Source of the DNA: Microcystis aeruginosa Ma_SC_T_19800800_S464
GTDB taxonomy: Bacteria > Cyanobacteriota > Cyanobacteriia > Cyanobacteriales > Microcystaceae
DNA: 53,861 nucleotides
Reading direction: 5' to 3'
Assembly (NCBI GenBank): GCA_007095785.1
Contig: SFBL01000111.1
Location: 1 to 53,861 of the forward strand
The position numbers and the translations under genes were made by a program. The notes under the pieces are model-generated. The model was not told where the DNA came from, did not search any database, and worked only from the letters and a program-made list of their open reading frames with translations. Shown here in pieces: positions 1 to 53,861 of the stretch; position 1 is the first letter of the stretch, and every line of letters begins with the position of its first letter.

Positions 1-223
1 AGAAGCCCGATTCCGTGTGTCCCACGGTACGTTTCCAGCTAAACGCTTCTTGTACTTGTTGCGCGCGACTTTTTACCCGGCCAAGCTTTTCTGGTCGGAA
101 CCCCCTAAGCCGAGTTTTCCAGGTGCTGCACCGTCCACTTGGTTTTCGAGACTGGCCTTTTAATTCTAACGTAAAGCCAACCTAGAACGGCGGGGTTTCA
201 GACCCAAAATTTCCGATGAGAAG
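1..223. other. Window start, no gene identified
   Basis: I find no convincing coding frame here. A short open frame on the minus strand runs off the left edge without a start or a recognisable domain. The stretch looks somewhat more GC-rich than the rest. A structured RNA or the 5' region of pyk is possible, but I cannot support either from sequence alone. Confidence 0.3.
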
Positions 224-280
224 ATGATCGGAGCGTACCAAACGCTGCTATATTTAGTTCGCCTATTTAGTTGCTTATCT

Positions 281-2056
281 ATGCACTCTCTGTCTTTCCC
301 CCGTCGCACTAAAATTGTGGCCACGATTGGCCCAGCCTCGCAAAATAAGGAAACATTACGTCAGATGATCAAGGCGGGGGCGACGACTTTTAGATTAAAC
401 TTTTCCCATGGCGATCACGATTACCATCGTCACAGCATTAACCTGATCCGTCAGTTAGCCTTTGAACTCAATCAACCCATTGGTATCCTTCAGGATCTGC
501 AGGGACCAAAAATTCGCTTGGGCAAATTTGCCTGTGGTTCGATTACCCTAAAACCGGGGGAACCCTTTATCCTTACTTCTAGGGATGTGGAATGTAATCA
601 GGAAATAAGTTCCATTAGCTATCCCTCGCTGGCCCAAGAAGTCCCGGAAGGTTCCAGAATTCTCCTCGATGATGGTAAGGTCGAAATGCGGGTGGAATCA
701 GTGGATCGCCTGAAAGGAGACCTGTCTTGTCGCGTAGTGGTTGGGGGTGTCTTATCCAGCAATAAAGGGGTAAATTTTCCCAACGTCTATCTGTCGGTAA
801 AAGCTTTAACCGATAAAGACAAAAAAGATTTAATGTTCGGACTGCTGTGGGATGTGGATTGGATCGCCCTCAGTTTTGTGCGTAATCCCCAAGATATCCT
901 CGAAATTAAAGAATTAATCGCCAGTGCGGGTAAATCTATCCCCGTGATCGCTAAAATTGAAAAACACGAAGCGATCGAGGAAATGGAGGAAATTTTATCC
1001 CTCTGTGATGGTGTAATGGTGGCTAGGGGAGATTTAGGAGTAGAATTACCAGCCGAAGACGTGCCAATCCTGCAAAAACGCCTGATTAATACCGCTAATC
1101 AGCTAGGCATCCCGATTATCACCGCCACTCAAATGCTTGACAGTATGGCCAGTAATCCTCGTCCCACCCGCGCCGAGGTTTCGGACGTGGCTAATGCGAT
1201 TTTAGATGGCACTGATGCGGTCATGCTTTCCAATGAAACGGCTGTGGGTCATTATCCCATCGAAGCGGTGGCAACGATGGCGCGCATTGCAGAAAGGATC
1301 GAACGGGAACAGATCAATAGTGCCGCTCGCTCTAACAATAAACAATCGATTCCTAACGCTATTTCCTCGGCAGTCAGTCAAATTGCCGAACAATTGGGGG
1401 CAGCGGCAATTATTACCCTGACAAAAACTGGCTCTACTGCCCGTAATGTCTCCAGATTTCGCCCAAAAACCCCGATTTTAGCCGTTACTCCCCATCGGGA
1501 AGTGGCACAGCAGTTACAGCTAGTTTGGGGCGTAAAACCGATGTTATTGCTCGATTTACCCTCCACTAGCCAAACTTTTCAAGTGGCGATGAATCTTGCC
1601 CAGGAAAATAACCTCCTAGCGGATGGTGATTTAGTGGTGATGACGGCGGGAACTCTGCAAGGGGTGGCCGGTTCTACGGATTTAATTAAGGTGGAAGTGG
1701 TAAAATCCCTTTTAGGCAAAGGTACAGGTATCGGCCAGGGTGTGGCTAGGGGCCGGGCGCGGGTAGCTCATAATGCCCGCGAAGTGGGTAGTTTTAGTAA
1801 TGGGGAGATTTTAGTCGTTCCCACCACCAGCGCCGAATATGTGGATATGATGCGGAAAGCTGGCGGAATTATCACCGAAGATACCGCCATGAATAATCAC
1901 GCCGCTACTATCGGTTTAAAATTGGGTATTCCTGTGATTGTCGGGGTTAAAGATGCCACGAAAATTATCCGCGAAGGGGTGATCATTAGTCTCGATGCTC
2001 AACGGGGTTTAATTTATTCTGGTATTGGCAATGGCGCCGCAACTATGAAAAACTGA
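281..2056 (+). CDS. pyk: Pyruvate kinase with C-terminal PEP-mobile domain
   Basis: Pyruvate kinase converts phosphoenolpyruvate and ADP to pyruvate and ATP, the last step of glycolysis, in the cytoplasm. The N-terminus has RRTKIVATIGPAS and the substrate-loop segment FRLNFSHG. KIEKHEAIEEMEEI contributes the catalytic lysine and metal-binding glutamate, and VMVARGDLGVELP and ITATQMLDSM are typical of the barrel. The last ~100 residues (GQGVARGRARVA to the end) form an extra PEP-utilising mobile domain, as in the long cyanobacterial and Bacillus-type enzymes. The open frame extends upstream to an ATG at 224, but the extra 19 residues are hydrophobic and not family-like. The ATG at 281 gives 591 residues beginning just before the conserved region, so I prefer it. 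Neither start has a strong ribosome site. Confidence 0.93.
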   Translation: MHSLSFPRRTKIVATIGPASQNKETLRQMIKAGATTFRLNFSHGDHDYHRHSINLIRQLAFELNQPIGILQDLQGPKIRLGKFACGSITLKPGEPFILTSRDVECNQEISSISYPSLAQEVPEGSRILLDDGKVEMRVESVDRLKGDLSCRVVVGGVLSSNKGVNFPNVYLSVKALTDKDKKDLMFGLLWDVDWIALSFVRNPQDILEIKELIASAGKSIPVIAKIEKHEAIEEMEEILSLCDGVMVARGDLGVELPAEDVPILQKRLINTANQLGIPIITATQMLDSMASNPRPTRAEVSDVANAILDGTDAVMLSNETAVGHYPIEAVATMARIAERIEREQINSAARSNNKQSIPNAISSAVSQIAEQLGAAAIITLTKTGSTARNVSRFRPKTPILAVTPHREVAQQLQLVWGVKPMLLLDLPSTSQTFQVAMNLAQENNLLADGDLVVMTAGTLQGVAGSTDLIKVEVVKSLLGKGTGIGQGVARGRARVAHNAREVGSFSNGEILVVPTTSAEYVDMMRKAGGIITEDTAMNNHAATIGLKLGIPVIVGVKDATKIIREGVIISLDAQRGLIYSGIGNGAATMKN

Positions 2057-2065
2057 GTCGGTTAT

Positions 2066-2203
2066 CAGGGGATAGGGGATAGGGGATAGGGATTAGGGAA
2101 ATGGGGAAATGGGGAAATTCAACTAATATCCCAAAACCCCAACCCCCCCACACCCAAAACCCCAACCCCCAACCCCCAACCCCTAACCCCCAACACCCAT
2201 TTT
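2066..2203. repeat. G-rich then C-rich low-complexity tandem repeat
   Basis: The pyk-cpcE gap holds copies of a GGGATA-type unit followed by CCCCAAC-type units. The purine-rich and pyrimidine-rich halves could pair into a long imperfect hairpin. Very similar tracts lie at about 3590-3640 and 8330-8360. The same style of low-complexity DNA fills many intergenic gaps in this window. Confidence 0.7.
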
Positions 2204-2212
2204 CACTTGTCT

Positions 2213-3025
2213 ATGAGCGATTCCTACTCTCCTCCCGTCGATAATCCGGCCTATACTGTTGAACAAGCGATCGCTAATATCCAGCAAAGAGAAGACCTAG
2301 GAGCGCGTTATTATGCCGCTTGGTGGTTGGGTAGATTTCGTGTGCGTCAACCGGAGGCGATTTCGGCGTTAATTGCCGCTTTAGAGGACGAAAGCGATCG
2401 CACTCCCGATGGCGGTTATCCCCTGCGACGCAACGCTGCCAGCGCTTTAGGGAAATTAGATGATCTCAGTTGTGTTCCCGCTTTGATTGCCTGTCTCGAC
2501 TGCGAGGATTATTATGTGCGCGAATCGGCAGCCCAAGCATTGGAAATGCTTCAGGATCGAAGAGCGATCGCACCTTTAAAGAAACTATTAGAGGGTGGCA
2601 TCGAAGTGGCCGTTTTAGTGGCGGGAAAACCCCATTTAGTCCAACCCTACGAGGCGATTATCGAGGCATTAGGAACCCTGCAAGCGACGGCAGCGATTCC
2701 CCTGATCGAGCCGTTTTTAAAGCATTTCGTCGAAAAAGTGCGTTATGCGGCGGCCCGCGCCCTCTATCAACTCACAGCTAACTCCTACTATGGCGATATT
2801 CTGATTAATGCCTTGCAAGGGGAAGAATTACAGCTGCGTCGTTCTGCTTTAATGGATTTGGGTGCTACGGGTTATCTGCCGGCCGCCCCTGCGATCGCTA
2901 ATACTTTGGCGGAAAATAGTCTGAAACTGGTTGCTCTCAAGGAACTTTTAGAAAACCATCTGAAAACCAATTCTAGTCACGAAAATATCTCCGAAATTCT
3001 CACTTTAATGGATGGTTTATTGTAA
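2213..3025 (+). CDS. cpcE: Phycocyanin alpha-subunit phycocyanobilin lyase, CpcE subunit
   Basis: CpcE forms a heterodimer with CpcF and attaches phycocyanobilin to the conserved cysteine of the phycocyanin alpha subunit. The protein is made of HEAT/PBS-lyase repeats, for example LRRNAASALGKLDD, YYVRESAAQALEML and KVRYAAARALYQL. It opens with YTVEQAIANIQQREDLGARY, followed by AAWWLGRFRV, a block I associate with CpcE. Its ~270 residues match the family. An in-frame TTG lies two codons upstream at 2207, but ATG at 2213 is the better start. cpcF follows after one intervening DUF29 gene, so the pair is nearly but not directly adjacent. The cpcBA structural genes are not in this window. Confidence 0.88.
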   Translation: MSDSYSPPVDNPAYTVEQAIANIQQREDLGARYYAAWWLGRFRVRQPEAISALIAALEDESDRTPDGGYPLRRNAASALGKLDDLSCVPALIACLDCEDYYVRESAAQALEMLQDRRAIAPLKKLLEGGIEVAVLVAGKPHLVQPYEAIIEALGTLQATAAIPLIEPFLKHFVEKVRYAAARALYQLTANSYYGDILINALQGEELQLRRSALMDLGATGYLPAAPAIANTLAENSLKLVALKELLENHLKTNSSHENISEILTLMDGLL

Positions 3026-3080
3026 TTAATCATTGGTTATTTTTTATCTAAATTCAAACGGATAAGATCCAGAGTTTTTT

Positions 3081-3512
3081 ATGCTAATTCAAACCGATTA
3101 TGCCGGCTGGCTGAACGAAACAATCACTCTGTTAAAACAAAAAAAATTTGATCAAGTTGACTGGGAAAACTTGATCGAGGAGATAGAAAGTTTGGGCAGA
3201 AGTCAAAAACGTGAACTCCGCAACCGGTTAACCACCATCTTAGAACACTGCCTCAAACTCTGCTATACTGATTACCTTCAAGATTATCGAGGTTGGCAAG
3301 AAACTATTAGGCGTAGTCAACGGGAACTAGAAGAACTTTTGAGCGATTCTCCTAGTTTAAAACCCTACTGGGAGCAAGTATTTTTAGATTGCTATGCCAC
3401 GGCTTTAAAAAGCTTGCGAGATAACCCAGATTATCAATCTTTTAACTTTCCCGATGATTGTCCTTTTCCCCAAGAAATTAGTCAGATCTTACAGAAAAAA
3501 GTTTGGCGATAA
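3081..3512 (+). CDS. DUF29 family protein
   Basis: This 143-residue soluble protein has the DUF29 pattern common in cyanobacteria: an N-terminal DYAGWLNETITLLKQKKFDQ, then the core WENLIEEIESLGRSQKREL, a middle TTILEHCLKL and a late GWQETIRRSQRELEELL. The family is mostly alpha-helical and has no established biochemical role. It lies between cpcE and cpcF on the same strand, 55 bases after cpcE. I infer no functional link to bilin attachment, because DUF29 genes are scattered through cyanobacterial genomes, often near mobile DNA. The ATG at 3081 has only a weak upstream purine run. Confidence 0.8.
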   Translation: MLIQTDYAGWLNETITLLKQKKFDQVDWENLIEEIESLGRSQKRELRNRLTTILEHCLKLCYTDYLQDYRGWQETIRRSQRELEELLSDSPSLKPYWEQVFLDCYATALKSLRDNPDYQSFNFPDDCPFPQEISQILQKKVWR

Positions 3513-3534
3513 AATTATCTTTAAAAGTTTGTTG

Positions 3535-3642
3535 GTGGGATTAGGAGTCAGTATTCAGGAGTCAGTATTCAGGAGATTATTTTTATTTATTCTCCCCCCA
3601 TCCCCTATCCCCCATCCCCTATCCCCCATCCCCTCTACTGAT
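3535..3642. repeat. Tandem repeats between the DUF29 gene and cpcF
   Basis: First comes a duplicated unit around GGAGTCAGTATTCA, then four copies of a CCCCCATCCCCTAT-like unit running up to the cpcF start. This matches the low-complexity DNA upstream of cpcE. It could form secondary structure in the leader of cpcF. Confidence 0.65.
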
Positions 3643-3647
3643 AACCA

Positions 3648-4295
3648 ATGCTTCCTACCGTTGAAACTTTAATTATTGCCGTCGAAAAAGCCGACTCAGC
3701 TAACGGGTTGCTGACAGCCGTAGAAAATCTAGCAGCGGCTAAAAGTGAAGCGGCAATCCCCACCCTCACCGATGTCCTAAGATATAACAACCCCGGTGCC
3801 TCTGTGGCAGCCGTGGATGGTTTAATCGCCATCGGCAAAGCGGCGGTTCCCTATTTACTGGCCAACCTAGACGGTTATAATTATGGGGCGAGAGCTTGGG
3901 CAACCCGCGCCCTAGCAGGAATTGGCGATGTGCGAGGATTGGACTTATTACTTGAGGCGGCGGTGAGTGATTTTTCCTTTAGCGTGCGGCGAGGGGCGGC
4001 TAGAGGCTTAGGAAACATAATTTGGTCTGATTTGGAGGAAAGTCTGGTTTCTGAGGCTCAGAAGGCGGTTTTTGCGGCACTGGAGAAACTTTTGCAAGGG
4101 GATCCAGAATGGGTGGTTAGATATGCGGCGATTGTCGGATTGGAGGGACTAGGAACTGCGGCGGCGGCATTTCGCAGGGCTATTCGGGAACTTTTAGGAC
4201 AGATTCGGGAGACAGAAGCGGAAATAGTGGTAAGATTGCGTGCCGATCAAGCTCTGGAACACTTACCTAAAATGTCGGATGAATGCCCCCGCTAG
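3648..4295 (+). CDS. cpcF: Phycocyanin alpha-subunit phycocyanobilin lyase, CpcF subunit (altered C-terminus)
   Basis: This is the partner of CpcE in the chromophore lyase that ligates phycocyanobilin to phycocyanin alpha. The HEAT/PBS-lyase repeats are clear: LLTAVENLAAAKSEAAIPTL, YNYGARAWATRALAGIGD, FSVRRGAARGLGNI and WVVRYAAIVGLEGLG. Length (215 residues) is normal for the family. The last nine residues and the stop codon are encoded by sequence that recurs at 51690 as the left end of an IS605-type element, directly after a TTAC tetranucleotide (4263-4266). The native tail was therefore replaced by the insertion. The change affects only the extreme C-terminus, so function is probably kept, but this is inference. 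Confidence 0.87.
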   Translation: MLPTVETLIIAVEKADSANGLLTAVENLAAAKSEAAIPTLTDVLRYNNPGASVAAVDGLIAIGKAAVPYLLANLDGYNYGARAWATRALAGIGDVRGLDLLLEAAVSDFSFSVRRGAARGLGNIIWSDLEESLVSEAQKAVFAALEKLLQGDPEWVVRYAAIVGLEGLGTAAAAFRRAIRELLGQIRETEAEIVVRLRADQALEHLPKMSDECPR

Positions 4296-4434
4296 ATTTT
4301 TCGACAAGATATTCACCAAAATTAGCGCGGAATGAAATCTGACCAGAATATCAACCCCAGAGCATCGGTTTAATTCTATCATCTGTGGGTAAACTATGCT
4401 ATACTTAACTTAGCCAATGGTCGTGGATTGTTAG
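4267..4434 (+). mobile_element. Left end of a tnpB-only IS200/IS605-type element
   Basis: From 4267 to about 4395 this segment matches 51690-51844 with few differences, and both copies are preceded by TTAC. Insertion 3' of a short T-rich tetranucleotide without target duplication is how IS200/IS605 elements behave. The 51.7-kb copy has a clean subterminal stem (GTCGGAT with ATCCGAC, and CCCCCGC with GCGGGGG). Here the inner arm is degenerate. A TATACT box at about 4400, absent from the other copy, may drive tnpB. Confidence 0.65.
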
Positions 4435-5769
4435 ATGCTAGTCGTAGAAGCAAAGCTAAAAAACGGAACACCAGAGCAATATCAGAAACTCGATGAAGCT
4501 ATCAGAACTTCTCAGTTTGTGCGTAATTCTTGTGTTCGTTATTGGATAGAAAATAAAGGAACAACCCGCAATGACCTCCAAAAGCTTTGTGCGGTACTAG
4601 CTAACAATAAAGAAACCCCTTGGGTTAATAAATTAAACTCTCAAGCTCGTCAATCGGCTGCCGATAGAGCCTGGCAATCAATTACTAGGTTTTACCAGAA
4701 TTGTCATGCTAAGATACTGGAAAAAAAGGGTTTTCCTCGGTTCAAAAAGCATAGCCGTTCGGTTGAATATAAACTAACAGGCTACAAACTATCAGATGAT
4801 CGACGTAAAATCAAGTTCACTGATGGCTTTAAAGCAGGAGAATTTGATTTATGGTGTAGTCAAAAGACATTAGTTTATTATTCAGAACAACAGATTAAAC
4901 GGGTAAGAGTTGTTAGACGTGCTGACGGTTATTATTGCCAGTTTTTGATTGACGTAGAACGGCAAGAATACCATAAACCAACGGGACAAATAACAGGAAT
5001 TGACTTAGGGTTAAAAGAGTTTTATACCGATGCCCAAGGCAATACTGTACAGAATCCACGTTATTTAAGCAAGTCAGAAAAACGACTTAAAAAAGCACAA
5101 AGGAGATTATCAAAACGATTTCGTCAAGGAAAGAAACAGTCTAAAAACTATCACAAGCAACGGATAAAAGTAGCTAAACTTCACTTGAAAGTATCAAGAC
5201 AACGTAAAGACAAAGCAATTAAAGACGCTTTGGCGTTAGTCCAGTCTAATGATCTGGTAGTCTATGAGGCTTTAAAGGTAAGAAACTTAGTCAAAAACCG
5301 TAAGCTTGCCAAGTCAATTAGTGATGCTTCTTGGTATCAATTCACCGAATGGTTGAATTATTTTGCCAAGATTTATCGGATTGTCTGTGTTGCTGTCCCT
5401 CCCCATTTTACTAGCCAAGATTGTTCAGTTTGTGGGACGAGAGTTCAAAAAACATTAAGCACTAGAACTCATCAATGCCCCAATTGTCAAACAGTCTTAG
5501 ATAGGGATCATAATGCAGCAATAAATATTCTTAAAAAAGGGTTACAATATTTGGGAAATCATCTCAATGCCTCGACTTCGCTCGGCATTGACACTGAGCG
5601 AAGTCGAAGTGTCAACGGTACTGTTGGGCAAACAGAAACCGACCCAAACGCCTTGGGAGAGTCCGGCCTCTGGGTTCTGAATGGAGACATTGAGAATCTA
5701 AGCTGTCTCGTTGAACAAGGAATTTCCGATAGTGATAGGTCAAGAATCCCCCGTCACAGCGTAGCTTGA
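4435..5769 (+). CDS. tnpB: TnpB, RNA-guided endonuclease of an IS605/IS1341-type element
   Basis: TnpB is the compact RuvC nuclease ancestral to Cas12. It uses an RNA from the element's 3' end to cut DNA and keep the element in place. The N-terminal helical region (NSCVRYWIENKG, then WQSITRFYQNCHAKI and FPRFKKH) is typical. All three RuvC acidic sites are present: D190 in ITGIDLGLKEF, E278 in VVYEALKVRNL, and LDRDHNAAINI around residues 355-364. The zinc knuckle CSVCG...CPNC is also intact, so the enzyme looks functional. There is no tnpA (Y1 transposase), so the element would need one in trans. After ILKKGL the frame continues for about 80 residues through palindromic, RNA-like sequence, which is common in cyanobacterial TnpB genes. 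Confidence 0.9.
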   Translation: MLVVEAKLKNGTPEQYQKLDEAIRTSQFVRNSCVRYWIENKGTTRNDLQKLCAVLANNKETPWVNKLNSQARQSAADRAWQSITRFYQNCHAKILEKKGFPRFKKHSRSVEYKLTGYKLSDDRRKIKFTDGFKAGEFDLWCSQKTLVYYSEQQIKRVRVVRRADGYYCQFLIDVERQEYHKPTGQITGIDLGLKEFYTDAQGNTVQNPRYLSKSEKRLKKAQRRLSKRFRQGKKQSKNYHKQRIKVAKLHLKVSRQRKDKAIKDALALVQSNDLVVYEALKVRNLVKNRKLAKSISDASWYQFTEWLNYFAKIYRIVCVAVPPHFTSQDCSVCGTRVQKTLSTRTHQCPNCQTVLDRDHNAAINILKKGLQYLGNHLNASTSLGIDTERSRSVNGTVGQTETDPNALGESGLWVLNGDIENLSCLVEQGISDSDRSRIPRHSVA

Positions 5770-5786
5770 CGGTGGGAGTATGTCAA
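5560..5786 (+). ncRNA. Probable omega (reRNA) region and right end of the tnpB element
   Basis: TnpB guide RNAs come from the 3' end of tnpB and the right end of the element. Here the tnpB tail holds a perfect 12-bp stem (5572-5583 with 5596-5607), an overlapping TTGACACT/AGTGTCAA pair, and a terminal hairpin CCGTCA...TGACGG (5751-5772). The sequence then ends GGGAGTATGTCAA. If the element ends near 5786, the guide would be the host bases just beyond it. Exact RNA ends cannot be read from the sequence. Confidence 0.45.
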
Positions 5787-5853
5787 AATAAGCCTAAGTC
5801 GAAAGTAGAAAAACTTATTTCTCTACAGGGAGAAACAATTACACTAACATTCT

Positions 5854-6627
5854 ATGAAATATTGGCAGGAAATTTTAGCGATCGCTCAACGAATTTTAGT
5901 GGAATTAATCCGGCGCGGGCGTAGCTTAATCCTCTGGGGCATTTTCCCGATCCTTGTCCTGCTCTTAAATGGCTATATTATGGCAGAAAAAGGCAAAATT
6001 GAGCTTGCCGAGGCAATGGCTCTGGCTACTCCTCCCACCCTCGTCGGGGCGGCACTTTTCTTTAGTTGTTTGGGGGGAACCGTGGCGACGGTAGTAGCAG
6101 AAAGGGAACAACAAACGATTAAACGGTTATTTTTATCGCCTTTAAGCGGTGTTTCCTATTTTATCGGCATTTTTCTCGCCCATTGTGTGATTGCCGCCTG
6201 TCAGACAGTTTTAGTTTATTCTATTGCTAAACAGTATGGAGCCACTTTTAAAGGCTCAATTCCTCTAGAATTATTAATTATCTTTCTTAGTATCACCGCC
6301 TATGTGGGTTTAGGATTTATCCTCGGTACTCAACTGGCGAAAAGAACAGAAGATGTTAATGCTTTGGTGGGAACTTTTGGGGTTCCTTTATTAATTTTAG
6401 GCGGTGTTTTTCTCCCCACTGCTTTATTCCCAGACAATATTCTATCTCTGGCTAAATATAACCCGATCTACCACATGAATGAAGCTTTAATTGCTGTTTG
6501 GGCAAAGGGCGAAAATCTCCAAGATATTAGCTCTCATTTTCGCTTTCTCTGTCTTTTTGCTCTAGCTATGGTAGCAGGTGGTTGGCTTACCTATCGACAA
6601 ATGTTAAACCTTGAACGCCGATTATAA
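5854..6627 (+). CDS. ABC-2 type exporter permease
   Basis: This 257-residue integral membrane protein has the ABC-2 layout: a cytoplasmic N-terminus, a first hydrophobic helix at LILWGIFPILVLLLNGYI, then four or five more hydrophobic segments. These include GAALFFSCLGGTVATVVAE and FGVPLLILGGVFLPTALF; the latter is the characteristic 'P-x-F-LP' element before the last helix. The EREQQTIKRLFLSPLSG segment resembles the conserved ABC-2 cytoplasmic loop. The matching ATPase follows on the same strand after 145 bases of repeats, so the two likely form one transporter. The substrate cannot be told from sequence; drugs, lipids and polysaccharides are all handled by this family. Confidence 0.82.
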   Translation: MKYWQEILAIAQRILVELIRRGRSLILWGIFPILVLLLNGYIMAEKGKIELAEAMALATPPTLVGAALFFSCLGGTVATVVAEREQQTIKRLFLSPLSGVSYFIGIFLAHCVIAACQTVLVYSIAKQYGATFKGSIPLELLIIFLSITAYVGLGFILGTQLAKRTEDVNALVGTFGVPLLILGGVFLPTALFPDNILSLAKYNPIYHMNEALIAVWAKGENLQDISSHFRFLCLFALAMVAGGWLTYRQMLNLERRL

Positions 6628-6772
6628 ATCAGTTATCAGTTATCAGTTAGAAAACGCAGGAGTATTTATTGATTTGTCTTCCCATATCTTACACTCCCTA
6701 ATCCTGTCTCCTGACTCCTGACTCCTGCCTCCTGCCTCCTGACTTCTGACTATCCTTATTACTTTATTAAAA
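6628..6772. repeat. Short tandem repeats between ABC permease and ATPase genes
   Basis: The gap contains TCAGTTATCAGTTATC repeats followed by several copies of a CTCCTGA/CTCCTGC heptamer. Related TCAGTTA/ACTGATAA tracts occur at 14760-14800, 35140-35165 and 47900-47960. They separate two genes that would otherwise form a simple operon. Confidence 0.6.
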
Positions 6773-7666
6773 ATGCTGACTATTAATAATGTCAAAAAAA
6801 ATTACGGAAGACGCTTAGTATTAGATCAATTAAACTTTCATATTGAAGCGGGAGAAATTTACGGTTTACTCGGTCCAAATGGTGCGGGAAAAACCACTAC
6901 CATTAACTTAATTTGTAATTTATTAAAACCCTCATCGGGAGAAATTACCTTTAATTATTTGCCAATTTCGAGAGTTACTAAAGAATTAATTGGGGTTGCC
7001 CCGCAGGAAAATTTATTGTATAAATCCCTTACTTGTGAGGAAAATCTCAACTTTTTTGCTCAGATTTATGGACTCGATCGCCCCCAGCGTCGTCATCGGA
7101 TTAAAGCCAGTTTATCCGCAGTAAATTTGCTTGATCGCGCCCGCAGTCCAGTGGAAACTTTAAGCGGTGGAATGCAGCGGCGAATGAATATTGCCGTGGC
7201 TATTGTTCATCAGCCAAAATTATTAATTCTTGATGAACCAACTACCGGTTTAGACATCGAATCTCGCTATGAAATTTGGGATTTAATCGGAGAATTACGG
7301 CGCCAGGGAATGACGATTTTATTAACTACCCATCTCCTGGATGAAGCACAGCGTCTTTGTCAACGTATCGGAATTTTAAAACAAGGTCGTATTATTGCCG
7401 AAGGTAATTTAAATCAGCTGCGTCAGCACATTCCTGCGAAAGAAATTATTATCATGGATACCCAGGATCAAGAAGCGGCCATAAATCGAGGTAAACAATT
7501 AGGATTTACTCCCAAATTTTACGGCAAAGATTTAGCTTTTTGGTTAGATGAACATCTAGAATTAAGCGAGATTATTCAGGCATTTGATGGTATTAATATT
7601 GATTCTATCGCCCGTCAGACGGTACAGTTAGAACATATTTATATGGAAATTATGAATCAATTTTAA
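6773..7666 (+). CDS. ABC transporter ATP-binding protein
   Basis: This cytoplasmic ATPase of the DrrA/CcmA type energises the permease encoded just upstream. The sequence shows Walker A (GPNGAGKTT), the Q-loop region (GVAPQENLLYKSLTCEENL), the ABC signature (LSGGMQRR), Walker B (LLILDEPTTGLD) and the switch histidine (LLTTHLLDEAQ). The ~80-residue C-terminal extension is common in this subfamily. At 297 residues the length is normal. The pair is chromosomal-looking and lies outside the biosynthetic cluster, so I see no reason to link it to that product. Confidence 0.88.
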   Translation: MLTINNVKKNYGRRLVLDQLNFHIEAGEIYGLLGPNGAGKTTTINLICNLLKPSSGEITFNYLPISRVTKELIGVAPQENLLYKSLTCEENLNFFAQIYGLDRPQRRHRIKASLSAVNLLDRARSPVETLSGGMQRRMNIAVAIVHQPKLLILDEPTTGLDIESRYEIWDLIGELRRQGMTILLTTHLLDEAQRLCQRIGILKQGRIIAEGNLNQLRQHIPAKEIIIMDTQDQEAAINRGKQLGFTPKFYGKDLAFWLDEHLELSEIIQAFDGINIDSIARQTVQLEHIYMEIMNQF

Positions 7667-7788
7667 CACCGTTTTTGAGAATTCAGGTTGATGATCAGCA
7701 TTTTTTCGGTAATTTACCTCAATTAAGCTATATAACCGTTTTTTACCGTCATATTGTTGGAAAACTGAGGCGAGTGGGCTGTTCGACC

Positions 7789-8020
7789 ATGACTCAATCA
7801 ACAGAAATTCAAGTTAAAAATCTAGACCATCTAGGATTAGTAGCCGGAATTATAGATGAAATAGGAATCGTTGAAATTATTAACGAACAAGTATCAATGG
7901 GTTCCAGGAGAAATTGTCACAGCTGGGCAAGTCGTGAAAGCGATTATCCTGAACGGATTGGGATTTGTCTCCCGAGCCTTGTATTTAGGGTCTGCTGAAA
8001 AAGTTTTTCGGTGGGGGTAG
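7789..8020 (+). pseudogene. Fragment of an IS1634-type transposase (DUF4277 N-terminus), frameshifted
   Basis: The segment EIQVKNLDHLGLVAGIIDEI followed by GIVEIIN is typical of the DUF4277 N-terminal domain of IS1634/IS4-type transposases. Around 7890-7900 the frame shifts by one. The other frame then continues with VTAGQVVKAIILNGLGFV and SRALYLGS, the next conserved stretch, and stops at TAG 8018-8020. Nothing of the catalytic DDE region follows, so this is a truncated, inactive remnant. It starts the debris zone that borders the accessory island. Confidence 0.75.
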
Positions 8021-8112
8021 GGGACTTGCGTGGGAATAATATCCCAGCTTTGAAAATCGCTCTGTAGAAGAATCAGACCAGCCAGATGGCACAGGATCAA
8101 AGCGCAAGTCCC
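8021..8112. repeat. MITE-like element with GGGACTTGCG terminal inverted repeats
   Basis: GGGACTTGCG at 8021-8030 is mirrored exactly by CGCAAGTCCC at 8103-8112. The right-end motif recurs at about 8270 and 8318. There is no coding capacity in between. It looks like a small non-autonomous element, adjacent to the IS1634 fragment. Confidence 0.6.
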
Positions 8113-8350
8113 TAAGAGGAAGGTGGCTCTCGAAGGCTCTCGCCCTACTTAGGGTGATCAGCAAACCTGATCGCTCGGAGGGCGCAGGTTCCTTGCGCCC
8201 CTACAGTAACGGATTTTGTCCACAATGTAGGGGCGAACTGCGTTCGCCCAAAAGGTACATTATCAAAGCGCAAGTCCCTAACAAGTTGCTTCTCTAGTAT
8301 AGATGGTAACTTATTAATACGCAAGTCCCTAGGGTGTGGGGTGTGGGGGA
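8113..8350. other. Intergenic debris with GC palindromes
   Basis: This stretch has no credible gene. It holds two copies of a short element of the form GTAGGGGCG...CGCCC (about 8178-8205 and 8228-8252). Relatives occur at 21717-21738 and 29956-29978. A GTGTGGGG low-complexity tract at about 8335 leads into the next repeat. Confidence 0.5.
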
Positions 8351-8512
8351 TAGGGTGTAGGGTTTTACCGATTTTCAGGGGGTCAATTACCTAATTTTCA
8401 GGGAAAAAGTGCCTAAATTTCCCCCCCGATCCCTCCAATGGCTGGCACTTTTTGATTTCAAAAAAGCCTAAAAATATTATCCAACAAGGTTTTTAGATTT
8501 ATTCAGCCAACC
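8351..8512 (-). repeat. Dispersed MITE-like repeat, copy A
   Basis: Read on the minus strand, this ~160-bp segment matches 26566-26735: GGCTGAATAAATCTAAAAAC at one end, a GGGGGG-rich middle, and GTAAAACCCTACACC at the other. Two such copies lie in opposite orientations about 18 kb apart within the accessory region. It has no coding capacity. Confidence 0.7.
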
Positions 8513-8604
8513 CTATCTAGACATCATCTATATCTAGTTTAAAATGGTAAAGTCCTCAGCAAGATGGAGAATCTTTGGCACAATTTGTAGATTCTTTGTT
8601 TCTT
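8513..8604 (+). repeat. Repeat R3, first copy (downstream of PEP-CTERM gene 1)
   Basis: The segment starts near CCTATCTAGACATCATC and runs through AAAGTCCTCAGCAA and GGAGAATCTTTGGCACAA. It is nearly identical to 9512-9604, and part of it recurs inverted at 45031-45080. At this locus it marks the end of a ~1-kb tandem duplication unit. Confidence 0.75.
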
Positions 8605-8647
8605 ATTGAGGAGTCTAGTTAAATGATTTAGTAAAAAATTAGTAGTT

Positions 8648-9415
8648 TTATTTAATACATAAAAATTTAGAATAACCTGCAACTAAGACAACCATTAATA
8701 ATTTTAATATACTGCTTGGTTCAGGGACACTTTGAGTCGATAAAGGCACAAATGAACGATCTGCTCTACCGATAGCAATTTGTAGCCCTTCCACCGATTG
8801 AGTCGCTCCAGCTTCTCCTAAAAAATCACTAAATTCTTTAGTGAAAAGAAAAGGAACAGGTTCTAGTGACCAAGTATTATTATTGAGGTCAACATTAGGT
8901 AATCCGGGTTCGATCGGACTGAGAAATTTAAGACCTGTATTGAGTGTATCGGTTATAAAAACCAAAAAGGGTAAGGGAATATCTGGATTAGTGTTTGTTT
9001 GGAAGGATGCGGAAAAATTTCCTATTTCTAAAACTGAGGGAAGACTCAACTTATTTTGATCAACGTTAAAAAATATACTTCCCGTAAATTCAGTCGTTCC
9101 ACTAATCACTTCATAATTGCCTGTTTCTTGATCGTAACTAAATACCCAGTCAGTTCCTCGTATATTGGGATCAGAACTAGGAGGAAGAATATCAAAAGCA
9201 TGATCGTATCCTGGTGCAGGAGTATTAGTATCCTTAACAGATGCCAAAGATAAACCAATACTTTCTAAGATGGCTAATCCATCGGGATCAAAGCTAAGAC
9301 TTTCTTTTCCACCTGTTTCGATATAAATAACAGGTTCAGCTTTAACGGAGAGAACAGGATTAAATACTATTACAGAGGTTAATCCTAGTAAGGTAGTTAG
9401 ATATTTTGAGAGCAT
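8648..9415 (-). CDS. PEP-CTERM sorted exported protein (tandem copy 1)
   Basis: This secreted protein of 255 residues has an N-terminal signal peptide (LTTLLGLTSVIVFNPVLSV, cleavage after KAEP or nearby). A C-terminal sorting signal follows: VPEPSS, a hydrophobic helix, and a short basic end. PEP-CTERM proteins are processed by exosortases, usually for surface or matrix display; no exosortase is in this window. The mature part has no domain I recognise. An AGGAG ribosome site lies 9 bases before the ATG. The first ~22 residues and the upstream leader are nearly identical to the neighbouring paralogue, while the mature regions diverge. Confidence 0.8.
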   Translation of the reverse strand: MLSKYLTTLLGLTSVIVFNPVLSVKAEPVIYIETGGKESLSFDPDGLAILESIGLSLASVKDTNTPAPGYDHAFDILPPSSDPNIRGTDWVFSYDQETGNYEVISGTTEFTGSIFFNVDQNKLSLPSVLEIGNFSASFQTNTNPDIPLPFLVFITDTLNTGLKFLSPIEPGLPNVDLNNNTWSLEPVPFLFTKEFSDFLGEAGATQSVEGLQIAIGRADRSFVPLSTQSVPEPSSILKLLMVVLVAGYSKFLCIK

Positions 9416-9511
9416 TGTTTAAGTCTCCTGGGTCAATTTTTTAGAGTTTGTAGTCAAGAATCTTTTCTCTAACCTAAAAGAGGTTTCAGAAAAGATCAGA
9501 ATTTTTCAACT

Positions 9512-9604
9512 TCCTATCTAGACATCATCTATATCTAGTTTAAAAGAAGAAAGTCCTCAGCAAAATGGAGAATCTTTGGCACAATTTGTAGATTCTTTAT
9601 TTCT
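9512..9604 (+). repeat. Repeat R3, second copy
   Basis: This is a near-identical copy of 8513-8604 (CCTATCTAGACATCATC to TTTGTAGATTCTT), placed at the same position relative to the second PEP-CTERM gene. The two copies are about 1.0 kb apart, which defines the duplication unit. Confidence 0.75.
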
Positions 9605-9643
9605 TGATGAAGAACATAGTTACGTGAAAAGTATCGGAAGATT

Positions 9644-10396
9644 TTATGATTTTTTTTGATGTTGTCTGATCCGACTAACGATCCCCGATCCTGCTAAGAG
9701 AATTAAAGCTAAAATTGATGAGGGTTCAGGAGTTGAAGCAGAGACTAACATCAAAGAACGATCGGCTCTACCATCAATGAATTTTAATCCCGCTACTGAC
9801 TGAGTAGCCCCTGCATTTACTAACAAGTCACTGAATTCTTGAGAAAAGAATAATTCAATTCCTTCAAGCACGAAAGTTAGAGTATTAAGATCAATATTAG
9901 GAATACCTGATGATGCAACATCAAACACTCGCAAACCTGTATTGGCTGTATCAGTCACAAAAAAATTAAAATCTTCGTCAAAAGAATTGGAAAAATTGCC
10001 AATCGTGAATTGTGTTCCTAGTCCATTCAACTTGGTGGTATCTACCTCAAAGGTAAACGTTCCTAAAAATTCTTCTGTTCCGCCCAAGGGAACATAAAGA
10101 ACAGGGTCATCATCATAGAGGAAAGTATAAGTCGTTCCTCGAACATTGGGGTCAGAATTGGGAGGCAATAAAACAGAACCAATGGAAAAGCCGGGGGCAG
10201 GCGTTGCGGTACTTTCAACATCGCTCAGTGTTAATCCAATATTCTCTAAAATAGCTAAAGTATTAGTGTTTAGTTCTAGGCTTTCTTTTCCCTCAACTTC
10301 TAAATAAACTTGAGGTTCGGCTTGTACCGGAAGAACAGGATTAAATACTATTACAGAGGTTAATCCTAGTAAGGTAGTTAGATATTTTGAGAGCAT
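9644..10396 (-). CDS. PEP-CTERM sorted exported protein (tandem copy 2)
   Basis: This paralogue of the adjacent gene has 250 residues. The signal peptide LTTLLGLTSVIVFNPVLPV is the same apart from one residue. The mature region shares the framework (GKESL, then LAILE.IGL, TPAPG, DPN.RGT, ADRS) but differs at many positions. It ends with a canonical sorting signal: TPEPSS, a hydrophobic stretch and an Arg/Lys-rich tail. The ribosome site is AGGAG, and about 110 bases of leader are shared with copy 1. It is transcribed in the same direction as the biosynthetic cluster upstream, but is separated from it by about 200 bases. Function unknown. Confidence 0.8.
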   Translation of the reverse strand: MLSKYLTTLLGLTSVIVFNPVLPVQAEPQVYLEVEGKESLELNTNTLAILENIGLTLSDVESTATPAPGFSIGSVLLPPNSDPNVRGTTYTFLYDDDPVLYVPLGGTEEFLGTFTFEVDTTKLNGLGTQFTIGNFSNSFDEDFNFFVTDTANTGLRVFDVASSGIPNIDLNTLTFVLEGIELFFSQEFSDLLVNAGATQSVAGLKFIDGRADRSLMLVSASTPEPSSILALILLAGSGIVSRIRQHQKKS

Positions 10397-10596
10397 TGTT
10401 TAAGTCTCCTGGGTCAATTTTTTAGAGTTTGTAGTCAAGAATGTTTTCTCTAACCTAAAGGCTGTTTCAGAAAAGATCATAATTTTTCAACTTCTTTTAA
10501 GAAACTTATGGTTAGCGGTAGTTAAATTTACTTAAAAGAGTCAAGCAAAATACTTGAGTATAGTTACTGATTATTGATTCTGTATTTTGCCAAACA

Positions 10597-11874
10597 TTAC
10601 CCTTTTCTCAAACGTTCAACTAATTCAACCGCACAACCGATGCCACTTTCATGAAATCCGTAGGAATCAATGCCCCGTTTTTTGATGTGGAAATAAGTAC
10701 CTGAGAAGTAAATGGGGCCAGTTTCATTGAGTTGATAAATTTGTTTTTGGGCTTCTAGAGTATTCATGTCATAAGCTGGATGTCGATACTTAAGAATGCG
10801 GATAATTTTGTCTTCATCAATGGCGATGGGGGGGGTATCTAGAGAAACAAAATAATCTTTCTTAGCCGTAAAATTATGGACTTTGTTGGCATAATAAGTC
10901 ACATAAGTATAAAGCTTTCCTTCTTTGGTTAATTGCCCATAATTCCATGATTGCCATTTACTGCGATCTGGGTTCATAATAACCGGATCAGTGTGAACAG
11001 TGACGGCAGTTTCATTGTATTTAAAACAGCCTAATATTTGCTGTTCTAACTGGGTTGGTTCAGCTAGTATTCCTAATGCTTGATCAGCGTGAGTAGCCAT
11101 AACCACCTTATCATAAACTTCTTCATCTGTGGTCGTTTTTACCGTTACTTTTCCGTCTTCTCTTTTTTTAACGTAAATCACTTCTTGTTCAGTACGAATC
11201 GGTTTCTTTAAAGCATCTTTGACCCTTTCAACATAACGACTACTTCCTCCTTTTACGGTTTGCCATTCGACCGTTTTTCCCCCTAACCCTCCTTGGTCAT
11301 GGGTCATAAAGAAGCTGATGAAAGTTGAAGCAGGAAACTCCATCAATAAATCAGTAGGAATTGACCAAACGGCTGATCCCATCAACAAGACAAAGTTATC
11401 TCGAAAGGCTTGACTATAGTTATTTTTATCTAGATATTCTTGCATAGAAATTCTCGTTTTTCCTTCCCAGAAATCAGCCCGCGCTTCAGAGAAAAAGCGT
11501 TTAGCTTCTTGATAACAAGCTACTAATTCTGGAGGTTGTTGACGGGCAAATTCTTCCATCGGCAGCTCTAGATCTAGGGAATTAAACTGCATTCCAGTAT
11601 CTAAATTATAGAAATTAAAGCCACCTAAATGATCTTGAGTCTCTGCTCCTAAATCAGCAAAAAATTTCATCAAGTTGGGATAATTAGGTTTATTACAAAC
11701 CACAAAAGCCGTATCAAAAGAAATCCGTTGACCCTCCTCATCCAAATCTAAGGTGTGAGCATGACCGCCGACACGACTACTTTTTTCATAGACATCAACC
11801 TCATATTGATCTTGAAGATAATAGGCAATGGGTGTGCCAGAAATACCCGAACCAATGATTGCTAATTTTTCCAT
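10597..11874 (-). CDS. FAD/NAD(P)-binding oxidoreductase, COG2907-like
   Basis: This 425-residue flavoprotein begins with the Rossmann motif IIGSGISGTPIAYYL. The FAD-binding continuation VDVYEKSSRVGGHAHT follows, a pattern of the amine oxidase/phytoene desaturase superfamily. The FDTAFVVCNKPNYPNLMKFF block and MATHADQAL point to the COG2907 group, whose members often sit beside fatty-acid-modifying genes such as cyclopropane synthases. No reaction has been firmly set for the group. An AAGGA site lies 8 bases before the ATG. It is the last gene of the minus-strand cluster, 64 bases after the MFS gene. I infer it oxidises or desaturates the acyl product. Confidence 0.75.
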   Translation of the reverse strand: MEKLAIIGSGISGTPIAYYLQDQYEVDVYEKSSRVGGHAHTLDLDEEGQRISFDTAFVVCNKPNYPNLMKFFADLGAETQDHLGGFNFYNLDTGMQFNSLDLELPMEEFARQQPPELVACYQEAKRFFSEARADFWEGKTRISMQEYLDKNNYSQAFRDNFVLLMGSAVWSIPTDLLMEFPASTFISFFMTHDQGGLGGKTVEWQTVKGGSSRYVERVKDALKKPIRTEQEVIYVKKREDGKVTVKTTTDEEVYDKVVMATHADQALGILAEPTQLEQQILGCFKYNETAVTVHTDPVIMNPDRSKWQSWNYGQLTKEGKLYTYVTYYANKVHNFTAKKDYFVSLDTPPIAIDEDKIIRILKYRHPAYDMNTLEAQKQIYQLNETGPIYFSGTYFHIKKRGIDSYGFHESGIGCAVELVERLRKG

Positions 11875-11938
11875 AATTTTGTCCTTGAATAAATTGTGAA
11901 GGGGGTTAATTAGTGGGGTTAAAATTTAAGAAACTTTC

Positions 11939-13111
11939 CTAACTATTCTCCGAAGAATGTTGATAGTCAGGATGGGACTTTTGGGACTGACTTAAACTCA
12001 GCAAAAATAAGACAAAAATGACTAACATTAATGAGAAGATATACCGAGTTCCCATCATGGTCATGACAATAGCTGATAGAATGGGACCGGCGGTACAACC
12101 TGCACTATAAATTGAGGTAAAGACAGCACTCCCGGAGGATAATTCATTAAGGGTAACGGTAGAACCAATCAGGGCTAATGATAAGGGAAAAATGGGACTC
12201 ATTCCTACCCCAGAGACAAAAGCTAAAAAGGGGGTAATCATGGGATTTTCGATTAAAGATAAGCCAAAAACTGAAACAATAACAATAATTACACTACCGA
12301 CTAAAACCTTAACTGTCCCCATCTTATCGGCTAAATGAGTAATAGGAACGGTTGAAATTAATCCGCCTAAAATAAACAAGCCAAAGATTAACCCCATGCG
12401 CTCAATACCATAGTTTTGTTCGAGTAAAAAAAGTGGATAAAGAGAAACTAAGGTAGCAACACTGAAGCCATAAGCAAAAGCTCCTTGTAAGGGAAGTTTG
12501 AGCTTTTGAATAATGCTAAAATTGGGCTTTTGAAACTTAACCGTTTTTTCTGGTAAGCCAAAAAAGACAACAATAACGCCACTTAAAATTAAGCCACTTC
12601 CTAATAAAAAAGTGATCTTAGGAGAAAGATTATAGGCGACTGCTCCCATAATCGGACCGATACCAAAACCTAAGCTAAAAGCTAAAGCATCTAAACCATT
12701 AACCATGGCTCGATTTTGATCATTACAAAAATAGTTAATAGCGGTTTGTCCAGAAATCAGATATAAACAACAGGCCAAACCCATGACACCACGAATGATA
12801 AACCAAAGAGATAATTGAGTAGTAAAGGCAAATAGAGGTGCAGTTATTCCCATTAAAAGGAATCCTAACATCATGGTTTTTCTTAATCCAATTTGGCGAA
12901 GAATACTAGCCACAATCGGTGTTCCGGCGGCAATGACAAAAAAGTAAAGGGTAGAATTTGCCCCAATAACAATATTGTCGTAACCCTTTTCTTTCATCAG
13001 GGTAGAAATAAAGGGGTTAAATAACCCTAGGGAAATTCCCGATAAAAAGGCCACTAAATAAAGGGCGGGAAGTCCAACAGAAAAGGGAGAATTGGCATTT
13101 TTAGTCATCAT
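11939..13111 (-). CDS. MFS family transporter
   Basis: This is a 12-helix major facilitator of about 390 residues. Hydrophobic segments run throughout, and the loop between helices 2 and 3 carries RQIGLRKTMMLGF, an MFS motif-A-like element. A second half-repeat follows around THLADKMGTVKVLVG. The frame can start at a TTG (13129), but the adjacent ATG codons at 13111 and 13108 are more likely starts. The gene lies in the cluster between the enoyl reductase and the flavoprotein genes, only 35 bases downstream of the former's stop. A role in exporting the cluster product is the natural inference. No substrate-specific motif is visible. Confidence 0.82.
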   Translation of the reverse strand: MMTKNANSPFSVGLPALYLVAFLSGISLGLFNPFISTLMKEKGYDNIVIGANSTLYFFVIAAGTPIVASILRQIGLRKTMMLGFLLMGITAPLFAFTTQLSLWFIIRGVMGLACCLYLISGQTAINYFCNDQNRAMVNGLDALAFSLGFGIGPIMGAVAYNLSPKITFLLGSGLILSGVIVVFFGLPEKTVKFQKPNFSIIQKLKLPLQGAFAYGFSVATLVSLYPLFLLEQNYGIERMGLIFGLFILGGLISTVPITHLADKMGTVKVLVGSVIIVIVSVFGLSLIENPMITPFLAFVSGVGMSPIFPLSLALIGSTVTLNELSSGSAVFTSIYSAGCTAGPILSAIVMTMMGTRYIFSLMLVIFVLFLLSLSQSQKSHPDYQHSSENS

Positions 13112-13146
13112 GGGAAAATTCCAGCACAAAGTTCATAAGAGGGTTT

Positions 13147-14703
13147 TTAAAGGGGAGTGGGACGATAAAAATGATAGGGAGACGGAAGATTTACCCCCTG
13201 TAACTTCAGACTTTGCAGACGATAAAGATAAGCTGCACCGCGCATGATGTGCATAGCTACATCCACCACTTGACGATTTTCGGAAAATTCTAAATAAGTT
13301 CCTCGAACCCAATCATTAAATGAACCCATCGCCGGACCACACCAAATTTGATAATCCATGGTTCGTTGTGGCTGTCCACTGGTTGCCCAACGAGAAGAAA
13401 GCCCTAAATACCAGCGAAAAATTAAAGCCATTTTCCGTTTAGGATTATTATTCGCTCGTTCAATTTGTTCGGGATCTCGCTCTTGAAAATAAGCAAGGGT
13501 TTCTTGCCAAACGGCCTCTAATGGTTTTTGGAAAATTTGCTTTTCTATGGTTTGACGAACCTCGGTCGGAATGGCATCAATTCCCTCATAAGTTTGATAC
13601 AAATCATATAATTTTTGCGCACGCATGGGGAATAAACTTCCCCGTTTTAAGAGTTGAACTTTCACCCCCATTTCAAACATATCAGCACAAGGGGCCATTA
13701 CCACATCGGCCATTGCTGCTTGGGCTAATAATTGTTTGGTATGTTCAGATGTTCCCGCTTCAATACAAGCATGGTTGACTGAACCCGTCACAATGTAACT
13801 CGCTCCCATCATAAAGGCTGCTAAAGCTGATTCTGGTGTACTAATCCCACCGGCCGCCCCCACTCTAATAGAACGCTCATACTGATATTGCTGTTGAATC
13901 TCATTGCGTAAGGCAATAATAGAAGGGAGAAGGCAAACCAAAGAACGATTATCTGTGTGACCACCAGAGTCAGCTTCAACGGTTATGTCATCGGCTAAAG
14001 GAACTTTTTCAGCTAAAATTGCTTGTAAGGCTGTAATTTGTCCTTGTTCAACTAAAGCTTTCAGCAGTTTAGGAGGAGCAGGTTTTAAGAATTTCTGAGC
14101 AACTTCAGTCCGAGAAATTTTGGCAATGATCTTATTTTGGGTTTCAATATCGCCTTGAGAATTTAGATGTAATCCTGATGCTCGGTAACGGACAATATGG
14201 GGGGTTAAATCTAGGTAAGCAGAGGCTTCAACAGTTCTTACCCCATATTTGAGGTAAAGTTCCACTGAACCCCGTTCTAGGGCTTCCTCTGAGGGGCTAT
14301 GGATTAAATTGAAGGCATATCGTCTATTGGGTAAAGCTTCTTGAATGGTGTGAATGGCTTTTTCAACCCGTTGGGGAACTAACCCAGCTGCCCCAAAACT
14401 GGCTAAAAATCCGGCTTTTCCCAAAGAAATGACTAAATCTTCGGAAGCAATGCCCCCAGCCATTGCACCGGCTGCATAGGCATAGTCTAACCCATGAAAG
14501 TCACAAAAAGTGCGATCGCCTAATTGTTGGGGTGATAGGGCATTAATCATGCTATGGGGCAGTATATCAGCATTAGGTTCGTGAGAAAGCCCTATCTGGT
14601 TATTTTTCCCATATACATAACAAGGCTGCTCTAAATTAGCTAATTTTTCTCGAATTCCTTCACTATCAAAGGAGATAGACGTTGTAAGGGGAGTAGTAAG
14701 CAT
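13147..14703 (-). CDS. PfaD/HglA-like enoyl reductase (2-nitropropane dioxygenase family)
   Basis: This FMN-dependent TIM-barrel protein of 518 residues resembles the trans-acting enoyl reductases of PUFA synthases (PfaD) and heterocyst glycolipid synthases. It reduces enoyl-ACP intermediates during iterative chain building. Visible landmarks are LGKAGFLASFGAAGLVP, EADSGGHTDNRS and the phosphate-binding region RVGAAGGISTPESALAAFMM followed by GASYIVTGSVN. The C-terminal ~130 residues (RWYLGLSSRWATSGQPQRTM) are the extension that separates PfaD proteins from ordinary nitronate monooxygenases. It sits directly downstream of the dehydratase-bearing protein, the partner it would work with. Confidence 0.85.
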   Translation of the reverse strand: MLTTPLTTSISFDSEGIREKLANLEQPCYVYGKNNQIGLSHEPNADILPHSMINALSPQQLGDRTFCDFHGLDYAYAAGAMAGGIASEDLVISLGKAGFLASFGAAGLVPQRVEKAIHTIQEALPNRRYAFNLIHSPSEEALERGSVELYLKYGVRTVEASAYLDLTPHIVRYRASGLHLNSQGDIETQNKIIAKISRTEVAQKFLKPAPPKLLKALVEQGQITALQAILAEKVPLADDITVEADSGGHTDNRSLVCLLPSIIALRNEIQQQYQYERSIRVGAAGGISTPESALAAFMMGASYIVTGSVNHACIEAGTSEHTKQLLAQAAMADVVMAPCADMFEMGVKVQLLKRGSLFPMRAQKLYDLYQTYEGIDAIPTEVRQTIEKQIFQKPLEAVWQETLAYFQERDPEQIERANNNPKRKMALIFRWYLGLSSRWATSGQPQRTMDYQIWCGPAMGSFNDWVRGTYLEFSENRQVVDVAMHIMRGAAYLYRLQSLKLQGVNLPSPYHFYRPTPL

Positions 14704-14785
14704 GAGGTTTATTTCTCGATTATTGTTGACTTGAAACTGAGAGAAAGAGATGGGTGCTAACTGATAACTGTTTACTGTTTACTGT
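14704..14785. repeat. Heptamer tandem repeat TTTACTG between pfaD-like and DH genes
   Basis: The gap holds ACTGATAACTGTTTACTG followed by further TTTACTG units up to the stop of the large DH gene. It belongs to the same ACTGATAA/AACAGTAAACAGT family as 47900-47960 and 35140-35165. Confidence 0.6.
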
Positions 14786-17700
14786 TTACTGTTCACTGTC
14801 TAATAGACACAAGGCGATATCTTTAATTTCGTAAATTCTTAAGTCTTCTTTCCAAAGACTGGCATCTCCGATAATTGTGATTACATCATCTTCGACTCGA
14901 ATATCGGAAATATGCACTTCTAAAGACATTAAACGATTTTCGGGTGTAATTTGTCCTCGATATTTCCATGTAATTTGATGATTAATGGCTTGACCAAAGC
15001 GAGGATTTTTGAAAGATTTGCCTAAGTCTAATTGCAGCGCATAAGTTTGCATAGCTTGAAGAATAGACTCAACGCCTAATGCACCAGGCATCACCGGATC
15101 TTGATAGAAATGGAAGGAAAAATACCAATCTTCGGGAGTAATTGATTGGCTGGCATAAATATATCCTTTTTGATACTTACCCCCATCTTGAATTAAGAAA
15201 ACTTTTTCGATAAAATCAAGATAATTTTGAGAAAGACGATAGTGGGGTTTTTCAGGATTTACTGAATAGAAGTTTTCGTGAGTTAAGGAATCTCGTAAAT
15301 TAATTTCCTGTAGGGTTAAATCGGATAAATTATTCAGTTGATACCAAGGCTTAAGACGTTTTCCACCATCAAGTCCCACTTGATTCGCTAACACGGCTGT
15401 GCTAAAGTCTCCAAAGACCATATTTCCCCGATAAAAAGGCTCACCTTCACAAGATAATTCAAACTCAAACTTTTGAATAATTGCCCCTTGAATAGCGGTA
15501 GTAGAAAGGAGACGAACTTTATCCGTAATGGTTTTATTACGGAGGTCAATTTCTTTGAGAATTGTCCCCTGTCCATCTAAATTACGAAAATGAAGATCAT
15601 CTTCTGGGAATAATAAAGTTGCTCCCATATAAACCCCTAAGAAAATACAAGGTTGACCAGCAATTTCAATATAAGTACAGTAGGGCAAAGTGGGATAGGC
15701 ATTATGGTTATAAAACCAAGCATTTTCTTTGACATCAAATTCGGTAATGATTTGCGATGGTTTTTGCAATTCATGACGCTTACCTTCGATGTCTAATACC
15801 CGACTGACTAACTGAAACTCTCCGTTAGGTAAACGAACCGATTGACGATTTTCATAAATATCAAATTCTGATCCCAAACAGGCAGCAACTGATCCTTTAG
15901 CAAAGGTTTTTAATTGGTTTTCATTAAATAAAACTGATGACTGTTTTGATAATTGGGAAATATGGGGGAATGTTACTGACTCAATGGGTGGGAAAATACT
16001 GGGAATGGTAGCTGTTTTTTCTACCAGTTGAACACCAATATTTTTAATAGTAGCAATGGTTTTTCCGCCAAAAATAACATCCACATTAGCCAGAAGATAA
16101 GGTTGAGGAGAAAGTCCAATTTCTAACACCTCCATTTGATACATTAAAGTTCCATGTTGGGGAGTCACTTGTCCCCGAAAACGGGCTGCTTGGGTTTGAT
16201 TAGGAATCACCTGAAAACGAGCATCTTTCGTGTGAGTTTGTAACCCTAACCATAAACAATAAAATTGCACCAGTTGGATACTTCCTTCAATCATTAAATT
16301 CCCAGGTAAAGTGGGGTCATTTTTAAAATGACAAGAATAATACCAGTCCTCAGGGGTGATCTGTTTTGATCCCACTGCTAACCCTAGTCCAGCTATTCCT
16401 CCTTGAGGATTTACCATCATCACTTTCTCTAACATTAAGAGTTTTTCTGGGGGTAATCTGAGGGAAGAATTTAAGCCATTTTGTTGATAGGTTTTCCCTA
16501 AACAAGCCTCAATATTTCCTTGACTTAGATTAAGAAGTTCTTCTTTTTTAAAGAATGACTTAGAACAGGTTAAAAGAGGAGTAAACTGTTGTTTGTTAAT
16601 CAAGTTTCGTTCTTTTTCTTCAGCCTCTTTTAGCACAACTCCCTGTCCTTTTTCTAATTCTTCATCAGAAAAGAGTCCAGCACAACCGTCATGAAATTTC
16701 ATCCAAACTTGATCGCCAATTAACACCTCGCCTTGGAAGAAAATTAATAAGCTATCATCAGTTTTAACCGAAGATGTGATCTTAACTCGACACCTTAACA
16801 ACTTAACGTTTTCGGGTTGTTCAAATAAGAAGGTTGCCGATAAATCTAATAAACGGAAAGAGCGTTTTCCTTGATTTTCAAAATCTGTCCCGATATAACT
16901 TAATAGCATCAGGAGTCCGTGGCCAGCTTCTTTACAAATTCCCACCGTTAATTGACCATCTACTGCATACCAAGCATCTTCTGGTACGTCATATTCTGTT
17001 TCGATGAAACCTGATTTATAATCACCTAATTTTCCTTCTAATTGAGTCACCCGACTGACGAACAAAAAGGGAGGAGACGGCATTCTGACTCGTTGGGTAT
17101 AATGATCAATGGGTTCATATTCTTGACCAAAAACCTTAGAGACTTTACCTTCAATAAATTCGAGAATCTCCGGTTGATCAAATAAACAAGGTCTAACGGT
17201 TTTAGGATGAGAAGAAATAACGCTTGTTCTTAAATTATCAAGCGTAGAAATGGTTGGAACTTGGGAAAGAGTTTGAGTAGAAGAAGCGACTAAAGCAGCG
17301 ACTTTTTGAGAAGCCGTATTTTCTCGAATAATTGAATTTTGTTGCTCGGTTTGGGGTTCGATATTAGCTTTGGGTGCTGTGGTTAACACTGTCTTAAAAA
17401 TCGCCTCTAAGGTTTCTGCTTCATCTGTTAAATAAAGAGGGGATAAGTCTAGTTCTACCCCATGACTGACTAATTGTGCTAACATCTTAATAATGGTCGC
17501 TAAATCATCAGCACCTCGACGATTAATACACAATGCAAGATGCTCTTTTTGACCAAGAGTTTCCGATATCCAACGAGAACAACTTCCTCCTAATCCTAAT
17601 TCTAGAAAAATTTTCACCCCGTCTTGATAATTGCGTTCAATTAAGCGAGGAAAATCTAACATTTGACACATTCCTTGACTTAAATGATGAGCAATTTTCT

Positions 17701-19789
17701 CTTTTTCTAAGGTCAGAGAATCATAATGAGAAGAGGAATAAAACATAGTATCAGGTGGGGTTCCCATTGTCACCGTATTTAGCTTAAGAAACTCATTGTA
17801 TTCTGATTGCATAACTTCACAATGTAAAACCATATCAGAAGGCGAACGAAACCGATCACATTGTAATTTTTCAATCACCCGTAAACAACCTTGAGAATCT
17901 CCTGCGATCGCAACTTCTTGAGGGGTATTAATATGGGTTAAATAAACCTTACTTTCTGTTTTTAGACATTCCTGAACTGCTTCAGCTGTAGCCATTAAAA
18001 CATAACTACTCCATGAATTTTCATCGATCGGTTGACCCCAATATTCTGCAACGGCTTGTTTAGCTCCCATTAAACGGGTTTGAAATAGGGGAGAAGAATG
18101 AACAAATTGACTTCCTTGATTTGCATTTAGCCACACTCCTAATGAATACATCATGGTACTTTCTCCCATGCTATAACCGAAGGCAGCATCAGGTTTAATT
18201 TTAAAATATTTCTGCATAATTTCGGTGAATAAAACTGCAAAACCTGTTCCCGTTTCTAAAACAGATAAAGGGTTAGCAATGAATTGAGTTTCTAGGGTTT
18301 CTAAGTCTTGTTTAGAAAGGGAAAATTGACGGCGAGGATAAAGAGAGTTTGCTTGAAAAAAGGTAGCAGGATCACTAATTAAACTCTCTGCTCTCTCCCA
18401 TAATTTAGGGAATAATTGAAAAAGATTTCTTCCCATTCCTAAATAGGAGTTAAACGCACCAGGATAAACAAAAGCGACTTTACCCACTTTTCCTAACCGT
18501 TTAGGGGTAAAATAACTTCCTTGGGGACTTTTCCAAGGCTTTCCTGTATGAAAGGCTTTATCAATTCCTTTTTTAGCCTGTTTAATTTCCTTTTGCAAAG
18601 CTTCTTTGTTATTCCCAACAATTGCTACAACATAAGGAGATTGAGAATTCTGTTGAAACTGAATAAAATTCTCTTTCGCAAGATGGGGTAAGGAGAAACT
18701 GTTTTCAATACTCTGGGTTAAGTTATCAAGCTGACTTTGTAAAGACGAACTATCATTTCCAGCGAGGGGAAATAGATAAAATGACCCATAGGGTAAATAG
18801 CCATTATTGGGTGTACTTTGAGGAGTTGCTTCCGATAAAATTAAATGACTATAAGTATTGTTGTGAGTGACTAAATTAAGCGCAGCATAGCGTTTTTCTT
18901 GTCCTTTTTCAAGAAACCAAGGAAGTGATACATCAGGTAGATAAAAAGGACTATTTTGCCATTCTTGAGTAAGATTAGAAGTTAACAGTTGAGCGGCAGC
19001 AGGAAGATAACGATTTTTTAAGCAAAGTGCTGTTTTAATTAAGCTAATTAAATCTTCAGTTATCCCTAAGTTATTATTATTCTCTTGGACTATTCCGACT
19101 GCACAAGTTAGGTTATTATGATTAGCATAATAAGCTTCTAATAACCCTTGATCTATCTCTGTTGAGGAAACAGCTAAATAACCAATATCTGAGGGGTGAA
19201 TCTTAGCATTTTCAAATGCTTGCTGACAACTTTGTTTAATCGCAACTGATCGAGAAGATAAGGGGTTAACTATTTTACTAAAGCTATCAATAATCCCGTA
19301 AAAAAGCCTATTATTATTGTTTGGGATTGTTTCATAATCTTTGAGGATTAAAGCTCCGCCAATAATAGACTCACAATTCCTATTAAGCGCACTAATAATA
19401 ACTGTATCAACTTCTTTGGCAGTTAAGAGAATTTGGGCTAATTCTAGAGACTTTAATAAAGAATCCGATACTTTTGTTAATTGAAAAGTAATAATGGAAC
19501 AATTCCATAATCTTTCCAATTGATAACTAATATTTTTAATCTCATCTTCTTGATTGTTGCTAATATTATTAGCAACAATCAAGGCGACTTTTTTTCCTAT
19601 CTTACAATTACAATCTTTTAACCCTTGATCAGATATCTTTGATAGGATAGACCAAGAATGATCACTGTTCGGTTTGTTAGAATAATCAAGGGAGTTTCCT
19701 TGATAAATTAAAGCTGATAGTTGTTGACTGGTTAACAGTTGATTAAAGAAGCCACTTAAGCCAGCGATCGCTAATTTGGAAGGTTTCAT
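14786..19789 (-). CDS. PUFA-synthase-like protein: degenerate KS, AT, and two double-hotdog DH regions
   Basis: The 1,667-residue multidomain protein resembles a fusion of PfaB/HglC (AT) with the DH part of PfaC/HglD. Residues ~1-330 look ketosynthase/CLF-like but lack the active-site cysteine context. The AT (~430-770) has VAFVYPGAFNSYLGMGRN and the nucleophile motif GYSMGES. The rest (~880-1667) contains two FabA-type dehydratase regions, each made of two hotdog folds. The catalytic-type hotdogs carry HFKNDPTLPG and HFYQDPVMPG, with the His and the DPxxPG loop. These domains would transfer acyl groups and dehydrate 3-hydroxyacyl intermediates of the KS-AT-ACP protein. A good AGGAG ribosome site precedes the ATG by 6 bases. 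No ACP is present. Confidence 0.82.
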   Translation of the reverse strand: MKPSKLAIAGLSGFFNQLLTSQQLSALIYQGNSLDYSNKPNSDHSWSILSKISDQGLKDCNCKIGKKVALIVANNISNNQEDEIKNISYQLERLWNCSIITFQLTKVSDSLLKSLELAQILLTAKEVDTVIISALNRNCESIIGGALILKDYETIPNNNNRLFYGIIDSFSKIVNPLSSRSVAIKQSCQQAFENAKIHPSDIGYLAVSSTEIDQGLLEAYYANHNNLTCAVGIVQENNNNLGITEDLISLIKTALCLKNRYLPAAAQLLTSNLTQEWQNSPFYLPDVSLPWFLEKGQEKRYAALNLVTHNNTYSHLILSEATPQSTPNNGYLPYGSFYLFPLAGNDSSSLQSQLDNLTQSIENSFSLPHLAKENFIQFQQNSQSPYVVAIVGNNKEALQKEIKQAKKGIDKAFHTGKPWKSPQGSYFTPKRLGKVGKVAFVYPGAFNSYLGMGRNLFQLFPKLWERAESLISDPATFFQANSLYPRRQFSLSKQDLETLETQFIANPLSVLETGTGFAVLFTEIMQKYFKIKPDAAFGYSMGESTMMYSLGVWLNANQGSQFVHSSPLFQTRLMGAKQAVAEYWGQPIDENSWSSYVLMATAEAVQECLKTESKVYLTHINTPQEVAIAGDSQGCLRVIEKLQCDRFRSPSDMVLHCEVMQSEYNEFLKLNTVTMGTPPDTMFYSSSHYDSLTLEKEKIAHHLSQGMCQMLDFPRLIERNYQDGVKIFLELGLGGSCSRWISETLGQKEHLALCINRRGADDLATIIKMLAQLVSHGVELDLSPLYLTDEAETLEAIFKTVLTTAPKANIEPQTEQQNSIIRENTASQKVAALVASSTQTLSQVPTISTLDNLRTSVISSHPKTVRPCLFDQPEILEFIEGKVSKVFGQEYEPIDHYTQRVRMPSPPFLFVSRVTQLEGKLGDYKSGFIETEYDVPEDAWYAVDGQLTVGICKEAGHGLLMLLSYIGTDFENQGKRSFRLLDLSATFLFEQPENVKLLRCRVKITSSVKTDDSLLIFFQGEVLIGDQVWMKFHDGCAGLFSDEELEKGQGVVLKEAEEKERNLINKQQFTPLLTCSKSFFKKEELLNLSQGNIEACLGKTYQQNGLNSSLRLPPEKLLMLEKVMMVNPQGGIAGLGLAVGSKQITPEDWYYSCHFKNDPTLPGNLMIEGSIQLVQFYCLWLGLQTHTKDARFQVIPNQTQAARFRGQVTPQHGTLMYQMEVLEIGLSPQPYLLANVDVIFGGKTIATIKNIGVQLVEKTATIPSIFPPIESVTFPHISQLSKQSSVLFNENQLKTFAKGSVAACLGSEFDIYENRQSVRLPNGEFQLVSRVLDIEGKRHELQKPSQIITEFDVKENAWFYNHNAYPTLPYCTYIEIAGQPCIFLGVYMGATLLFPEDDLHFRNLDGQGTILKEIDLRNKTITDKVRLLSTTAIQGAIIQKFEFELSCEGEPFYRGNMVFGDFSTAVLANQVGLDGGKRLKPWYQLNNLSDLTLQEINLRDSLTHENFYSVNPEKPHYRLSQNYLDFIEKVFLIQDGGKYQKGYIYASQSITPEDWYFSFHFYQDPVMPGALGVESILQAMQTYALQLDLGKSFKNPRFGQAINHQITWKYRGQITPENRLMSLEVHISDIRVEDDVITIIGDASLWKEDLRIYEIKDIALCLLDSEQ

Positions 19790-19834
19790 AATATCTCCTG
19801 TGAAAATGTAAATAGGGTATCAATTGAGAAAAAA

Positions 19835-21601
19835 TTACAAGCAAACAGTATTCGATGAATTCACCGTATTTTTAAGAAACAAAACATTAAGACAAGAACT
19901 CAAAGTAACCTCCATATTAGTTGCTTCTAAATAAATTTTACCTTGAGAATGATAAGATAGTGCATTAGCAATTACCTTAGTATCACTATGTTCATTAATG
20001 GATAATTTGATCCAAAATTCTTGATTAAAAGGGAGGGAACTAAACTGCTTAAGCTCATTTAGTTTTAGGGGTAAACTACCCGAATTGTAGTGTTTTCTGA
20101 CCCAAACTAAAAGACATTGAAACAAGAGATCAGCCGTATAAGAATTAAAGGATTGAACACTAAACTGTCCTTGATCTTGTGTAGAAATTGGAGGTAAGTA
20201 ACAGTTAAAAAGAAGTTCGTTGTTATTAATTTCTAAGATTTTCTTAATTCCTTGAAATCTGGGCTGATGAAACAGAACTCCTTCTTGATAGGGTTGTAAA
20301 TTAAGGGAAGGTTCCGTAACAGGCTGAATACTTTCCTCAAGTTTTCTCTCAGCTATTACTTGTTTAGTAATATTAATAATCCCCCGATAATGATAAAGGG
20401 GAATTCCTTTAGCGGTTTCACTCCAAATTAAGGCTTCAAATTTAATTTCATCTTCTGTTTTCTCAACTTCAGTCAGATCCAAACAATACAAATTAGCTAA
20501 ACTTTTATCAAAGACAACTCCTTTAAGCACTTGATAGTTATGACAACTTAAAAAATGATATCCTGTGTAAAGTTGTTCACAACTATTAGTGATCCATGCT
20601 AAGGCACACATCGCAGGTAAAACTGCATTTCCCCCAATGACATGATCATAAACAAAAGGGTTTCCTCGTAACGTCAACCGACGATATAAACGGTAACTAT
20701 GCTTTTGCGGTGTAACCAGTTTAGGAGAAGGAGAAATAGGGTTACTCATGACAATAATTTGAGGGGTTTTAGCCTGAGTTTGGGTTAATTCTTCTGCTAA
20801 CATTTGCGCCCCTGTTTGTTGAGGAATAACCTTAATATTTTGCTGCTCAAACAACTGTTTAAGCTGTGGTGTCACCATTCCTCCATCCCAGGGGCCCCAC
20901 CCAATAGAAACAACATGACAGTTAGGATATTTTTGTTGAAGTAAATAAGCATATTTGTTCAAAATTTCGTTAGCTAAAGAATAGTCAGATTGACCGACAT
21001 TGCCATAAAATGAAACAAAAGAAGAAAATAAAGCAATAAATTTTAATCGGTTAACTTCTACCGAACTTAATAAACTATTTAACCCATCAATTTTGACACT
21101 ATAAACCTTATCAAAATCCTGTTCAGTTTTGTTTTCAATTAATTTATCGGCTAACGTTCCCGCACCATGAATAATGCCCGTAATCTCTCCCCAACGTTGA
21201 ATAATCGGTCTTAAAGTTGCTTTTAGTTGCTGTGAATCGGTAACATTAACACTGCAATACTCGGCTTTTCCTCCTACTTTTTCAATCTCTGATAAGGTTT
21301 GCTTAATTTCCCGACTTTGACAGAGTTGTTGATACAGTGCTTGAACTTTTTTCGGAGTTGGTTTTTCATTTTGAGTTGTTAAATGTAGCATAATTTGCTT
21401 CTTTAACTCAGACTCATCTTGACAAGAAAGACTCCATTCAGGTTCAGTATCTAAAATTTGCGAACGACCTAATAAAATAAATTTACAATGATATTTTTGC
21501 GCCAAATAGATAACGCATTGAGCCGTAATTCCTCGGCCACCACCACTGACAATAACCACCGAAGATGAATTAAGTTGAGTATCATTAATCATGGGGAACA
21601 T
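19835..21601 (-). CDS. PfaA-type ketoreductase (catalytic half) plus dehydratase-like hotdog
   Basis: Residues ~14-290 form an NADPH-binding KR: the glycine motif VIVSGGGRGITAQ, then GIIHGAGTLADKLI, and a catalytic set around S193/S194, Y207 (DYSLANE) and N211. Residues ~300-580 form a hotdog-fold dehydratase-like domain with NPFVYDHVIGGNAVLPAMCA, which includes the expected His. In PUFA synthases these are the C-terminal KR-DH part of PfaA. Here they are a free 588-residue protein. It is separated from the structural KR half by 168 bases of repeats, and it should work in trans on the ACP of the KS-AT-ACP protein. A second ATG is at 21592; neither start has a clear ribosome site. Confidence 0.8.
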   Translation of the reverse strand: MFPMINDTQLNSSSVVIVSGGGRGITAQCVIYLAQKYHCKFILLGRSQILDTEPEWSLSCQDESELKKQIMLHLTTQNEKPTPKKVQALYQQLCQSREIKQTLSEIEKVGGKAEYCSVNVTDSQQLKATLRPIIQRWGEITGIIHGAGTLADKLIENKTEQDFDKVYSVKIDGLNSLLSSVEVNRLKFIALFSSFVSFYGNVGQSDYSLANEILNKYAYLLQQKYPNCHVVSIGWGPWDGGMVTPQLKQLFEQQNIKVIPQQTGAQMLAEELTQTQAKTPQIIVMSNPISPSPKLVTPQKHSYRLYRRLTLRGNPFVYDHVIGGNAVLPAMCALAWITNSCEQLYTGYHFLSCHNYQVLKGVVFDKSLANLYCLDLTEVEKTEDEIKFEALIWSETAKGIPLYHYRGIINITKQVIAERKLEESIQPVTEPSLNLQPYQEGVLFHQPRFQGIKKILEINNNELLFNCYLPPISTQDQGQFSVQSFNSYTADLLFQCLLVWVRKHYNSGSLPLKLNELKQFSSLPFNQEFWIKLSINEHSDTKVIANALSYHSQGKIYLEATNMEVTLSSCLNVLFLKNTVNSSNTVCL

Positions 21602-21769
21602 ACCGTGTTAGTTGATAATTGATAGTTGATAGTTGATAGTTGATATTTAATAGTTAGTATATATTAGCTAAAAATCAGAATTTATACCGTAATTTATTTG
21701 AATAAATATAATTCTGTAGGGGCGCAATGCTCGCGCCCAGCTAATTTTATTCTAACTATTAACTTTTCC
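21602..21769. repeat. Repeat-filled gap splitting the PfaA-like coding region
   Basis: The gap holds five or so TTGATAG units (21610-21645). It also holds one GTAGGGGCGCAA...GCGCCC short palindromic element (about 21717-21738), related to those near 8190, 8240 and 29965. It separates two parts that form a single KR domain in typical PfaA proteins, so repeat insertion may have caused the split. Confidence 0.6.
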
Positions 21770-22489
21770 CTAATTACTGCTCAAAGAAGCTAATTCACAA
21801 GTCAAAGTCATTCGACCTTTTGGGGTATAACCCACCTCTTGAATTAAGCTATTAGGATCATGCAATTCAGCTAAAACAATTTGAGCCGTTGTCATTTCAT
21901 CTAAGTCGGGACTAATATCTAGAGCGCGACAGAAGACCGATTCCCACTCTAGATTTAAGGTTTTCGTTAAGCCAAATAAACCGCCACTAATAGGGCTAAA
22001 TTCTCGTTTTCCACTGAGACCAAATTCTCCATCTAAACGGGTTAAGCTGAGAAAACAACTGCGTCCTTGACTGGCCGCTTGCGTCAGAGAAGATTTAAGA
22101 TGTTTGGCTAGTAAAAACACTTGTTTAACAATCGCTTGATCAGGATTAATTGAAGTCTCTTGATCTTGATTAAACCCCTGATGTAGAGGATGTAAATGAA
22201 TAAATGTGCCGATCAGTCCACAAGTTTTAAATATATCTCCCAATTGTGATTGTAAATGTTCTTCACTTAAATGATTGAGAACAAAATGTCGAACCCCCGC
22301 AGGAAGAGAAGAACAGGCAGGAATAAGGAATTGAGGGAAACTGAGAACCACAACTTGCCAGCCTTGGTTTAGCAAACTTTGAGCAACTTGGGCAGTAGTA
22401 GATGAACCATCATCGGTCACCAAACAGGTTTGATCAGGGGTTGAGGGAAAATCCCAATAATCAGGTGCAGCAAGGGGCTTCAGTTTCAT
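21770..22489 (-). CDS. PfaA-type KR structural subdomain, stand-alone
   Basis: This 239-residue protein resembles the N-terminal, non-catalytic Rossmann half of the PfaA KR. It begins PDYWDFPSTPDQTCLVTDDG, has a helix-strand pattern (AQSLLNQGWQVVVLSFP), and includes the late FGLTKTLNLEWESVFCRALD with a DISPDLD segment. This second block is the 'KR core' pairing region seen before the catalytic KR in PUFA synthases. It lacks the full cofactor motif and the catalytic Tyr, so it is presumably needed to complete the KR encoded next downstream. It starts 56 bases after the KS-AT-ACP stop. Assignment is by domain order and local similarity. Confidence 0.65.
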   Translation of the reverse strand: MKLKPLAAPDYWDFPSTPDQTCLVTDDGSSTTAQVAQSLLNQGWQVVVLSFPQFLIPACSSLPAGVRHFVLNHLSEEHLQSQLGDIFKTCGLIGTFIHLHPLHQGFNQDQETSINPDQAIVKQVFLLAKHLKSSLTQAASQGRSCFLSLTRLDGEFGLSGKREFSPISGGLFGLTKTLNLEWESVFCRALDISPDLDEMTTAQIVLAELHDPNSLIQEVGYTPKGRMTLTCELASLSSN

Positions 22490-22545
22490 TTGATAACGTC
22501 CAATATCACCGTGTTTTCGATGGTTAGACTGGGTAGAGGTAACAA

Positions 22546-25500
22546 CTAAGCTATTTTTTTTTCTGTCACCATCATTTTCTCCCTCAAATACTGAACAATG
22601 TGGGCTAGGGTACGTTTTTCTGCTAACGCTTCAGGGCTAAGTTTGGGCAACCCAGAGAAAGCTTCTTGCAGACTTCCCATGATTTCTACCCGTTTGATCG
22701 AGTCAATGCCTAAATCTGCCTCTAAATCCATTTCTAATGCCAACATTTCCGTAGGATAGCCTGTTTTTTCACTGACAACCTCTAATAAGGCTTGACTCAG
22801 TGCATCATCTTGAATGGAGTCTAAAGAAGGTTCGCTCACTCCTGACACAGGTTCAGGTGTAGAGATGGGTGCAATGGGTTGACGAGGTTCTAAGTAGTTG
22901 ACAATGGGGGAAATGTGAACAGGTTCAGGTTCGGGAGTCGGTAAGGGTTGAGGTGCAGTGTTTAAAGGTTGAGGTTCTAGAGTTCGTAAGGGCTGAGGTT
23001 CAGACTTAAAAGGGGTAGGATCAGGAAAACTAACAGAGGAAACCTCTGAATTTTGCCGATCAAATTTTGAATTCTCCGAAGCAGCAGCAGGAGTAGAGAG
23101 TTCGTCAATTTGAGCAACTGCTGTCATCTCTTTTTGTTTTAATAACTGCAACACTGATTGAAAACTCTGGGATTGATGTTTAATGTACTCTTCGTGAACC
23201 TTGGCAAGACTCTGTTGATATTGGTAGAATGCCTGTAAAAGAGGGTTGATGTTGTTAGAAATAGCGTTGTTCATAGTCATGGTTACAGTTTGATCTTGAG
23301 AAACGATAGATAAATTGAGTGTTGGAATTTCCTCTGAAAGAGGCTGAGAATCAGAAGGATAAGGGTTGACGGAAGGAATAGAGGCTAAAATTGCCTCGTT
23401 TTCCGACCCTTTCACTTCCTCACACTTAGATTCAACCGTTTGGGAATCAACTGACGGTTCTGTTTCCGCAGGTGAATCAGGTTGTAATGCAGCTCCGATC
23501 AAAGCTTTGGTTTTATCGCTGATGTAGTTGGTTGCATTCAGCTTGAGGATCATACCTTTGCGTTTGCTTGAAGGAGTCTTCACCGTCAAAGCTGCATTTT
23601 CCGGATCGTTTAACGGTAAACCTAAAACTCGAAGCTGCATTACTCCTTGTGACAGTTGAACATCACTGTCCTTTTGCCGACTGGGGTTGAGTGCAATGGC
23701 CAGATGAGGGCGATCGCCTAATATCTGTTTAACTAAGTTAGTGAGAATTTGGCGCGGTCCAATTTCCACAAAGCAATATCCGCCTTGAGCATAAATATTT
23801 TGAATTTGTTGGACAAACTGAACCGAATTCAACAACTGAGCTTCTAAAAGCTGACGCATCCCTGATAAATCTTTGGGATAAGGAGCCGCCGTCACATTAG
23901 CGTAAACCGGAATTTGGGGCGCATGAAACCTCACTTGATCCAACGCTTTCCCAAAGGGTTGACTAGCATGACGTACTAGAGAAGTATGAAAAGCAGCAGA
24001 CACTGGTAAAGGCGTAACCTGATAGCCTTGAGAGCTTAAAATCTTCTCAATAGTGGCAATTTCTGAGGCTAATCCCGATAATACCACCTGTTCAGGTGCA
24101 TTATAGTTAGCAATCTGCACATTGGCCATTCCTTCAACCCATTGCGCTATCTGAGATACTTTCCCAGTCACCGCTAACATCGCCCCTTGAGGGGTTGCTC
24201 CTTTCGGTGCGGCCATAGCCTGGCCTCTAGCTTGGATCAAGTAATAATAATCGTCGTCTGTGAAAACGCCTGCGGCCCAGAGTGCGGTTAATTCCCCAAA
24301 ACTGTGACCTGCCACAAAATTTGGCTTAAATCCCGTCTTTTGCAACGTTTTATACAGTCCTACACTGAAAGCCCCGATCGCAGGTTGAGCATTTTCCGTC
24401 TGTTGCAATAAAGAGGTTTGCCGTTTTTCGTCCACCTCGTTAAAGGGAGGAATCGGAAATACCCGTTCTGAAAGGGGCGTTAAACCCGCTTTAGCTCTCA
24501 ATGTATCCAATTTTTGATAAGCGGTTTGGATTTCTGGGAAATTTAGGGCAATTTCTCGACCCATATTCAGGTATTGAGAACCTTGGCCCGGGAACAGTGC
24601 TACGACTTTTCCCTCCAGTAATAACCCCGTCTTGCGGTAATAAATACCTTGGGGATGTTCCCATGCCTCTGCTTGAGGCTGTTTTTGCAACTGTTTAACG
24701 GCTGCTTGCAGTAATTTAATAGCTTCAGCTAAGGAAGTCGCAACAAAGCCCACTCTAGCAACCTTTAAGGGAAGTTGAGCCGATTTGCTTTGATTTTGTA
24801 GTTCAATATAAACTTGTGACCCTTGGGGAGATTGCAACTGTTCTAGAGTTTTTTGACAAGTTTGTCTTAATTCTTCAGGATTTTGACCCCAGAGTAAAAT
24901 TGATTGGGGACGGTGATGAATTCGATTTTCTCCTTGGGGTAATTTGGGCGTATATTCTTCTAACACCACATGATAATCAGTTCCCCCAAAGCCAAAGGAA
25001 CTAACCCCAGCCCGTCTCGGTGTCTCTCCTTTGGGCAACCAAGGACGGGTTTCGGTGTTGAGATAAAAAGGCGAGTCGTCAATCTTAAATTTAGGGTTGG
25101 GTTCGGTAATATTAATGGTAGCAGGAAGAATTTTATGATGTAAGGCCAAAGTCGTTTTAATTAAACTTGCAGCACCCGCCGCCGCCTTGGTATGACCAAT
25201 TTGAGATTTGACACTACCCAGAGCAATCTTTTGCTTTTCTGCGTTATTTTCGCTAAAAACCTCATTCAGGGCTGTAAATTCACAAAAATCTCCTGCTGGT
25301 GTTCCAGTACCATGGGCCTCAACTAACCCCAAGGTAGCGGGAGAAAATCCAGCCTCTTGATAGGCGCGCCGTAAGGCTCTAACTTGACCTTCAGGACGCG
25401 GTGCATAGATACTTTTAAAACGACCATCACTAGCAGTCCCGATGCCTTTAATCACTGCATAGATGCGATCTCCGTCTCGTTCTGCATCCTCAAGCCGTTT

Positions 25501-26385
25501 AATCACCAGCATTCCCAATCCTTCCCCTACCATCATGCCATCGGAGGTAGCATCAAAGGGATTGAGACAATCTTTCTTAGAAAAAGCTGGAGTTTTGCTA
25601 AAACACATATAATTAAGGATGGAATTATCCGTGTCAAAGCCCCCTGTAAGCATCATGTCACAACGGCCTTCGATTAATTCACTGATCGCCATTTTTAAAG
25701 CACTTAAGGAACTCGCACAGGCTGCATCCACCACACAATTAGTTCCTCCCAAATCAAAGCGATTAGTAATACGACCTGCTACGACGTTTGGTAACATACC
25801 AGGGAAAGAATTTTCTTGCCAAGGCACATAGGACGCCTTCATATTTTCGATAATTTTGTCGGTTTGTTCTTGAGATAAACCACTTTTTTGGCAAATTTTC
25901 TTCCAGAGAGGATATTGCAGACGACTGGTTAAGGGAGTAATGCTTTTCCAGAGGCCACTTCCTCCTAAAATAACCCCTGTTGTTTCTCGATTAAACTCTT
26001 TTCCTTGGTCATAACCTGCATCTTCTAAAGCTTTTTTAGCCATCACTAAACCAAGTAAATGAGCCGAATCTAAAGCTTCTAACGTATCAGGTGGCAGACC
26101 AAATTCTAAAGGGTCAAAATCAATTTTTGGCAAAAAGCCCCCCCATTTACCATAGGTCTTATCTGGTGCTTTCGGGTCTGGATCATAGTAATCTTCTAAA
26201 TTCCAGGCACTTTCTGGCACTTCAGTGATTCCATTCACTTTGCCGAGAATATTTTCCCAATATTCCTGTAAATTCTTGGCTTTAGCAAATAAGGCCGACA
26301 TTCCAATAATAGCGATCGGTGTTTTTTGTAAAGCAGTTAGGCTAGAGGTTGAGGATTGAGCAGACATTGTAGGTGTGTTCTCCAA
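22546..26385 (-). CDS. PfaA/HglE-like iterative synthase: KS-AT-ACP
   Basis: This 1,279-residue enzyme carries the only competent KS of the PUFA-like half. The KS (~22-480) has C223 in DAACASSLSAL plus the histidine motifs EAHGTGTPAGD and KSQIGHTKAAAG. The AT (~600-900) has LFPGQGSQYLNMG and the nucleophile GHSFGE. A long Pro/Gln/Glu-rich linker follows, with repeated EPQPL-type units (~1110-1180). Then comes one ACP with LEADLGIDSIKRVEIMG, the wording typical of PUFA and heterocyst-glycolipid ACPs. Classical PfaA has several tandem ACPs and an attached KR; here there is one ACP and the KR is separate. It would extend malonyl units iteratively with the neighbouring KR, DH and ER proteins. Confidence 0.88.
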   Translation of the reverse strand: MENTPTMSAQSSTSSLTALQKTPIAIIGMSALFAKAKNLQEYWENILGKVNGITEVPESAWNLEDYYDPDPKAPDKTYGKWGGFLPKIDFDPLEFGLPPDTLEALDSAHLLGLVMAKKALEDAGYDQGKEFNRETTGVILGGSGLWKSITPLTSRLQYPLWKKICQKSGLSQEQTDKIIENMKASYVPWQENSFPGMLPNVVAGRITNRFDLGGTNCVVDAACASSLSALKMAISELIEGRCDMMLTGGFDTDNSILNYMCFSKTPAFSKKDCLNPFDATSDGMMVGEGLGMLVIKRLEDAERDGDRIYAVIKGIGTASDGRFKSIYAPRPEGQVRALRRAYQEAGFSPATLGLVEAHGTGTPAGDFCEFTALNEVFSENNAEKQKIALGSVKSQIGHTKAAAGAASLIKTTLALHHKILPATINITEPNPKFKIDDSPFYLNTETRPWLPKGETPRRAGVSSFGFGGTDYHVVLEEYTPKLPQGENRIHHRPQSILLWGQNPEELRQTCQKTLEQLQSPQGSQVYIELQNQSKSAQLPLKVARVGFVATSLAEAIKLLQAAVKQLQKQPQAEAWEHPQGIYYRKTGLLLEGKVVALFPGQGSQYLNMGREIALNFPEIQTAYQKLDTLRAKAGLTPLSERVFPIPPFNEVDEKRQTSLLQQTENAQPAIGAFSVGLYKTLQKTGFKPNFVAGHSFGELTALWAAGVFTDDDYYYLIQARGQAMAAPKGATPQGAMLAVTGKVSQIAQWVEGMANVQIANYNAPEQVVLSGLASEIATIEKILSSQGYQVTPLPVSAAFHTSLVRHASQPFGKALDQVRFHAPQIPVYANVTAAPYPKDLSGMRQLLEAQLLNSVQFVQQIQNIYAQGGYCFVEIGPRQILTNLVKQILGDRPHLAIALNPSRQKDSDVQLSQGVMQLRVLGLPLNDPENAALTVKTPSSKRKGMILKLNATNYISDKTKALIGAALQPDSPAETEPSVDSQTVESKCEEVKGSENEAILASIPSVNPYPSDSQPLSEEIPTLNLSIVSQDQTVTMTMNNAISNNINPLLQAFYQYQQSLAKVHEEYIKHQSQSFQSVLQLLKQKEMTAVAQIDELSTPAAASENSKFDRQNSEVSSVSFPDPTPFKSEPQPLRTLEPQPLNTAPQPLPTPEPEPVHISPIVNYLEPRQPIAPISTPEPVSGVSEPSLDSIQDDALSQALLEVVSEKTGYPTEMLALEMDLEADLGIDSIKRVEIMGSLQEAFSGLPKLSPEALAEKRTLAHIVQYLREKMMVTEKKIA

Positions 26386-26560
26386 TCAATAATATAGCAG
26401 TCTGTAGAGACAACGAATAGTTCTTAAAGAATGAACAAAGAATTGTTTGATTCCCTTTAGCTTCAGTTTAGGCAGAGTTCCACGTTTATACAATGGATGA
26501 TCTACTCTCACAAATGGATGATTTTTAGTAAGCGTTCGGGGGGAGAAAAAATCTGGTAAC
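26386..26560. other. Upstream region of the PUFA-like operon
   Basis: This 175-bp stretch precedes the KS-AT-ACP gene on the minus strand and has no coding potential. It is the natural place for a promoter, since mobile debris separates it from the NRPS-like gene. I cannot single out reliable -35 and -10 boxes. Confidence 0.35.
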
Positions 26561-26795
26561 TAGGGCTTGCTGAATAAATCTAAAAACCTTGTTGGATAAT
26601 ATTTTTAGGCTTTTTTGAAATCAAAAAGTACCGGCCATTGGAGTGATCGGGGGGGAAATTTAGGGACTTTTTCCCTGAAAATTAGGTAATTGACCCCCTG
26701 AAAATGGGTAAAACCCTACACCCAACCCCCCCGATGTCGGGGGGGGTTGGGGGGGCCACACCCCCCCAGGAAAAACTTTTTTAGCAACCCCTAAC
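26561..26795 (+). mobile_element. MITE-like repeat, copy B, with near-palindromic ends
   Basis: The ends are GGGCTTGCTGAATAAA on the left and CTTTTTTAGCAACCCC on the right, an imperfect terminal inverted repeat. The body at 26566-26735 matches 8351-8512 in opposite orientation and ends in a CCCCCC/GGGGGG hairpin. It has no coding capacity. It lies between the NRPS-like gene and the PUFA-like gene block. Confidence 0.65.
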
Positions 26796-26829
26796 TAGAG
26801 TAGTCCATCACGCTCTTGGTAACGCCAAT

Positions 26830-26940
26830 TCAAGTCTGAATTGCATCCCTGTCTGATCTACCTTCATGGAATACCTCATTCGGGGTACGATAGTCAAGAC
26901 ATTTTCGAGGTAGTACTTTTGCCAAAATATTCTCCTGACT
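26830..26940 (-). pseudogene. C-terminal fragment of an IS30-type transposase
   Basis: On the minus strand the frame ending at 26830 reads ENILAKVLPRKCLDYRTPNE and then VFHEGRSDRDAIQT, close to the conserved C-terminus of IS30-family transposases (RPRKCLxYRTPxEVF). The rest of the gene is missing. It is a remnant between two blocks of the biosynthetic cluster and shows that the junction was once a mobile-element target. Confidence 0.65.
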
Positions 26941-26999
26941 TAATCAAACGGATTTAATATGAGTCAATGCCACGGGCTGCTTGACCCCCCCCTGAACGG

Positions 27000-29924
27000 T
27001 TACGAATCAGCAACGCCAATAGGCTCTAATTCCTCAAGAAGAATGAGGTAATCTTGTCCGATTTTTTCAATGGTCGTAGGAAGATGGAAATTACGAGAAT
27101 ATTCAATTCTTATCTCTAACTGACCATCTATGATTAGGAAAAAGAATTCAATCAATGTGGTACGTTTTTGATCCAGTGGCGATAAACGACAATCGCGCTC
27201 GCCATAAACAAACTCAAACAAGTCGGAGAGAGGAACCGAACGATTTCCCAGATAATTAGCCCGTACTAGGGTTAAATTACTATCAGGATAGAGATATTCA
27301 GGTAAAGACTCGCCCATCCAATCATAAGTTACGCCATTCATTGGTAAGCTTTCAAACTGCTCATTGATGATACTGATAGTTTTTTCCCAAGTCGTAGAAG
27401 TGGATAAATTAATGCCTATGGGAAAATTTACAGCATAATTGCCCATACTTTCCATAAAAGGCTGACCTTCGCCTAAATCTCGCCCATGACTACGATGACT
27501 GATAACCACCTGTTTGCGTTGACTCCAATCACCTAATAAACGGTATAAAGGAGCAAGGAGAATGGGATAAAAGTTAGACTGATAATAAGCCTTGCCTTGG
27601 TTTAATAACTGTTTAGTTTGCGCTTTACTTAAGACAAATCGCGCACTTTCGGCAGAAGCTTCAATATTTGCGCCTTTGACATGATCGACGGGGACTTCAA
27701 AGCGACTCTCTGCATCAGGAAATTGTTCCTTCCAATAATTCAAGTGTTCGTTCATTGTTCCTTTTTTCTCCTCATCCCTCAAGACTTGCACAAAATCTAA
27801 GTAAGACTGAGGATTAGGGTTAGGAAAAGTCGGATCACTTCCTACCAATAATTGATGATAGGCACTCCAAAGTTCCTTAAACAAGATGGTTGCACTTAAC
27901 ATATCAGCAATGATGTGGTGAGCGACCATCGTAATATCGTAGCAATAGGGACTAACTTTAACAACAAGAGTGGCAGTGAGTGGCCAACGGTCAATCTGGA
28001 TTTTTTTAGCTAAATCTGACATTTGAGCTTGAATTTTAGCATTACGTTCTGCTTCTGTTAAGTGGCTTCCATCCCAATACTCTGCCAGGATAGGTTGAGG
28101 ATCATTGATCAAGTATTGCTGCCATTTACCTTGATTTTGTAGGCAAACCGTCCGAAAAGCTTCATGACGTTGCACCAAAAGATTAGCAGCTTGATTGAAA
28201 ATATCAAGATTCAAAGACTGATGATAGAGAAAACGAGTATAACCCAACCATTGATAGGGAGGTTCAAAATAGTTGACTAACCAACGTTGTGCCGGTCCAA
28301 GGGGGACAAGAGAAGGAGTAGGGGGAGCAGAGGGAGGAGCAAGTAATTCGGCGGCTAATGCTTTACGGTCTAACTTTCCGTTATGATTCTTAGCAAGTTG
28401 TGGAAACCAAGCGAATCTTTGAGGAATCATGTAATGGGGGAGTTTCTGCTCTAAATGTGCTTTGAGAACTCGGTTTTTGATTTTATCCCCCGATAAACAA
28501 GCAATTAATCGTTTTTGTCCTTCACCGTAATCAATAGCTAAAACGGCAGCCTCGCGGACATTGGGATGAGTGGTTAAGATGCTCTCAATTTCCCCTAATT
28601 CAATGCGAAAACCCCGAATTTTGACCATATTATCGATACGTCCATGATATTCCAGCGTACCATCGGGTAATTCCTTGACTAGATCACCTGTCCGATAAAT
28701 ATAGTCACCAGAGACATCAGAAAAAGGATTAGAACAGAACGCTTTAGCGGTTTTTTCAGGATCTTTGAGGTATCCTAACGCTAATTGTGCGCCACCAAGC
28801 CAAAGTTCTCCCATTTCCCCTTGTTTAACAGGTTGCATCTGATCATCCAACACTTTGAGATAGACATTATCGATCGCTTTTCCGATGGGAATTTGGCTGC
28901 TGGTGCGTTCGTCAGGACGTTCTGTAATAATATGGTAAGTCACATCAATGGAGGCTTCTGTCGGTCCATAAAGATTGGCTAAACCTGTCTTTAATCCATA
29001 ACAATCAAGCCATTTTTGGATAAAAGACATCGGTAAAGCTTCCCCACTAAAGATTAACCAGCGTAGATCAGGAAATGTCCAAGATTCCTTTTCAATCGCA
29101 CTGATAAATTCCCCAAAAAGGGAGGGAACAAAGTGCATTACATTAATTTTAGTCTTTTTAATCCATGCGGCAAATTCCCAAGGATTTAAGACTACTTCGC
29201 GTTTGACGGGACATATGGTTGCACCTGCCATTAACGTCCAGAAAATTTCCCATACGGAAATATCGAAGCAAAAAGAGGTGCGTTGTGCAATGCGATCGCC
29301 TGTTTGCAGGGAAAATGTCTTTTGCATCCATTCTAGACGATTCATATAACCGCGATGGTTTAACATTACCCCTTTTGGCCGTCCTGTTGATCCAGACGTA
29401 TAAAGAATTACCATTAAATCCTCAGGACGATTACAAAGATTTATGGATTCTTTACTGTGTTTTTGCCAGATAGAAGTGGTAATCTGAGTTAAATCATTAA
29501 TTTTGTTTAATCTTTCTCCTTCATCTAAAAAGAGGACGGTTTGCAAGGGTAAAGGTTCTGTCACACAAGAAATTAACTGTTCACTTACTTGATGTTCGGT
29601 AAGTAAGATCTCGATAGTGGCATGATGAAGAATATAACGCAATCTTTCGACCGGATAATCGGGATCTAAGGGGACATAACAGCCACCTGCTTTAAGAATT
29701 CCCAAAATACCAACGATCATCTGTGGATTTCGTTCCGTCATAATTCCTACTCTGGTATTGGGGTTAACACCTTGAGTCTGTAAATAAGCAGCAACTTGAT
29801 TAGAAAGATGGTCTAATTGTTGATAAGTTAGGGGACAAGTCTCATCCAAAACAGCGATCACATCAGGGGTTAATTGTGCTTGTTTAATAATTTTATAGTA
29901 GGGAATTTCGGTGGAAAAAGCCAT
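27000..29924 (-). CDS. Stand-alone NRPS-like adenylation-condensation protein, predicted serine-activating
   Basis: The A domain (residues ~1-530) has A3 LYTSGSTGRPKGVML, A5 NLYGPTEAS, A7 YRTGDLV and A10 NGKLDRKAL. By alignment to GrsA the pocket residues are D221, I222, W225, H264, I291, S293, L318, I326, D327 and K517. DIWHISLIDK differs from the published serine code DVWHLSLIDK at two conservative positions. A condensation-type domain (~540-974) follows directly, with HHIIADM at 669-675 (HHxxxD kept, Gly replaced by Met). There is no carrier domain, so loading and condensation must use a carrier in trans, such as the free ACP or an ACP of the neighbouring synthase. The order A-C is reversed relative to a normal module. 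Confidence 0.85.
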   Translation of the reverse strand: MAFSTEIPYYKIIKQAQLTPDVIAVLDETCPLTYQQLDHLSNQVAAYLQTQGVNPNTRVGIMTERNPQMIVGILGILKAGGCYVPLDPDYPVERLRYILHHATIEILLTEHQVSEQLISCVTEPLPLQTVLFLDEGERLNKINDLTQITTSIWQKHSKESINLCNRPEDLMVILYTSGSTGRPKGVMLNHRGYMNRLEWMQKTFSLQTGDRIAQRTSFCFDISVWEIFWTLMAGATICPVKREVVLNPWEFAAWIKKTKINVMHFVPSLFGEFISAIEKESWTFPDLRWLIFSGEALPMSFIQKWLDCYGLKTGLANLYGPTEASIDVTYHIITERPDERTSSQIPIGKAIDNVYLKVLDDQMQPVKQGEMGELWLGGAQLALGYLKDPEKTAKAFCSNPFSDVSGDYIYRTGDLVKELPDGTLEYHGRIDNMVKIRGFRIELGEIESILTTHPNVREAAVLAIDYGEGQKRLIACLSGDKIKNRVLKAHLEQKLPHYMIPQRFAWFPQLAKNHNGKLDRKALAAELLAPPSAPPTPSLVPLGPAQRWLVNYFEPPYQWLGYTRFLYHQSLNLDIFNQAANLLVQRHEAFRTVCLQNQGKWQQYLINDPQPILAEYWDGSHLTEAERNAKIQAQMSDLAKKIQIDRWPLTATLVVKVSPYCYDITMVAHHIIADMLSATILFKELWSAYHQLLVGSDPTFPNPNPQSYLDFVQVLRDEEKKGTMNEHLNYWKEQFPDAESRFEVPVDHVKGANIEASAESARFVLSKAQTKQLLNQGKAYYQSNFYPILLAPLYRLLGDWSQRKQVVISHRSHGRDLGEGQPFMESMGNYAVNFPIGINLSTSTTWEKTISIINEQFESLPMNGVTYDWMGESLPEYLYPDSNLTLVRANYLGNRSVPLSDLFEFVYGERDCRLSPLDQKRTTLIEFFFLIIDGQLEIRIEYSRNFHLPTTIEKIGQDYLILLEELEPIGVADS

Positions 29925-30141
29925 AAGAATAATCCTCTATTAGATGTTAAGTGGTAGGGGCGCAAAGCCTGCGCCCATTGGTTTTTTAGCAGGTAGCCAT
30001 TAAGGACTAATTACGAACCTTCGCTGATTGAGGTATAGCTGGACAAAAAAAGTTCAGAATATCATAAATATTTGTGGATTCCTATCTAAGTAGAAATGAC
30101 ATATTTTTGTTTTTCCTAATATTAATTTGTCCGACTGTATT
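29925..30141. other. Intergenic gap between NRPS-like gene and PKS
   Basis: No gene is present. It contains one GTAGGGGCGCAAAGCCTGCGCCC short palindromic element (about 29956-29978), the same family as at 21717. The rest is AT-rich. An AGAGGA ribosome site for the NRPS-like gene lies just above 29924. Confidence 0.45.
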
Positions 30142-33100
30142 TTACCGATAGCTGTTGAGGATTGAAGGTTGAGATGGGGCTAAAATAGCAGCCATTTCTT
30201 GCAAGGTACGACAATTTAAAAGGTCTTGGCGATATTGTTTGCCATAAATCCCTTCTAGCTTGGTAACAAGGCGAATGCGTTCTAAAGAATCTAGTCCTAA
30301 ATCTGCCTCCAAATCATCACTTATTTCGTCTTCTTCAATTGTCCAATGACAAATTTCGGAAGTTATTTGTCGTAGCATTTCTTCAATCTCTGTATTAAGA
30401 GAAATAGAGGAAGAATGAGAAATAATAACTTGATCTTGCACGGGTAAATTGGCTAGTTCTTCAATTTGGCTGACATAGGCTGTCATTAATTGATCTATTA
30501 GCAATAAGTCAAAGTGATGGTAATCGTAACTTGCAAATAAATGAAGACGATTATTAAAGATTTCTTGCAGAATATCAATTGTTCCAGTTGCGTTCATTCC
30601 TCCTGCTTGATAGTCAGTAATTGATAAAGCATCATACTGAGGTTGCAGGTGAGTTTGTCCCGTATAAGGAAGGTATAAATTAGACTTTAAAGCCTCCTGT
30701 ATTAAAGAAAGACTATGAGGGGGAATTTTACCCTTTTCTAGGGTAATATTGTCTCGAAAAATTGTTCCCATTTGACGAGTTTGCGCCCGATCTAAACCGG
30801 TGCCAATATGTTGTTGTACAGTTTGCTGAATTTGGCTTAAAAAGGTCGGCCAATCTTGCTCAGATTGAGGTTTAGCAAAACTTAATGCCAGATTTTGAGC
30901 AAAACTACTAACCACACCTGTTGCATCTACTTCGGGGTAAATTCGTCCACTGGTGGGAATCGAAATTCCGATATTTTCAGCTTTTGAATCTATTTGTGAC
31001 ATAGTTTTTAGAAATGCACCTAATAATAGTGCATTCATCGGGACTCGCCATTGACGGGTTTTGTCGATTAATTGAGAGGTAGTTTCTGCTGAAAGTAGAT
31101 ACTTTTGATTGTAAAAGAGAGGAAATTTTTGAGTATTTTTCTGCTGTTTAGGTTGCCAACGATAGGACATTCCAGACACAGCATTATTGTATTCTGCTAA
31201 GGCTCGATCTTCCTCAATATCTTGCCAATCGTTCATTAATTGAACCTGTTTTCGATAATCTTCTACAGTCAATGTAGGGGGAAGATTTGGCGTTTCTTTA
31301 GCAACTATAGCCCGGTAAATTTCCAAGAATTCCCGCATCATGACATGGTTACTTAACCCATCTGAAATTAAGTGTTCATTCCCTAAAAATAATTGATGAA
31401 TTTGATCGGATAATTTAAGCACAGAAAATCCATGCAGTGGCCATTGCGTTAAAGACCAGTTATAGTTTAACCAATGATAGATTTCTTCTTCAATTTTCTC
31501 CCCTTGTTCATCGGGAGTTAAAGTGGTGAAATCTTTAACAATAATTTCAGGAGGAATGGGGTTTTCTAGCACTTCTAATTGATAGTCTGCAAAGCAGGCG
31601 GCATCCTCTGGAATCTGAAATTGCGCCCGTAACATGGGATGTCGATTAATTAACAGTTTCCATGCTTGTTGAGCAATATTTAAGTCAAATTCTCCTGCAA
31701 TTTTAACCTTAGTAAATAAACTATTAGAATTGAGACTCCAATAACTCATTAACAAGGGAATTTGACTATGGAGAATAGGAACCAGATTCGAGGGTTGTGT
31801 TTTGAGGTTTTTGGTTTGTGGTTTAGGGTTAGAGATTTGAGGTTTGGGGGATGAAGTATGAGATTGAAGAATGGTTAATAATTCCTGAAGATTGGAGACT
31901 TGCATTAAATGGCGTAGGGAAAAGGTTTCACTAAATTGACTACGTTGTTCTTCAGGAATTAATGATAGTAACCCGTTCATTAATTGGGTCATCATAATAG
32001 AATCTAACCCTAAATCTGCTTCTAAGGAAACATTCAAACTCAATTGCTGAGGATTTAAACCCGTAATTTGACTTATTAAGGCAATTAATTGACTTTCTAA
32101 GCTTTCAGCCTTGGTTTCGTCTTGTTTTTGGGTTGGGCGCAAGTCTGGCACCCCTACAGTTTCTCTTTCTTGGCTTTGGTGTAAGTCTTGTTCTTCTACG
32201 GTTTCTGTCCCTTGGGTTGGGCGTAAACCAGGCGCCTCTACGGTTAACCAGTAGGGTTGTTTTTGGAAAGCATAAGTAGGTAAAGGAAGACGAAGACGAG
32301 CATAATCTTTATCAAAGCCATTCCAATCAATATTAACCCCAGAAACGGCTAATTTCGCCACACTTTGTAATAAAATTTGCCAATCATCCTGTCCTCGTTG
32401 TAGGGAAGATAACCACAGATAATCAGGGTTTGCTAAGGTTTTTTGACCCAATCTCGTTAAAATCGGATGAGAGCCGATTTCAATAAATAGATTATAACCT
32501 TGGCTGGCTAAGGTTTCTATTGCAGGGGCAAATTGGACGCATTGACGCACTTGTTGACACCAATAGTCGTCTGTTACTGCTTGGCTGATTTCTTCACCTG
32601 TGACGGTGGAAATCCAATCTAATTGGGGTGTTTTATAGCTAATTTTAGCAGCGATCGCTTTAAATTCTGCTAATATCGGTTGCATCATCCCGGAATGAAA
32701 AGCATGAGATACCTGAAGCAGACGCACTTCAATGCTTTGTGATTCTAAATCCGCTTTAATCTGATTAATTGCTTCCTTGTCACCCGAAATAACGATATTT
32801 TCCGAACTATTGATAGTGGCAATCTCAACTTGATCCCCATAAGGAGAAATAACAGATTTTACTGTTTCAATAGGGGCAAATATGGCTGCCATTGCGCCTT
32901 TTTGGGGTAAAGACTGCATTAAGCGTCCTCTTTCGGCAATTAACTTGATTCCCTCTTCGAGAGAATAAACCCCTGCAACACAAGCGGACACATATTCCCC
33001 CACACTATGACCTAAAACCCCATCAGGTTTAATGCCCCAAGACTGCCATAATTTATATAATGCGTATTCAATGGCGAATAGGGCGGGTTGAGTATAAGCA

Positions 33101-34965
33101 GTTTGGTCTAATAAGCTAGAATCACTGTATAAAACCTCTAATAAGGACTTTTCTAGGTAAGGTTGCAATAAGCGATCGCATTCCTCTAACGCGTGACGAA
33201 AGGTGGGTTGAGTTTCATACAGTTGTCGTCCCATGTCTGCATACTGAGAACCTTGTCCTGTAAACAAGAAAGCAATCTTATTTTGACGACTTTTTGCAAC
33301 TGCTTGGCTGAAAACATTCAAACAAGGTTGTTTTTGCGTAAATGCTGTTAAAGAGTCCTTGGCTTCAAGGGTTGATTTTGCCAAAATTGCCAGACGATGG
33401 TTAAATTGTCCTCGTCCCGTGTTGGCACTAAAAGCTAAGTCTGCTAGGTTTAATTGAGGATTTTTCTCTAAATAGTTGACCCATTTTTGCGCTAAATCAT
33501 CTAAAGCATCGTCGCTTTTCGCCGATAGAGTGAGTAAATGAGCAGGACGATCCACTTCAGAAGGATTAAAGCTTAATTGAGGCGGTTCTTCGATGATAAT
33601 GTGGGCATTTGTGCCACTTAATCCAAATGCACTAATTCCGGCCCTTCTAGGTTCTTCTGTTCGCTGCCAAGGCAGAGAAGAGGTAGGAATTTTGAGAGCG
33701 GTTGCGGCAGCCGCTAAATCAGGATTAAGTTCTTTAAAATGAAGATGGGGGGGAATTTCTTGATTTTTTAGGGATAAAATGACTTTTAATAGGCTGGCCA
33801 TCCCGGCTGCAATTTCTAGGTGGCCGATATTCGTTTTTACTGAACCCACCATTAAGGGGTTATCAGTGGAACGATCTTTGCATAGTACATTGTTAATCCC
33901 CCGTACTTCAATAGGGTCGCCTAAGGCTGTTCCTGTCCCGTGTGCTTCTAAATAGCTAATTTGTTCGGGTTTTATTTTTGCATTCTCCAATGCTTGACGA
34001 ATAACTGCCATTTGCGCTGATCCATTGGGAACCGTTAAACCACTACTGGGGCCATCTTGATTGACCGCCGAGCCTCTAATTACCCCTAAAATGTTGTCTC
34101 CATCGCTTATAGCATCAGAAAAGCGTTTTAAGACCACCATTCCACAGCCTTCCCCTCTCACATAGCCATTTGCATCTTTATCAAAGGTTTTACAACGACC
34201 ATCAGGGGACAAAGCGCGGGTTTTAGAAAGATATAACGTCACCTCTGGGGATAACATTAAACTAACTCCCCCTGCTAAAGCTAAATTTGACTCTCTATTG
34301 CGTAAGCTTTGACAAGCCAGATGTACCGTGACTAAAGAGGTAGAACAGGCGGTATCAATGGCTAAACTGGGTCCTTGTAGCCCTAAAAAATAGGATAAGC
34401 GACCCGAAGCGAAACAAAACGCATTTCCTGATCCCGTATAAGCATCAATGGGAATTTGTTGCCTAATTTGCCGTTTTGCGTAATCATCCAAGCCAATGCC
34501 CACAAATACGCCTGTTTGCGTCCCTGTCAGCTTCTGAGGTGCAATTCCGGCATTTTCTAACGCTTCCCAACTTACCTCTAATAATAATCGTTGTTGCGGG
34601 TCTAGTGCGATCGCCTCCCGCGGAGTCATCCCGAAAAATTGCGGATCAAATTGATCTACTGCGTCAATAAACCCACCATAACGAGCATAAGTTTTGTTAG
34701 GAAGATCGGGATTTTCGTCATAATAAGCCTCAGCATCCCATCTTTGGCTAGGAACAGGGACAATTGTTTCTTTTCCCCTTGATAATAGCTCCCAAAACGC
34801 CTCTGGACTATTTGCACCCCCCGGAAAACGACACCCCATGCCAATAATAGCGATCGGTTCATTTTTTTGCCGTTCTAAGGCTTCAATCTTGTTACGAGCT
34901 TCTTTAAGCGCAATAACTGCTTTTTGTAACGGCGTTAATTCTGTTTTCTGGTGATGAGAACCCAT
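30142..34965 (-). CDS. Type I PKS with embedded condensation domain: KS-AT-ACP-C-ACP
   Basis: The protein has 1,607 residues from the ATG at 34965, which has an AGGAG site upstream; the frame could extend to 35037, but without family-like sequence. An N-terminal coiled docking segment (LTPLQKAVIALKEARNKIEA) precedes the KS (C207 in DTACSTSLV; EAHGTGTALGD; KTNIGHLEIAAG). The AT has GHSVGEY and HAFH, which suggests malonyl-CoA. The first ACP has ADLGLDSIMM. A condensation-like domain with NEHLISDGLS (HxxxDG) follows, then a second ACP with ADLGLDSLERIRL. There is no KR, DH, ER or thioesterase. The linker before ACP1 holds a 14-residue tandem repeat. The C domain probably forms an amide or ester, or releases the chain. 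Confidence 0.85.
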   Translation of the reverse strand: MGSHHQKTELTPLQKAVIALKEARNKIEALERQKNEPIAIIGMGCRFPGGANSPEAFWELLSRGKETIVPVPSQRWDAEAYYDENPDLPNKTYARYGGFIDAVDQFDPQFFGMTPREAIALDPQQRLLLEVSWEALENAGIAPQKLTGTQTGVFVGIGLDDYAKRQIRQQIPIDAYTGSGNAFCFASGRLSYFLGLQGPSLAIDTACSTSLVTVHLACQSLRNRESNLALAGGVSLMLSPEVTLYLSKTRALSPDGRCKTFDKDANGYVRGEGCGMVVLKRFSDAISDGDNILGVIRGSAVNQDGPSSGLTVPNGSAQMAVIRQALENAKIKPEQISYLEAHGTGTALGDPIEVRGINNVLCKDRSTDNPLMVGSVKTNIGHLEIAAGMASLLKVILSLKNQEIPPHLHFKELNPDLAAAATALKIPTSSLPWQRTEEPRRAGISAFGLSGTNAHIIIEEPPQLSFNPSEVDRPAHLLTLSAKSDDALDDLAQKWVNYLEKNPQLNLADLAFSANTGRGQFNHRLAILAKSTLEAKDSLTAFTQKQPCLNVFSQAVAKSRQNKIAFLFTGQGSQYADMGRQLYETQPTFRHALEECDRLLQPYLEKSLLEVLYSDSSLLDQTAYTQPALFAIEYALYKLWQSWGIKPDGVLGHSVGEYVSACVAGVYSLEEGIKLIAERGRLMQSLPQKGAMAAIFAPIETVKSVISPYGDQVEIATINSSENIVISGDKEAINQIKADLESQSIEVRLLQVSHAFHSGMMQPILAEFKAIAAKISYKTPQLDWISTVTGEEISQAVTDDYWCQQVRQCVQFAPAIETLASQGYNLFIEIGSHPILTRLGQKTLANPDYLWLSSLQRGQDDWQILLQSVAKLAVSGVNIDWNGFDKDYARLRLPLPTYAFQKQPYWLTVEAPGLRPTQGTETVEEQDLHQSQERETVGVPDLRPTQKQDETKAESLESQLIALISQITGLNPQQLSLNVSLEADLGLDSIMMTQLMNGLLSLIPEEQRSQFSETFSLRHLMQVSNLQELLTILQSHTSSPKPQISNPKPQTKNLKTQPSNLVPILHSQIPLLMSYWSLNSNSLFTKVKIAGEFDLNIAQQAWKLLINRHPMLRAQFQIPEDAACFADYQLEVLENPIPPEIIVKDFTTLTPDEQGEKIEEEIYHWLNYNWSLTQWPLHGFSVLKLSDQIHQLFLGNEHLISDGLSNHVMMREFLEIYRAIVAKETPNLPPTLTVEDYRKQVQLMNDWQDIEEDRALAEYNNAVSGMSYRWQPKQQKNTQKFPLFYNQKYLLSAETTSQLIDKTRQWRVPMNALLLGAFLKTMSQIDSKAENIGISIPTSGRIYPEVDATGVVSSFAQNLALSFAKPQSEQDWPTFLSQIQQTVQQHIGTGLDRAQTRQMGTIFRDNITLEKGKIPPHSLSLIQEALKSNLYLPYTGQTHLQPQYDALSITDYQAGGMNATGTIDILQEIFNNRLHLFASYDYHHFDLLLIDQLMTAYVSQIEELANLPVQDQVIISHSSSISLNTEIEEMLRQITSEICHWTIEEDEISDDLEADLGLDSLERIRLVTKLEGIYGKQYRQDLLNCRTLQEMAAILAPSQPSILNSYR
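32118..32244 (-). repeat. In-frame 42-bp tandem repeat (three units) in the AT-ACP linker
   Basis: The encoded linker has three consecutive units of 14-15 residues: VEAPGLRPTQGTET, VEEQDLHQSQERET and VGVPDLRPTQKQDET. A second, shorter Pro/Lys repeat lies near 31800-31870 between ACP1 and the condensation domain (SSPKPQ, SNPKPQ, TKNLKTQ). Both keep frame, so they lengthen flexible linkers rather than break the enzyme. Confidence 0.75.
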
Positions 34966-35025
34966 GATGTTAAAATGCTCCTTAGATATTAGGTGTGAGG
35001 TGTTAGTTATTCGGATAACTGATAA

Positions 35026-35144
35026 GTAGGTAGGCACAATTATTTGTAGGATGGGTTAGCGGTAGCGTAACCCATGCGGGCGTTGGGTTTCATGCTTCAA
35101 CCCAACCTACGTTCATTTTATATTTAATTCCACCCACCTACTTA
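35026..35144 (-). repeat. 118-bp dispersed repeat R1, copy 1
   Basis: Copies occur here (inverted) and at 45081-45198 and 48006-48124. The ends are TAGG(T/G)AGGCACAATTATTTGT and the complement of AAGTGGGTGGGTGGAATTAA. The middle has two internal palindromes: GTAGGTTGGGTT with AACCCAACCTAC, and GGGTTAGCGGTAGCGTAACCC. It is non-coding, MITE-like, and would fold strongly if transcribed. Here it separates the two modular PKS genes. Confidence 0.8.
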
Positions 35145-35162
35145 ACTGATAACTGTTCACTG

Positions 35163-38100
35163 TTAAAGTAATGCTTCTAATTCCGCCAATTCCTGTTCCA
35201 TCAAAGCTTCTGTTTCTGCTTCTGAAAGTGACTCCAATTCAGCAAGGGCTTGGTTGAGTACTACAACATCCGTTGACTCGGTTTCCGAAGAAATCTGAGA
35301 ATTTTCTGAATTATCTTCCCAAGCAAATACTTCTTGGACAAAATACTGCACCACATCACCAATAGTGGGATACTCAAAAGCAAAGGTAGAAGGTAAAGAG
35401 ACAGAAAATAAGCCTTCTAGACGATGTTTCAGTTCTACGGACATTAAAGAATCCATTCCCATCTCAAAGAACCCTTTATCAGTATCTGGTAAAGTATCTC
35501 CGTGAATTCCTAAGACTTGCGCTACTTCTTGCTGTAAACGAGTGGTTAATAGGGTGACTCGTCGGTGAGGAGGGGTTTTTTGGATGGTTTGGGGGAAATT
35601 CTCGACCGTTTGCACAAAATTATCCTGATCTTGCTTGAATAACGCTTCTAAGAAAGCCACCCGTCCTTTTGCTGCAACAATCGTTTTAAACTTAGACCAA
35701 TCAATCTCTGCTACCATTGTTTGAGTAACATTACCATTGATTAGAGCATCTAAAGTATCTAGGGCTAAATTAGGTTGTAATGGATTGATTCCCAGGCGTT
35801 TTAAGCCTTCTTCATAGCCTTGCGTGGCCATTCCCCCTTTAGCCCAAGGTCCCCAGTTAATGCTTAACCCTGTGAGTCCAGACTCTCGACGGTAGTGCAT
35901 TAAACCATCTAAGAAATGGTTGGCAGCAGCATAGTGAATTTGACCTCGTGATCCGATTAAAGCAGACATGGAAGAGAAACAAACAAAGAAATCTAAGGAT
36001 AAATCTTGAGAAAGTTGGTGTAAATTCCACGCTCCTGCTGCTTTAGGATTAAATACGCTCTCAAAACAATGGAAATCCATCTTGTCAATGGTGCGATCGC
36101 TCAAAACCCCTGCTGCGTGAATAATACCCTGTAAGGGAGGACAATTTTCTTGAATTTGGTGAAAAAGTTGACGGGTTTGTTGATGATCACTGACATCAGC
36201 GGCAATTACTTGAATAGTAGCCCCTTTATCCTCTAAAGCTTTGATTTTTACCTGTTTATCCGTTGAATGGTCAGCTAAGGCTCGCCGACTGGTTAAGATT
36301 AAATGATTTGCACCTTTTTCAATTAACCAATCTGCTAAACTTAATCCTAAAGAGCCTAAGCCACCAGTAATAAGATAACTGGCTTCTGTCTTCTTAAAAT
36401 TGATGTTTGAGCTTTTTATTGCTTTATTAGGTACTAAACGGGCAACATATCGTTGATGATCCCGAAAAGCGATGCGATCTTCTCCTAGATTTTCTGTTAT
36501 TTCAGCAATAATTGCTTGAGACGATGGTTGTTTTTCTTCTAAATCAATCAATCCTCCCCATAAATTGGGATATTCAAGGGCAATAACTTGACCCATTCCC
36601 CATAAGGACGTTTGCGCTATTTTAAGCGGTTTAACAGCATCATTCACCGGTTGTGCTTGTTGTGTTATGACCCAAAGTTTAGGGGGTTCTTTAGTTTTAC
36701 ATTGAGCTAAAGCTTGTGTTAGATACAATAAACTGGCATAAGAACGAGTTTGAGAGGTTTGGGAGTTAATATCGCTGTCTAACCCCCATAAATAGACCAC
36801 TTTGGTGATTGGTTCAGTTATATCTTGTAACAACCGTTGAAAATCCTTAACATTATTAGGATTAATTTGATAATGACCTGACACCAACTTCTGATAAGTT
36901 TGACCAGAAGACACCAAAATATAAGCATCATTTAGCGTTGTTGCTAAGGCTTTACCAACTCCTTGATTATCATTAAAAATCAACCACTTTTCTCCTTGAG
37001 AAGGCTTATTTTTTAAGTTTAAAGGACTGAGTTGCCATTCCACTTTGTAACAGTTTTTACTAACATCCTGTAGGATAGGCATCTTGCCTGCTATTATTGC
37101 ATCTTCTCCAACCAATAACTGTAATAATTGGGGTAAAAATTGTTTGACTTCAGGTGATAATTGATCACTTTGATTTAACTGTTCAGTTAGTTGTTTAGTT
37201 TTGCCTTCAACTAATAAATTAAGTAAACTAGAAGCAGACGAAACTGACTTAAATTGAGGTTTAGCATCACTTACCCAATAAGATTCATGTTGCCAAGGAT
37301 AAAGCGGTAACTTAACAAACTGACAATTTTCGGGATATAATTTTTCCCAATTAATCGACTGTCCCCAAGTGTAGAGCTTTCCTAAAGAATTTAATAGTGT
37401 TCCCCGTTCAGAATGTTCTCGTCTTAGAGAGGGTAAAACAACTCCCTCAGTATCTTGTTCTCGTAAGGTACTTTTAATATATCCCAATAAAACAGGATGG
37501 GGGCTGATTTCAACAAAGATAGTATGACGAGATTTAATCATTGCTTCAATCGCAGGGTTAAAACGTACCGTCTGACGCATATTTTGTCCCCAATAAGCGG
37601 CATTAAATAATGTCCCCTCTTGTTGATCACCTGTTACGGTTGAGAAAATTGGTATGGTGCTTTTTTGAGGCTGAAGCTCTCCTAATTTTTTCACTAACTT
37701 ATCCGCAAAAGTCGTCATTTGTTGACTATGAAAAGCATAATTAACAGGGAGTTCTTTGGAGAAAATATGAGGATGGTTTTGGGACAATTCAGCAATTAAT
37801 TGATCGATCGATTGAGACTCCCCAGATACAACCGTTGAATAGGGACTATTAATGGCAGCAATTTCTAATTTATTTTCCCAAGCAGCTATCAAATTTTCTA
37901 CCTCATTAACAGGTAATTCAATCGCAAGCATTTTTCCATTTCCTGTTGCTTGTTGCATCAATTGTCCGCGCTGACAAATCAAATGAATGGCTTCCTCAAG
38001 AGTTAGAATTCCCGCAAAATGGGCTGCTGCAACTTCTCCCAAGCTGTGACCAACCACAGATTTAGGATTAATCCCCCAAGATTGCCATAATTTAGCTAAT

Positions 38101-39896
38101 CCAACTTGTAAAGCAAATAAAGCAGGTTGAGAAACTTCTGTTTCTTGTAAACGAGATTGAGCTTCAGACGCATTAAATTCCGCTAATAATGACCAGTTAG
38201 CATACTTTTGAATCAAAGTATCACATTGTTTAATAACAGAGCGAAAAACGGGTTCTGTTGCTAATAATTCCCGTCCCATTGCCCACCATTGAGGTCCTTG
38301 GCCAGAAAAGACAAAAGCAATGTTTGTTTTACGTTTTGAAGGCTTAGATTGAGTCGATAAATCAATCGTTTCTAACTCTTTTAAACCCTTCAATAATTCT
38401 TCAGGAGAATGAACCAGAACTGCCTGACGATGAGCATGATGAGTCCGTCTTAAACTAGCACTATAGCAAAGATTCTGGACAAATTCAGCGGTTAAAGCTT
38501 GATCTTTCAGGAAATCTTCATAATTTTGAGCTAAATCTCTAACCGCTTCTTGACTATGGGCAGATAAAGGAAGTAAATGAGGGAAAGTTAAGGCAATTGG
38601 TTCTTGGTGAGATAAATTAGCTTCTTCCAAGATAAGATGAGCGTTTGTTCCCGAAAATCCAAAAGAACTAATTCCCACCTTGGCGGATGTTTCCTGTTGT
38701 GGCCAGGTAATTAAAGATGATTGAAGCTTAAGGGGTAACTTATCAAAGGGAATATAAGGATTCGGCTTGTTAAAATGCAGACTGGGCGGAATTTGCTTGT
38801 TTTTCAGGGAGAGTGCCATCTTAATCACACTGGCAATTCCTGCCGCTGCTTCGAGATGTCCTATATTACTTTTTACCGATCCCACCAAACAAGGATTATC
38901 CTTGTCTCGTCCTTCTTCTAACACAGATCCCAAGGCTATCGCTTCGATGGGATCGCCTAAAGATGTTCCAGTCCCGTGCAATTCCACATAATTAAGCTCT
39001 TTTGGCTCAATTTCTGCATTTTTCAAGGCTGATCGAACCAAGCTTTCTTGTGCTGGTCCATAAGGAACCGTTAACCCCTTACTGCGTCCATCATGATTAA
39101 TAGCAGTTCCCCTAATCAACGCATAAATGGAATCATTGTCTGCGATCGCTTGAGCCAACGGTTTGAGAATAATACAACCGACTCCCTCACTTCGCACATA
39201 TCCATTGGCACTTTCATCAAAGGTTTTGCAACGTCCATCAGGAGACAAGGCTTTCAATTTGCTTAACGCAATATTACCAATAGGGGATAAAATCAGGTTA
39301 ACCCCTGCTGCGATCGCCATTGAAGACTCATCATTCCATAAACTTTGACAAGCGAGATGCACTGCGACCAAAGAGGAAGAACAAGCCGTATCTACCGCTA
39401 AACTAGGACCTTTTAAGTTAAAAAGATAGGAAAGACGACCGGCTGCGATATTTGTGCAGTTTCCTGTTAAATCATAGCCTTGGGGATGGTGGCTATATCC
39501 TGCATGGATGCGACTATAATCGTTTGTGGCAATTCCCACAAATACACCTGTTTTCGATCCTGCCAATTGTTCCCGTGTTATTCCTGCATCTTCAATGGTT
39601 TCCCATGCGACTTCTAGGAGTAAGCGTTGCTGAGGGTCCATTAATACGGCTTCTCTGGGGGAAATTCCGAAAAAATTAGCATCAAACCCATCAACTTGCG
39701 ATAAAAATCCCCCATAACGAGAATTCATTTTCCCCTGTGTTTCAGGATTCTCATCATAATATTCATTAATATTCCAGCGCTCCTTAGGAATTTCGGTGAT
39801 TCCATCTTTTCCTTGGGATAATAATTGCCAGAATTCATGAGGATTATTGGCTTGAGGAAAACGACAGCCAATCCCAATAATTGCAATAGGTTTCAT
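35163..39896 (-). CDS. Type I PKS module: KS-AT-KR-ACP
   Basis: This 1,577-residue protein carries one elongation and ketoreduction module. The KS has C172 in DTACSSSLVA, ELHGTGTSLGD and KSNIGHLEAAAG. The AT has FSGQGPQWWAMGRE, GHSLGEVAA and YAFHS, most consistent with malonyl-CoA. The KR (~1170-1370) has TGGLGSLGLSLA and the catalytic set SSMSALIG...HYAAANHF. The ACP has FFEMGMDSLMSVEL. The tail (ALAELESLSEAETEALMEQE) is a typical C-terminal docking helix, and the next protein in the operon starts with a matching N-terminal coil. This suggests direct hand-off. The KS begins at residue 1 with no docking segment, so the chain probably arrives from the free ACP. A region of unknown role (~880-1000) lies between AT and KR. 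Confidence 0.88.
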   Translation of the reverse strand: MKPIAIIGIGCRFPQANNPHEFWQLLSQGKDGITEIPKERWNINEYYDENPETQGKMNSRYGGFLSQVDGFDANFFGISPREAVLMDPQQRLLLEVAWETIEDAGITREQLAGSKTGVFVGIATNDYSRIHAGYSHHPQGYDLTGNCTNIAAGRLSYLFNLKGPSLAVDTACSSSLVAVHLACQSLWNDESSMAIAAGVNLILSPIGNIALSKLKALSPDGRCKTFDESANGYVRSEGVGCIILKPLAQAIADNDSIYALIRGTAINHDGRSKGLTVPYGPAQESLVRSALKNAEIEPKELNYVELHGTGTSLGDPIEAIALGSVLEEGRDKDNPCLVGSVKSNIGHLEAAAGIASVIKMALSLKNKQIPPSLHFNKPNPYIPFDKLPLKLQSSLITWPQQETSAKVGISSFGFSGTNAHLILEEANLSHQEPIALTFPHLLPLSAHSQEAVRDLAQNYEDFLKDQALTAEFVQNLCYSASLRRTHHAHRQAVLVHSPEELLKGLKELETIDLSTQSKPSKRKTNIAFVFSGQGPQWWAMGRELLATEPVFRSVIKQCDTLIQKYANWSLLAEFNASEAQSRLQETEVSQPALFALQVGLAKLWQSWGINPKSVVGHSLGEVAAAHFAGILTLEEAIHLICQRGQLMQQATGNGKMLAIELPVNEVENLIAAWENKLEIAAINSPYSTVVSGESQSIDQLIAELSQNHPHIFSKELPVNYAFHSQQMTTFADKLVKKLGELQPQKSTIPIFSTVTGDQQEGTLFNAAYWGQNMRQTVRFNPAIEAMIKSRHTIFVEISPHPVLLGYIKSTLREQDTEGVVLPSLRREHSERGTLLNSLGKLYTWGQSINWEKLYPENCQFVKLPLYPWQHESYWVSDAKPQFKSVSSASSLLNLLVEGKTKQLTEQLNQSDQLSPEVKQFLPQLLQLLVGEDAIIAGKMPILQDVSKNCYKVEWQLSPLNLKNKPSQGEKWLIFNDNQGVGKALATTLNDAYILVSSGQTYQKLVSGHYQINPNNVKDFQRLLQDITEPITKVVYLWGLDSDINSQTSQTRSYASLLYLTQALAQCKTKEPPKLWVITQQAQPVNDAVKPLKIAQTSLWGMGQVIALEYPNLWGGLIDLEEKQPSSQAIIAEITENLGEDRIAFRDHQRYVARLVPNKAIKSSNINFKKTEASYLITGGLGSLGLSLADWLIEKGANHLILTSRRALADHSTDKQVKIKALEDKGATIQVIAADVSDHQQTRQLFHQIQENCPPLQGIIHAAGVLSDRTIDKMDFHCFESVFNPKAAGAWNLHQLSQDLSLDFFVCFSSMSALIGSRGQIHYAAANHFLDGLMHYRRESGLTGLSINWGPWAKGGMATQGYEEGLKRLGINPLQPNLALDTLDALINGNVTQTMVAEIDWSKFKTIVAAKGRVAFLEALFKQDQDNFVQTVENFPQTIQKTPPHRRVTLLTTRLQQEVAQVLGIHGDTLPDTDKGFFEMGMDSLMSVELKHRLEGLFSVSLPSTFAFEYPTIGDVVQYFVQEVFAWEDNSENSQISSETESTDVVVLNQALAELESLSEAETEALMEQELAELEALL

Positions 39897-40039
39897 AGTT
39901 TAGAGACTCCGTAATTAATAAACAGCAATTTACTTAAATAGAGAAACAAAATAATTCCCTTAAATGAGTAGGGTGAGCAAAAATCTTGATAAGTGAATCG
40001 TTATGATTTAATTTCACCCCCCCAATTCCGTATGTTTAA
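39897..40039. other. Short gap between halogenase and PKS genes
   Basis: This AT-rich 143-bp spacer has no gene. A CGGAGT ribosome site lies about 11 bases before the PKS ATG. I see no clear terminator here, so the genes are plausibly co-transcribed. Confidence 0.4.
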
Positions 40040-41836
40040 CTACACATTAACAGGAACTTTCTCAGGTGATTTTGCGACGCTTTCCGTTACCCAAGTATTC
40101 AGTTGAGGTCGATAACGATAGTTGGTAAATTCTTGGCGAGTCAGTTCAATTTGACTATTATCAGGAATCCCTTTAGTAAAATGTTTATAAAACATTTCGC
40201 CGATCATTGCTTGCAGCATATGAACAAAATGTTCGGCCAAATAGTAAAGATTTTTCCCATTTAAAAAGCCACGCCACCCAAAACCTTTCCAGAGAAATTT
40301 AGCATACCAAATTGCCGTGTAGAAATTTGTCCATTTCATAGATGCAAAGACATTAGACCGTTTGGGTTCAAGTTTGGTATTTTCGACAAAGTTATCAAAA
40401 TGTTTAAGAGTATGATAATCTCTCCAAAGTTGATCTCCTCGATAACAATCCATGAAACCTAAATTTTTCCCTTGTTTAATGACTTCATTAAATTGCTGAT
40501 AAAGATGTTCACAATACCCTGTTTGATGTTCTTTTAAGCCAAGGGTATATCGTGCTAGAAAATCCAAGTCTAGAAACCATTTTCCTGTGTACATAGGAAC
40601 TTGGACACCAAACCACCAAATATAATCATGATAGATCCGCCAACTCATAATACTGGCATTTCCTAACTGTTTATCATGATGTTTGATTAGATGGTTATTA
40701 AACCGCGTGTAAGTTAGGATAAAATCATTGTACGCCGCTTGTTTTTTCTCGCCAATAGCTTCTCCTACTAATTTACTGCGAATAATTTCTGTGGTACATT
40801 CAATTTGATAGGAAATCATGCTAGAACCCAAAGAATAAAAAGGATCAAAAATACAAGCTGCATCTCCAATTACATACCAATTATCGGCTGAAAACATGGT
40901 TTTGCTTGTATGAGAAGGTCGCGGTAAATAATGGAAATCAATATTTTCACCACTATTAACTAAACGATAAAGAATTTCATGATTGGCTTTTAAGAAATCA
41001 TAAAATTTCTCTTTTGTGTTAATTTGATGATCAGCGATCGCTGAACGATGATAAGCAATGCCAATGGAAATTTCTTGACTATCCTTCTCGGTAGGAATCA
41101 TCCATAACCAATGACCATGACCGAACCAATGATTGGTTGCATAGTAATGGCTACAAGTTGTACCATAAGGATCATAACCATCGTGAAAAATGGTGCGATC
41201 AATATTGTTAACTCTGACCCAAACAGAACCGGTATCAAGTCCAAAAAGATTATCTGCTCCAAATAGGAGATTATCGGTTTTTTTACCAATAATAAACTTA
41301 CGTCCTGCGGCATCAATAACGTGCTTTGCTTTGAGAGTTATCTGTTCATTTTCGACTTTAGCGATAACGGTTTTGAGTTCATCTTTTGAGGTTAAATCAA
41401 CATCTACAACTCGACCTTGATAAAAAGTTGCTCCCATCGCTTTATTCATTTTTAGGAGATCCCGTTCAAATCTTGCCCGGTTCATTTGAAAGGAAGCCAA
41501 AGGCGGTTGACGATTATTCCAAATATGATAATAATCATCAGTAGTGGTCGTTTTTTCCTTCTTTTTCGGCCAATGGAAGTTTAGTCCAAATTTGGGAGGA
41601 TGATTTTCGATCATATACTCATATAGTCCCAATTCTTTGCAGACAAATAAGGTGGCAATTTCCACCATTGATTCGCCAATTTTGAGGTCTTTATTAGTTC
41701 TTTCTTCTGGACGAGGATCGATCAGTGCAATTTTAATGTTGGGAACATTTAGAAGTAAGTGTCTTGCTTGACAGACCCCAGCAAAACCTGCTCCCATAAT
41801 CACAACATCATACTCATTAGTGTTAGTAGCAACCAT
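40040..41836 (-). CDS. Flavin-dependent halogenase
   Basis: This FAD enzyme of 598 residues probably chlorinates or brominates a substrate through hypohalous acid. It has the Rossmann motif GAGFAG at 15-20, the halogenase signature WxWxIP as HWLWMIPTEKD, and GES at 54-56. Lysine K82 in HPPKFGLNFHW aligns with the catalytic lysine of tryptophan-type halogenases (PrnA K79 context). A DPFYSLGSS segment resembles the DP-F/L-x-S-x-G loop of the family. WxWxIP separates it from simple monooxygenases. It has a strong AGGAG site and lies between the free ACP and the first PKS, so an ACP-bound acyl substrate is likely. NADH-flavin reductase would come from elsewhere. The exact substrate is unknown. 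Confidence 0.82.
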   Translation of the reverse strand: MVATNTNEYDVVIMGAGFAGVCQARHLLLNVPNIKIALIDPRPEERTNKDLKIGESMVEIATLFVCKELGLYEYMIENHPPKFGLNFHWPKKKEKTTTTDDYYHIWNNRQPPLASFQMNRARFERDLLKMNKAMGATFYQGRVVDVDLTSKDELKTVIAKVENEQITLKAKHVIDAAGRKFIIGKKTDNLLFGADNLFGLDTGSVWVRVNNIDRTIFHDGYDPYGTTCSHYYATNHWFGHGHWLWMIPTEKDSQEISIGIAYHRSAIADHQINTKEKFYDFLKANHEILYRLVNSGENIDFHYLPRPSHTSKTMFSADNWYVIGDAACIFDPFYSLGSSMISYQIECTTEIIRSKLVGEAIGEKKQAAYNDFILTYTRFNNHLIKHHDKQLGNASIMSWRIYHDYIWWFGVQVPMYTGKWFLDLDFLARYTLGLKEHQTGYCEHLYQQFNEVIKQGKNLGFMDCYRGDQLWRDYHTLKHFDNFVENTKLEPKRSNVFASMKWTNFYTAIWYAKFLWKGFGWRGFLNGKNLYYLAEHFVHMLQAMIGEMFYKHFTKGIPDNSQIELTRQEFTNYRYRPQLNTWVTESVAKSPEKVPVNV

Positions 41837-41898
41837 TGTTCAAATTCTCCTAAAATGTGATGAGGAATAGAGTGAATGAGAAAGAATACAAGAAAAAG

Positions 41899-42162
41899 TT
41901 AAAGATATAATTCCCCTAATCGGGTTGCTAATTCAGCAATGGTGGGATAGTTAAAAATGACCACAGGATTTAATTCCTTTCCGAGCCATTTTTCTAAGCG
42001 TCCTAATAAAACTAACGCTTTTCGTGAGTCGAGTTCATAATTATCAAAAGGTTCTTCAATATCAATGTCATCAAGGTCAACATCGAGTTGTTGAGCAAAC
42101 TGATCAACGAGCCAGTTTTGAATGTCTTCAACGGTACAAGGAGATTGAACAGTTGTCATCAT
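41899..42162 (-). CDS. Free-standing acyl/peptidyl carrier protein
   Basis: This 87-residue carrier protein would receive a phosphopantetheine arm at S46 in NYELDSRKALVLLG. The predicted four-helix pattern (VEDIQNWLVDQFAQQ, then RKALVLLGRLEKWLG, then PTIAELATRLGELYL) and the acidic loop DLDDIDIEEPFDNY fit ACPs. It is the first gene of the minus-strand cluster, 62 bases ahead of the halogenase. I infer it holds the starter or the halogenation substrate, or accepts serine from the carrier-less A domain. An AAGGAA site lies about 9 bases before the first of two adjacent ATGs. Confidence 0.85.
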   Translation of the reverse strand: MMTTVQSPCTVEDIQNWLVDQFAQQLDVDLDDIDIEEPFDNYELDSRKALVLLGRLEKWLGKELNPVVIFNYPTIAELATRLGELYL

Positions 42163-42447
42163 GGGTTAAGTTCCTTTAACGTGAAAAAAGTGTTTTAGCA
42201 AACTAAGATTGCTTAACTTATATTCCTAGTTTATTCCTCTATCCATTGATCAGCCATGTTTTATTTTTCGCCAAAACTGGATTTTTTTTATTCCTATTTT
42301 TTATGGTCAAATTTGGTACACTTTTACTATATAAATATAATCGAAAAACCTAGCAGACAATACAAAATATTATCCATTAAATTTCAACTCCTTTTTTCTT
42401 ACAATAAAAGGTAACAAAATCAAGTTGCTAGTTACTAGGTAAAAATT
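42163..42447. promoter_or_regulatory. Divergent control region of the biosynthetic cluster
   Basis: This 285-bp AT-rich intergenic region separates the cluster's first gene (minus strand) from a plus-strand gene of unknown function. It is the only divergent promoter region of the cluster and therefore the likely target of the PAS-AraC regulator encoded nearby. A TATATAAATATAATC stretch at about 42328 could hold a -10 box. I cannot define operators from one copy. Confidence 0.45.
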
Positions 42448-42966
42448 ATGATAGAGACTCATGTTCTTAACCAATCTGTTAAAGAGATTCCTTCTACTAC
42501 TCAACCGATTGAAACCGCTCATAAATCTCCGCAAATGCTCCAAGAATTATTAACTTCAGCCGTTGTACAGCTTGAAACAGAATTGCAAGATAAGCTAGAA
42601 AAACTGCTATCTAAACAGGAGTATCAATTGTTAAAAATTGGCGAGAATATTAATAGCTTGACACAGGAATTAGAGCAAGCAATTTCTGAATTTCTCCAAA
42701 TTGCCCAACAAGCAAATAAAACCTATAGTTCTCTACAGTTTTTGGGTCAATTTGTTGAACAAAAACCTAATAACTCACTCAATAAAGGAAGCCAAGATAC
42801 CGTTAGAGTGGTTTATAGTCATGCCGCCAAATTACCGCTTCCTGTGGTAGAAAAATATGGCTTAGGGTTTATCCTAAAAGATAAAATGGTTGATTTATCC
42901 CAACTAGGTATTACCCTTTCACTCTCTCGTCAATCTCCTTCTCTTCCTGCCATCAAACAGGGATAA
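42448..42966 (+). CDS. Coiled-coil protein of unknown function
   Basis: I do not recognise this 172-residue protein. The central part (VVQLETELQDKLEKLLSKQE, then INSLTQELEQAISEFLQIAQ) has a heptad pattern typical of a coiled coil. The C-terminal third (TVRVVYSHAAKLPLPVVEKY and GLGFILKDKMVDLSQLGITL) looks globular. There is no signal peptide or membrane helix. It is transcribed away from the biosynthetic genes and towards the AraC-type regulator, sharing the divergent control region, so a regulatory or scaffold role in the cluster is possible. An AGGT purine run precedes the ATG. It could equally be a host gene beside the cluster. Confidence 0.65.
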   Translation: MIETHVLNQSVKEIPSTTQPIETAHKSPQMLQELLTSAVVQLETELQDKLEKLLSKQEYQLLKIGENINSLTQELEQAISEFLQIAQQANKTYSSLQFLGQFVEQKPNNSLNKGSQDTVRVVYSHAAKLPLPVVEKYGLGFILKDKMVDLSQLGITLSLSRQSPSLPAIKQG

Positions 42967-42980
42967 TTTAAGCACTACTA

Positions 42981-42999
42981 AGGTGGGCATTGCCCACCT
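42981..42999. terminator. Hairpin between convergent genes
   Basis: AGGTGGGC at 42981-42988 pairs with GCCCACCT at 42992-42999, with a 3-base centre. It lies between two convergent genes and could end transcription from both sides. No U-tract follows on either strand, so it may instead be a short dispersed palindrome. Confidence 0.45.
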
Positions 43000-43060
43000 C
43001 GAATGATGATTATGTAAGGTGTAAAGTTTAAATGCTTATAACCTAAAACTCAGCCATCAT

Positions 43061-43963
43061 TTAAGCTACTTGAGTTTGATATTTTTTTCGCCAACTTTTA
43101 GGAGATACTTTATGTAACTGACTAAAGCGACGGGAAAAATAATAGGGGTCAGTAAACCCAACGGTGGCGGCAATTTTGGTAATTGACTCATGGGTTTTCA
43201 GTAACAAGGATCGGGCTTCTAGCATTCTTCGTTCCACAATCCAATGAATAATCGTTTTGTCGGTGCGACGCTTAACTAAATTGGTTAAATAAGCAGGAGA
43301 ATAACCAGCCGCTCCAGCCACATCATTGAGGGTAATCGGTTGACTATAATTTGCCTCAATAAACTCAAAAACGGGTTTTAATTGAGAACTATTAGGGTAG
43401 AAAGAAGCCAAAGAATCAAAGAAATTCGGTTGCGGGGTAGAAGAAGGCTGTATCAACGATTGAGGAGCTTGTTTTGAGTTAACAGAAGGATGAATTCTGC
43501 AAGCGTAGCCATCTTTTTCAGATTCTAGAAAATTTAAGGAACGAGCTACTATGCTTATATAATCTTGATCTCCATATTTGAGAAGGTTAACCGTAATATC
43601 GAGGGATTGATGATCCCCATAATAAGGATGGTGTGTGATCAAACGTCCAAAACCTCGACGTTGAATTAATTTCCAGTATCTAGACCAATCTGAGTTCAAA
43701 AAATCTTGAGCAGCTTCTTCTATAGTCAAATTAGATAATTGTTCTCTGGAATATCCCAATAAAGCACAAGCCGCATCATTGTAATGCTTAATCCGTCCTT
43801 GAGAATCGATCCACAATACAGATTCAGGGATTTGATTGATTAAGTATTGAATAACAGATATGGATTCAGCTATTTCTTGCTGAGGGACGGAATTAAGAAA
43901 GTTAGTCGTAGAATGAGAGAAGTTAAGGGAGTTAAGAGGGTTAAAGTTTGGAGTTAAAAGCAT
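43061..43963 (-). CDS. PAS domain-containing AraC family regulator
   Basis: This transcription factor has about 300 residues. The N-terminal PAS domain (~35-145) shows SVLWIDSQGRIKHYNDAACA and LLGYSREQL. The C-terminal AraC/XylS DNA-binding region has two helix-turn-helices: ITLNDVAGAAGYSPAYLTNL, and ITKIAATVGFTDPYYFSRRF followed by SQLHKVSPKSWR. The PAS domain should sense a small ligand, redox state or light-linked cofactor, which is unusual among AraC proteins. The frame can begin at a GTG (44014), but the ATG at 43963 has an AGGA site 8 bases upstream, so I prefer it. It lies about 0.9 kb beyond the cluster's divergent promoter and is a good candidate for its regulator. Confidence 0.82.
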   Translation of the reverse strand: MLLTPNFNPLNSLNFSHSTTNFLNSVPQQEIAESISVIQYLINQIPESVLWIDSQGRIKHYNDAACALLGYSREQLSNLTIEEAAQDFLNSDWSRYWKLIQRRGFGRLITHHPYYGDHQSLDITVNLLKYGDQDYISIVARSLNFLESEKDGYACRIHPSVNSKQAPQSLIQPSSTPQPNFFDSLASFYPNSSQLKPVFEFIEANYSQPITLNDVAGAAGYSPAYLTNLVKRRTDKTIIHWIVERRMLEARSLLLKTHESITKIAATVGFTDPYYFSRRFSQLHKVSPKSWRKKYQTQVA

Positions 43964-44450
43964 GAGACTGTTCCTATAATTTCCAAAATAGATGGCGGAT
44001 AATTTTTTGACCACAAAAGATAGTTTTCACTCCATCACAAACAAAACTGATTTCCTGATCTTCTTAATTCTTGATAAGGAAATTACAGCACTTGGCTGAT
44101 CGCTCAAGTACAACTACTAGGGTTGAAGTCCTTATACAGTAAGCCTTTCGGTGATTGCATGGGATGTTCCGTCTCGGAAAGCGCTGTATTGAGCTTGTCT
44201 TTGATCTACAAGCGGAGATGCGTCTTTCCGCAAATTTTTAAAACCCACATTCCGCACTTCAAATTATAGTAAGTAGTCATGCAAGGCGTTGCTGATTTGA
44301 GATATGAATCTTCTTGGGCGGAATTTCTTAAAACCTAGACGCGAACTAACTTTTGCATCGGTGTCATCAACGCCCTATTTTACGTCCTCTGTAGGTAATG
44401 CGCGTGGCGGTGGCTGCCCCAGGACTACCCGCCTGACGGGACAGTATAAG

Positions 44451-44573
44451 CTGCCCGCGCATTTAAATTGCTTGTTGAGATGAGGCACTCTTGCACTCTT
44501 GCACTCTTGCAAGAGGCAAAAGTAAAGGGATTAGGGGAGATTTAGCTAATCTAAGGATAGGCGGTTAAGATGC
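44451..44573 (-). repeat. Dispersed repeat R2, inverted copy
   Basis: Read on the minus strand this runs from CTTAACCGCCTATCC through TTAGATTAGCT, CCCTTTACTTTTGCCTCTTG and GCAATTTAAAT to GCGCGGGCAGC. It matches 51558-51682 and 52678-52808. This copy carries an extra triplet of 9-bp GCACTCTTG-type units. Confidence 0.7.
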
Positions 44574-44595
44574 GTGGTTCTTCGGTTTGTCTTAT

Positions 44596-44645
44596 GCAAT
44601 GTCTGTCTCTATAAAGAATGAAACCTTTATAGAGACAGACATTGC
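44596..44645. repeat. Perfect 21-bp inverted repeat with 8-base loop
   Basis: GCAATGTCTGTCTCTATAAAG (44596-44616) is followed by the loop AATGAAAC and the exact complement at 44625-44645. A 21-bp perfect stem exceeds normal intrinsic terminators and has no U-tract. It is more like the closed end of a small mobile element, or a hairpin recognised by a Y1 transposase. Confidence 0.7.
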
Positions 44646-44727
44646 CGCAATTTTTGTCAATTGTTTGCGATCTGGAGCGAACTAATCAATTAAATCTCTT
44701 GCCAGATAAGGATTGAGTCGATTTATG

Positions 44728-45034
44728 CCCCCCTATCGAACCATAACAAGTCCCGAAGAGCCAGATGCGTCTTAGCTTACTACTACTTGAGAAAGTGGAC
44801 TCAAGACGGAACATGGTTGAAAATCCATGACTGTCTCCAGGATTACGTCAGGACGATGGAAGGTCATCTAACGGCGGCGAGCGCGGGAGTTTTAGACAGC
44901 CAATCGGTCAAAACCGCCACGATGATTAATCAAGAGGTGGGTTATGATGCGGGGAAACGGATTAAAGGAAGAAAGAGATTCACATTAGTCGATACCTTCG
45001 GGCTGTTAATCGCAGTCAAAGTCGTCTTCTGCCA
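44728..45034 (+). pseudogene. Truncated IS5-type transposase
   Basis: The frame from about 44787 reads RKWTQDGTWLKIHDCLQDYV, then DSQSVKTATMINQEVGYDAG and KRIKGRKRFTLVDTFGLLIA. This is the middle of an IS5-family (IS427-like) DDE transposase; the D in DSQSVK would be the first catalytic Asp. Upstream, related sequence is broken by stops (YYYLRKW in frame only from about 44775). At 45031 the coding sequence is cut off by repeat R3, so the second and third acidic residues are missing. It is inactive. Confidence 0.75.
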
Positions 45035-45080
45035 AAGATTCTCCATTTTGCTGAGGACTTTCCTATTTTAAACTAGATAT
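45031..45080 (-). repeat. Repeat R3, third copy (partial, inverted)
   Basis: Read on the minus strand this 50-bp segment (TATATCTAGTTTAAAATAGG to GAGAATCTTTGGC) matches the R3 copies at 8513 and 9512. It begins exactly where the IS5-type transposase homology stops. It suggests insertion of, or recombination at, R3. Confidence 0.7.
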
Positions 45081-45198
45081 AAGTGGGTGGGTGGAATTAA
45101 ATATAAGATGAACGTAGGTTGGGTTGAAGCATGAAACCCAACGCCCGATTATGTTACGCTACCGCTAACCCATCCTACAAATAATTGTGCCTCCCTAC
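45081..45198 (+). repeat. 118-bp dispersed repeat R1, copy 2
   Basis: This runs from AAGTGGGTGGGTGGAATTAA to AATAATTGTGCCTCCCTAC, matching copies at 35026-35144 (inverted) and 48006-48124. It directly abuts the R3 fragment. The internal segment GCCCGATTATG differs from the other two copies. Confidence 0.8.
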
Positions 45199-45330
45199 AA
45201 AAAACTTAATCATCAAATCTAAAATTAATCTATCTAAATCTCTAATCTTCAGCAATTTAGAAGTATGCTGATCAGCAAAAACCACAAAAGGTTTTTCATA
45301 ATCTCTCTATTTTGAATTAGGAAAAAACTC

Positions 45331-46296
45331 ATGTCTATGCGTCATTTTGCTTTATTGCTTGGGCTAACTACCGCTGGAACAGCCACTTTATTAGCTCCCC
45401 TTCCCACTCGTGCTGCTAGTTGTGAAACAGGTGATTTATTTGATTTTAGTTCCATCCAATTTATTGCAACTCGGCCTATTGCTTCTAATAACTGTTTGCG
45501 GTTATTTGGAAAACGAACAGACCCGACTCCTCAAGGATTTGTGGGCTATGGCGCCGGTCACACTGAAACCGCTTTAAATTCACCCGGAAATCCAGCCCCC
45601 TATTATGCTGCGGGGATTGATTTTAGTCCCGAAAATGTGCCAGGTGCAACCCGAGCCGCCACATTGTTAAATAATATTACAGGATTTTCTAACTTTGCGA
45701 CTTTCCTCACCAATAACAGTATTAATGTCGATCGTATTGGGTTTAGTTTTGGTCCTAAAAATGGGGATTTTACCAAGAGTTGGAATTTAGGAGATGATAT
45801 CAATGGACAGAACTATTTTTCCTCTCCTACCTCCTCTCTAGAAGAACGCATTTATGCCGCTAATCATAAGGAAGTGGAAAGCTTTTTATTGTTGGACAAC
45901 ACTAAAATTCTTAGCTTTGGTTATAGCGATATTTATTCATTCTTAGAATATGGCGCAACCACCGCTCCTGATGATGACTCTGAAGCGATTATTAGTGATC
46001 CCTTTAGTGTTTCTAAGGTAGCTGGCCTGCTCGGAGAATTTGACGGATTAGCCAATGCTTTCTTAGTCGATGTGGGTTCTAATAAAGTACAATTAGTCAG
46101 TGAAGATGCCGCCGTTGTCCCAGATGACGTTTTTATCGATCCCTCAATTGGCCCATTAAATCCCGTGGTTTCTATTCAATTTCCCCTGCAACTGAGAATT
46201 GTTTCGACTCCTGAACCTTCTGTTACCCTTGGCTTAATGAGTTTAGGCATTATTGCCGTAGGGTGTCGTTTGAAAAATAAAATTCGGAAAGAATAG
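45331..46296 (+). CDS. PEP-CTERM sorted exported protein
   Basis: This 321-residue secreted protein has a signal peptide (HFALLLGLTTAGTATLLAPL, cleavage near TRAAS). Its C-terminal exosortase signal is TPEPSVTLGLMSLGIIAVGC followed by RLKNKIRKE. The mature region carries no motif I can assign. Two cysteines after the signal (SCETGD, NNCLRLF) could form a disulfide. It is not closely similar to the tandem PEP-CTERM pair at 8.6-10.4 kb. An AGGA site lies about 9 bases before the first ATG; a second ATG is two codons on. It precedes the HlyD/RND pair on the same strand by about 55 bases, so co-transcription is possible. Cell-surface location is inferred. Confidence 0.8.
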   Translation: MSMRHFALLLGLTTAGTATLLAPLPTRAASCETGDLFDFSSIQFIATRPIASNNCLRLFGKRTDPTPQGFVGYGAGHTETALNSPGNPAPYYAAGIDFSPENVPGATRAATLLNNITGFSNFATFLTNNSINVDRIGFSFGPKNGDFTKSWNLGDDINGQNYFSSPTSSLEERIYAANHKEVESFLLLDNTKILSFGYSDIYSFLEYGATTAPDDDSEAIISDPFSVSKVAGLLGEFDGLANAFLVDVGSNKVQLVSEDAAVVPDDVFIDPSIGPLNPVVSIQFPLQLRIVSTPEPSVTLGLMSLGIIAVGCRLKNKIRKE

Positions 46297-46351
46297 GACA
46301 GCAGTTGTAGATAAGCTGAGACCCATCCCCGTCTTCACGTTAAATTCTTTA

Positions 46352-47908
46352 ATGAATAGACTTATGCCAGATAACCATCCTATGTCACCTCCTATGTCGG
46401 AATATCCCCTAAAAATCACTGCCACCTCTTCTGAACCTCAAAAACAATCAAAACGCCGTTTCCAAGGGGTTCGGCGATGGTATCTTGGGGGACTTTTATT
46501 GTTAGGAGTCGGTTATGGGATTGGGTCAATCAGTCAACCAACTCAACCAATCGCTCCTTCTGTTGCTGAAAATGAACATTTTCTCCCCGTTGAAATCGAC
46601 CAGCTAGTACAGGTCAATGCTTATCAACAGTCTCGAACTTACACTGGGGAAATTGTCGCTCAAAATACCAGTGATTTAGGGTTTGAACGAGGAGGAACAA
46701 TGACTCAACTGCTGGTGACAGAAGGACAATGGGTGAATCAAGGAACGCCCCTTGCTCGTTTAGATGACCGTCAATTAATCGCCCAAACAGAAGACTTATT
46801 AGCCCAAAAACAACAGGCTTTAGCACAATTAAAGGAAATGGAGGCGGGTTCTCGCGCTGAAACCATTGCCGCAGCCCAAGCAAATTTGGCTCAAGAAAAA
46901 GCTCAACTACAAGAGATGGAAGTGGGACCTCGCACTGAAACCATTGCGGCAGCCCAAGCGCGTTTGAAAACCCTCCAAGCACAATTAGCTTTGGCTCGTA
47001 GTAAACGGGAGCGACGACAGAATCTTTATACGCAAGGGGCTATTTCTCTTGAACAGTTTGACGAAGTCGTCACAGATATGGATAGTCAACAGGCAAGGGT
47101 TAATGAAGCCCAGAGCCAATTAGATGAGCTATTAGCAGGAACACGCCCTGAAATCTTAACTCAACAGCAAGCAAGGGTTAAAGAGGCTCAAAGTCAACTG
47201 GATGAGTTGTTAGCAGGGACTCGCAGGGAAGTGATTGAAGCCCAAAAAGCAGCTATTAAACAGCTAGATAGTCGTTTAGCTGGTATTGAACTTGATTTAG
47301 AAAAGACCGTTCTTAAAGCCCCTTTTTCGGGCAAAATTCAAAAACGTTATCTCGATCAAGGAACGGCGGTACAAGCGGGTCAAGGGGTGGTGCGTTTGGT
47401 ACAATTAGACGGCGTTAAAGCCCATATTGGTGTTCCTACGTCCCTGACTTCTGAGATTAAGATCGGACAATCACAAACCCTAAAAATTGACCAAAAATCT
47501 TATTCAGCGACCGTTAAGGCAATTTTACCTGAACTAGATGCTGCCAGTCGTACCGTGACGGTGGTTTTTCAAGTTAAAGGAGCAGGAAGTAGCGGCGAGG
47601 CTACCTCACCGCTGCTAACCACTGGACAAATTGTCACCTGGAAATGGCAACAAAACATTAATACTTCGGGTTATTGGCTACCTAGTACCGCTCTTGTTAA
47701 GGGAATTCGAGGATTATGGTCGATTTATGTCCTAGGAGATGGGAATGCAGCCCAAGGATTTGTCGTAGAACGTCGGGATGTGGAGGTTTTATACACCGAT
47801 GGGGAGCGAGTTCTCGTGCGAGGAACATTAGACGGAACCGAAAAAGTGATTACTAATGGCACAAATCGCATTATTTCGGGGCAAAAGGTAAAAATCAGTA
47901 AACAGTAA
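46352..47908 (+). CDS. HlyD/AcrA-type periplasmic adaptor (membrane fusion protein)
   Basis: This adaptor of 518 residues would link an inner-membrane RND pump to an outer-membrane channel. A membrane anchor (WYLGGLLLLGVGYGIGSI) is followed by a barrel-sandwich segment (TSDLGFERGGTMTQLLVTEG, QWVNQGTPLARLD) and a long alpha-hairpin (~135-300). The second half of the lipoyl motif is VLKAPFSGKIQKRYLDQGTA, and a beta-barrel follows. The hairpin contains two internal duplications: a ~32-residue unit ending ETIAAAQA and a ~24-residue unit containing QARV(N/K)EAQSQLDELLAG. The RND pump gene follows. There is no TolC gene beside it. The N-terminal ~35 residues are less certain, since ATGs at 46364 and 46382 are also possible. 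Confidence 0.85.
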   Translation: MNRLMPDNHPMSPPMSEYPLKITATSSEPQKQSKRRFQGVRRWYLGGLLLLGVGYGIGSISQPTQPIAPSVAENEHFLPVEIDQLVQVNAYQQSRTYTGEIVAQNTSDLGFERGGTMTQLLVTEGQWVNQGTPLARLDDRQLIAQTEDLLAQKQQALAQLKEMEAGSRAETIAAAQANLAQEKAQLQEMEVGPRTETIAAAQARLKTLQAQLALARSKRERRQNLYTQGAISLEQFDEVVTDMDSQQARVNEAQSQLDELLAGTRPEILTQQQARVKEAQSQLDELLAGTRREVIEAQKAAIKQLDSRLAGIELDLEKTVLKAPFSGKIQKRYLDQGTAVQAGQGVVRLVQLDGVKAHIGVPTSLTSEIKIGQSQTLKIDQKSYSATVKAILPELDAASRTVTVVFQVKGAGSSGEATSPLLTTGQIVTWKWQQNINTSGYWLPSTALVKGIRGLWSIYVLGDGNAAQGFVVERRDVEVLYTDGERVLVRGTLDGTEKVITNGTNRIISGQKVKISKQ

Positions 47909-48005
47909 ACAGTGAGCAGTTATCAGTTAACAGTGAACAGTAAACAGTGAGCAGTTATCAATGAAAAGCTGAACACCTATTACTTATTACTTATTACTTA
48001 TTACT
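47909..48005. repeat. Tandem ACAGTAAACAGT and TTATTACTTA units
   Basis: Just after the adaptor gene come several AACAGTAAACAGTGAGCAGTT/ATCAG units. Four or more TTATTACTTA repeats then run into repeat R1 copy 3. Confidence 0.65.
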
Positions 48006-48124
48006 TAAGTGGGTGGGTGGAATTAAATATAAGATGAACGTAGGTTGGGTTGAAGCATGAAACCCAACCTACGCATGGGTTACGCTACCGCTAACCCATC
48101 CTACAAATAATTGTGCCTCCCTAC
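48006..48124 (+). repeat. 118-bp dispersed repeat R1, copy 3
   Basis: This runs from AAGTGGGTGGGTGGAATTAA to TGTGCCTCCCTAC and has both internal palindromes intact. It lies between adaptor and pump genes. Its last bases give an open frame a false GTG start at 48113 ahead of the real pump start. Confidence 0.8.
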
Positions 48125-48187
48125 TTATTACTTATTACTTTCTCCTCCGAACTTCATAATTCTCAATTCTTAATTCATCATTCTCCT

Positions 48188-51100
48188 ATGTCTTCTATCT
48201 TTTATAAAAACGTCCGATTATTAATTTTAACCATTCTGGCGATCGCCGTTTGGGGCTTATCTTCCTTTTTCAGTTTACCTCGTATGGAAGATCCCGAATT
48301 AACCCCTCGTTTTGCGGTCATTAACACCCAATTTCCCGGCGCAACCCCTGAACGAGTAGAAACGCTAGTTACTGATAAATTAGAACAAGCTTTACTAGAA
48401 GTCGAAGAAATTCAAAATATTGATTCTACCTCTCAGCTTGGCTTCTCCAGCATTACCATTGAATTAAATGACCAAATTACCGATGTTGATCCCGTTTGGT
48501 CACAAATTCGTGATAAAGTCAATGATGCTGTTTCTCAATTACCATCGGGAACTTCTCTCCCTGAATTTGAAGAATCAAAACCCAAAGCCAACGCCTTAAT
48601 TGTTGCTTTAACTTGGCAATTATCAAGCCCTCCGAATTATGGCATTTTGAGCCGTTGGGCGCAAGAATTAGAAGATGATTTACGGTTAATTGAAGGAACA
48701 GAAAAAGTTGAATTATTTGGCAATCCTACGGAGGAAATTCGAGTTGAAGTTGCTCCCCAACAATTAACCCATTTAGGATTAACCATACAGTCCCTATCTC
48801 AACAAATCTTAGAAAGTGATGCCAAAGTTGCTGCCGGGCAATTACGAAGCGAACAAAGTAACTTATTGCTGGAAATTGAAGGAGAATTAGATTCTTTAGA
48901 CCGTTTAAATCGTTTATCAATTAAATCAGGTGCTTCTAGTCAAGTAGTGCGATTAGGTGATATTGCCCGAATTAGTAAAGGAATTGAAGATCCCCCCAGA
49001 GAAGTCGCGATGATTAAGGGAAAACGGGCGATCGCAATTGCTGCTTTTGTGGAATCTGATAGACGCTTAGATTCTTGGATGACAGTCGCCAAGGCTAAGT
49101 TAGAAAGATTTGAAAAAAACCTTCCTCAAGGAATTGGCCTACACATTATCTTTAATCAAAGTCGTTATGTGCAGCAACAACTGGACTCGGTTTTATCAAA
49201 CCTGATTATTGGTGCTATCTTGGTTTTTGGGATCACCTTTGTGATCATGGGCTGGAAGTCATCTTTAATCGTGGGAACATCCCTTCCTTTATCAGTTTTG
49301 ATGGTTTTTGGCAGTATGAAGGTGTTAGGAATTCCCCTACATCAAATTTCCGTAACAGGATTAATTATCGCCTTGGGATTATTAATTGATAATGCGATTA
49401 TTGTGGTTGATGAGGTGCAAATGGCTTTAAAAGAAGATGTACCACCCCTCAAAGCCGTTGCTACTACCGTACATCATATTTTTATTCCCTTACTCGCTTC
49501 TACCTTTACCAGTGTTATCGCTTTTTTGCCCATTGCTACCGCTTCAGGAGGAACTGGAGAATTTACGGGAACGATTGGAGTAACCGTAATTTTAGCCCTA
49601 ATTAGCTCGTTTATTCTATCTGTCACCGTGATTCCCGCCTTAGCGGGAAGATTACATCATTGGCAACCAACCCCCACAAATGGATATTGGTGGCAAAGCG
49701 GATTTACCCATTCTCGTTTAACCTCCCTTTATAAGTGGAGTTTAGATCGCACTTTTCAACGACCCTTATTAGCGATCGCCATTATTCTTATTCTTCCCTT
49801 ATGGGGTTTTATTAGCTTTCCTACCCTACAACAACAGTTTTTCCCCCCCACCGATCGCGAACAATTTCATTTAACCTTTGAATTACCCATCAGTGTGTCT
49901 TTACCCGAAACCCAGTCTCAAGTGATGCAAGCCCGAAAGTTAATCTTACAGCATCCTGAAATTCAAGACGTTCAATGGTTTATTGGGAAAAGTGCGCCCT
50001 CTTTTTACTACAATGTCTTACAAAATCGAGAACAATCTCCTAATTATGCTCAAGGAATTGTTCAACTTCAGAAAAACGTCAAGTCGGGTGCGTTAATTCG
50101 CACCTTACAGCAAGAATTAGATCAAGCCTTTCCCCAAGCGCAAATTATTGTCCGACAATTAGAACAGGGTCCGCCGTTTGATGCACCCATTGAATTACGC
50201 TTATATGGCTCAGATTTAGCCCAATTACAGGCTTTAGGCGATCAAGTTCGCGCCGAATTAGCTAAAACCCCTGATATTATCCATACTCGCGCCACTTTAA
50301 GCGAAAGTTTGCCCAAATTAGCTGTCAATCTTAATGAAGAAAAGCTACGTTTAGCAGGGTTAGATAAAAGAGCCGTTGCTCGTCAATTAGACACCAGTTT
50401 AGAGGGAACAGTCGGAGGCTCGATTTTAGAAGGAACAAAAGAACTACCTGTGAGAGTTCGGACTTCTAATCGTCAACGGAGCAATCTAGCTGAAATTAGC
50501 TCATTAAACCTCTTATCTTCAGGAAATTCTGCAACTTCATCGACAATTGTTCCCTTATCAGCGGTGGGAAATGTGGAAATTGTCCCCGATATTGTTGCTA
50601 TTTCACGTCGTAATGGCCAACGGATGAATACCATACAGGGTTTTATTCCGGCTGGTGTATTACCGGAACAAGTACTCTCTGAGTTTGAAAAACGATTAGA
50701 AATGAGTAATTTTCAGTTACCCTATGGTTATTCATGGGATTTTGGCGGAGAACAAGGAGAACGTCAGGATGCTTTAAGTAATTTGATTGCAACTCTTGGG
50801 GTTTTAGCGATCGTTATGGTGGCCAGTTTAGTCCTCACTTTTAATTCTTTCCGTATGGCAAGTATTATTATTCTTGTTGCGATTTTATCCTTAGGACTAG
50901 GCTTAGGATCATTGGCCTTGTTTAATTATCCTTTTGGGTTTACAGCGATTTTAGGGATCATTGGACTGTTAGGAATCTGTGTTAATGATTCAATCGTAAT
51001 TCTTGACGCTTTGCGTCATGATGCTCAAGCCAGCCTTGGTTCACGTCGAGCAACTCGAAATGTGGTGATTCGTGCAACTCGTCATGTGGTAGCGACCACC

Positions 51101-51280
51101 TTAACCACGATTATCGGGTTTATCCCTTTATTATTTGATCCCAGTGGTTTTTGGCCACCTCTTGCGATTAGTATTGTCGGTGGGTTAGGTGGCGCCACTT
51201 TAATAGCGTTATATTTTGTTCCTTCCGTATATGTACTCTTATGTCGTAAAAATCTTGCACAGAGTGCTAAACCGCAGTAA
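48188..51280 (+). CDS. RND efflux transporter permease subunit (AcrB/TriC-like)
   Basis: This is a proton-driven inner-membrane pump of about 1,030 residues. It has 12 predicted helices and two large periplasmic loops (after helices 1 and 7), the normal RND layout. Helix 4 reads IIALGLLIDNAIIVVDEV, so the AcrB D407-D408 pair is D-N here. Helix 10 reads LLGICVNDSIVILDALR, with Asn-Asp where AcrB has the K940-Asn pair. This altered relay fits a distinct RND clade. The frame is open from a GTG at 48113, but those first 25 residues come from repeat R1 and simple repeats; ATG 48188 starts the conserved MSSIFYKNVRLL. It works with the adaptor upstream and might export the cluster product, which is unproven. 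Confidence 0.86.
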   Translation: MSSIFYKNVRLLILTILAIAVWGLSSFFSLPRMEDPELTPRFAVINTQFPGATPERVETLVTDKLEQALLEVEEIQNIDSTSQLGFSSITIELNDQITDVDPVWSQIRDKVNDAVSQLPSGTSLPEFEESKPKANALIVALTWQLSSPPNYGILSRWAQELEDDLRLIEGTEKVELFGNPTEEIRVEVAPQQLTHLGLTIQSLSQQILESDAKVAAGQLRSEQSNLLLEIEGELDSLDRLNRLSIKSGASSQVVRLGDIARISKGIEDPPREVAMIKGKRAIAIAAFVESDRRLDSWMTVAKAKLERFEKNLPQGIGLHIIFNQSRYVQQQLDSVLSNLIIGAILVFGITFVIMGWKSSLIVGTSLPLSVLMVFGSMKVLGIPLHQISVTGLIIALGLLIDNAIIVVDEVQMALKEDVPPLKAVATTVHHIFIPLLASTFTSVIAFLPIATASGGTGEFTGTIGVTVILALISSFILSVTVIPALAGRLHHWQPTPTNGYWWQSGFTHSRLTSLYKWSLDRTFQRPLLAIAIILILPLWGFISFPTLQQQFFPPTDREQFHLTFELPISVSLPETQSQVMQARKLILQHPEIQDVQWFIGKSAPSFYYNVLQNREQSPNYAQGIVQLQKNVKSGALIRTLQQELDQAFPQAQIIVRQLEQGPPFDAPIELRLYGSDLAQLQALGDQVRAELAKTPDIIHTRATLSESLPKLAVNLNEEKLRLAGLDKRAVARQLDTSLEGTVGGSILEGTKELPVRVRTSNRQRSNLAEISSLNLLSSGNSATSSTIVPLSAVGNVEIVPDIVAISRRNGQRMNTIQGFIPAGVLPEQVLSEFEKRLEMSNFQLPYGYSWDFGGEQGERQDALSNLIATLGVLAIVMVASLVLTFNSFRMASIIILVAILSLGLGLGSLALFNYPFGFTAILGIIGLLGICVNDSIVILDALRHDAQASLGSRRATRNVVIRATRHVVATTLTTIIGFIPLLFDPSGFWPPLAISIVGGLGGATLIALYFVPSVYVLLCRKNLAQSAKPQ

Positions 51281-51685
51281 CGGTATGATTATCGCAGTCA
51301 TTTTGTCCTGCCATCAAGAGTGAGGAAGAGTCTTAACTCATCGTCCGCTCATTTTTGGGAGCAAGATGGGGTCGAAGAGGTGGAAAGGCGTTGTCAAATT
51401 GAAAGATGATCCGAATCAGCACCGGAACTGAAATTACTTTGATAGCAAGGATTGCATTGCATCTTTCATATTCTGATCTGACAACGCCAACTACTGAGCG
51501 TTCGACAAAAGCTCACGCCGAAGTCTCACACCGAAGTCTCACGCCGAGGTCCGAACGGGTGTGGGGTTTTAAGCTAAGAGGCATTTTAATCGCCTATCCG
51601 ATTAGCTGAATCTCTCCCCATCCCTTTACTGTTGCCTCTTGTTTCATCTAAACAAGCAATTTAACTGCGCGGGCAGCCCTGGATC
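51281..51685. other. Non-coding MITE and repeat region after the RND gene
   Basis: There is no credible gene. About 51387-51487 is a small element with GGCGTTGTCA...TGACAACGCC ends and GAAAGATG/CATCTTTC just inside. At 51512-51550 three 13-bp units of CTCACGCCGAAGT form a tandem array. From 51558 repeat R2 begins. Confidence 0.6.
51558..51682 (+). repeat. Dispersed repeat R2, copy 2
   Basis: GTGTGGGGTTTTAAGCTAAG begins the repeat, and AATTTAACTGCGCGGGCAGC ends it. It matches 52678-52808 in the same orientation and 44451-44573 inverted. It is followed at once by TTAC and the IS605-type left end. Confidence 0.75.
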
Positions 51686-51689
51686 TTAC

Positions 51690-51850
51690 CTAAAATGTCG
51701 GATGAATGCCCCCGCTAGATTTTTCGACAAGATACTCACCTTTGCGGGGGATGAAATCCGACCAGAATATCAATGACCCTGAGCGAAGCCGAAGGGTCAA
51801 CCCCAGAGCATCGGTTTAATTCCACCATCTGTGGGTAAACTGTGTTATCG
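51690..51850 (+). mobile_element. Solo left end of an IS605-type element
   Basis: This segment is homologous to 4267-4395, including the TTAC just upstream and the segment AATGTCGGATGAATGCCCCC. It contains the intact subterminal hairpin and an extra 26-bp palindromic insert (51774-51799, TGACCCT...AGGGTCA) absent from the other copy. No transposase or tnpB follows, so it is a remnant. Confidence 0.65.
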
Positions 51851-51964
51851 AAAAAATCGGGTCTAAAACCTCGCCTTAAGGCGAAAAGTTTTGGGAGCGG
51901 GGCATAAATCCCCGTTACAAAAACGGCCCCCTGCCGACCGCCCCCTGCCTTCGTTAATGATGTC

Positions 51965-52185
51965 TGCCATCCCCAAGCTCAAATTATCTGGCAATTAGCG
52001 ATTAATTAGGCTACTCTAACTAATATCCCCCCCCATTGGCCTCGATTTAGAACTGGCTTTTATCCGTCCCCACCTTATCATCGATTTTTTTCCAGAATCT
52101 TATGTCTGAAACTATCACTCCCGCCCTTAGCGATCGCATCTGTAAACACAGGAACAAAGATCACGGTGATGCCGTGCTTTTCTAC
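51965..52185 (+). repeat. Partial duplication of the DUF2470 gene 5' region
   Basis: From about 51972 (CAAATTATCTGGCAATTAGC) to 52185 the sequence is nearly identical to 52921-53128, covering upstream DNA and the first 28 codons of the DUF2470 gene. Homology stops abruptly at TCTAC 52185. Confidence 0.85.
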
Positions 52186-52635
52186 TTAGGTCTATCGGCG
52201 GTATTATTAAGCTCACATCTACCGGTAGCAGCGCAAAATTGTCGGCCACTTTCTTTATTAGGGGGTGAAGGTAGTGAAGTTACCAAAACTGTCTCACAAC
52301 CCACTGTTCCAGGGCCTTTCGGTGTCACGATAACTCGTAATAATTGGAATACCGATTGGGCAGTGCCGGGGGGGAGAAGTTTTCAGAGGTTTATCGTTAC
52401 GGTTTCTGTTCCCCGGGCTGCTTCCTTTGATATCCGGCTGTTTCTCAAGTATAGCGATCAAACTAACGAGGAATTTTTTAATACTAATGGAGTACGAATC
52501 GAACCCGATAAACCCTTAACAATTACTGCCACAGTACGGGCAAATGATCAACCTTTTTTAGTCAATCTTTTTGTCAATGGTATTCAGCACATCGGTAATA
52601 CCTACACCGCTTCTGTTGTCGGTTGTGAACGATAA
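52102..52635 (+). CDS. Chimeric gene: DUF2470 N-terminus fused to an exported protein
   Basis: The first 28 residues (MSETITPALSDRICKHRNKD...LFY) duplicate the start of the DUF2470 gene downstream. From residue 29 the sequence becomes LGLSAVLLSSHLPVAAQNC, the hydrophobic core and cleavage site of a signal peptide. A ~130-residue secreted domain of unknown family follows (FGVTITRNNWNTDWAVPGGR, then IVTVSVPRAASFDIRLFLKY). The open frame is maintained through the junction. The original start of the exported protein was evidently lost and replaced by the duplicated start region. Whether it is expressed and still exported (with a long, charged n-region) is unknown; it may be a decaying pseudogene. 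Confidence 0.7.
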   Translation: MSETITPALSDRICKHRNKDHGDAVLFYLGLSAVLLSSHLPVAAQNCRPLSLLGGEGSEVTKTVSQPTVPGPFGVTITRNNWNTDWAVPGGRSFQRFIVTVSVPRAASFDIRLFLKYSDQTNEEFFNTNGVRIEPDKPLTITATVRANDQPFLVNLFVNGIQHIGNTYTASVVGCER

Positions 52636-52677
52636 AATATATAGGGTGTACTGAAAAAAAGTTTTTCCCAGGGACAG

Positions 52678-52808
52678 GGTGTGGGGTTTTAAGCTAAGAG
52701 GCATTTTAACCGCCTATCCTTAGATTAGCTGAATCTCACCCAATCCCTTTACTCTTGCCTCTTGTTTCATCTCAACAGGCAATTTAACTGCACGGGCAGC
52801 CCTGGGAT
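52678..52808 (+). repeat. Dispersed repeat R2, copy 3
   Basis: This is a same-orientation copy of 51558-51682, starting GTGTGGGGTTTTAAGCTAAG and ending GCACGGGCAGCCCT. The two copies plus the duplicated DUF2470 start define a direct duplication of about 1 kb that encloses the chimeric gene. Confidence 0.75.
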
Positions 52809-52835
52809 CTGACTCTCTACCCCGATTGACCTTAA

Positions 52836-53050
52836 GTGGGACAATTAGATCAATGCACAATTAAGGATTTTTGTCAAGAAAATAATATTAAACTTATTAT
52901 TGATACCTGTCATCCTCACGCCCAAATTATCTGGCAATTAGCGATTAATTACGCTACCCTAACTAATATCCCCCCCCATTTGCCTCGATTTAGAACCGGC
53001 TTTTATCTGTCCCCACCTTATCATCGATTTTTTTCCAGAATCTTATGTCT
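52836..53050 (+). pseudogene. Possible precorrin-6A reductase (CobK/CbiJ) fragment
   Basis: The frame reads FCQENNIKLIIDTCHPHAQI, then IWQLAINYATLTNIP. IIDTCHPHA resembles the conserved V/I-I-D-A-T-H-P-x-A motif near the N-terminus of precorrin-6A reductases, enzymes of cobalamin synthesis. The similarity ends at a run of Cs (about 52968-52978), where a frameshift may lie, and no further reductase sequence follows. It starts at a GTG immediately after repeat R2, so the N-terminus is also cut off. Part of it is duplicated near 51970. I am only moderately sure of the family. Confidence 0.4.
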
Positions 53051-53326
53051 GAAACTATCACTACCGCCATTAGCGATCGCATCTGTAAACACATGAACAA
53101 AGATCACGGTGATGCCGTGCTTTTCTACGCTCAAGTTTACGGTAATATTACCGATGCAGAAACCGCTCAAATGCTCTCCATCGATCCCCAAGGCATGGAT
53201 TTAGCCGTAGAAAAATTAGGGGAGAGTCAAACAATTAGAATACCTTTTGAGCGCACCCTAGAATCAGCCAAGGATGCCCACAATATTCTGGTTGAGATGC
53301 TAAAAGTTAATCAAACTACCCCTTGA
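53045..53326 (+). CDS. DUF2470 domain protein
   Basis: This 93-residue protein is one DUF2470 domain: SDRICKHMNKDHGDAVLFYA, then SIDPQGMDLAVEKLGESQTI and RIPFERTLESAKDAHNILVE. The domain resembles the C-terminal part of HugZ-like and split-barrel flavin- or heme-related proteins, and in plants and cyanobacteria is linked to heme or tetrapyrrole metabolism. The biochemical role of the single-domain form is not set. The HMNKDH motif is conserved in the family. It is the parent copy of the partial duplication upstream; the small membrane-protein genes follow on the same strand. Confidence 0.85.
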   Translation: MSETITTAISDRICKHMNKDHGDAVLFYAQVYGNITDAETAQMLSIDPQGMDLAVEKLGESQTIRIPFERTLESAKDAHNILVEMLKVNQTTP

Positions 53327-53380
53327 CAAAGCTCGATTTTGCGACTATCACCGAAAAAGATCAACCTAGAGAATTAGCCC

Positions 53381-53593
53381 ATGAATCAGGTTAATAGTAC
53401 GGGAATAAAAATACCCAAGTCTGGCTGGCGTTTACTGCCTTTTTTAGTCTTGGGTGTGCTAGTTTTTGCCTTTAATTCCTCCCTAGAATTAAATGATCTA
53501 GTCAAGGGTTATATTACTCTCTTGGAATTACAGACAGGCATCGTGGTTTTATACTTTCTTTTGGCTAAATTAGGGAAATCTAAAAAATCATGA
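53381..53593 (+). CDS. Small membrane protein, two predicted helices
   Basis: This 70-residue protein has two hydrophobic segments: LLPFLVLGVLVFAFNSSLEL and TLLELQTGIVVLYFLLAKLG. The C-terminal tail is Lys-rich. I do not recognise a family. The stop codon overlaps the start of the next small gene by four bases (ATGA), which suggests translational coupling. It is likely an inner- or thylakoid-membrane protein. Confidence 0.6.
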   Translation: MNQVNSTGIKIPKSGWRLLPFLVLGVLVFAFNSSLELNDLVKGYITLLELQTGIVVLYFLLAKLGKSKKS

Positions 53594-53748
53594 GAAATAG
53601 AACTATAGCGGCTTTACTAGCCTTTTTTCTCGGTTATCTTGGCATCCATAAATTTTATCTAGGGGAGAATTTAGCAGGTATTCTCTATCTACTTTTCTTC
53701 TGGACTTTTATCCCCGGCATCATTGCTTTTTTTGAGTTTATCGGCTGA
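53590..53748 (+). CDS. TM2 domain protein
   Basis: This short gene encodes 52 residues: MRNRTIAALLAFFLGYLGIH, then KFYLGENLAGILYLLFFWTF and IPGIIAFFEFIG. The two helices joined by a GYLGIHKFYLG turn are the TM2 (PF05154) signature, found in small membrane proteins of unclear role across bacteria. It overlaps the preceding small membrane gene by ATGA. The start is fixed by that overlap and the conserved beginning of the domain. Confidence 0.8.
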   Translation: MRNRTIAALLAFFLGYLGIHKFYLGENLAGILYLLFFWTFIPGIIAFFEFIG

Positions 53749-53767
53749 GAGGGGGACAAGCGAGCTA

Positions 53768-53861
53768 GAAGGTAGATAGGGCAAGCGATATCGCTCTTTG
53801 TCCTTTGATGTAATCCTTCAACCGATAGCGGCTAATTTGCATTAGCTCTTCTATATTTTTT
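53768..53861 (-). CDS. Possible 3' end of a minus-strand gene, cut by window edge
   Basis: On the minus strand the frame from the right edge reads NIEELMQISRYRLKDYIKGQ and RAISLALSTF, then stops at 53768. It contains an in-frame ATG and looks like ordinary protein sequence, but about 30 residues are too few to name a family or to rule out chance. Confidence 0.3.

Follow-up and report, generated by a model that had tools for sequence, protein, structure and literature searches.

A hybrid PUFA synthase-like and PKS-NRPS gene cluster with a halogenase in Microcystis aeruginosa and its relatives

Results

Organization of the hybrid locus

We examined a 53,861-nucleotide stretch of the Microcystis aeruginosa Ma_SC_T_19800800_S464 genome (contig SFBL01000111.1, positions 1 to 53,861; hereafter the window). 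The original prediction, made from the letters alone, had placed in it twelve minus-strand genes combining a modular PKS, a serine adenylation (A) protein, and a halogenase with a PfaA/PfaB/PfaC/PfaD-like synthase. The ORF list indeed contains twelve co-directed minus-strand ORFs at that position (10597-42162), and Pfam and NCBIfam matches support domain calls across all of these genes, which confirms the gene content. Motif patterns were present for the three KS domains, the ATs, both KRs, the DH of 19835-21601, three ACPs, and the halogenase, while the serine of the remaining two ACPs was recognized by eye only. The predicted domain set stood as a whole, but three details did not: the second domain of the supposed A-C protein resembles epimerization (E) domains, pfaB and pfaC are fused rather than separate, with no CLF found by profile search, and a gene of 239 aa proved to be the middle part of PfaA.

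The PUFA synthase-like half opens with a KS-AT-ACP protein that has a single ACP (22546..26385; TIGR02813, 1418 bits), and the TIGR02813 match is spread over this and the next two genes, as expected of a split PfaA. The 239-aa product (21770..22489) covers profile positions 1756-1977 (E 2.2e-33) and is the probable structural half of the KR. It is followed by the C-terminal part, a KR-DH protein (19835..21601) that covers positions 1991-2582 and carries the YSLAN and HxxxGxxxxP motifs. The fused PfaBC protein (14786..19789) was resolved by profiles and its AT motif into a KS remnant, an AT (GYSMGE), and two FabA-type DH domains; the remnant has a weak score, 82 bits in the copy of genome G011, which is 96% identical. 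The half continues with a PfaD-like enoyl reductase (13147..14703; TIGR02814, 679 bits) and is followed by an MFS exporter gene (11939..13129), which accompanies PUFA-type as well as ligase-type clusters (described below), and by an FAD-dependent oxidoreductase gene of the amine-oxidase superfamily (10597..11874; profile match), which encodes a probable tailoring enzyme. The latter is 86% identical to its counterparts in G299 and G298, 73% in G106, 69% in G317, and 66-67% in G301 and G304.

Upstream on the same strand, the modular half comprises a free ACP identified by profile (41899..42162), a flavin halogenase (40040..41836), a KS-AT-KR-ACP protein (35163..39896), a KS-AT-ACP-C-ACP protein with no KR (30142..35037), both read from profiles and motifs, and the A protein (27000..29924). 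The relatives show the system extending beyond the twelve genes, from about 8.6 to 51.3 kb. On the minus strand, 8648..10396 encodes two related proteins (255 and 250 aa) whose N termini are signal-like and which have relatives in the G106, G299, G309, G317, and G298 clusters; the 250-aa protein has a PEP-CTERM tail (TIGR02595, 18.2 bits, cut-off 16), while TIGR02595 did not match the 255-aa protein. On the other side lie a conserved small protein of 172 aa (42448..42966, plus strand; 95% in G011), a PAS-AraC regulator (43061..44014, minus strand) with relatives beside the clusters of G033, G299, G298, G309, and G317, a gene for a secreted protein (45331..46296, plus strand), and genes for an HlyD-type adaptor and an AcrB-type RND pump (46352..51280, plus strand) with relatives beside the G106 and G299 clusters. 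It should be noted that the 172-aa protein also resembles, by eye only, a 182-aa protein of G033.

The A protein ends in an altered epimerization-like domain

The A protein consists of a serine-type adenylation domain followed by an E-like terminal domain, and no carrier domain was found in it. The specificity code DIWH[IV]SLID was present in 30 of 31 A proteins. Compared with the serine reference code at the standard code positions, it upholds the predicted serine substrate. The closest matches of the terminal domain, in both sequence and fold, are NRPS E domains, so an ordinary C domain at this position was rejected. The fold comparison used a model built from 31 sequences (pLDDT 86.3), as a model from 5 sequences reached only 59.7. 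In E domains, the His of HHxxxD and the Glu of EGHGRE have catalytic roles. The terminal domain keeps HHxxxD, but Arg replaces the Glu in 31/31 sequences. It thus shares fold and HHxxxD with the E domains of TycA, TycB3, GrsA, PvdL, and BacC, from which it differs by this Arg and by its position as the last domain of the window protein, in which no carrier was found.

Given that E domains are its top matches, the terminal domain could still be a working epimerase that yields D-serine, with release left to hydrolysis or to an enzyme encoded elsewhere; type II thioesterase-like proteins, recognized by eye, do lie beside several relatives. The invariant Arg speaks against epimerization and the failure to find a thioesterase among the window proteins scanned speaks against hydrolytic release, and we regard this alternative as improbable.

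A function in release is the reading that we prefer. The modular line lacks a KR between the last KS and the serine/C step in 23/23 resolved loci (of 29 loci in the set), and a retained ketone makes release as a tetramate possible. The SDR-like domain that follows the E-like domain in G033, L093, and L099 might reduce this ketone, which counts against our reading.

PUFA genes and an acyl ligase alternate among the relatives

To place the locus among its relatives, we compared 31 contigs that encode the A protein. PUFA genes were present on the same contig in 13 of these, in three gene orders, while 11 instead carried an acyl ligase gene directly before the first KS and no PUFA genes, and the remaining 7 could not be assigned to the PUFA or ligase type. 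For 12 of the 13 PUFA contigs we read the interval from the ACP to the A protein, and the ACP was present in 12/12 and a ligase in 0/12. Among the exceptional contigs, that of G316 had neither a ligase nor an ACP in the 1.75 kb upstream of the first KS, that of G319 (Desulfobacterales) showed a weak ligase match within the line rather than at its start, and that of G106 had a ligase about 24 kb beyond the A protein; no more than 44 candidates per genome were scored in the search for FAAL ligases. The PKS architectures of the ligase-type clusters also differ from those of the PUFA type. In a tree of the A proteins, the PUFA-linked sequences form one clade, and the PUFA and ligase types are one change apart.

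The predicted joint use of the two halves gains support from the 13 linked contigs, their three gene orders, and their single clade. Whether the halves occur independently in most strains has a mixed answer. Modular relatives without the PUFA half exist, as do partial loci in Microcystis, namely in G008, which keeps PfaBC, PfaD, the MFS exporter, and the oxidoreductase but has no modular half, and G004, which has the PUFA half and an A-protein fragment. The PUFA-less modular relatives nevertheless form a separate clade with the acyl ligase in its place. These relatives, together with PUFA-like sets that have different partners (G061, G084, and G277), are what could be expected of two adjacent clusters with separate products, which in view of the recurrent linkage we consider very unlikely.

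Sister clusters have, in place of the PUFA genes, an acyl ligase gene ahead of the first KS, so the lipid chain is most likely the starter piece. The free ACP, which stands in ligase-ACP or PfaD-ACP neighborhoods in the relatives, would then be the entry point of the acyl chain. In six clusters (G300-G304 and G317), the genes even follow a PfaA..PfaD-ACP-PKS order in one direction. The suggestion that a polyketide is joined through serine to a lipid appears less likely from this comparison than an order with the lipid first and serine last.

The opposite sequence of events would resemble zeamine biosynthesis: a halogenated polyketide-serine thioester would be made in parallel, and the E-like domain, acting as a stand-alone condensation domain, would move this thioester onto the PUFA-derived chain, at an amine or a hydroxyl. 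Late joining of the lipid also fits the window, G011, and G299, where the PUFA genes adjoin the A protein, with pfaA directly after it, and are distant from the ACP. The terminal domain retains HHxxxD with no carrier after it, and zeamine itself condenses peptide-polyketide thioesters to its lipid at the end, according to PMC13291983. Yet clusters that lack PUFA genes retain this terminal domain and have the ligase before the first KS, whereas none was seen there in the twelve PUFA clusters read, and among those window proteins that were scanned, neither an aminotransferase nor a thioester reductase domain was detected. Late lipid joining was consequently set aside as the first choice, and we hold it to be an unlikely, though still credible, alternative.

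Halogenase and secreted partner protein

The halogenase matches the FAD halogenase profile, contains GxGxxG and WLWMIP (the WxWxIP motif), and has PltA as its best PDB relative; the PltA lysine was seen by eye in the alignment. PltA, in which this lysine has a recognized role, works on a carrier-bound substrate. A halogenase is encoded in 4 of the 12 PUFA clusters (the window, G011, G298, and G309), always between the ACP and the first PKS. This location, together with the relationship to PltA, suggests halogenation of the ACP-bound chain. The gene is the only part in which two near-identical Microcystis clusters differ, and a restriction to Microcystis was rejected, since G298 (Crocosphaera) and G309 also have it. 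A literature search on halogenases with PUFA systems gave nothing closer among the matches listed.

The secreted protein is PEP-CTERM-like, with a tail that scores below the curated cut-offs. It had no Pfam or NCBIfam match over curated cut-offs, a PDB search with E values allowed up to 1 gave no relative, and the literature on PEP-CTERM proteins beside such clusters gave nothing closer among the matches listed. In one draw of 291 genomes it was found in seven, namely in 7/7 with the A protein and 0/284 others (Fisher p 3e-14, a value that ignores kinship). It was also found in 22 of the 25 named genomes with the A protein, all but G298, G319, and G320. This co-occurrence suggests that the protein belongs to the biosynthetic system and offers a handle on the extracellular role of the product.

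Discussion

We propose that the locus encodes one biosynthetic machine for one product, with a lipid starter, two PKS steps, serine, and release by the E-like domain, a reading to which we assign a probability of roughly 0.55. The PUFA synthase-like iterative enzyme (KS-AT-ACP, split KR-DH, AT-DH-DH, and ER) would build a long acyl chain and pass it to the free ACP to prime the modular line, where the halogenase would act on the chain as its putative target. The first PKS would add two carbons and reduce to a hydroxyl, and the second would add two further carbons and leave the ketone. The separate A protein would load serine onto the last carrier, and the C domain would couple the beta-ketoacyl chain to it. 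The E-like domain would then act on the acyl-serine thioester, probably to release the product, perhaps as a tetramic acid, and the product may be exported by the MFS and RND pumps, with the secreted protein as its regular extracellular partner.

More tentatively, and with low odds in our own estimate, the altered E domain could release the beta-ketoacyl-serine as a tetramic acid by ring closure for either kind of starter, whether an acid activated by the ligase or a chain of the PUFA type, with the product tied to the dedicated secreted protein. Literature searches found no closer case in which an E or C domain releases a tetramate (best 15 of 44 matches) and none of cyanobacterial serine tetramates (best 15 of 19 matches).

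The original prediction had called the cluster unrecognized, but the type is in print, and the idea of a new kind of cluster was rejected. PMC13291983 (2026) lists it as uncharacterized and with no recorded product, and includes a form from Microcystis that has one or two genes for halogenases. The cyanobacterial clade II PKS-NRPS-PUFA triple hybrids described there likewise have a pfaA that is split around a gene for a Rossmann protein, a fused pfaBC that lacks a CLF and, in Microcystis, also the PfaB KS, two PKS modules, and one NRPS module, and in Microcystis a halogenase replaces a third PKS module. The window agrees in the following respects: its PKS, NRPS, and PUFA-like genes lie together, within the paper's 20 kb limit, its pfaA is split with a gene between (by TIGR02813; the Rossmann fold is the paper's term), its fused pfaBC has an AT and DH/I with the PfaB KS reduced to a remnant, and a halogenase accompanies two PKS modules and one NRPS module. 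Those passages give the Rossmann protein an unknown function, while the window copy corresponds to the part of PfaA that immediately precedes the KR. MIC1, an orphan cluster of 37.2-39.6 kb with adjacent NRPS and PKS genes and RND efflux transporters (PMC3741299, 2013; NIES-843 reference), is probably the same cluster, judging from its text description, since RND transporters and adjoining NRPS and PKS genes also occur in the window.

A parallel with a proposed route is chitinimine, and the section of PMC13291983 on it describes a proposal in which the PUFA-like synthase passes the chain straight to the KS that opens the PKS-NRPS line; this analogous transfer supports the lipid-first order. 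Unlike the window, chitinimine has four NRPS modules, a C-terminal TE, and a KS-CLF, and a halogenase is not mentioned in that section. Zeamine and fabclavine, both treated in the same paper, likewise combine PUFA-like, PKS, and NRPS genes, with RND transporter genes adjacent in Dickeya. They use an aminotransferase and a thioester reductase, neither of which was detected among the scanned window proteins, and they join the lipid at the end, unlike the order proposed for the window. The section of PMC13291983 on clade II is silent about the E-like terminal domain, the sister clusters of the ligase type, the RND pump, and the secreted partner. It does not name Crocosphaera, Vasconcelosia, or a Moorena-like genome for clade II, and our comparison adds clusters of this type from all three. 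What is new here is thus the alternation of ligase and PUFA genes, the Glu-to-Arg E-like domain, the missing KR, the secreted partner, and the divergence of the halogenase. For a cluster type that is in print and occurs in a bloom-forming genus but whose product is still orphan, these features predict that the lipid comes first, the ketone is retained, serine is added last, the halogen sits on the lipid side, and an altered epimerase domain serves in release.

Cluster content and distribution

The window spans contig C15 from end to end (53,861 bases); the genome it comes from measures 4.77 Mb. The original prediction of twelve minus-strand genes combining a modular and a Pfa-like set held up, as 10597-42162 is filled by twelve minus-strand ORFs with domains assignable by Pfam and NCBIfam. 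In order of transcription, these encode an ACP, a flavin halogenase, KS-AT-KR-ACP, KS-AT-ACP-C-ACP, and the A protein (adenylation plus a condensation-superfamily domain), followed by a PfaA-like KS-AT-ACP, a 239-aa protein, KR-DH, an AT with two FabA-type DH domains, PfaD, an MFS protein, and an FAD oxidoreductase. The cluster looks functional, since the motifs of the KS, AT, KR, dehydratase of KR-DH, three ACPs, and halogenase are present. The 239-aa protein (21770-22489) matches positions 1756-1977 of the PfaA model TIGR02813 and the next gene matches positions 1991-2582; the protein therefore probably supplies the structural KR half of a split PfaA. Genes flanking these twelve encode two proteins with signal-like starts and a further secreted protein, besides a PAS-AraC regulator, a conserved small protein, and an HlyD-RND pump. 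An IS605-type OrfB/TnpB gene (4435-5769) also lies in the flank.

The complete cluster is present in 2 of 12 Microcystis genomes (G000-G011), the window genome G000 and G011, whose contig C8 (42,272 bases) carries the stretch recorded for M. wesenbergii FACHB-1317. G004 retains the PUFA half and an A-protein fragment, with a rearranged end and rearranged pump genes (L033, L080), while G008 keeps the end of KR-DH, PfaBC, PfaD, the MFS and oxidoreductase genes, and one PEP-CTERM-type protein, but little of PfaA and no modular half (L068-L070); both are decayed or rearranged copies. The other eight genomes gave no PfaBC match at 1e-60. Among 291 genomes of the order, the A protein occurs in six at 1e-150 and a PfaBC match in 51 at 1e-60, mostly over the first ~850 residues only. 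A-protein relatives were also seen in a Desulfobacterales MAG, where the specificity code differs, and in Luteimonas (L108, L109); the secreted partner described below was detected in neither of these two genomes. Another PUFA-NRPS combination, a PUFA-like set with a second KS adjoining several A-domain genes, is found at L077-L078 (G277:C60).

Linkage of the two halves and the starter unit

Searching the named genomes with the A protein's terminal domain returned 29 loci, and 31 A-protein contigs (30 plus the window) from named and other genomes were compared. PUFA genes share the contig in 13 of the 31 (G000, G296, G297, G298, G299, G300-G304, G309, G317, and G106, where G296 is the G011 cluster and G297 the G004 remnant). 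The order runs from modular to PUFA in the window, G011, and G299, from PUFA to modular in G300-G304, G317, and G106, and is divergent in G298 and G309. Because the linkage survives this reordering, it argues for joint function of the halves, as originally predicted.

An acyl ligase directly precedes the first KS in 11 of the 31 contigs, all of them without PUFA genes. Six have fatty-acyl-AMP ligase relatives (G033, G037, G306, G312, G314, and G320, the last with only 31-32% identity to such ligases) and in five a different AMP-binding ligase carries a fused ACP (G307, G308, G318, G305:C57, and G310:C60). An ACP lies between ligase and KS in 10 of the 11, none being detected by BLAST in G320; G312 has its ligase, ACP, and first KS oriented opposite to the A protein, and its ligase match contains two stops. 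Twelve of the 13 PUFA contigs were read over the stretch between ACP and A protein; the G297 contig lacks an ACP. All twelve have the ACP, directly preceded by PfaD in six (G300-G304 and G317), and none has a ligase between ACP and A protein, the A domain being the sole AMP-binding match there. In G106, a ligase does occur ~24 kb past the A protein, next to additional PKS genes; the closest FAAL match in this genome is ~274 kb away. Seven contigs were assigned to neither class (G305:C220, G310:C15, G311, G313, G315, G316, and G319); G316 has no ligase or ACP in the 1.75 kb upstream of the first KS, and the weak ligase match of G319 is inside the line. In a quick tree of the 31 A proteins, a single change parts PUFA-labelled from ligase-labelled rows, the former falling within a clade of 14 (SH-aLRT 99; 13 labelled, one by analogy, plus one of neither class), although the tree has SH-aLRT support only, a weak root, and flagged long branches. 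Read most simply, the PUFA synthase would take the place of the ligase found in other contigs and supply the starter.

A predicted ketone and possible product release

No KR was found between the last KS and the C domain in any of the 23 loci (of 29) with both visible, using a search model of one KR and its relatives that a very divergent KR could escape. With no KR before the C domain and serine as the next unit, a beta-ketoacyl-serine thioester is expected; tetramic acids usually arise from such intermediates. Counting against a kept ketone, the E-like domain is followed by an SDR-like domain in G033, L093, and L099. Ring closure could be carried out by the terminal domain, which belongs to a family acting in the alpha-deprotonation of carrier-bound groups; the literature matches listed on tetramate release by E or C domains hold no precedent for such closure.

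The halogenase

The window halogenase (40040-41836) contains GxGxxG and WLWMIP, and its best PDB relative is PltA. A halogenase lies between the ACP and first PKS in 4 of the 12 PUFA clusters read there (G000, G011, G298, and G309) and is absent from the other eight (G299-G304, G317, and G106); G106 has only a 28% relative, in the additional PKS set noted above. The G000 and G011 (L025, G011:C8:30689-32485) halogenases are just 76% identical, against 96-99% for the other core proteins, and DNA identity drops to ~69-85% across the gene. The halogenase tree places the G011 copy with that of Crocosphaera G298 (support 1.000), apart from G000. A swap would explain this split, as would differential loss from an ancestral tandem pair, the latter suited by the one or two halogenase genes reported in NIES-843 and Chao 1910 (PMC13291983).

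Farther relatives (50-64%), in other Microcystis and other genera, mostly occur as two or three tandem copies. Such tandem halogenases belong to different clusters (L039, L034, L038, L035, and L037). In the two examined by domain, in G001 and G223 (L038 and L039), the halogenases come after an iterative synthase that has ACP, KR, and DH domains, which hints that this family may work on iteratively made chains; L038 also has an RPE65-like protein.

A secreted partner

The protein encoded at 45331-46296 starts with a signal-like sequence and ends in a PEP-CTERM-like tail (below curated cut-offs); many relatives have VPEPS-type tails, and no PDB relative was found by sequence. It occurs in 7 of the 291 genomes (1e-20), six of which are exactly the A-protein genomes (1e-150); in the seventh, G269, the contig that carries it also bears, at its edge, the end of this A protein. 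Thus, it is present in 7/7 genomes with the A protein and 0/284 without (Fisher 3e-14, kinship ignored), although scoring at 1e-150 could miss A-protein fragments like that of G269 in other genomes. Among 25 named genomes with the A protein, which partially overlap the 291, it was detected in 22 (1e-10) and not in G298 (a Crocosphaera MAG), G319, or G320, the latter two being non-cyanobacterial. It accompanies PUFA-type and ligase-type clusters alike and therefore seems to belong with the serine end rather than the lipid.

Relationship to described clusters

The cluster is real, probably functional, and probably makes a single product. It had been called unrecognised, which does not stand: its kind is already in print, without a product, in PMC13291983, and our literature searches, confined to open-licence papers, found no assigned product. 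This analysis adds the swap of starter supply, the alteration of the E-like domain at the end of the A protein, the predicted retention of the ketone, the secreted partner, and the switch in the halogenase. The cluster agrees with the clade II type of PMC13291983 in every feature compared and is probably the same as MIC1 of PMC3741299. The gene between the pfaA parts is termed function-unknown in PMC13291983, whereas here (21770-22489) it corresponds to the part of PfaA immediately preceding the KR. The starter supply proposed here would resemble the hand-over of a PUFA-type chain proposed for chitinimine, unlike zeamine, in which the lipid is joined at the end (both as described in PMC13291983).
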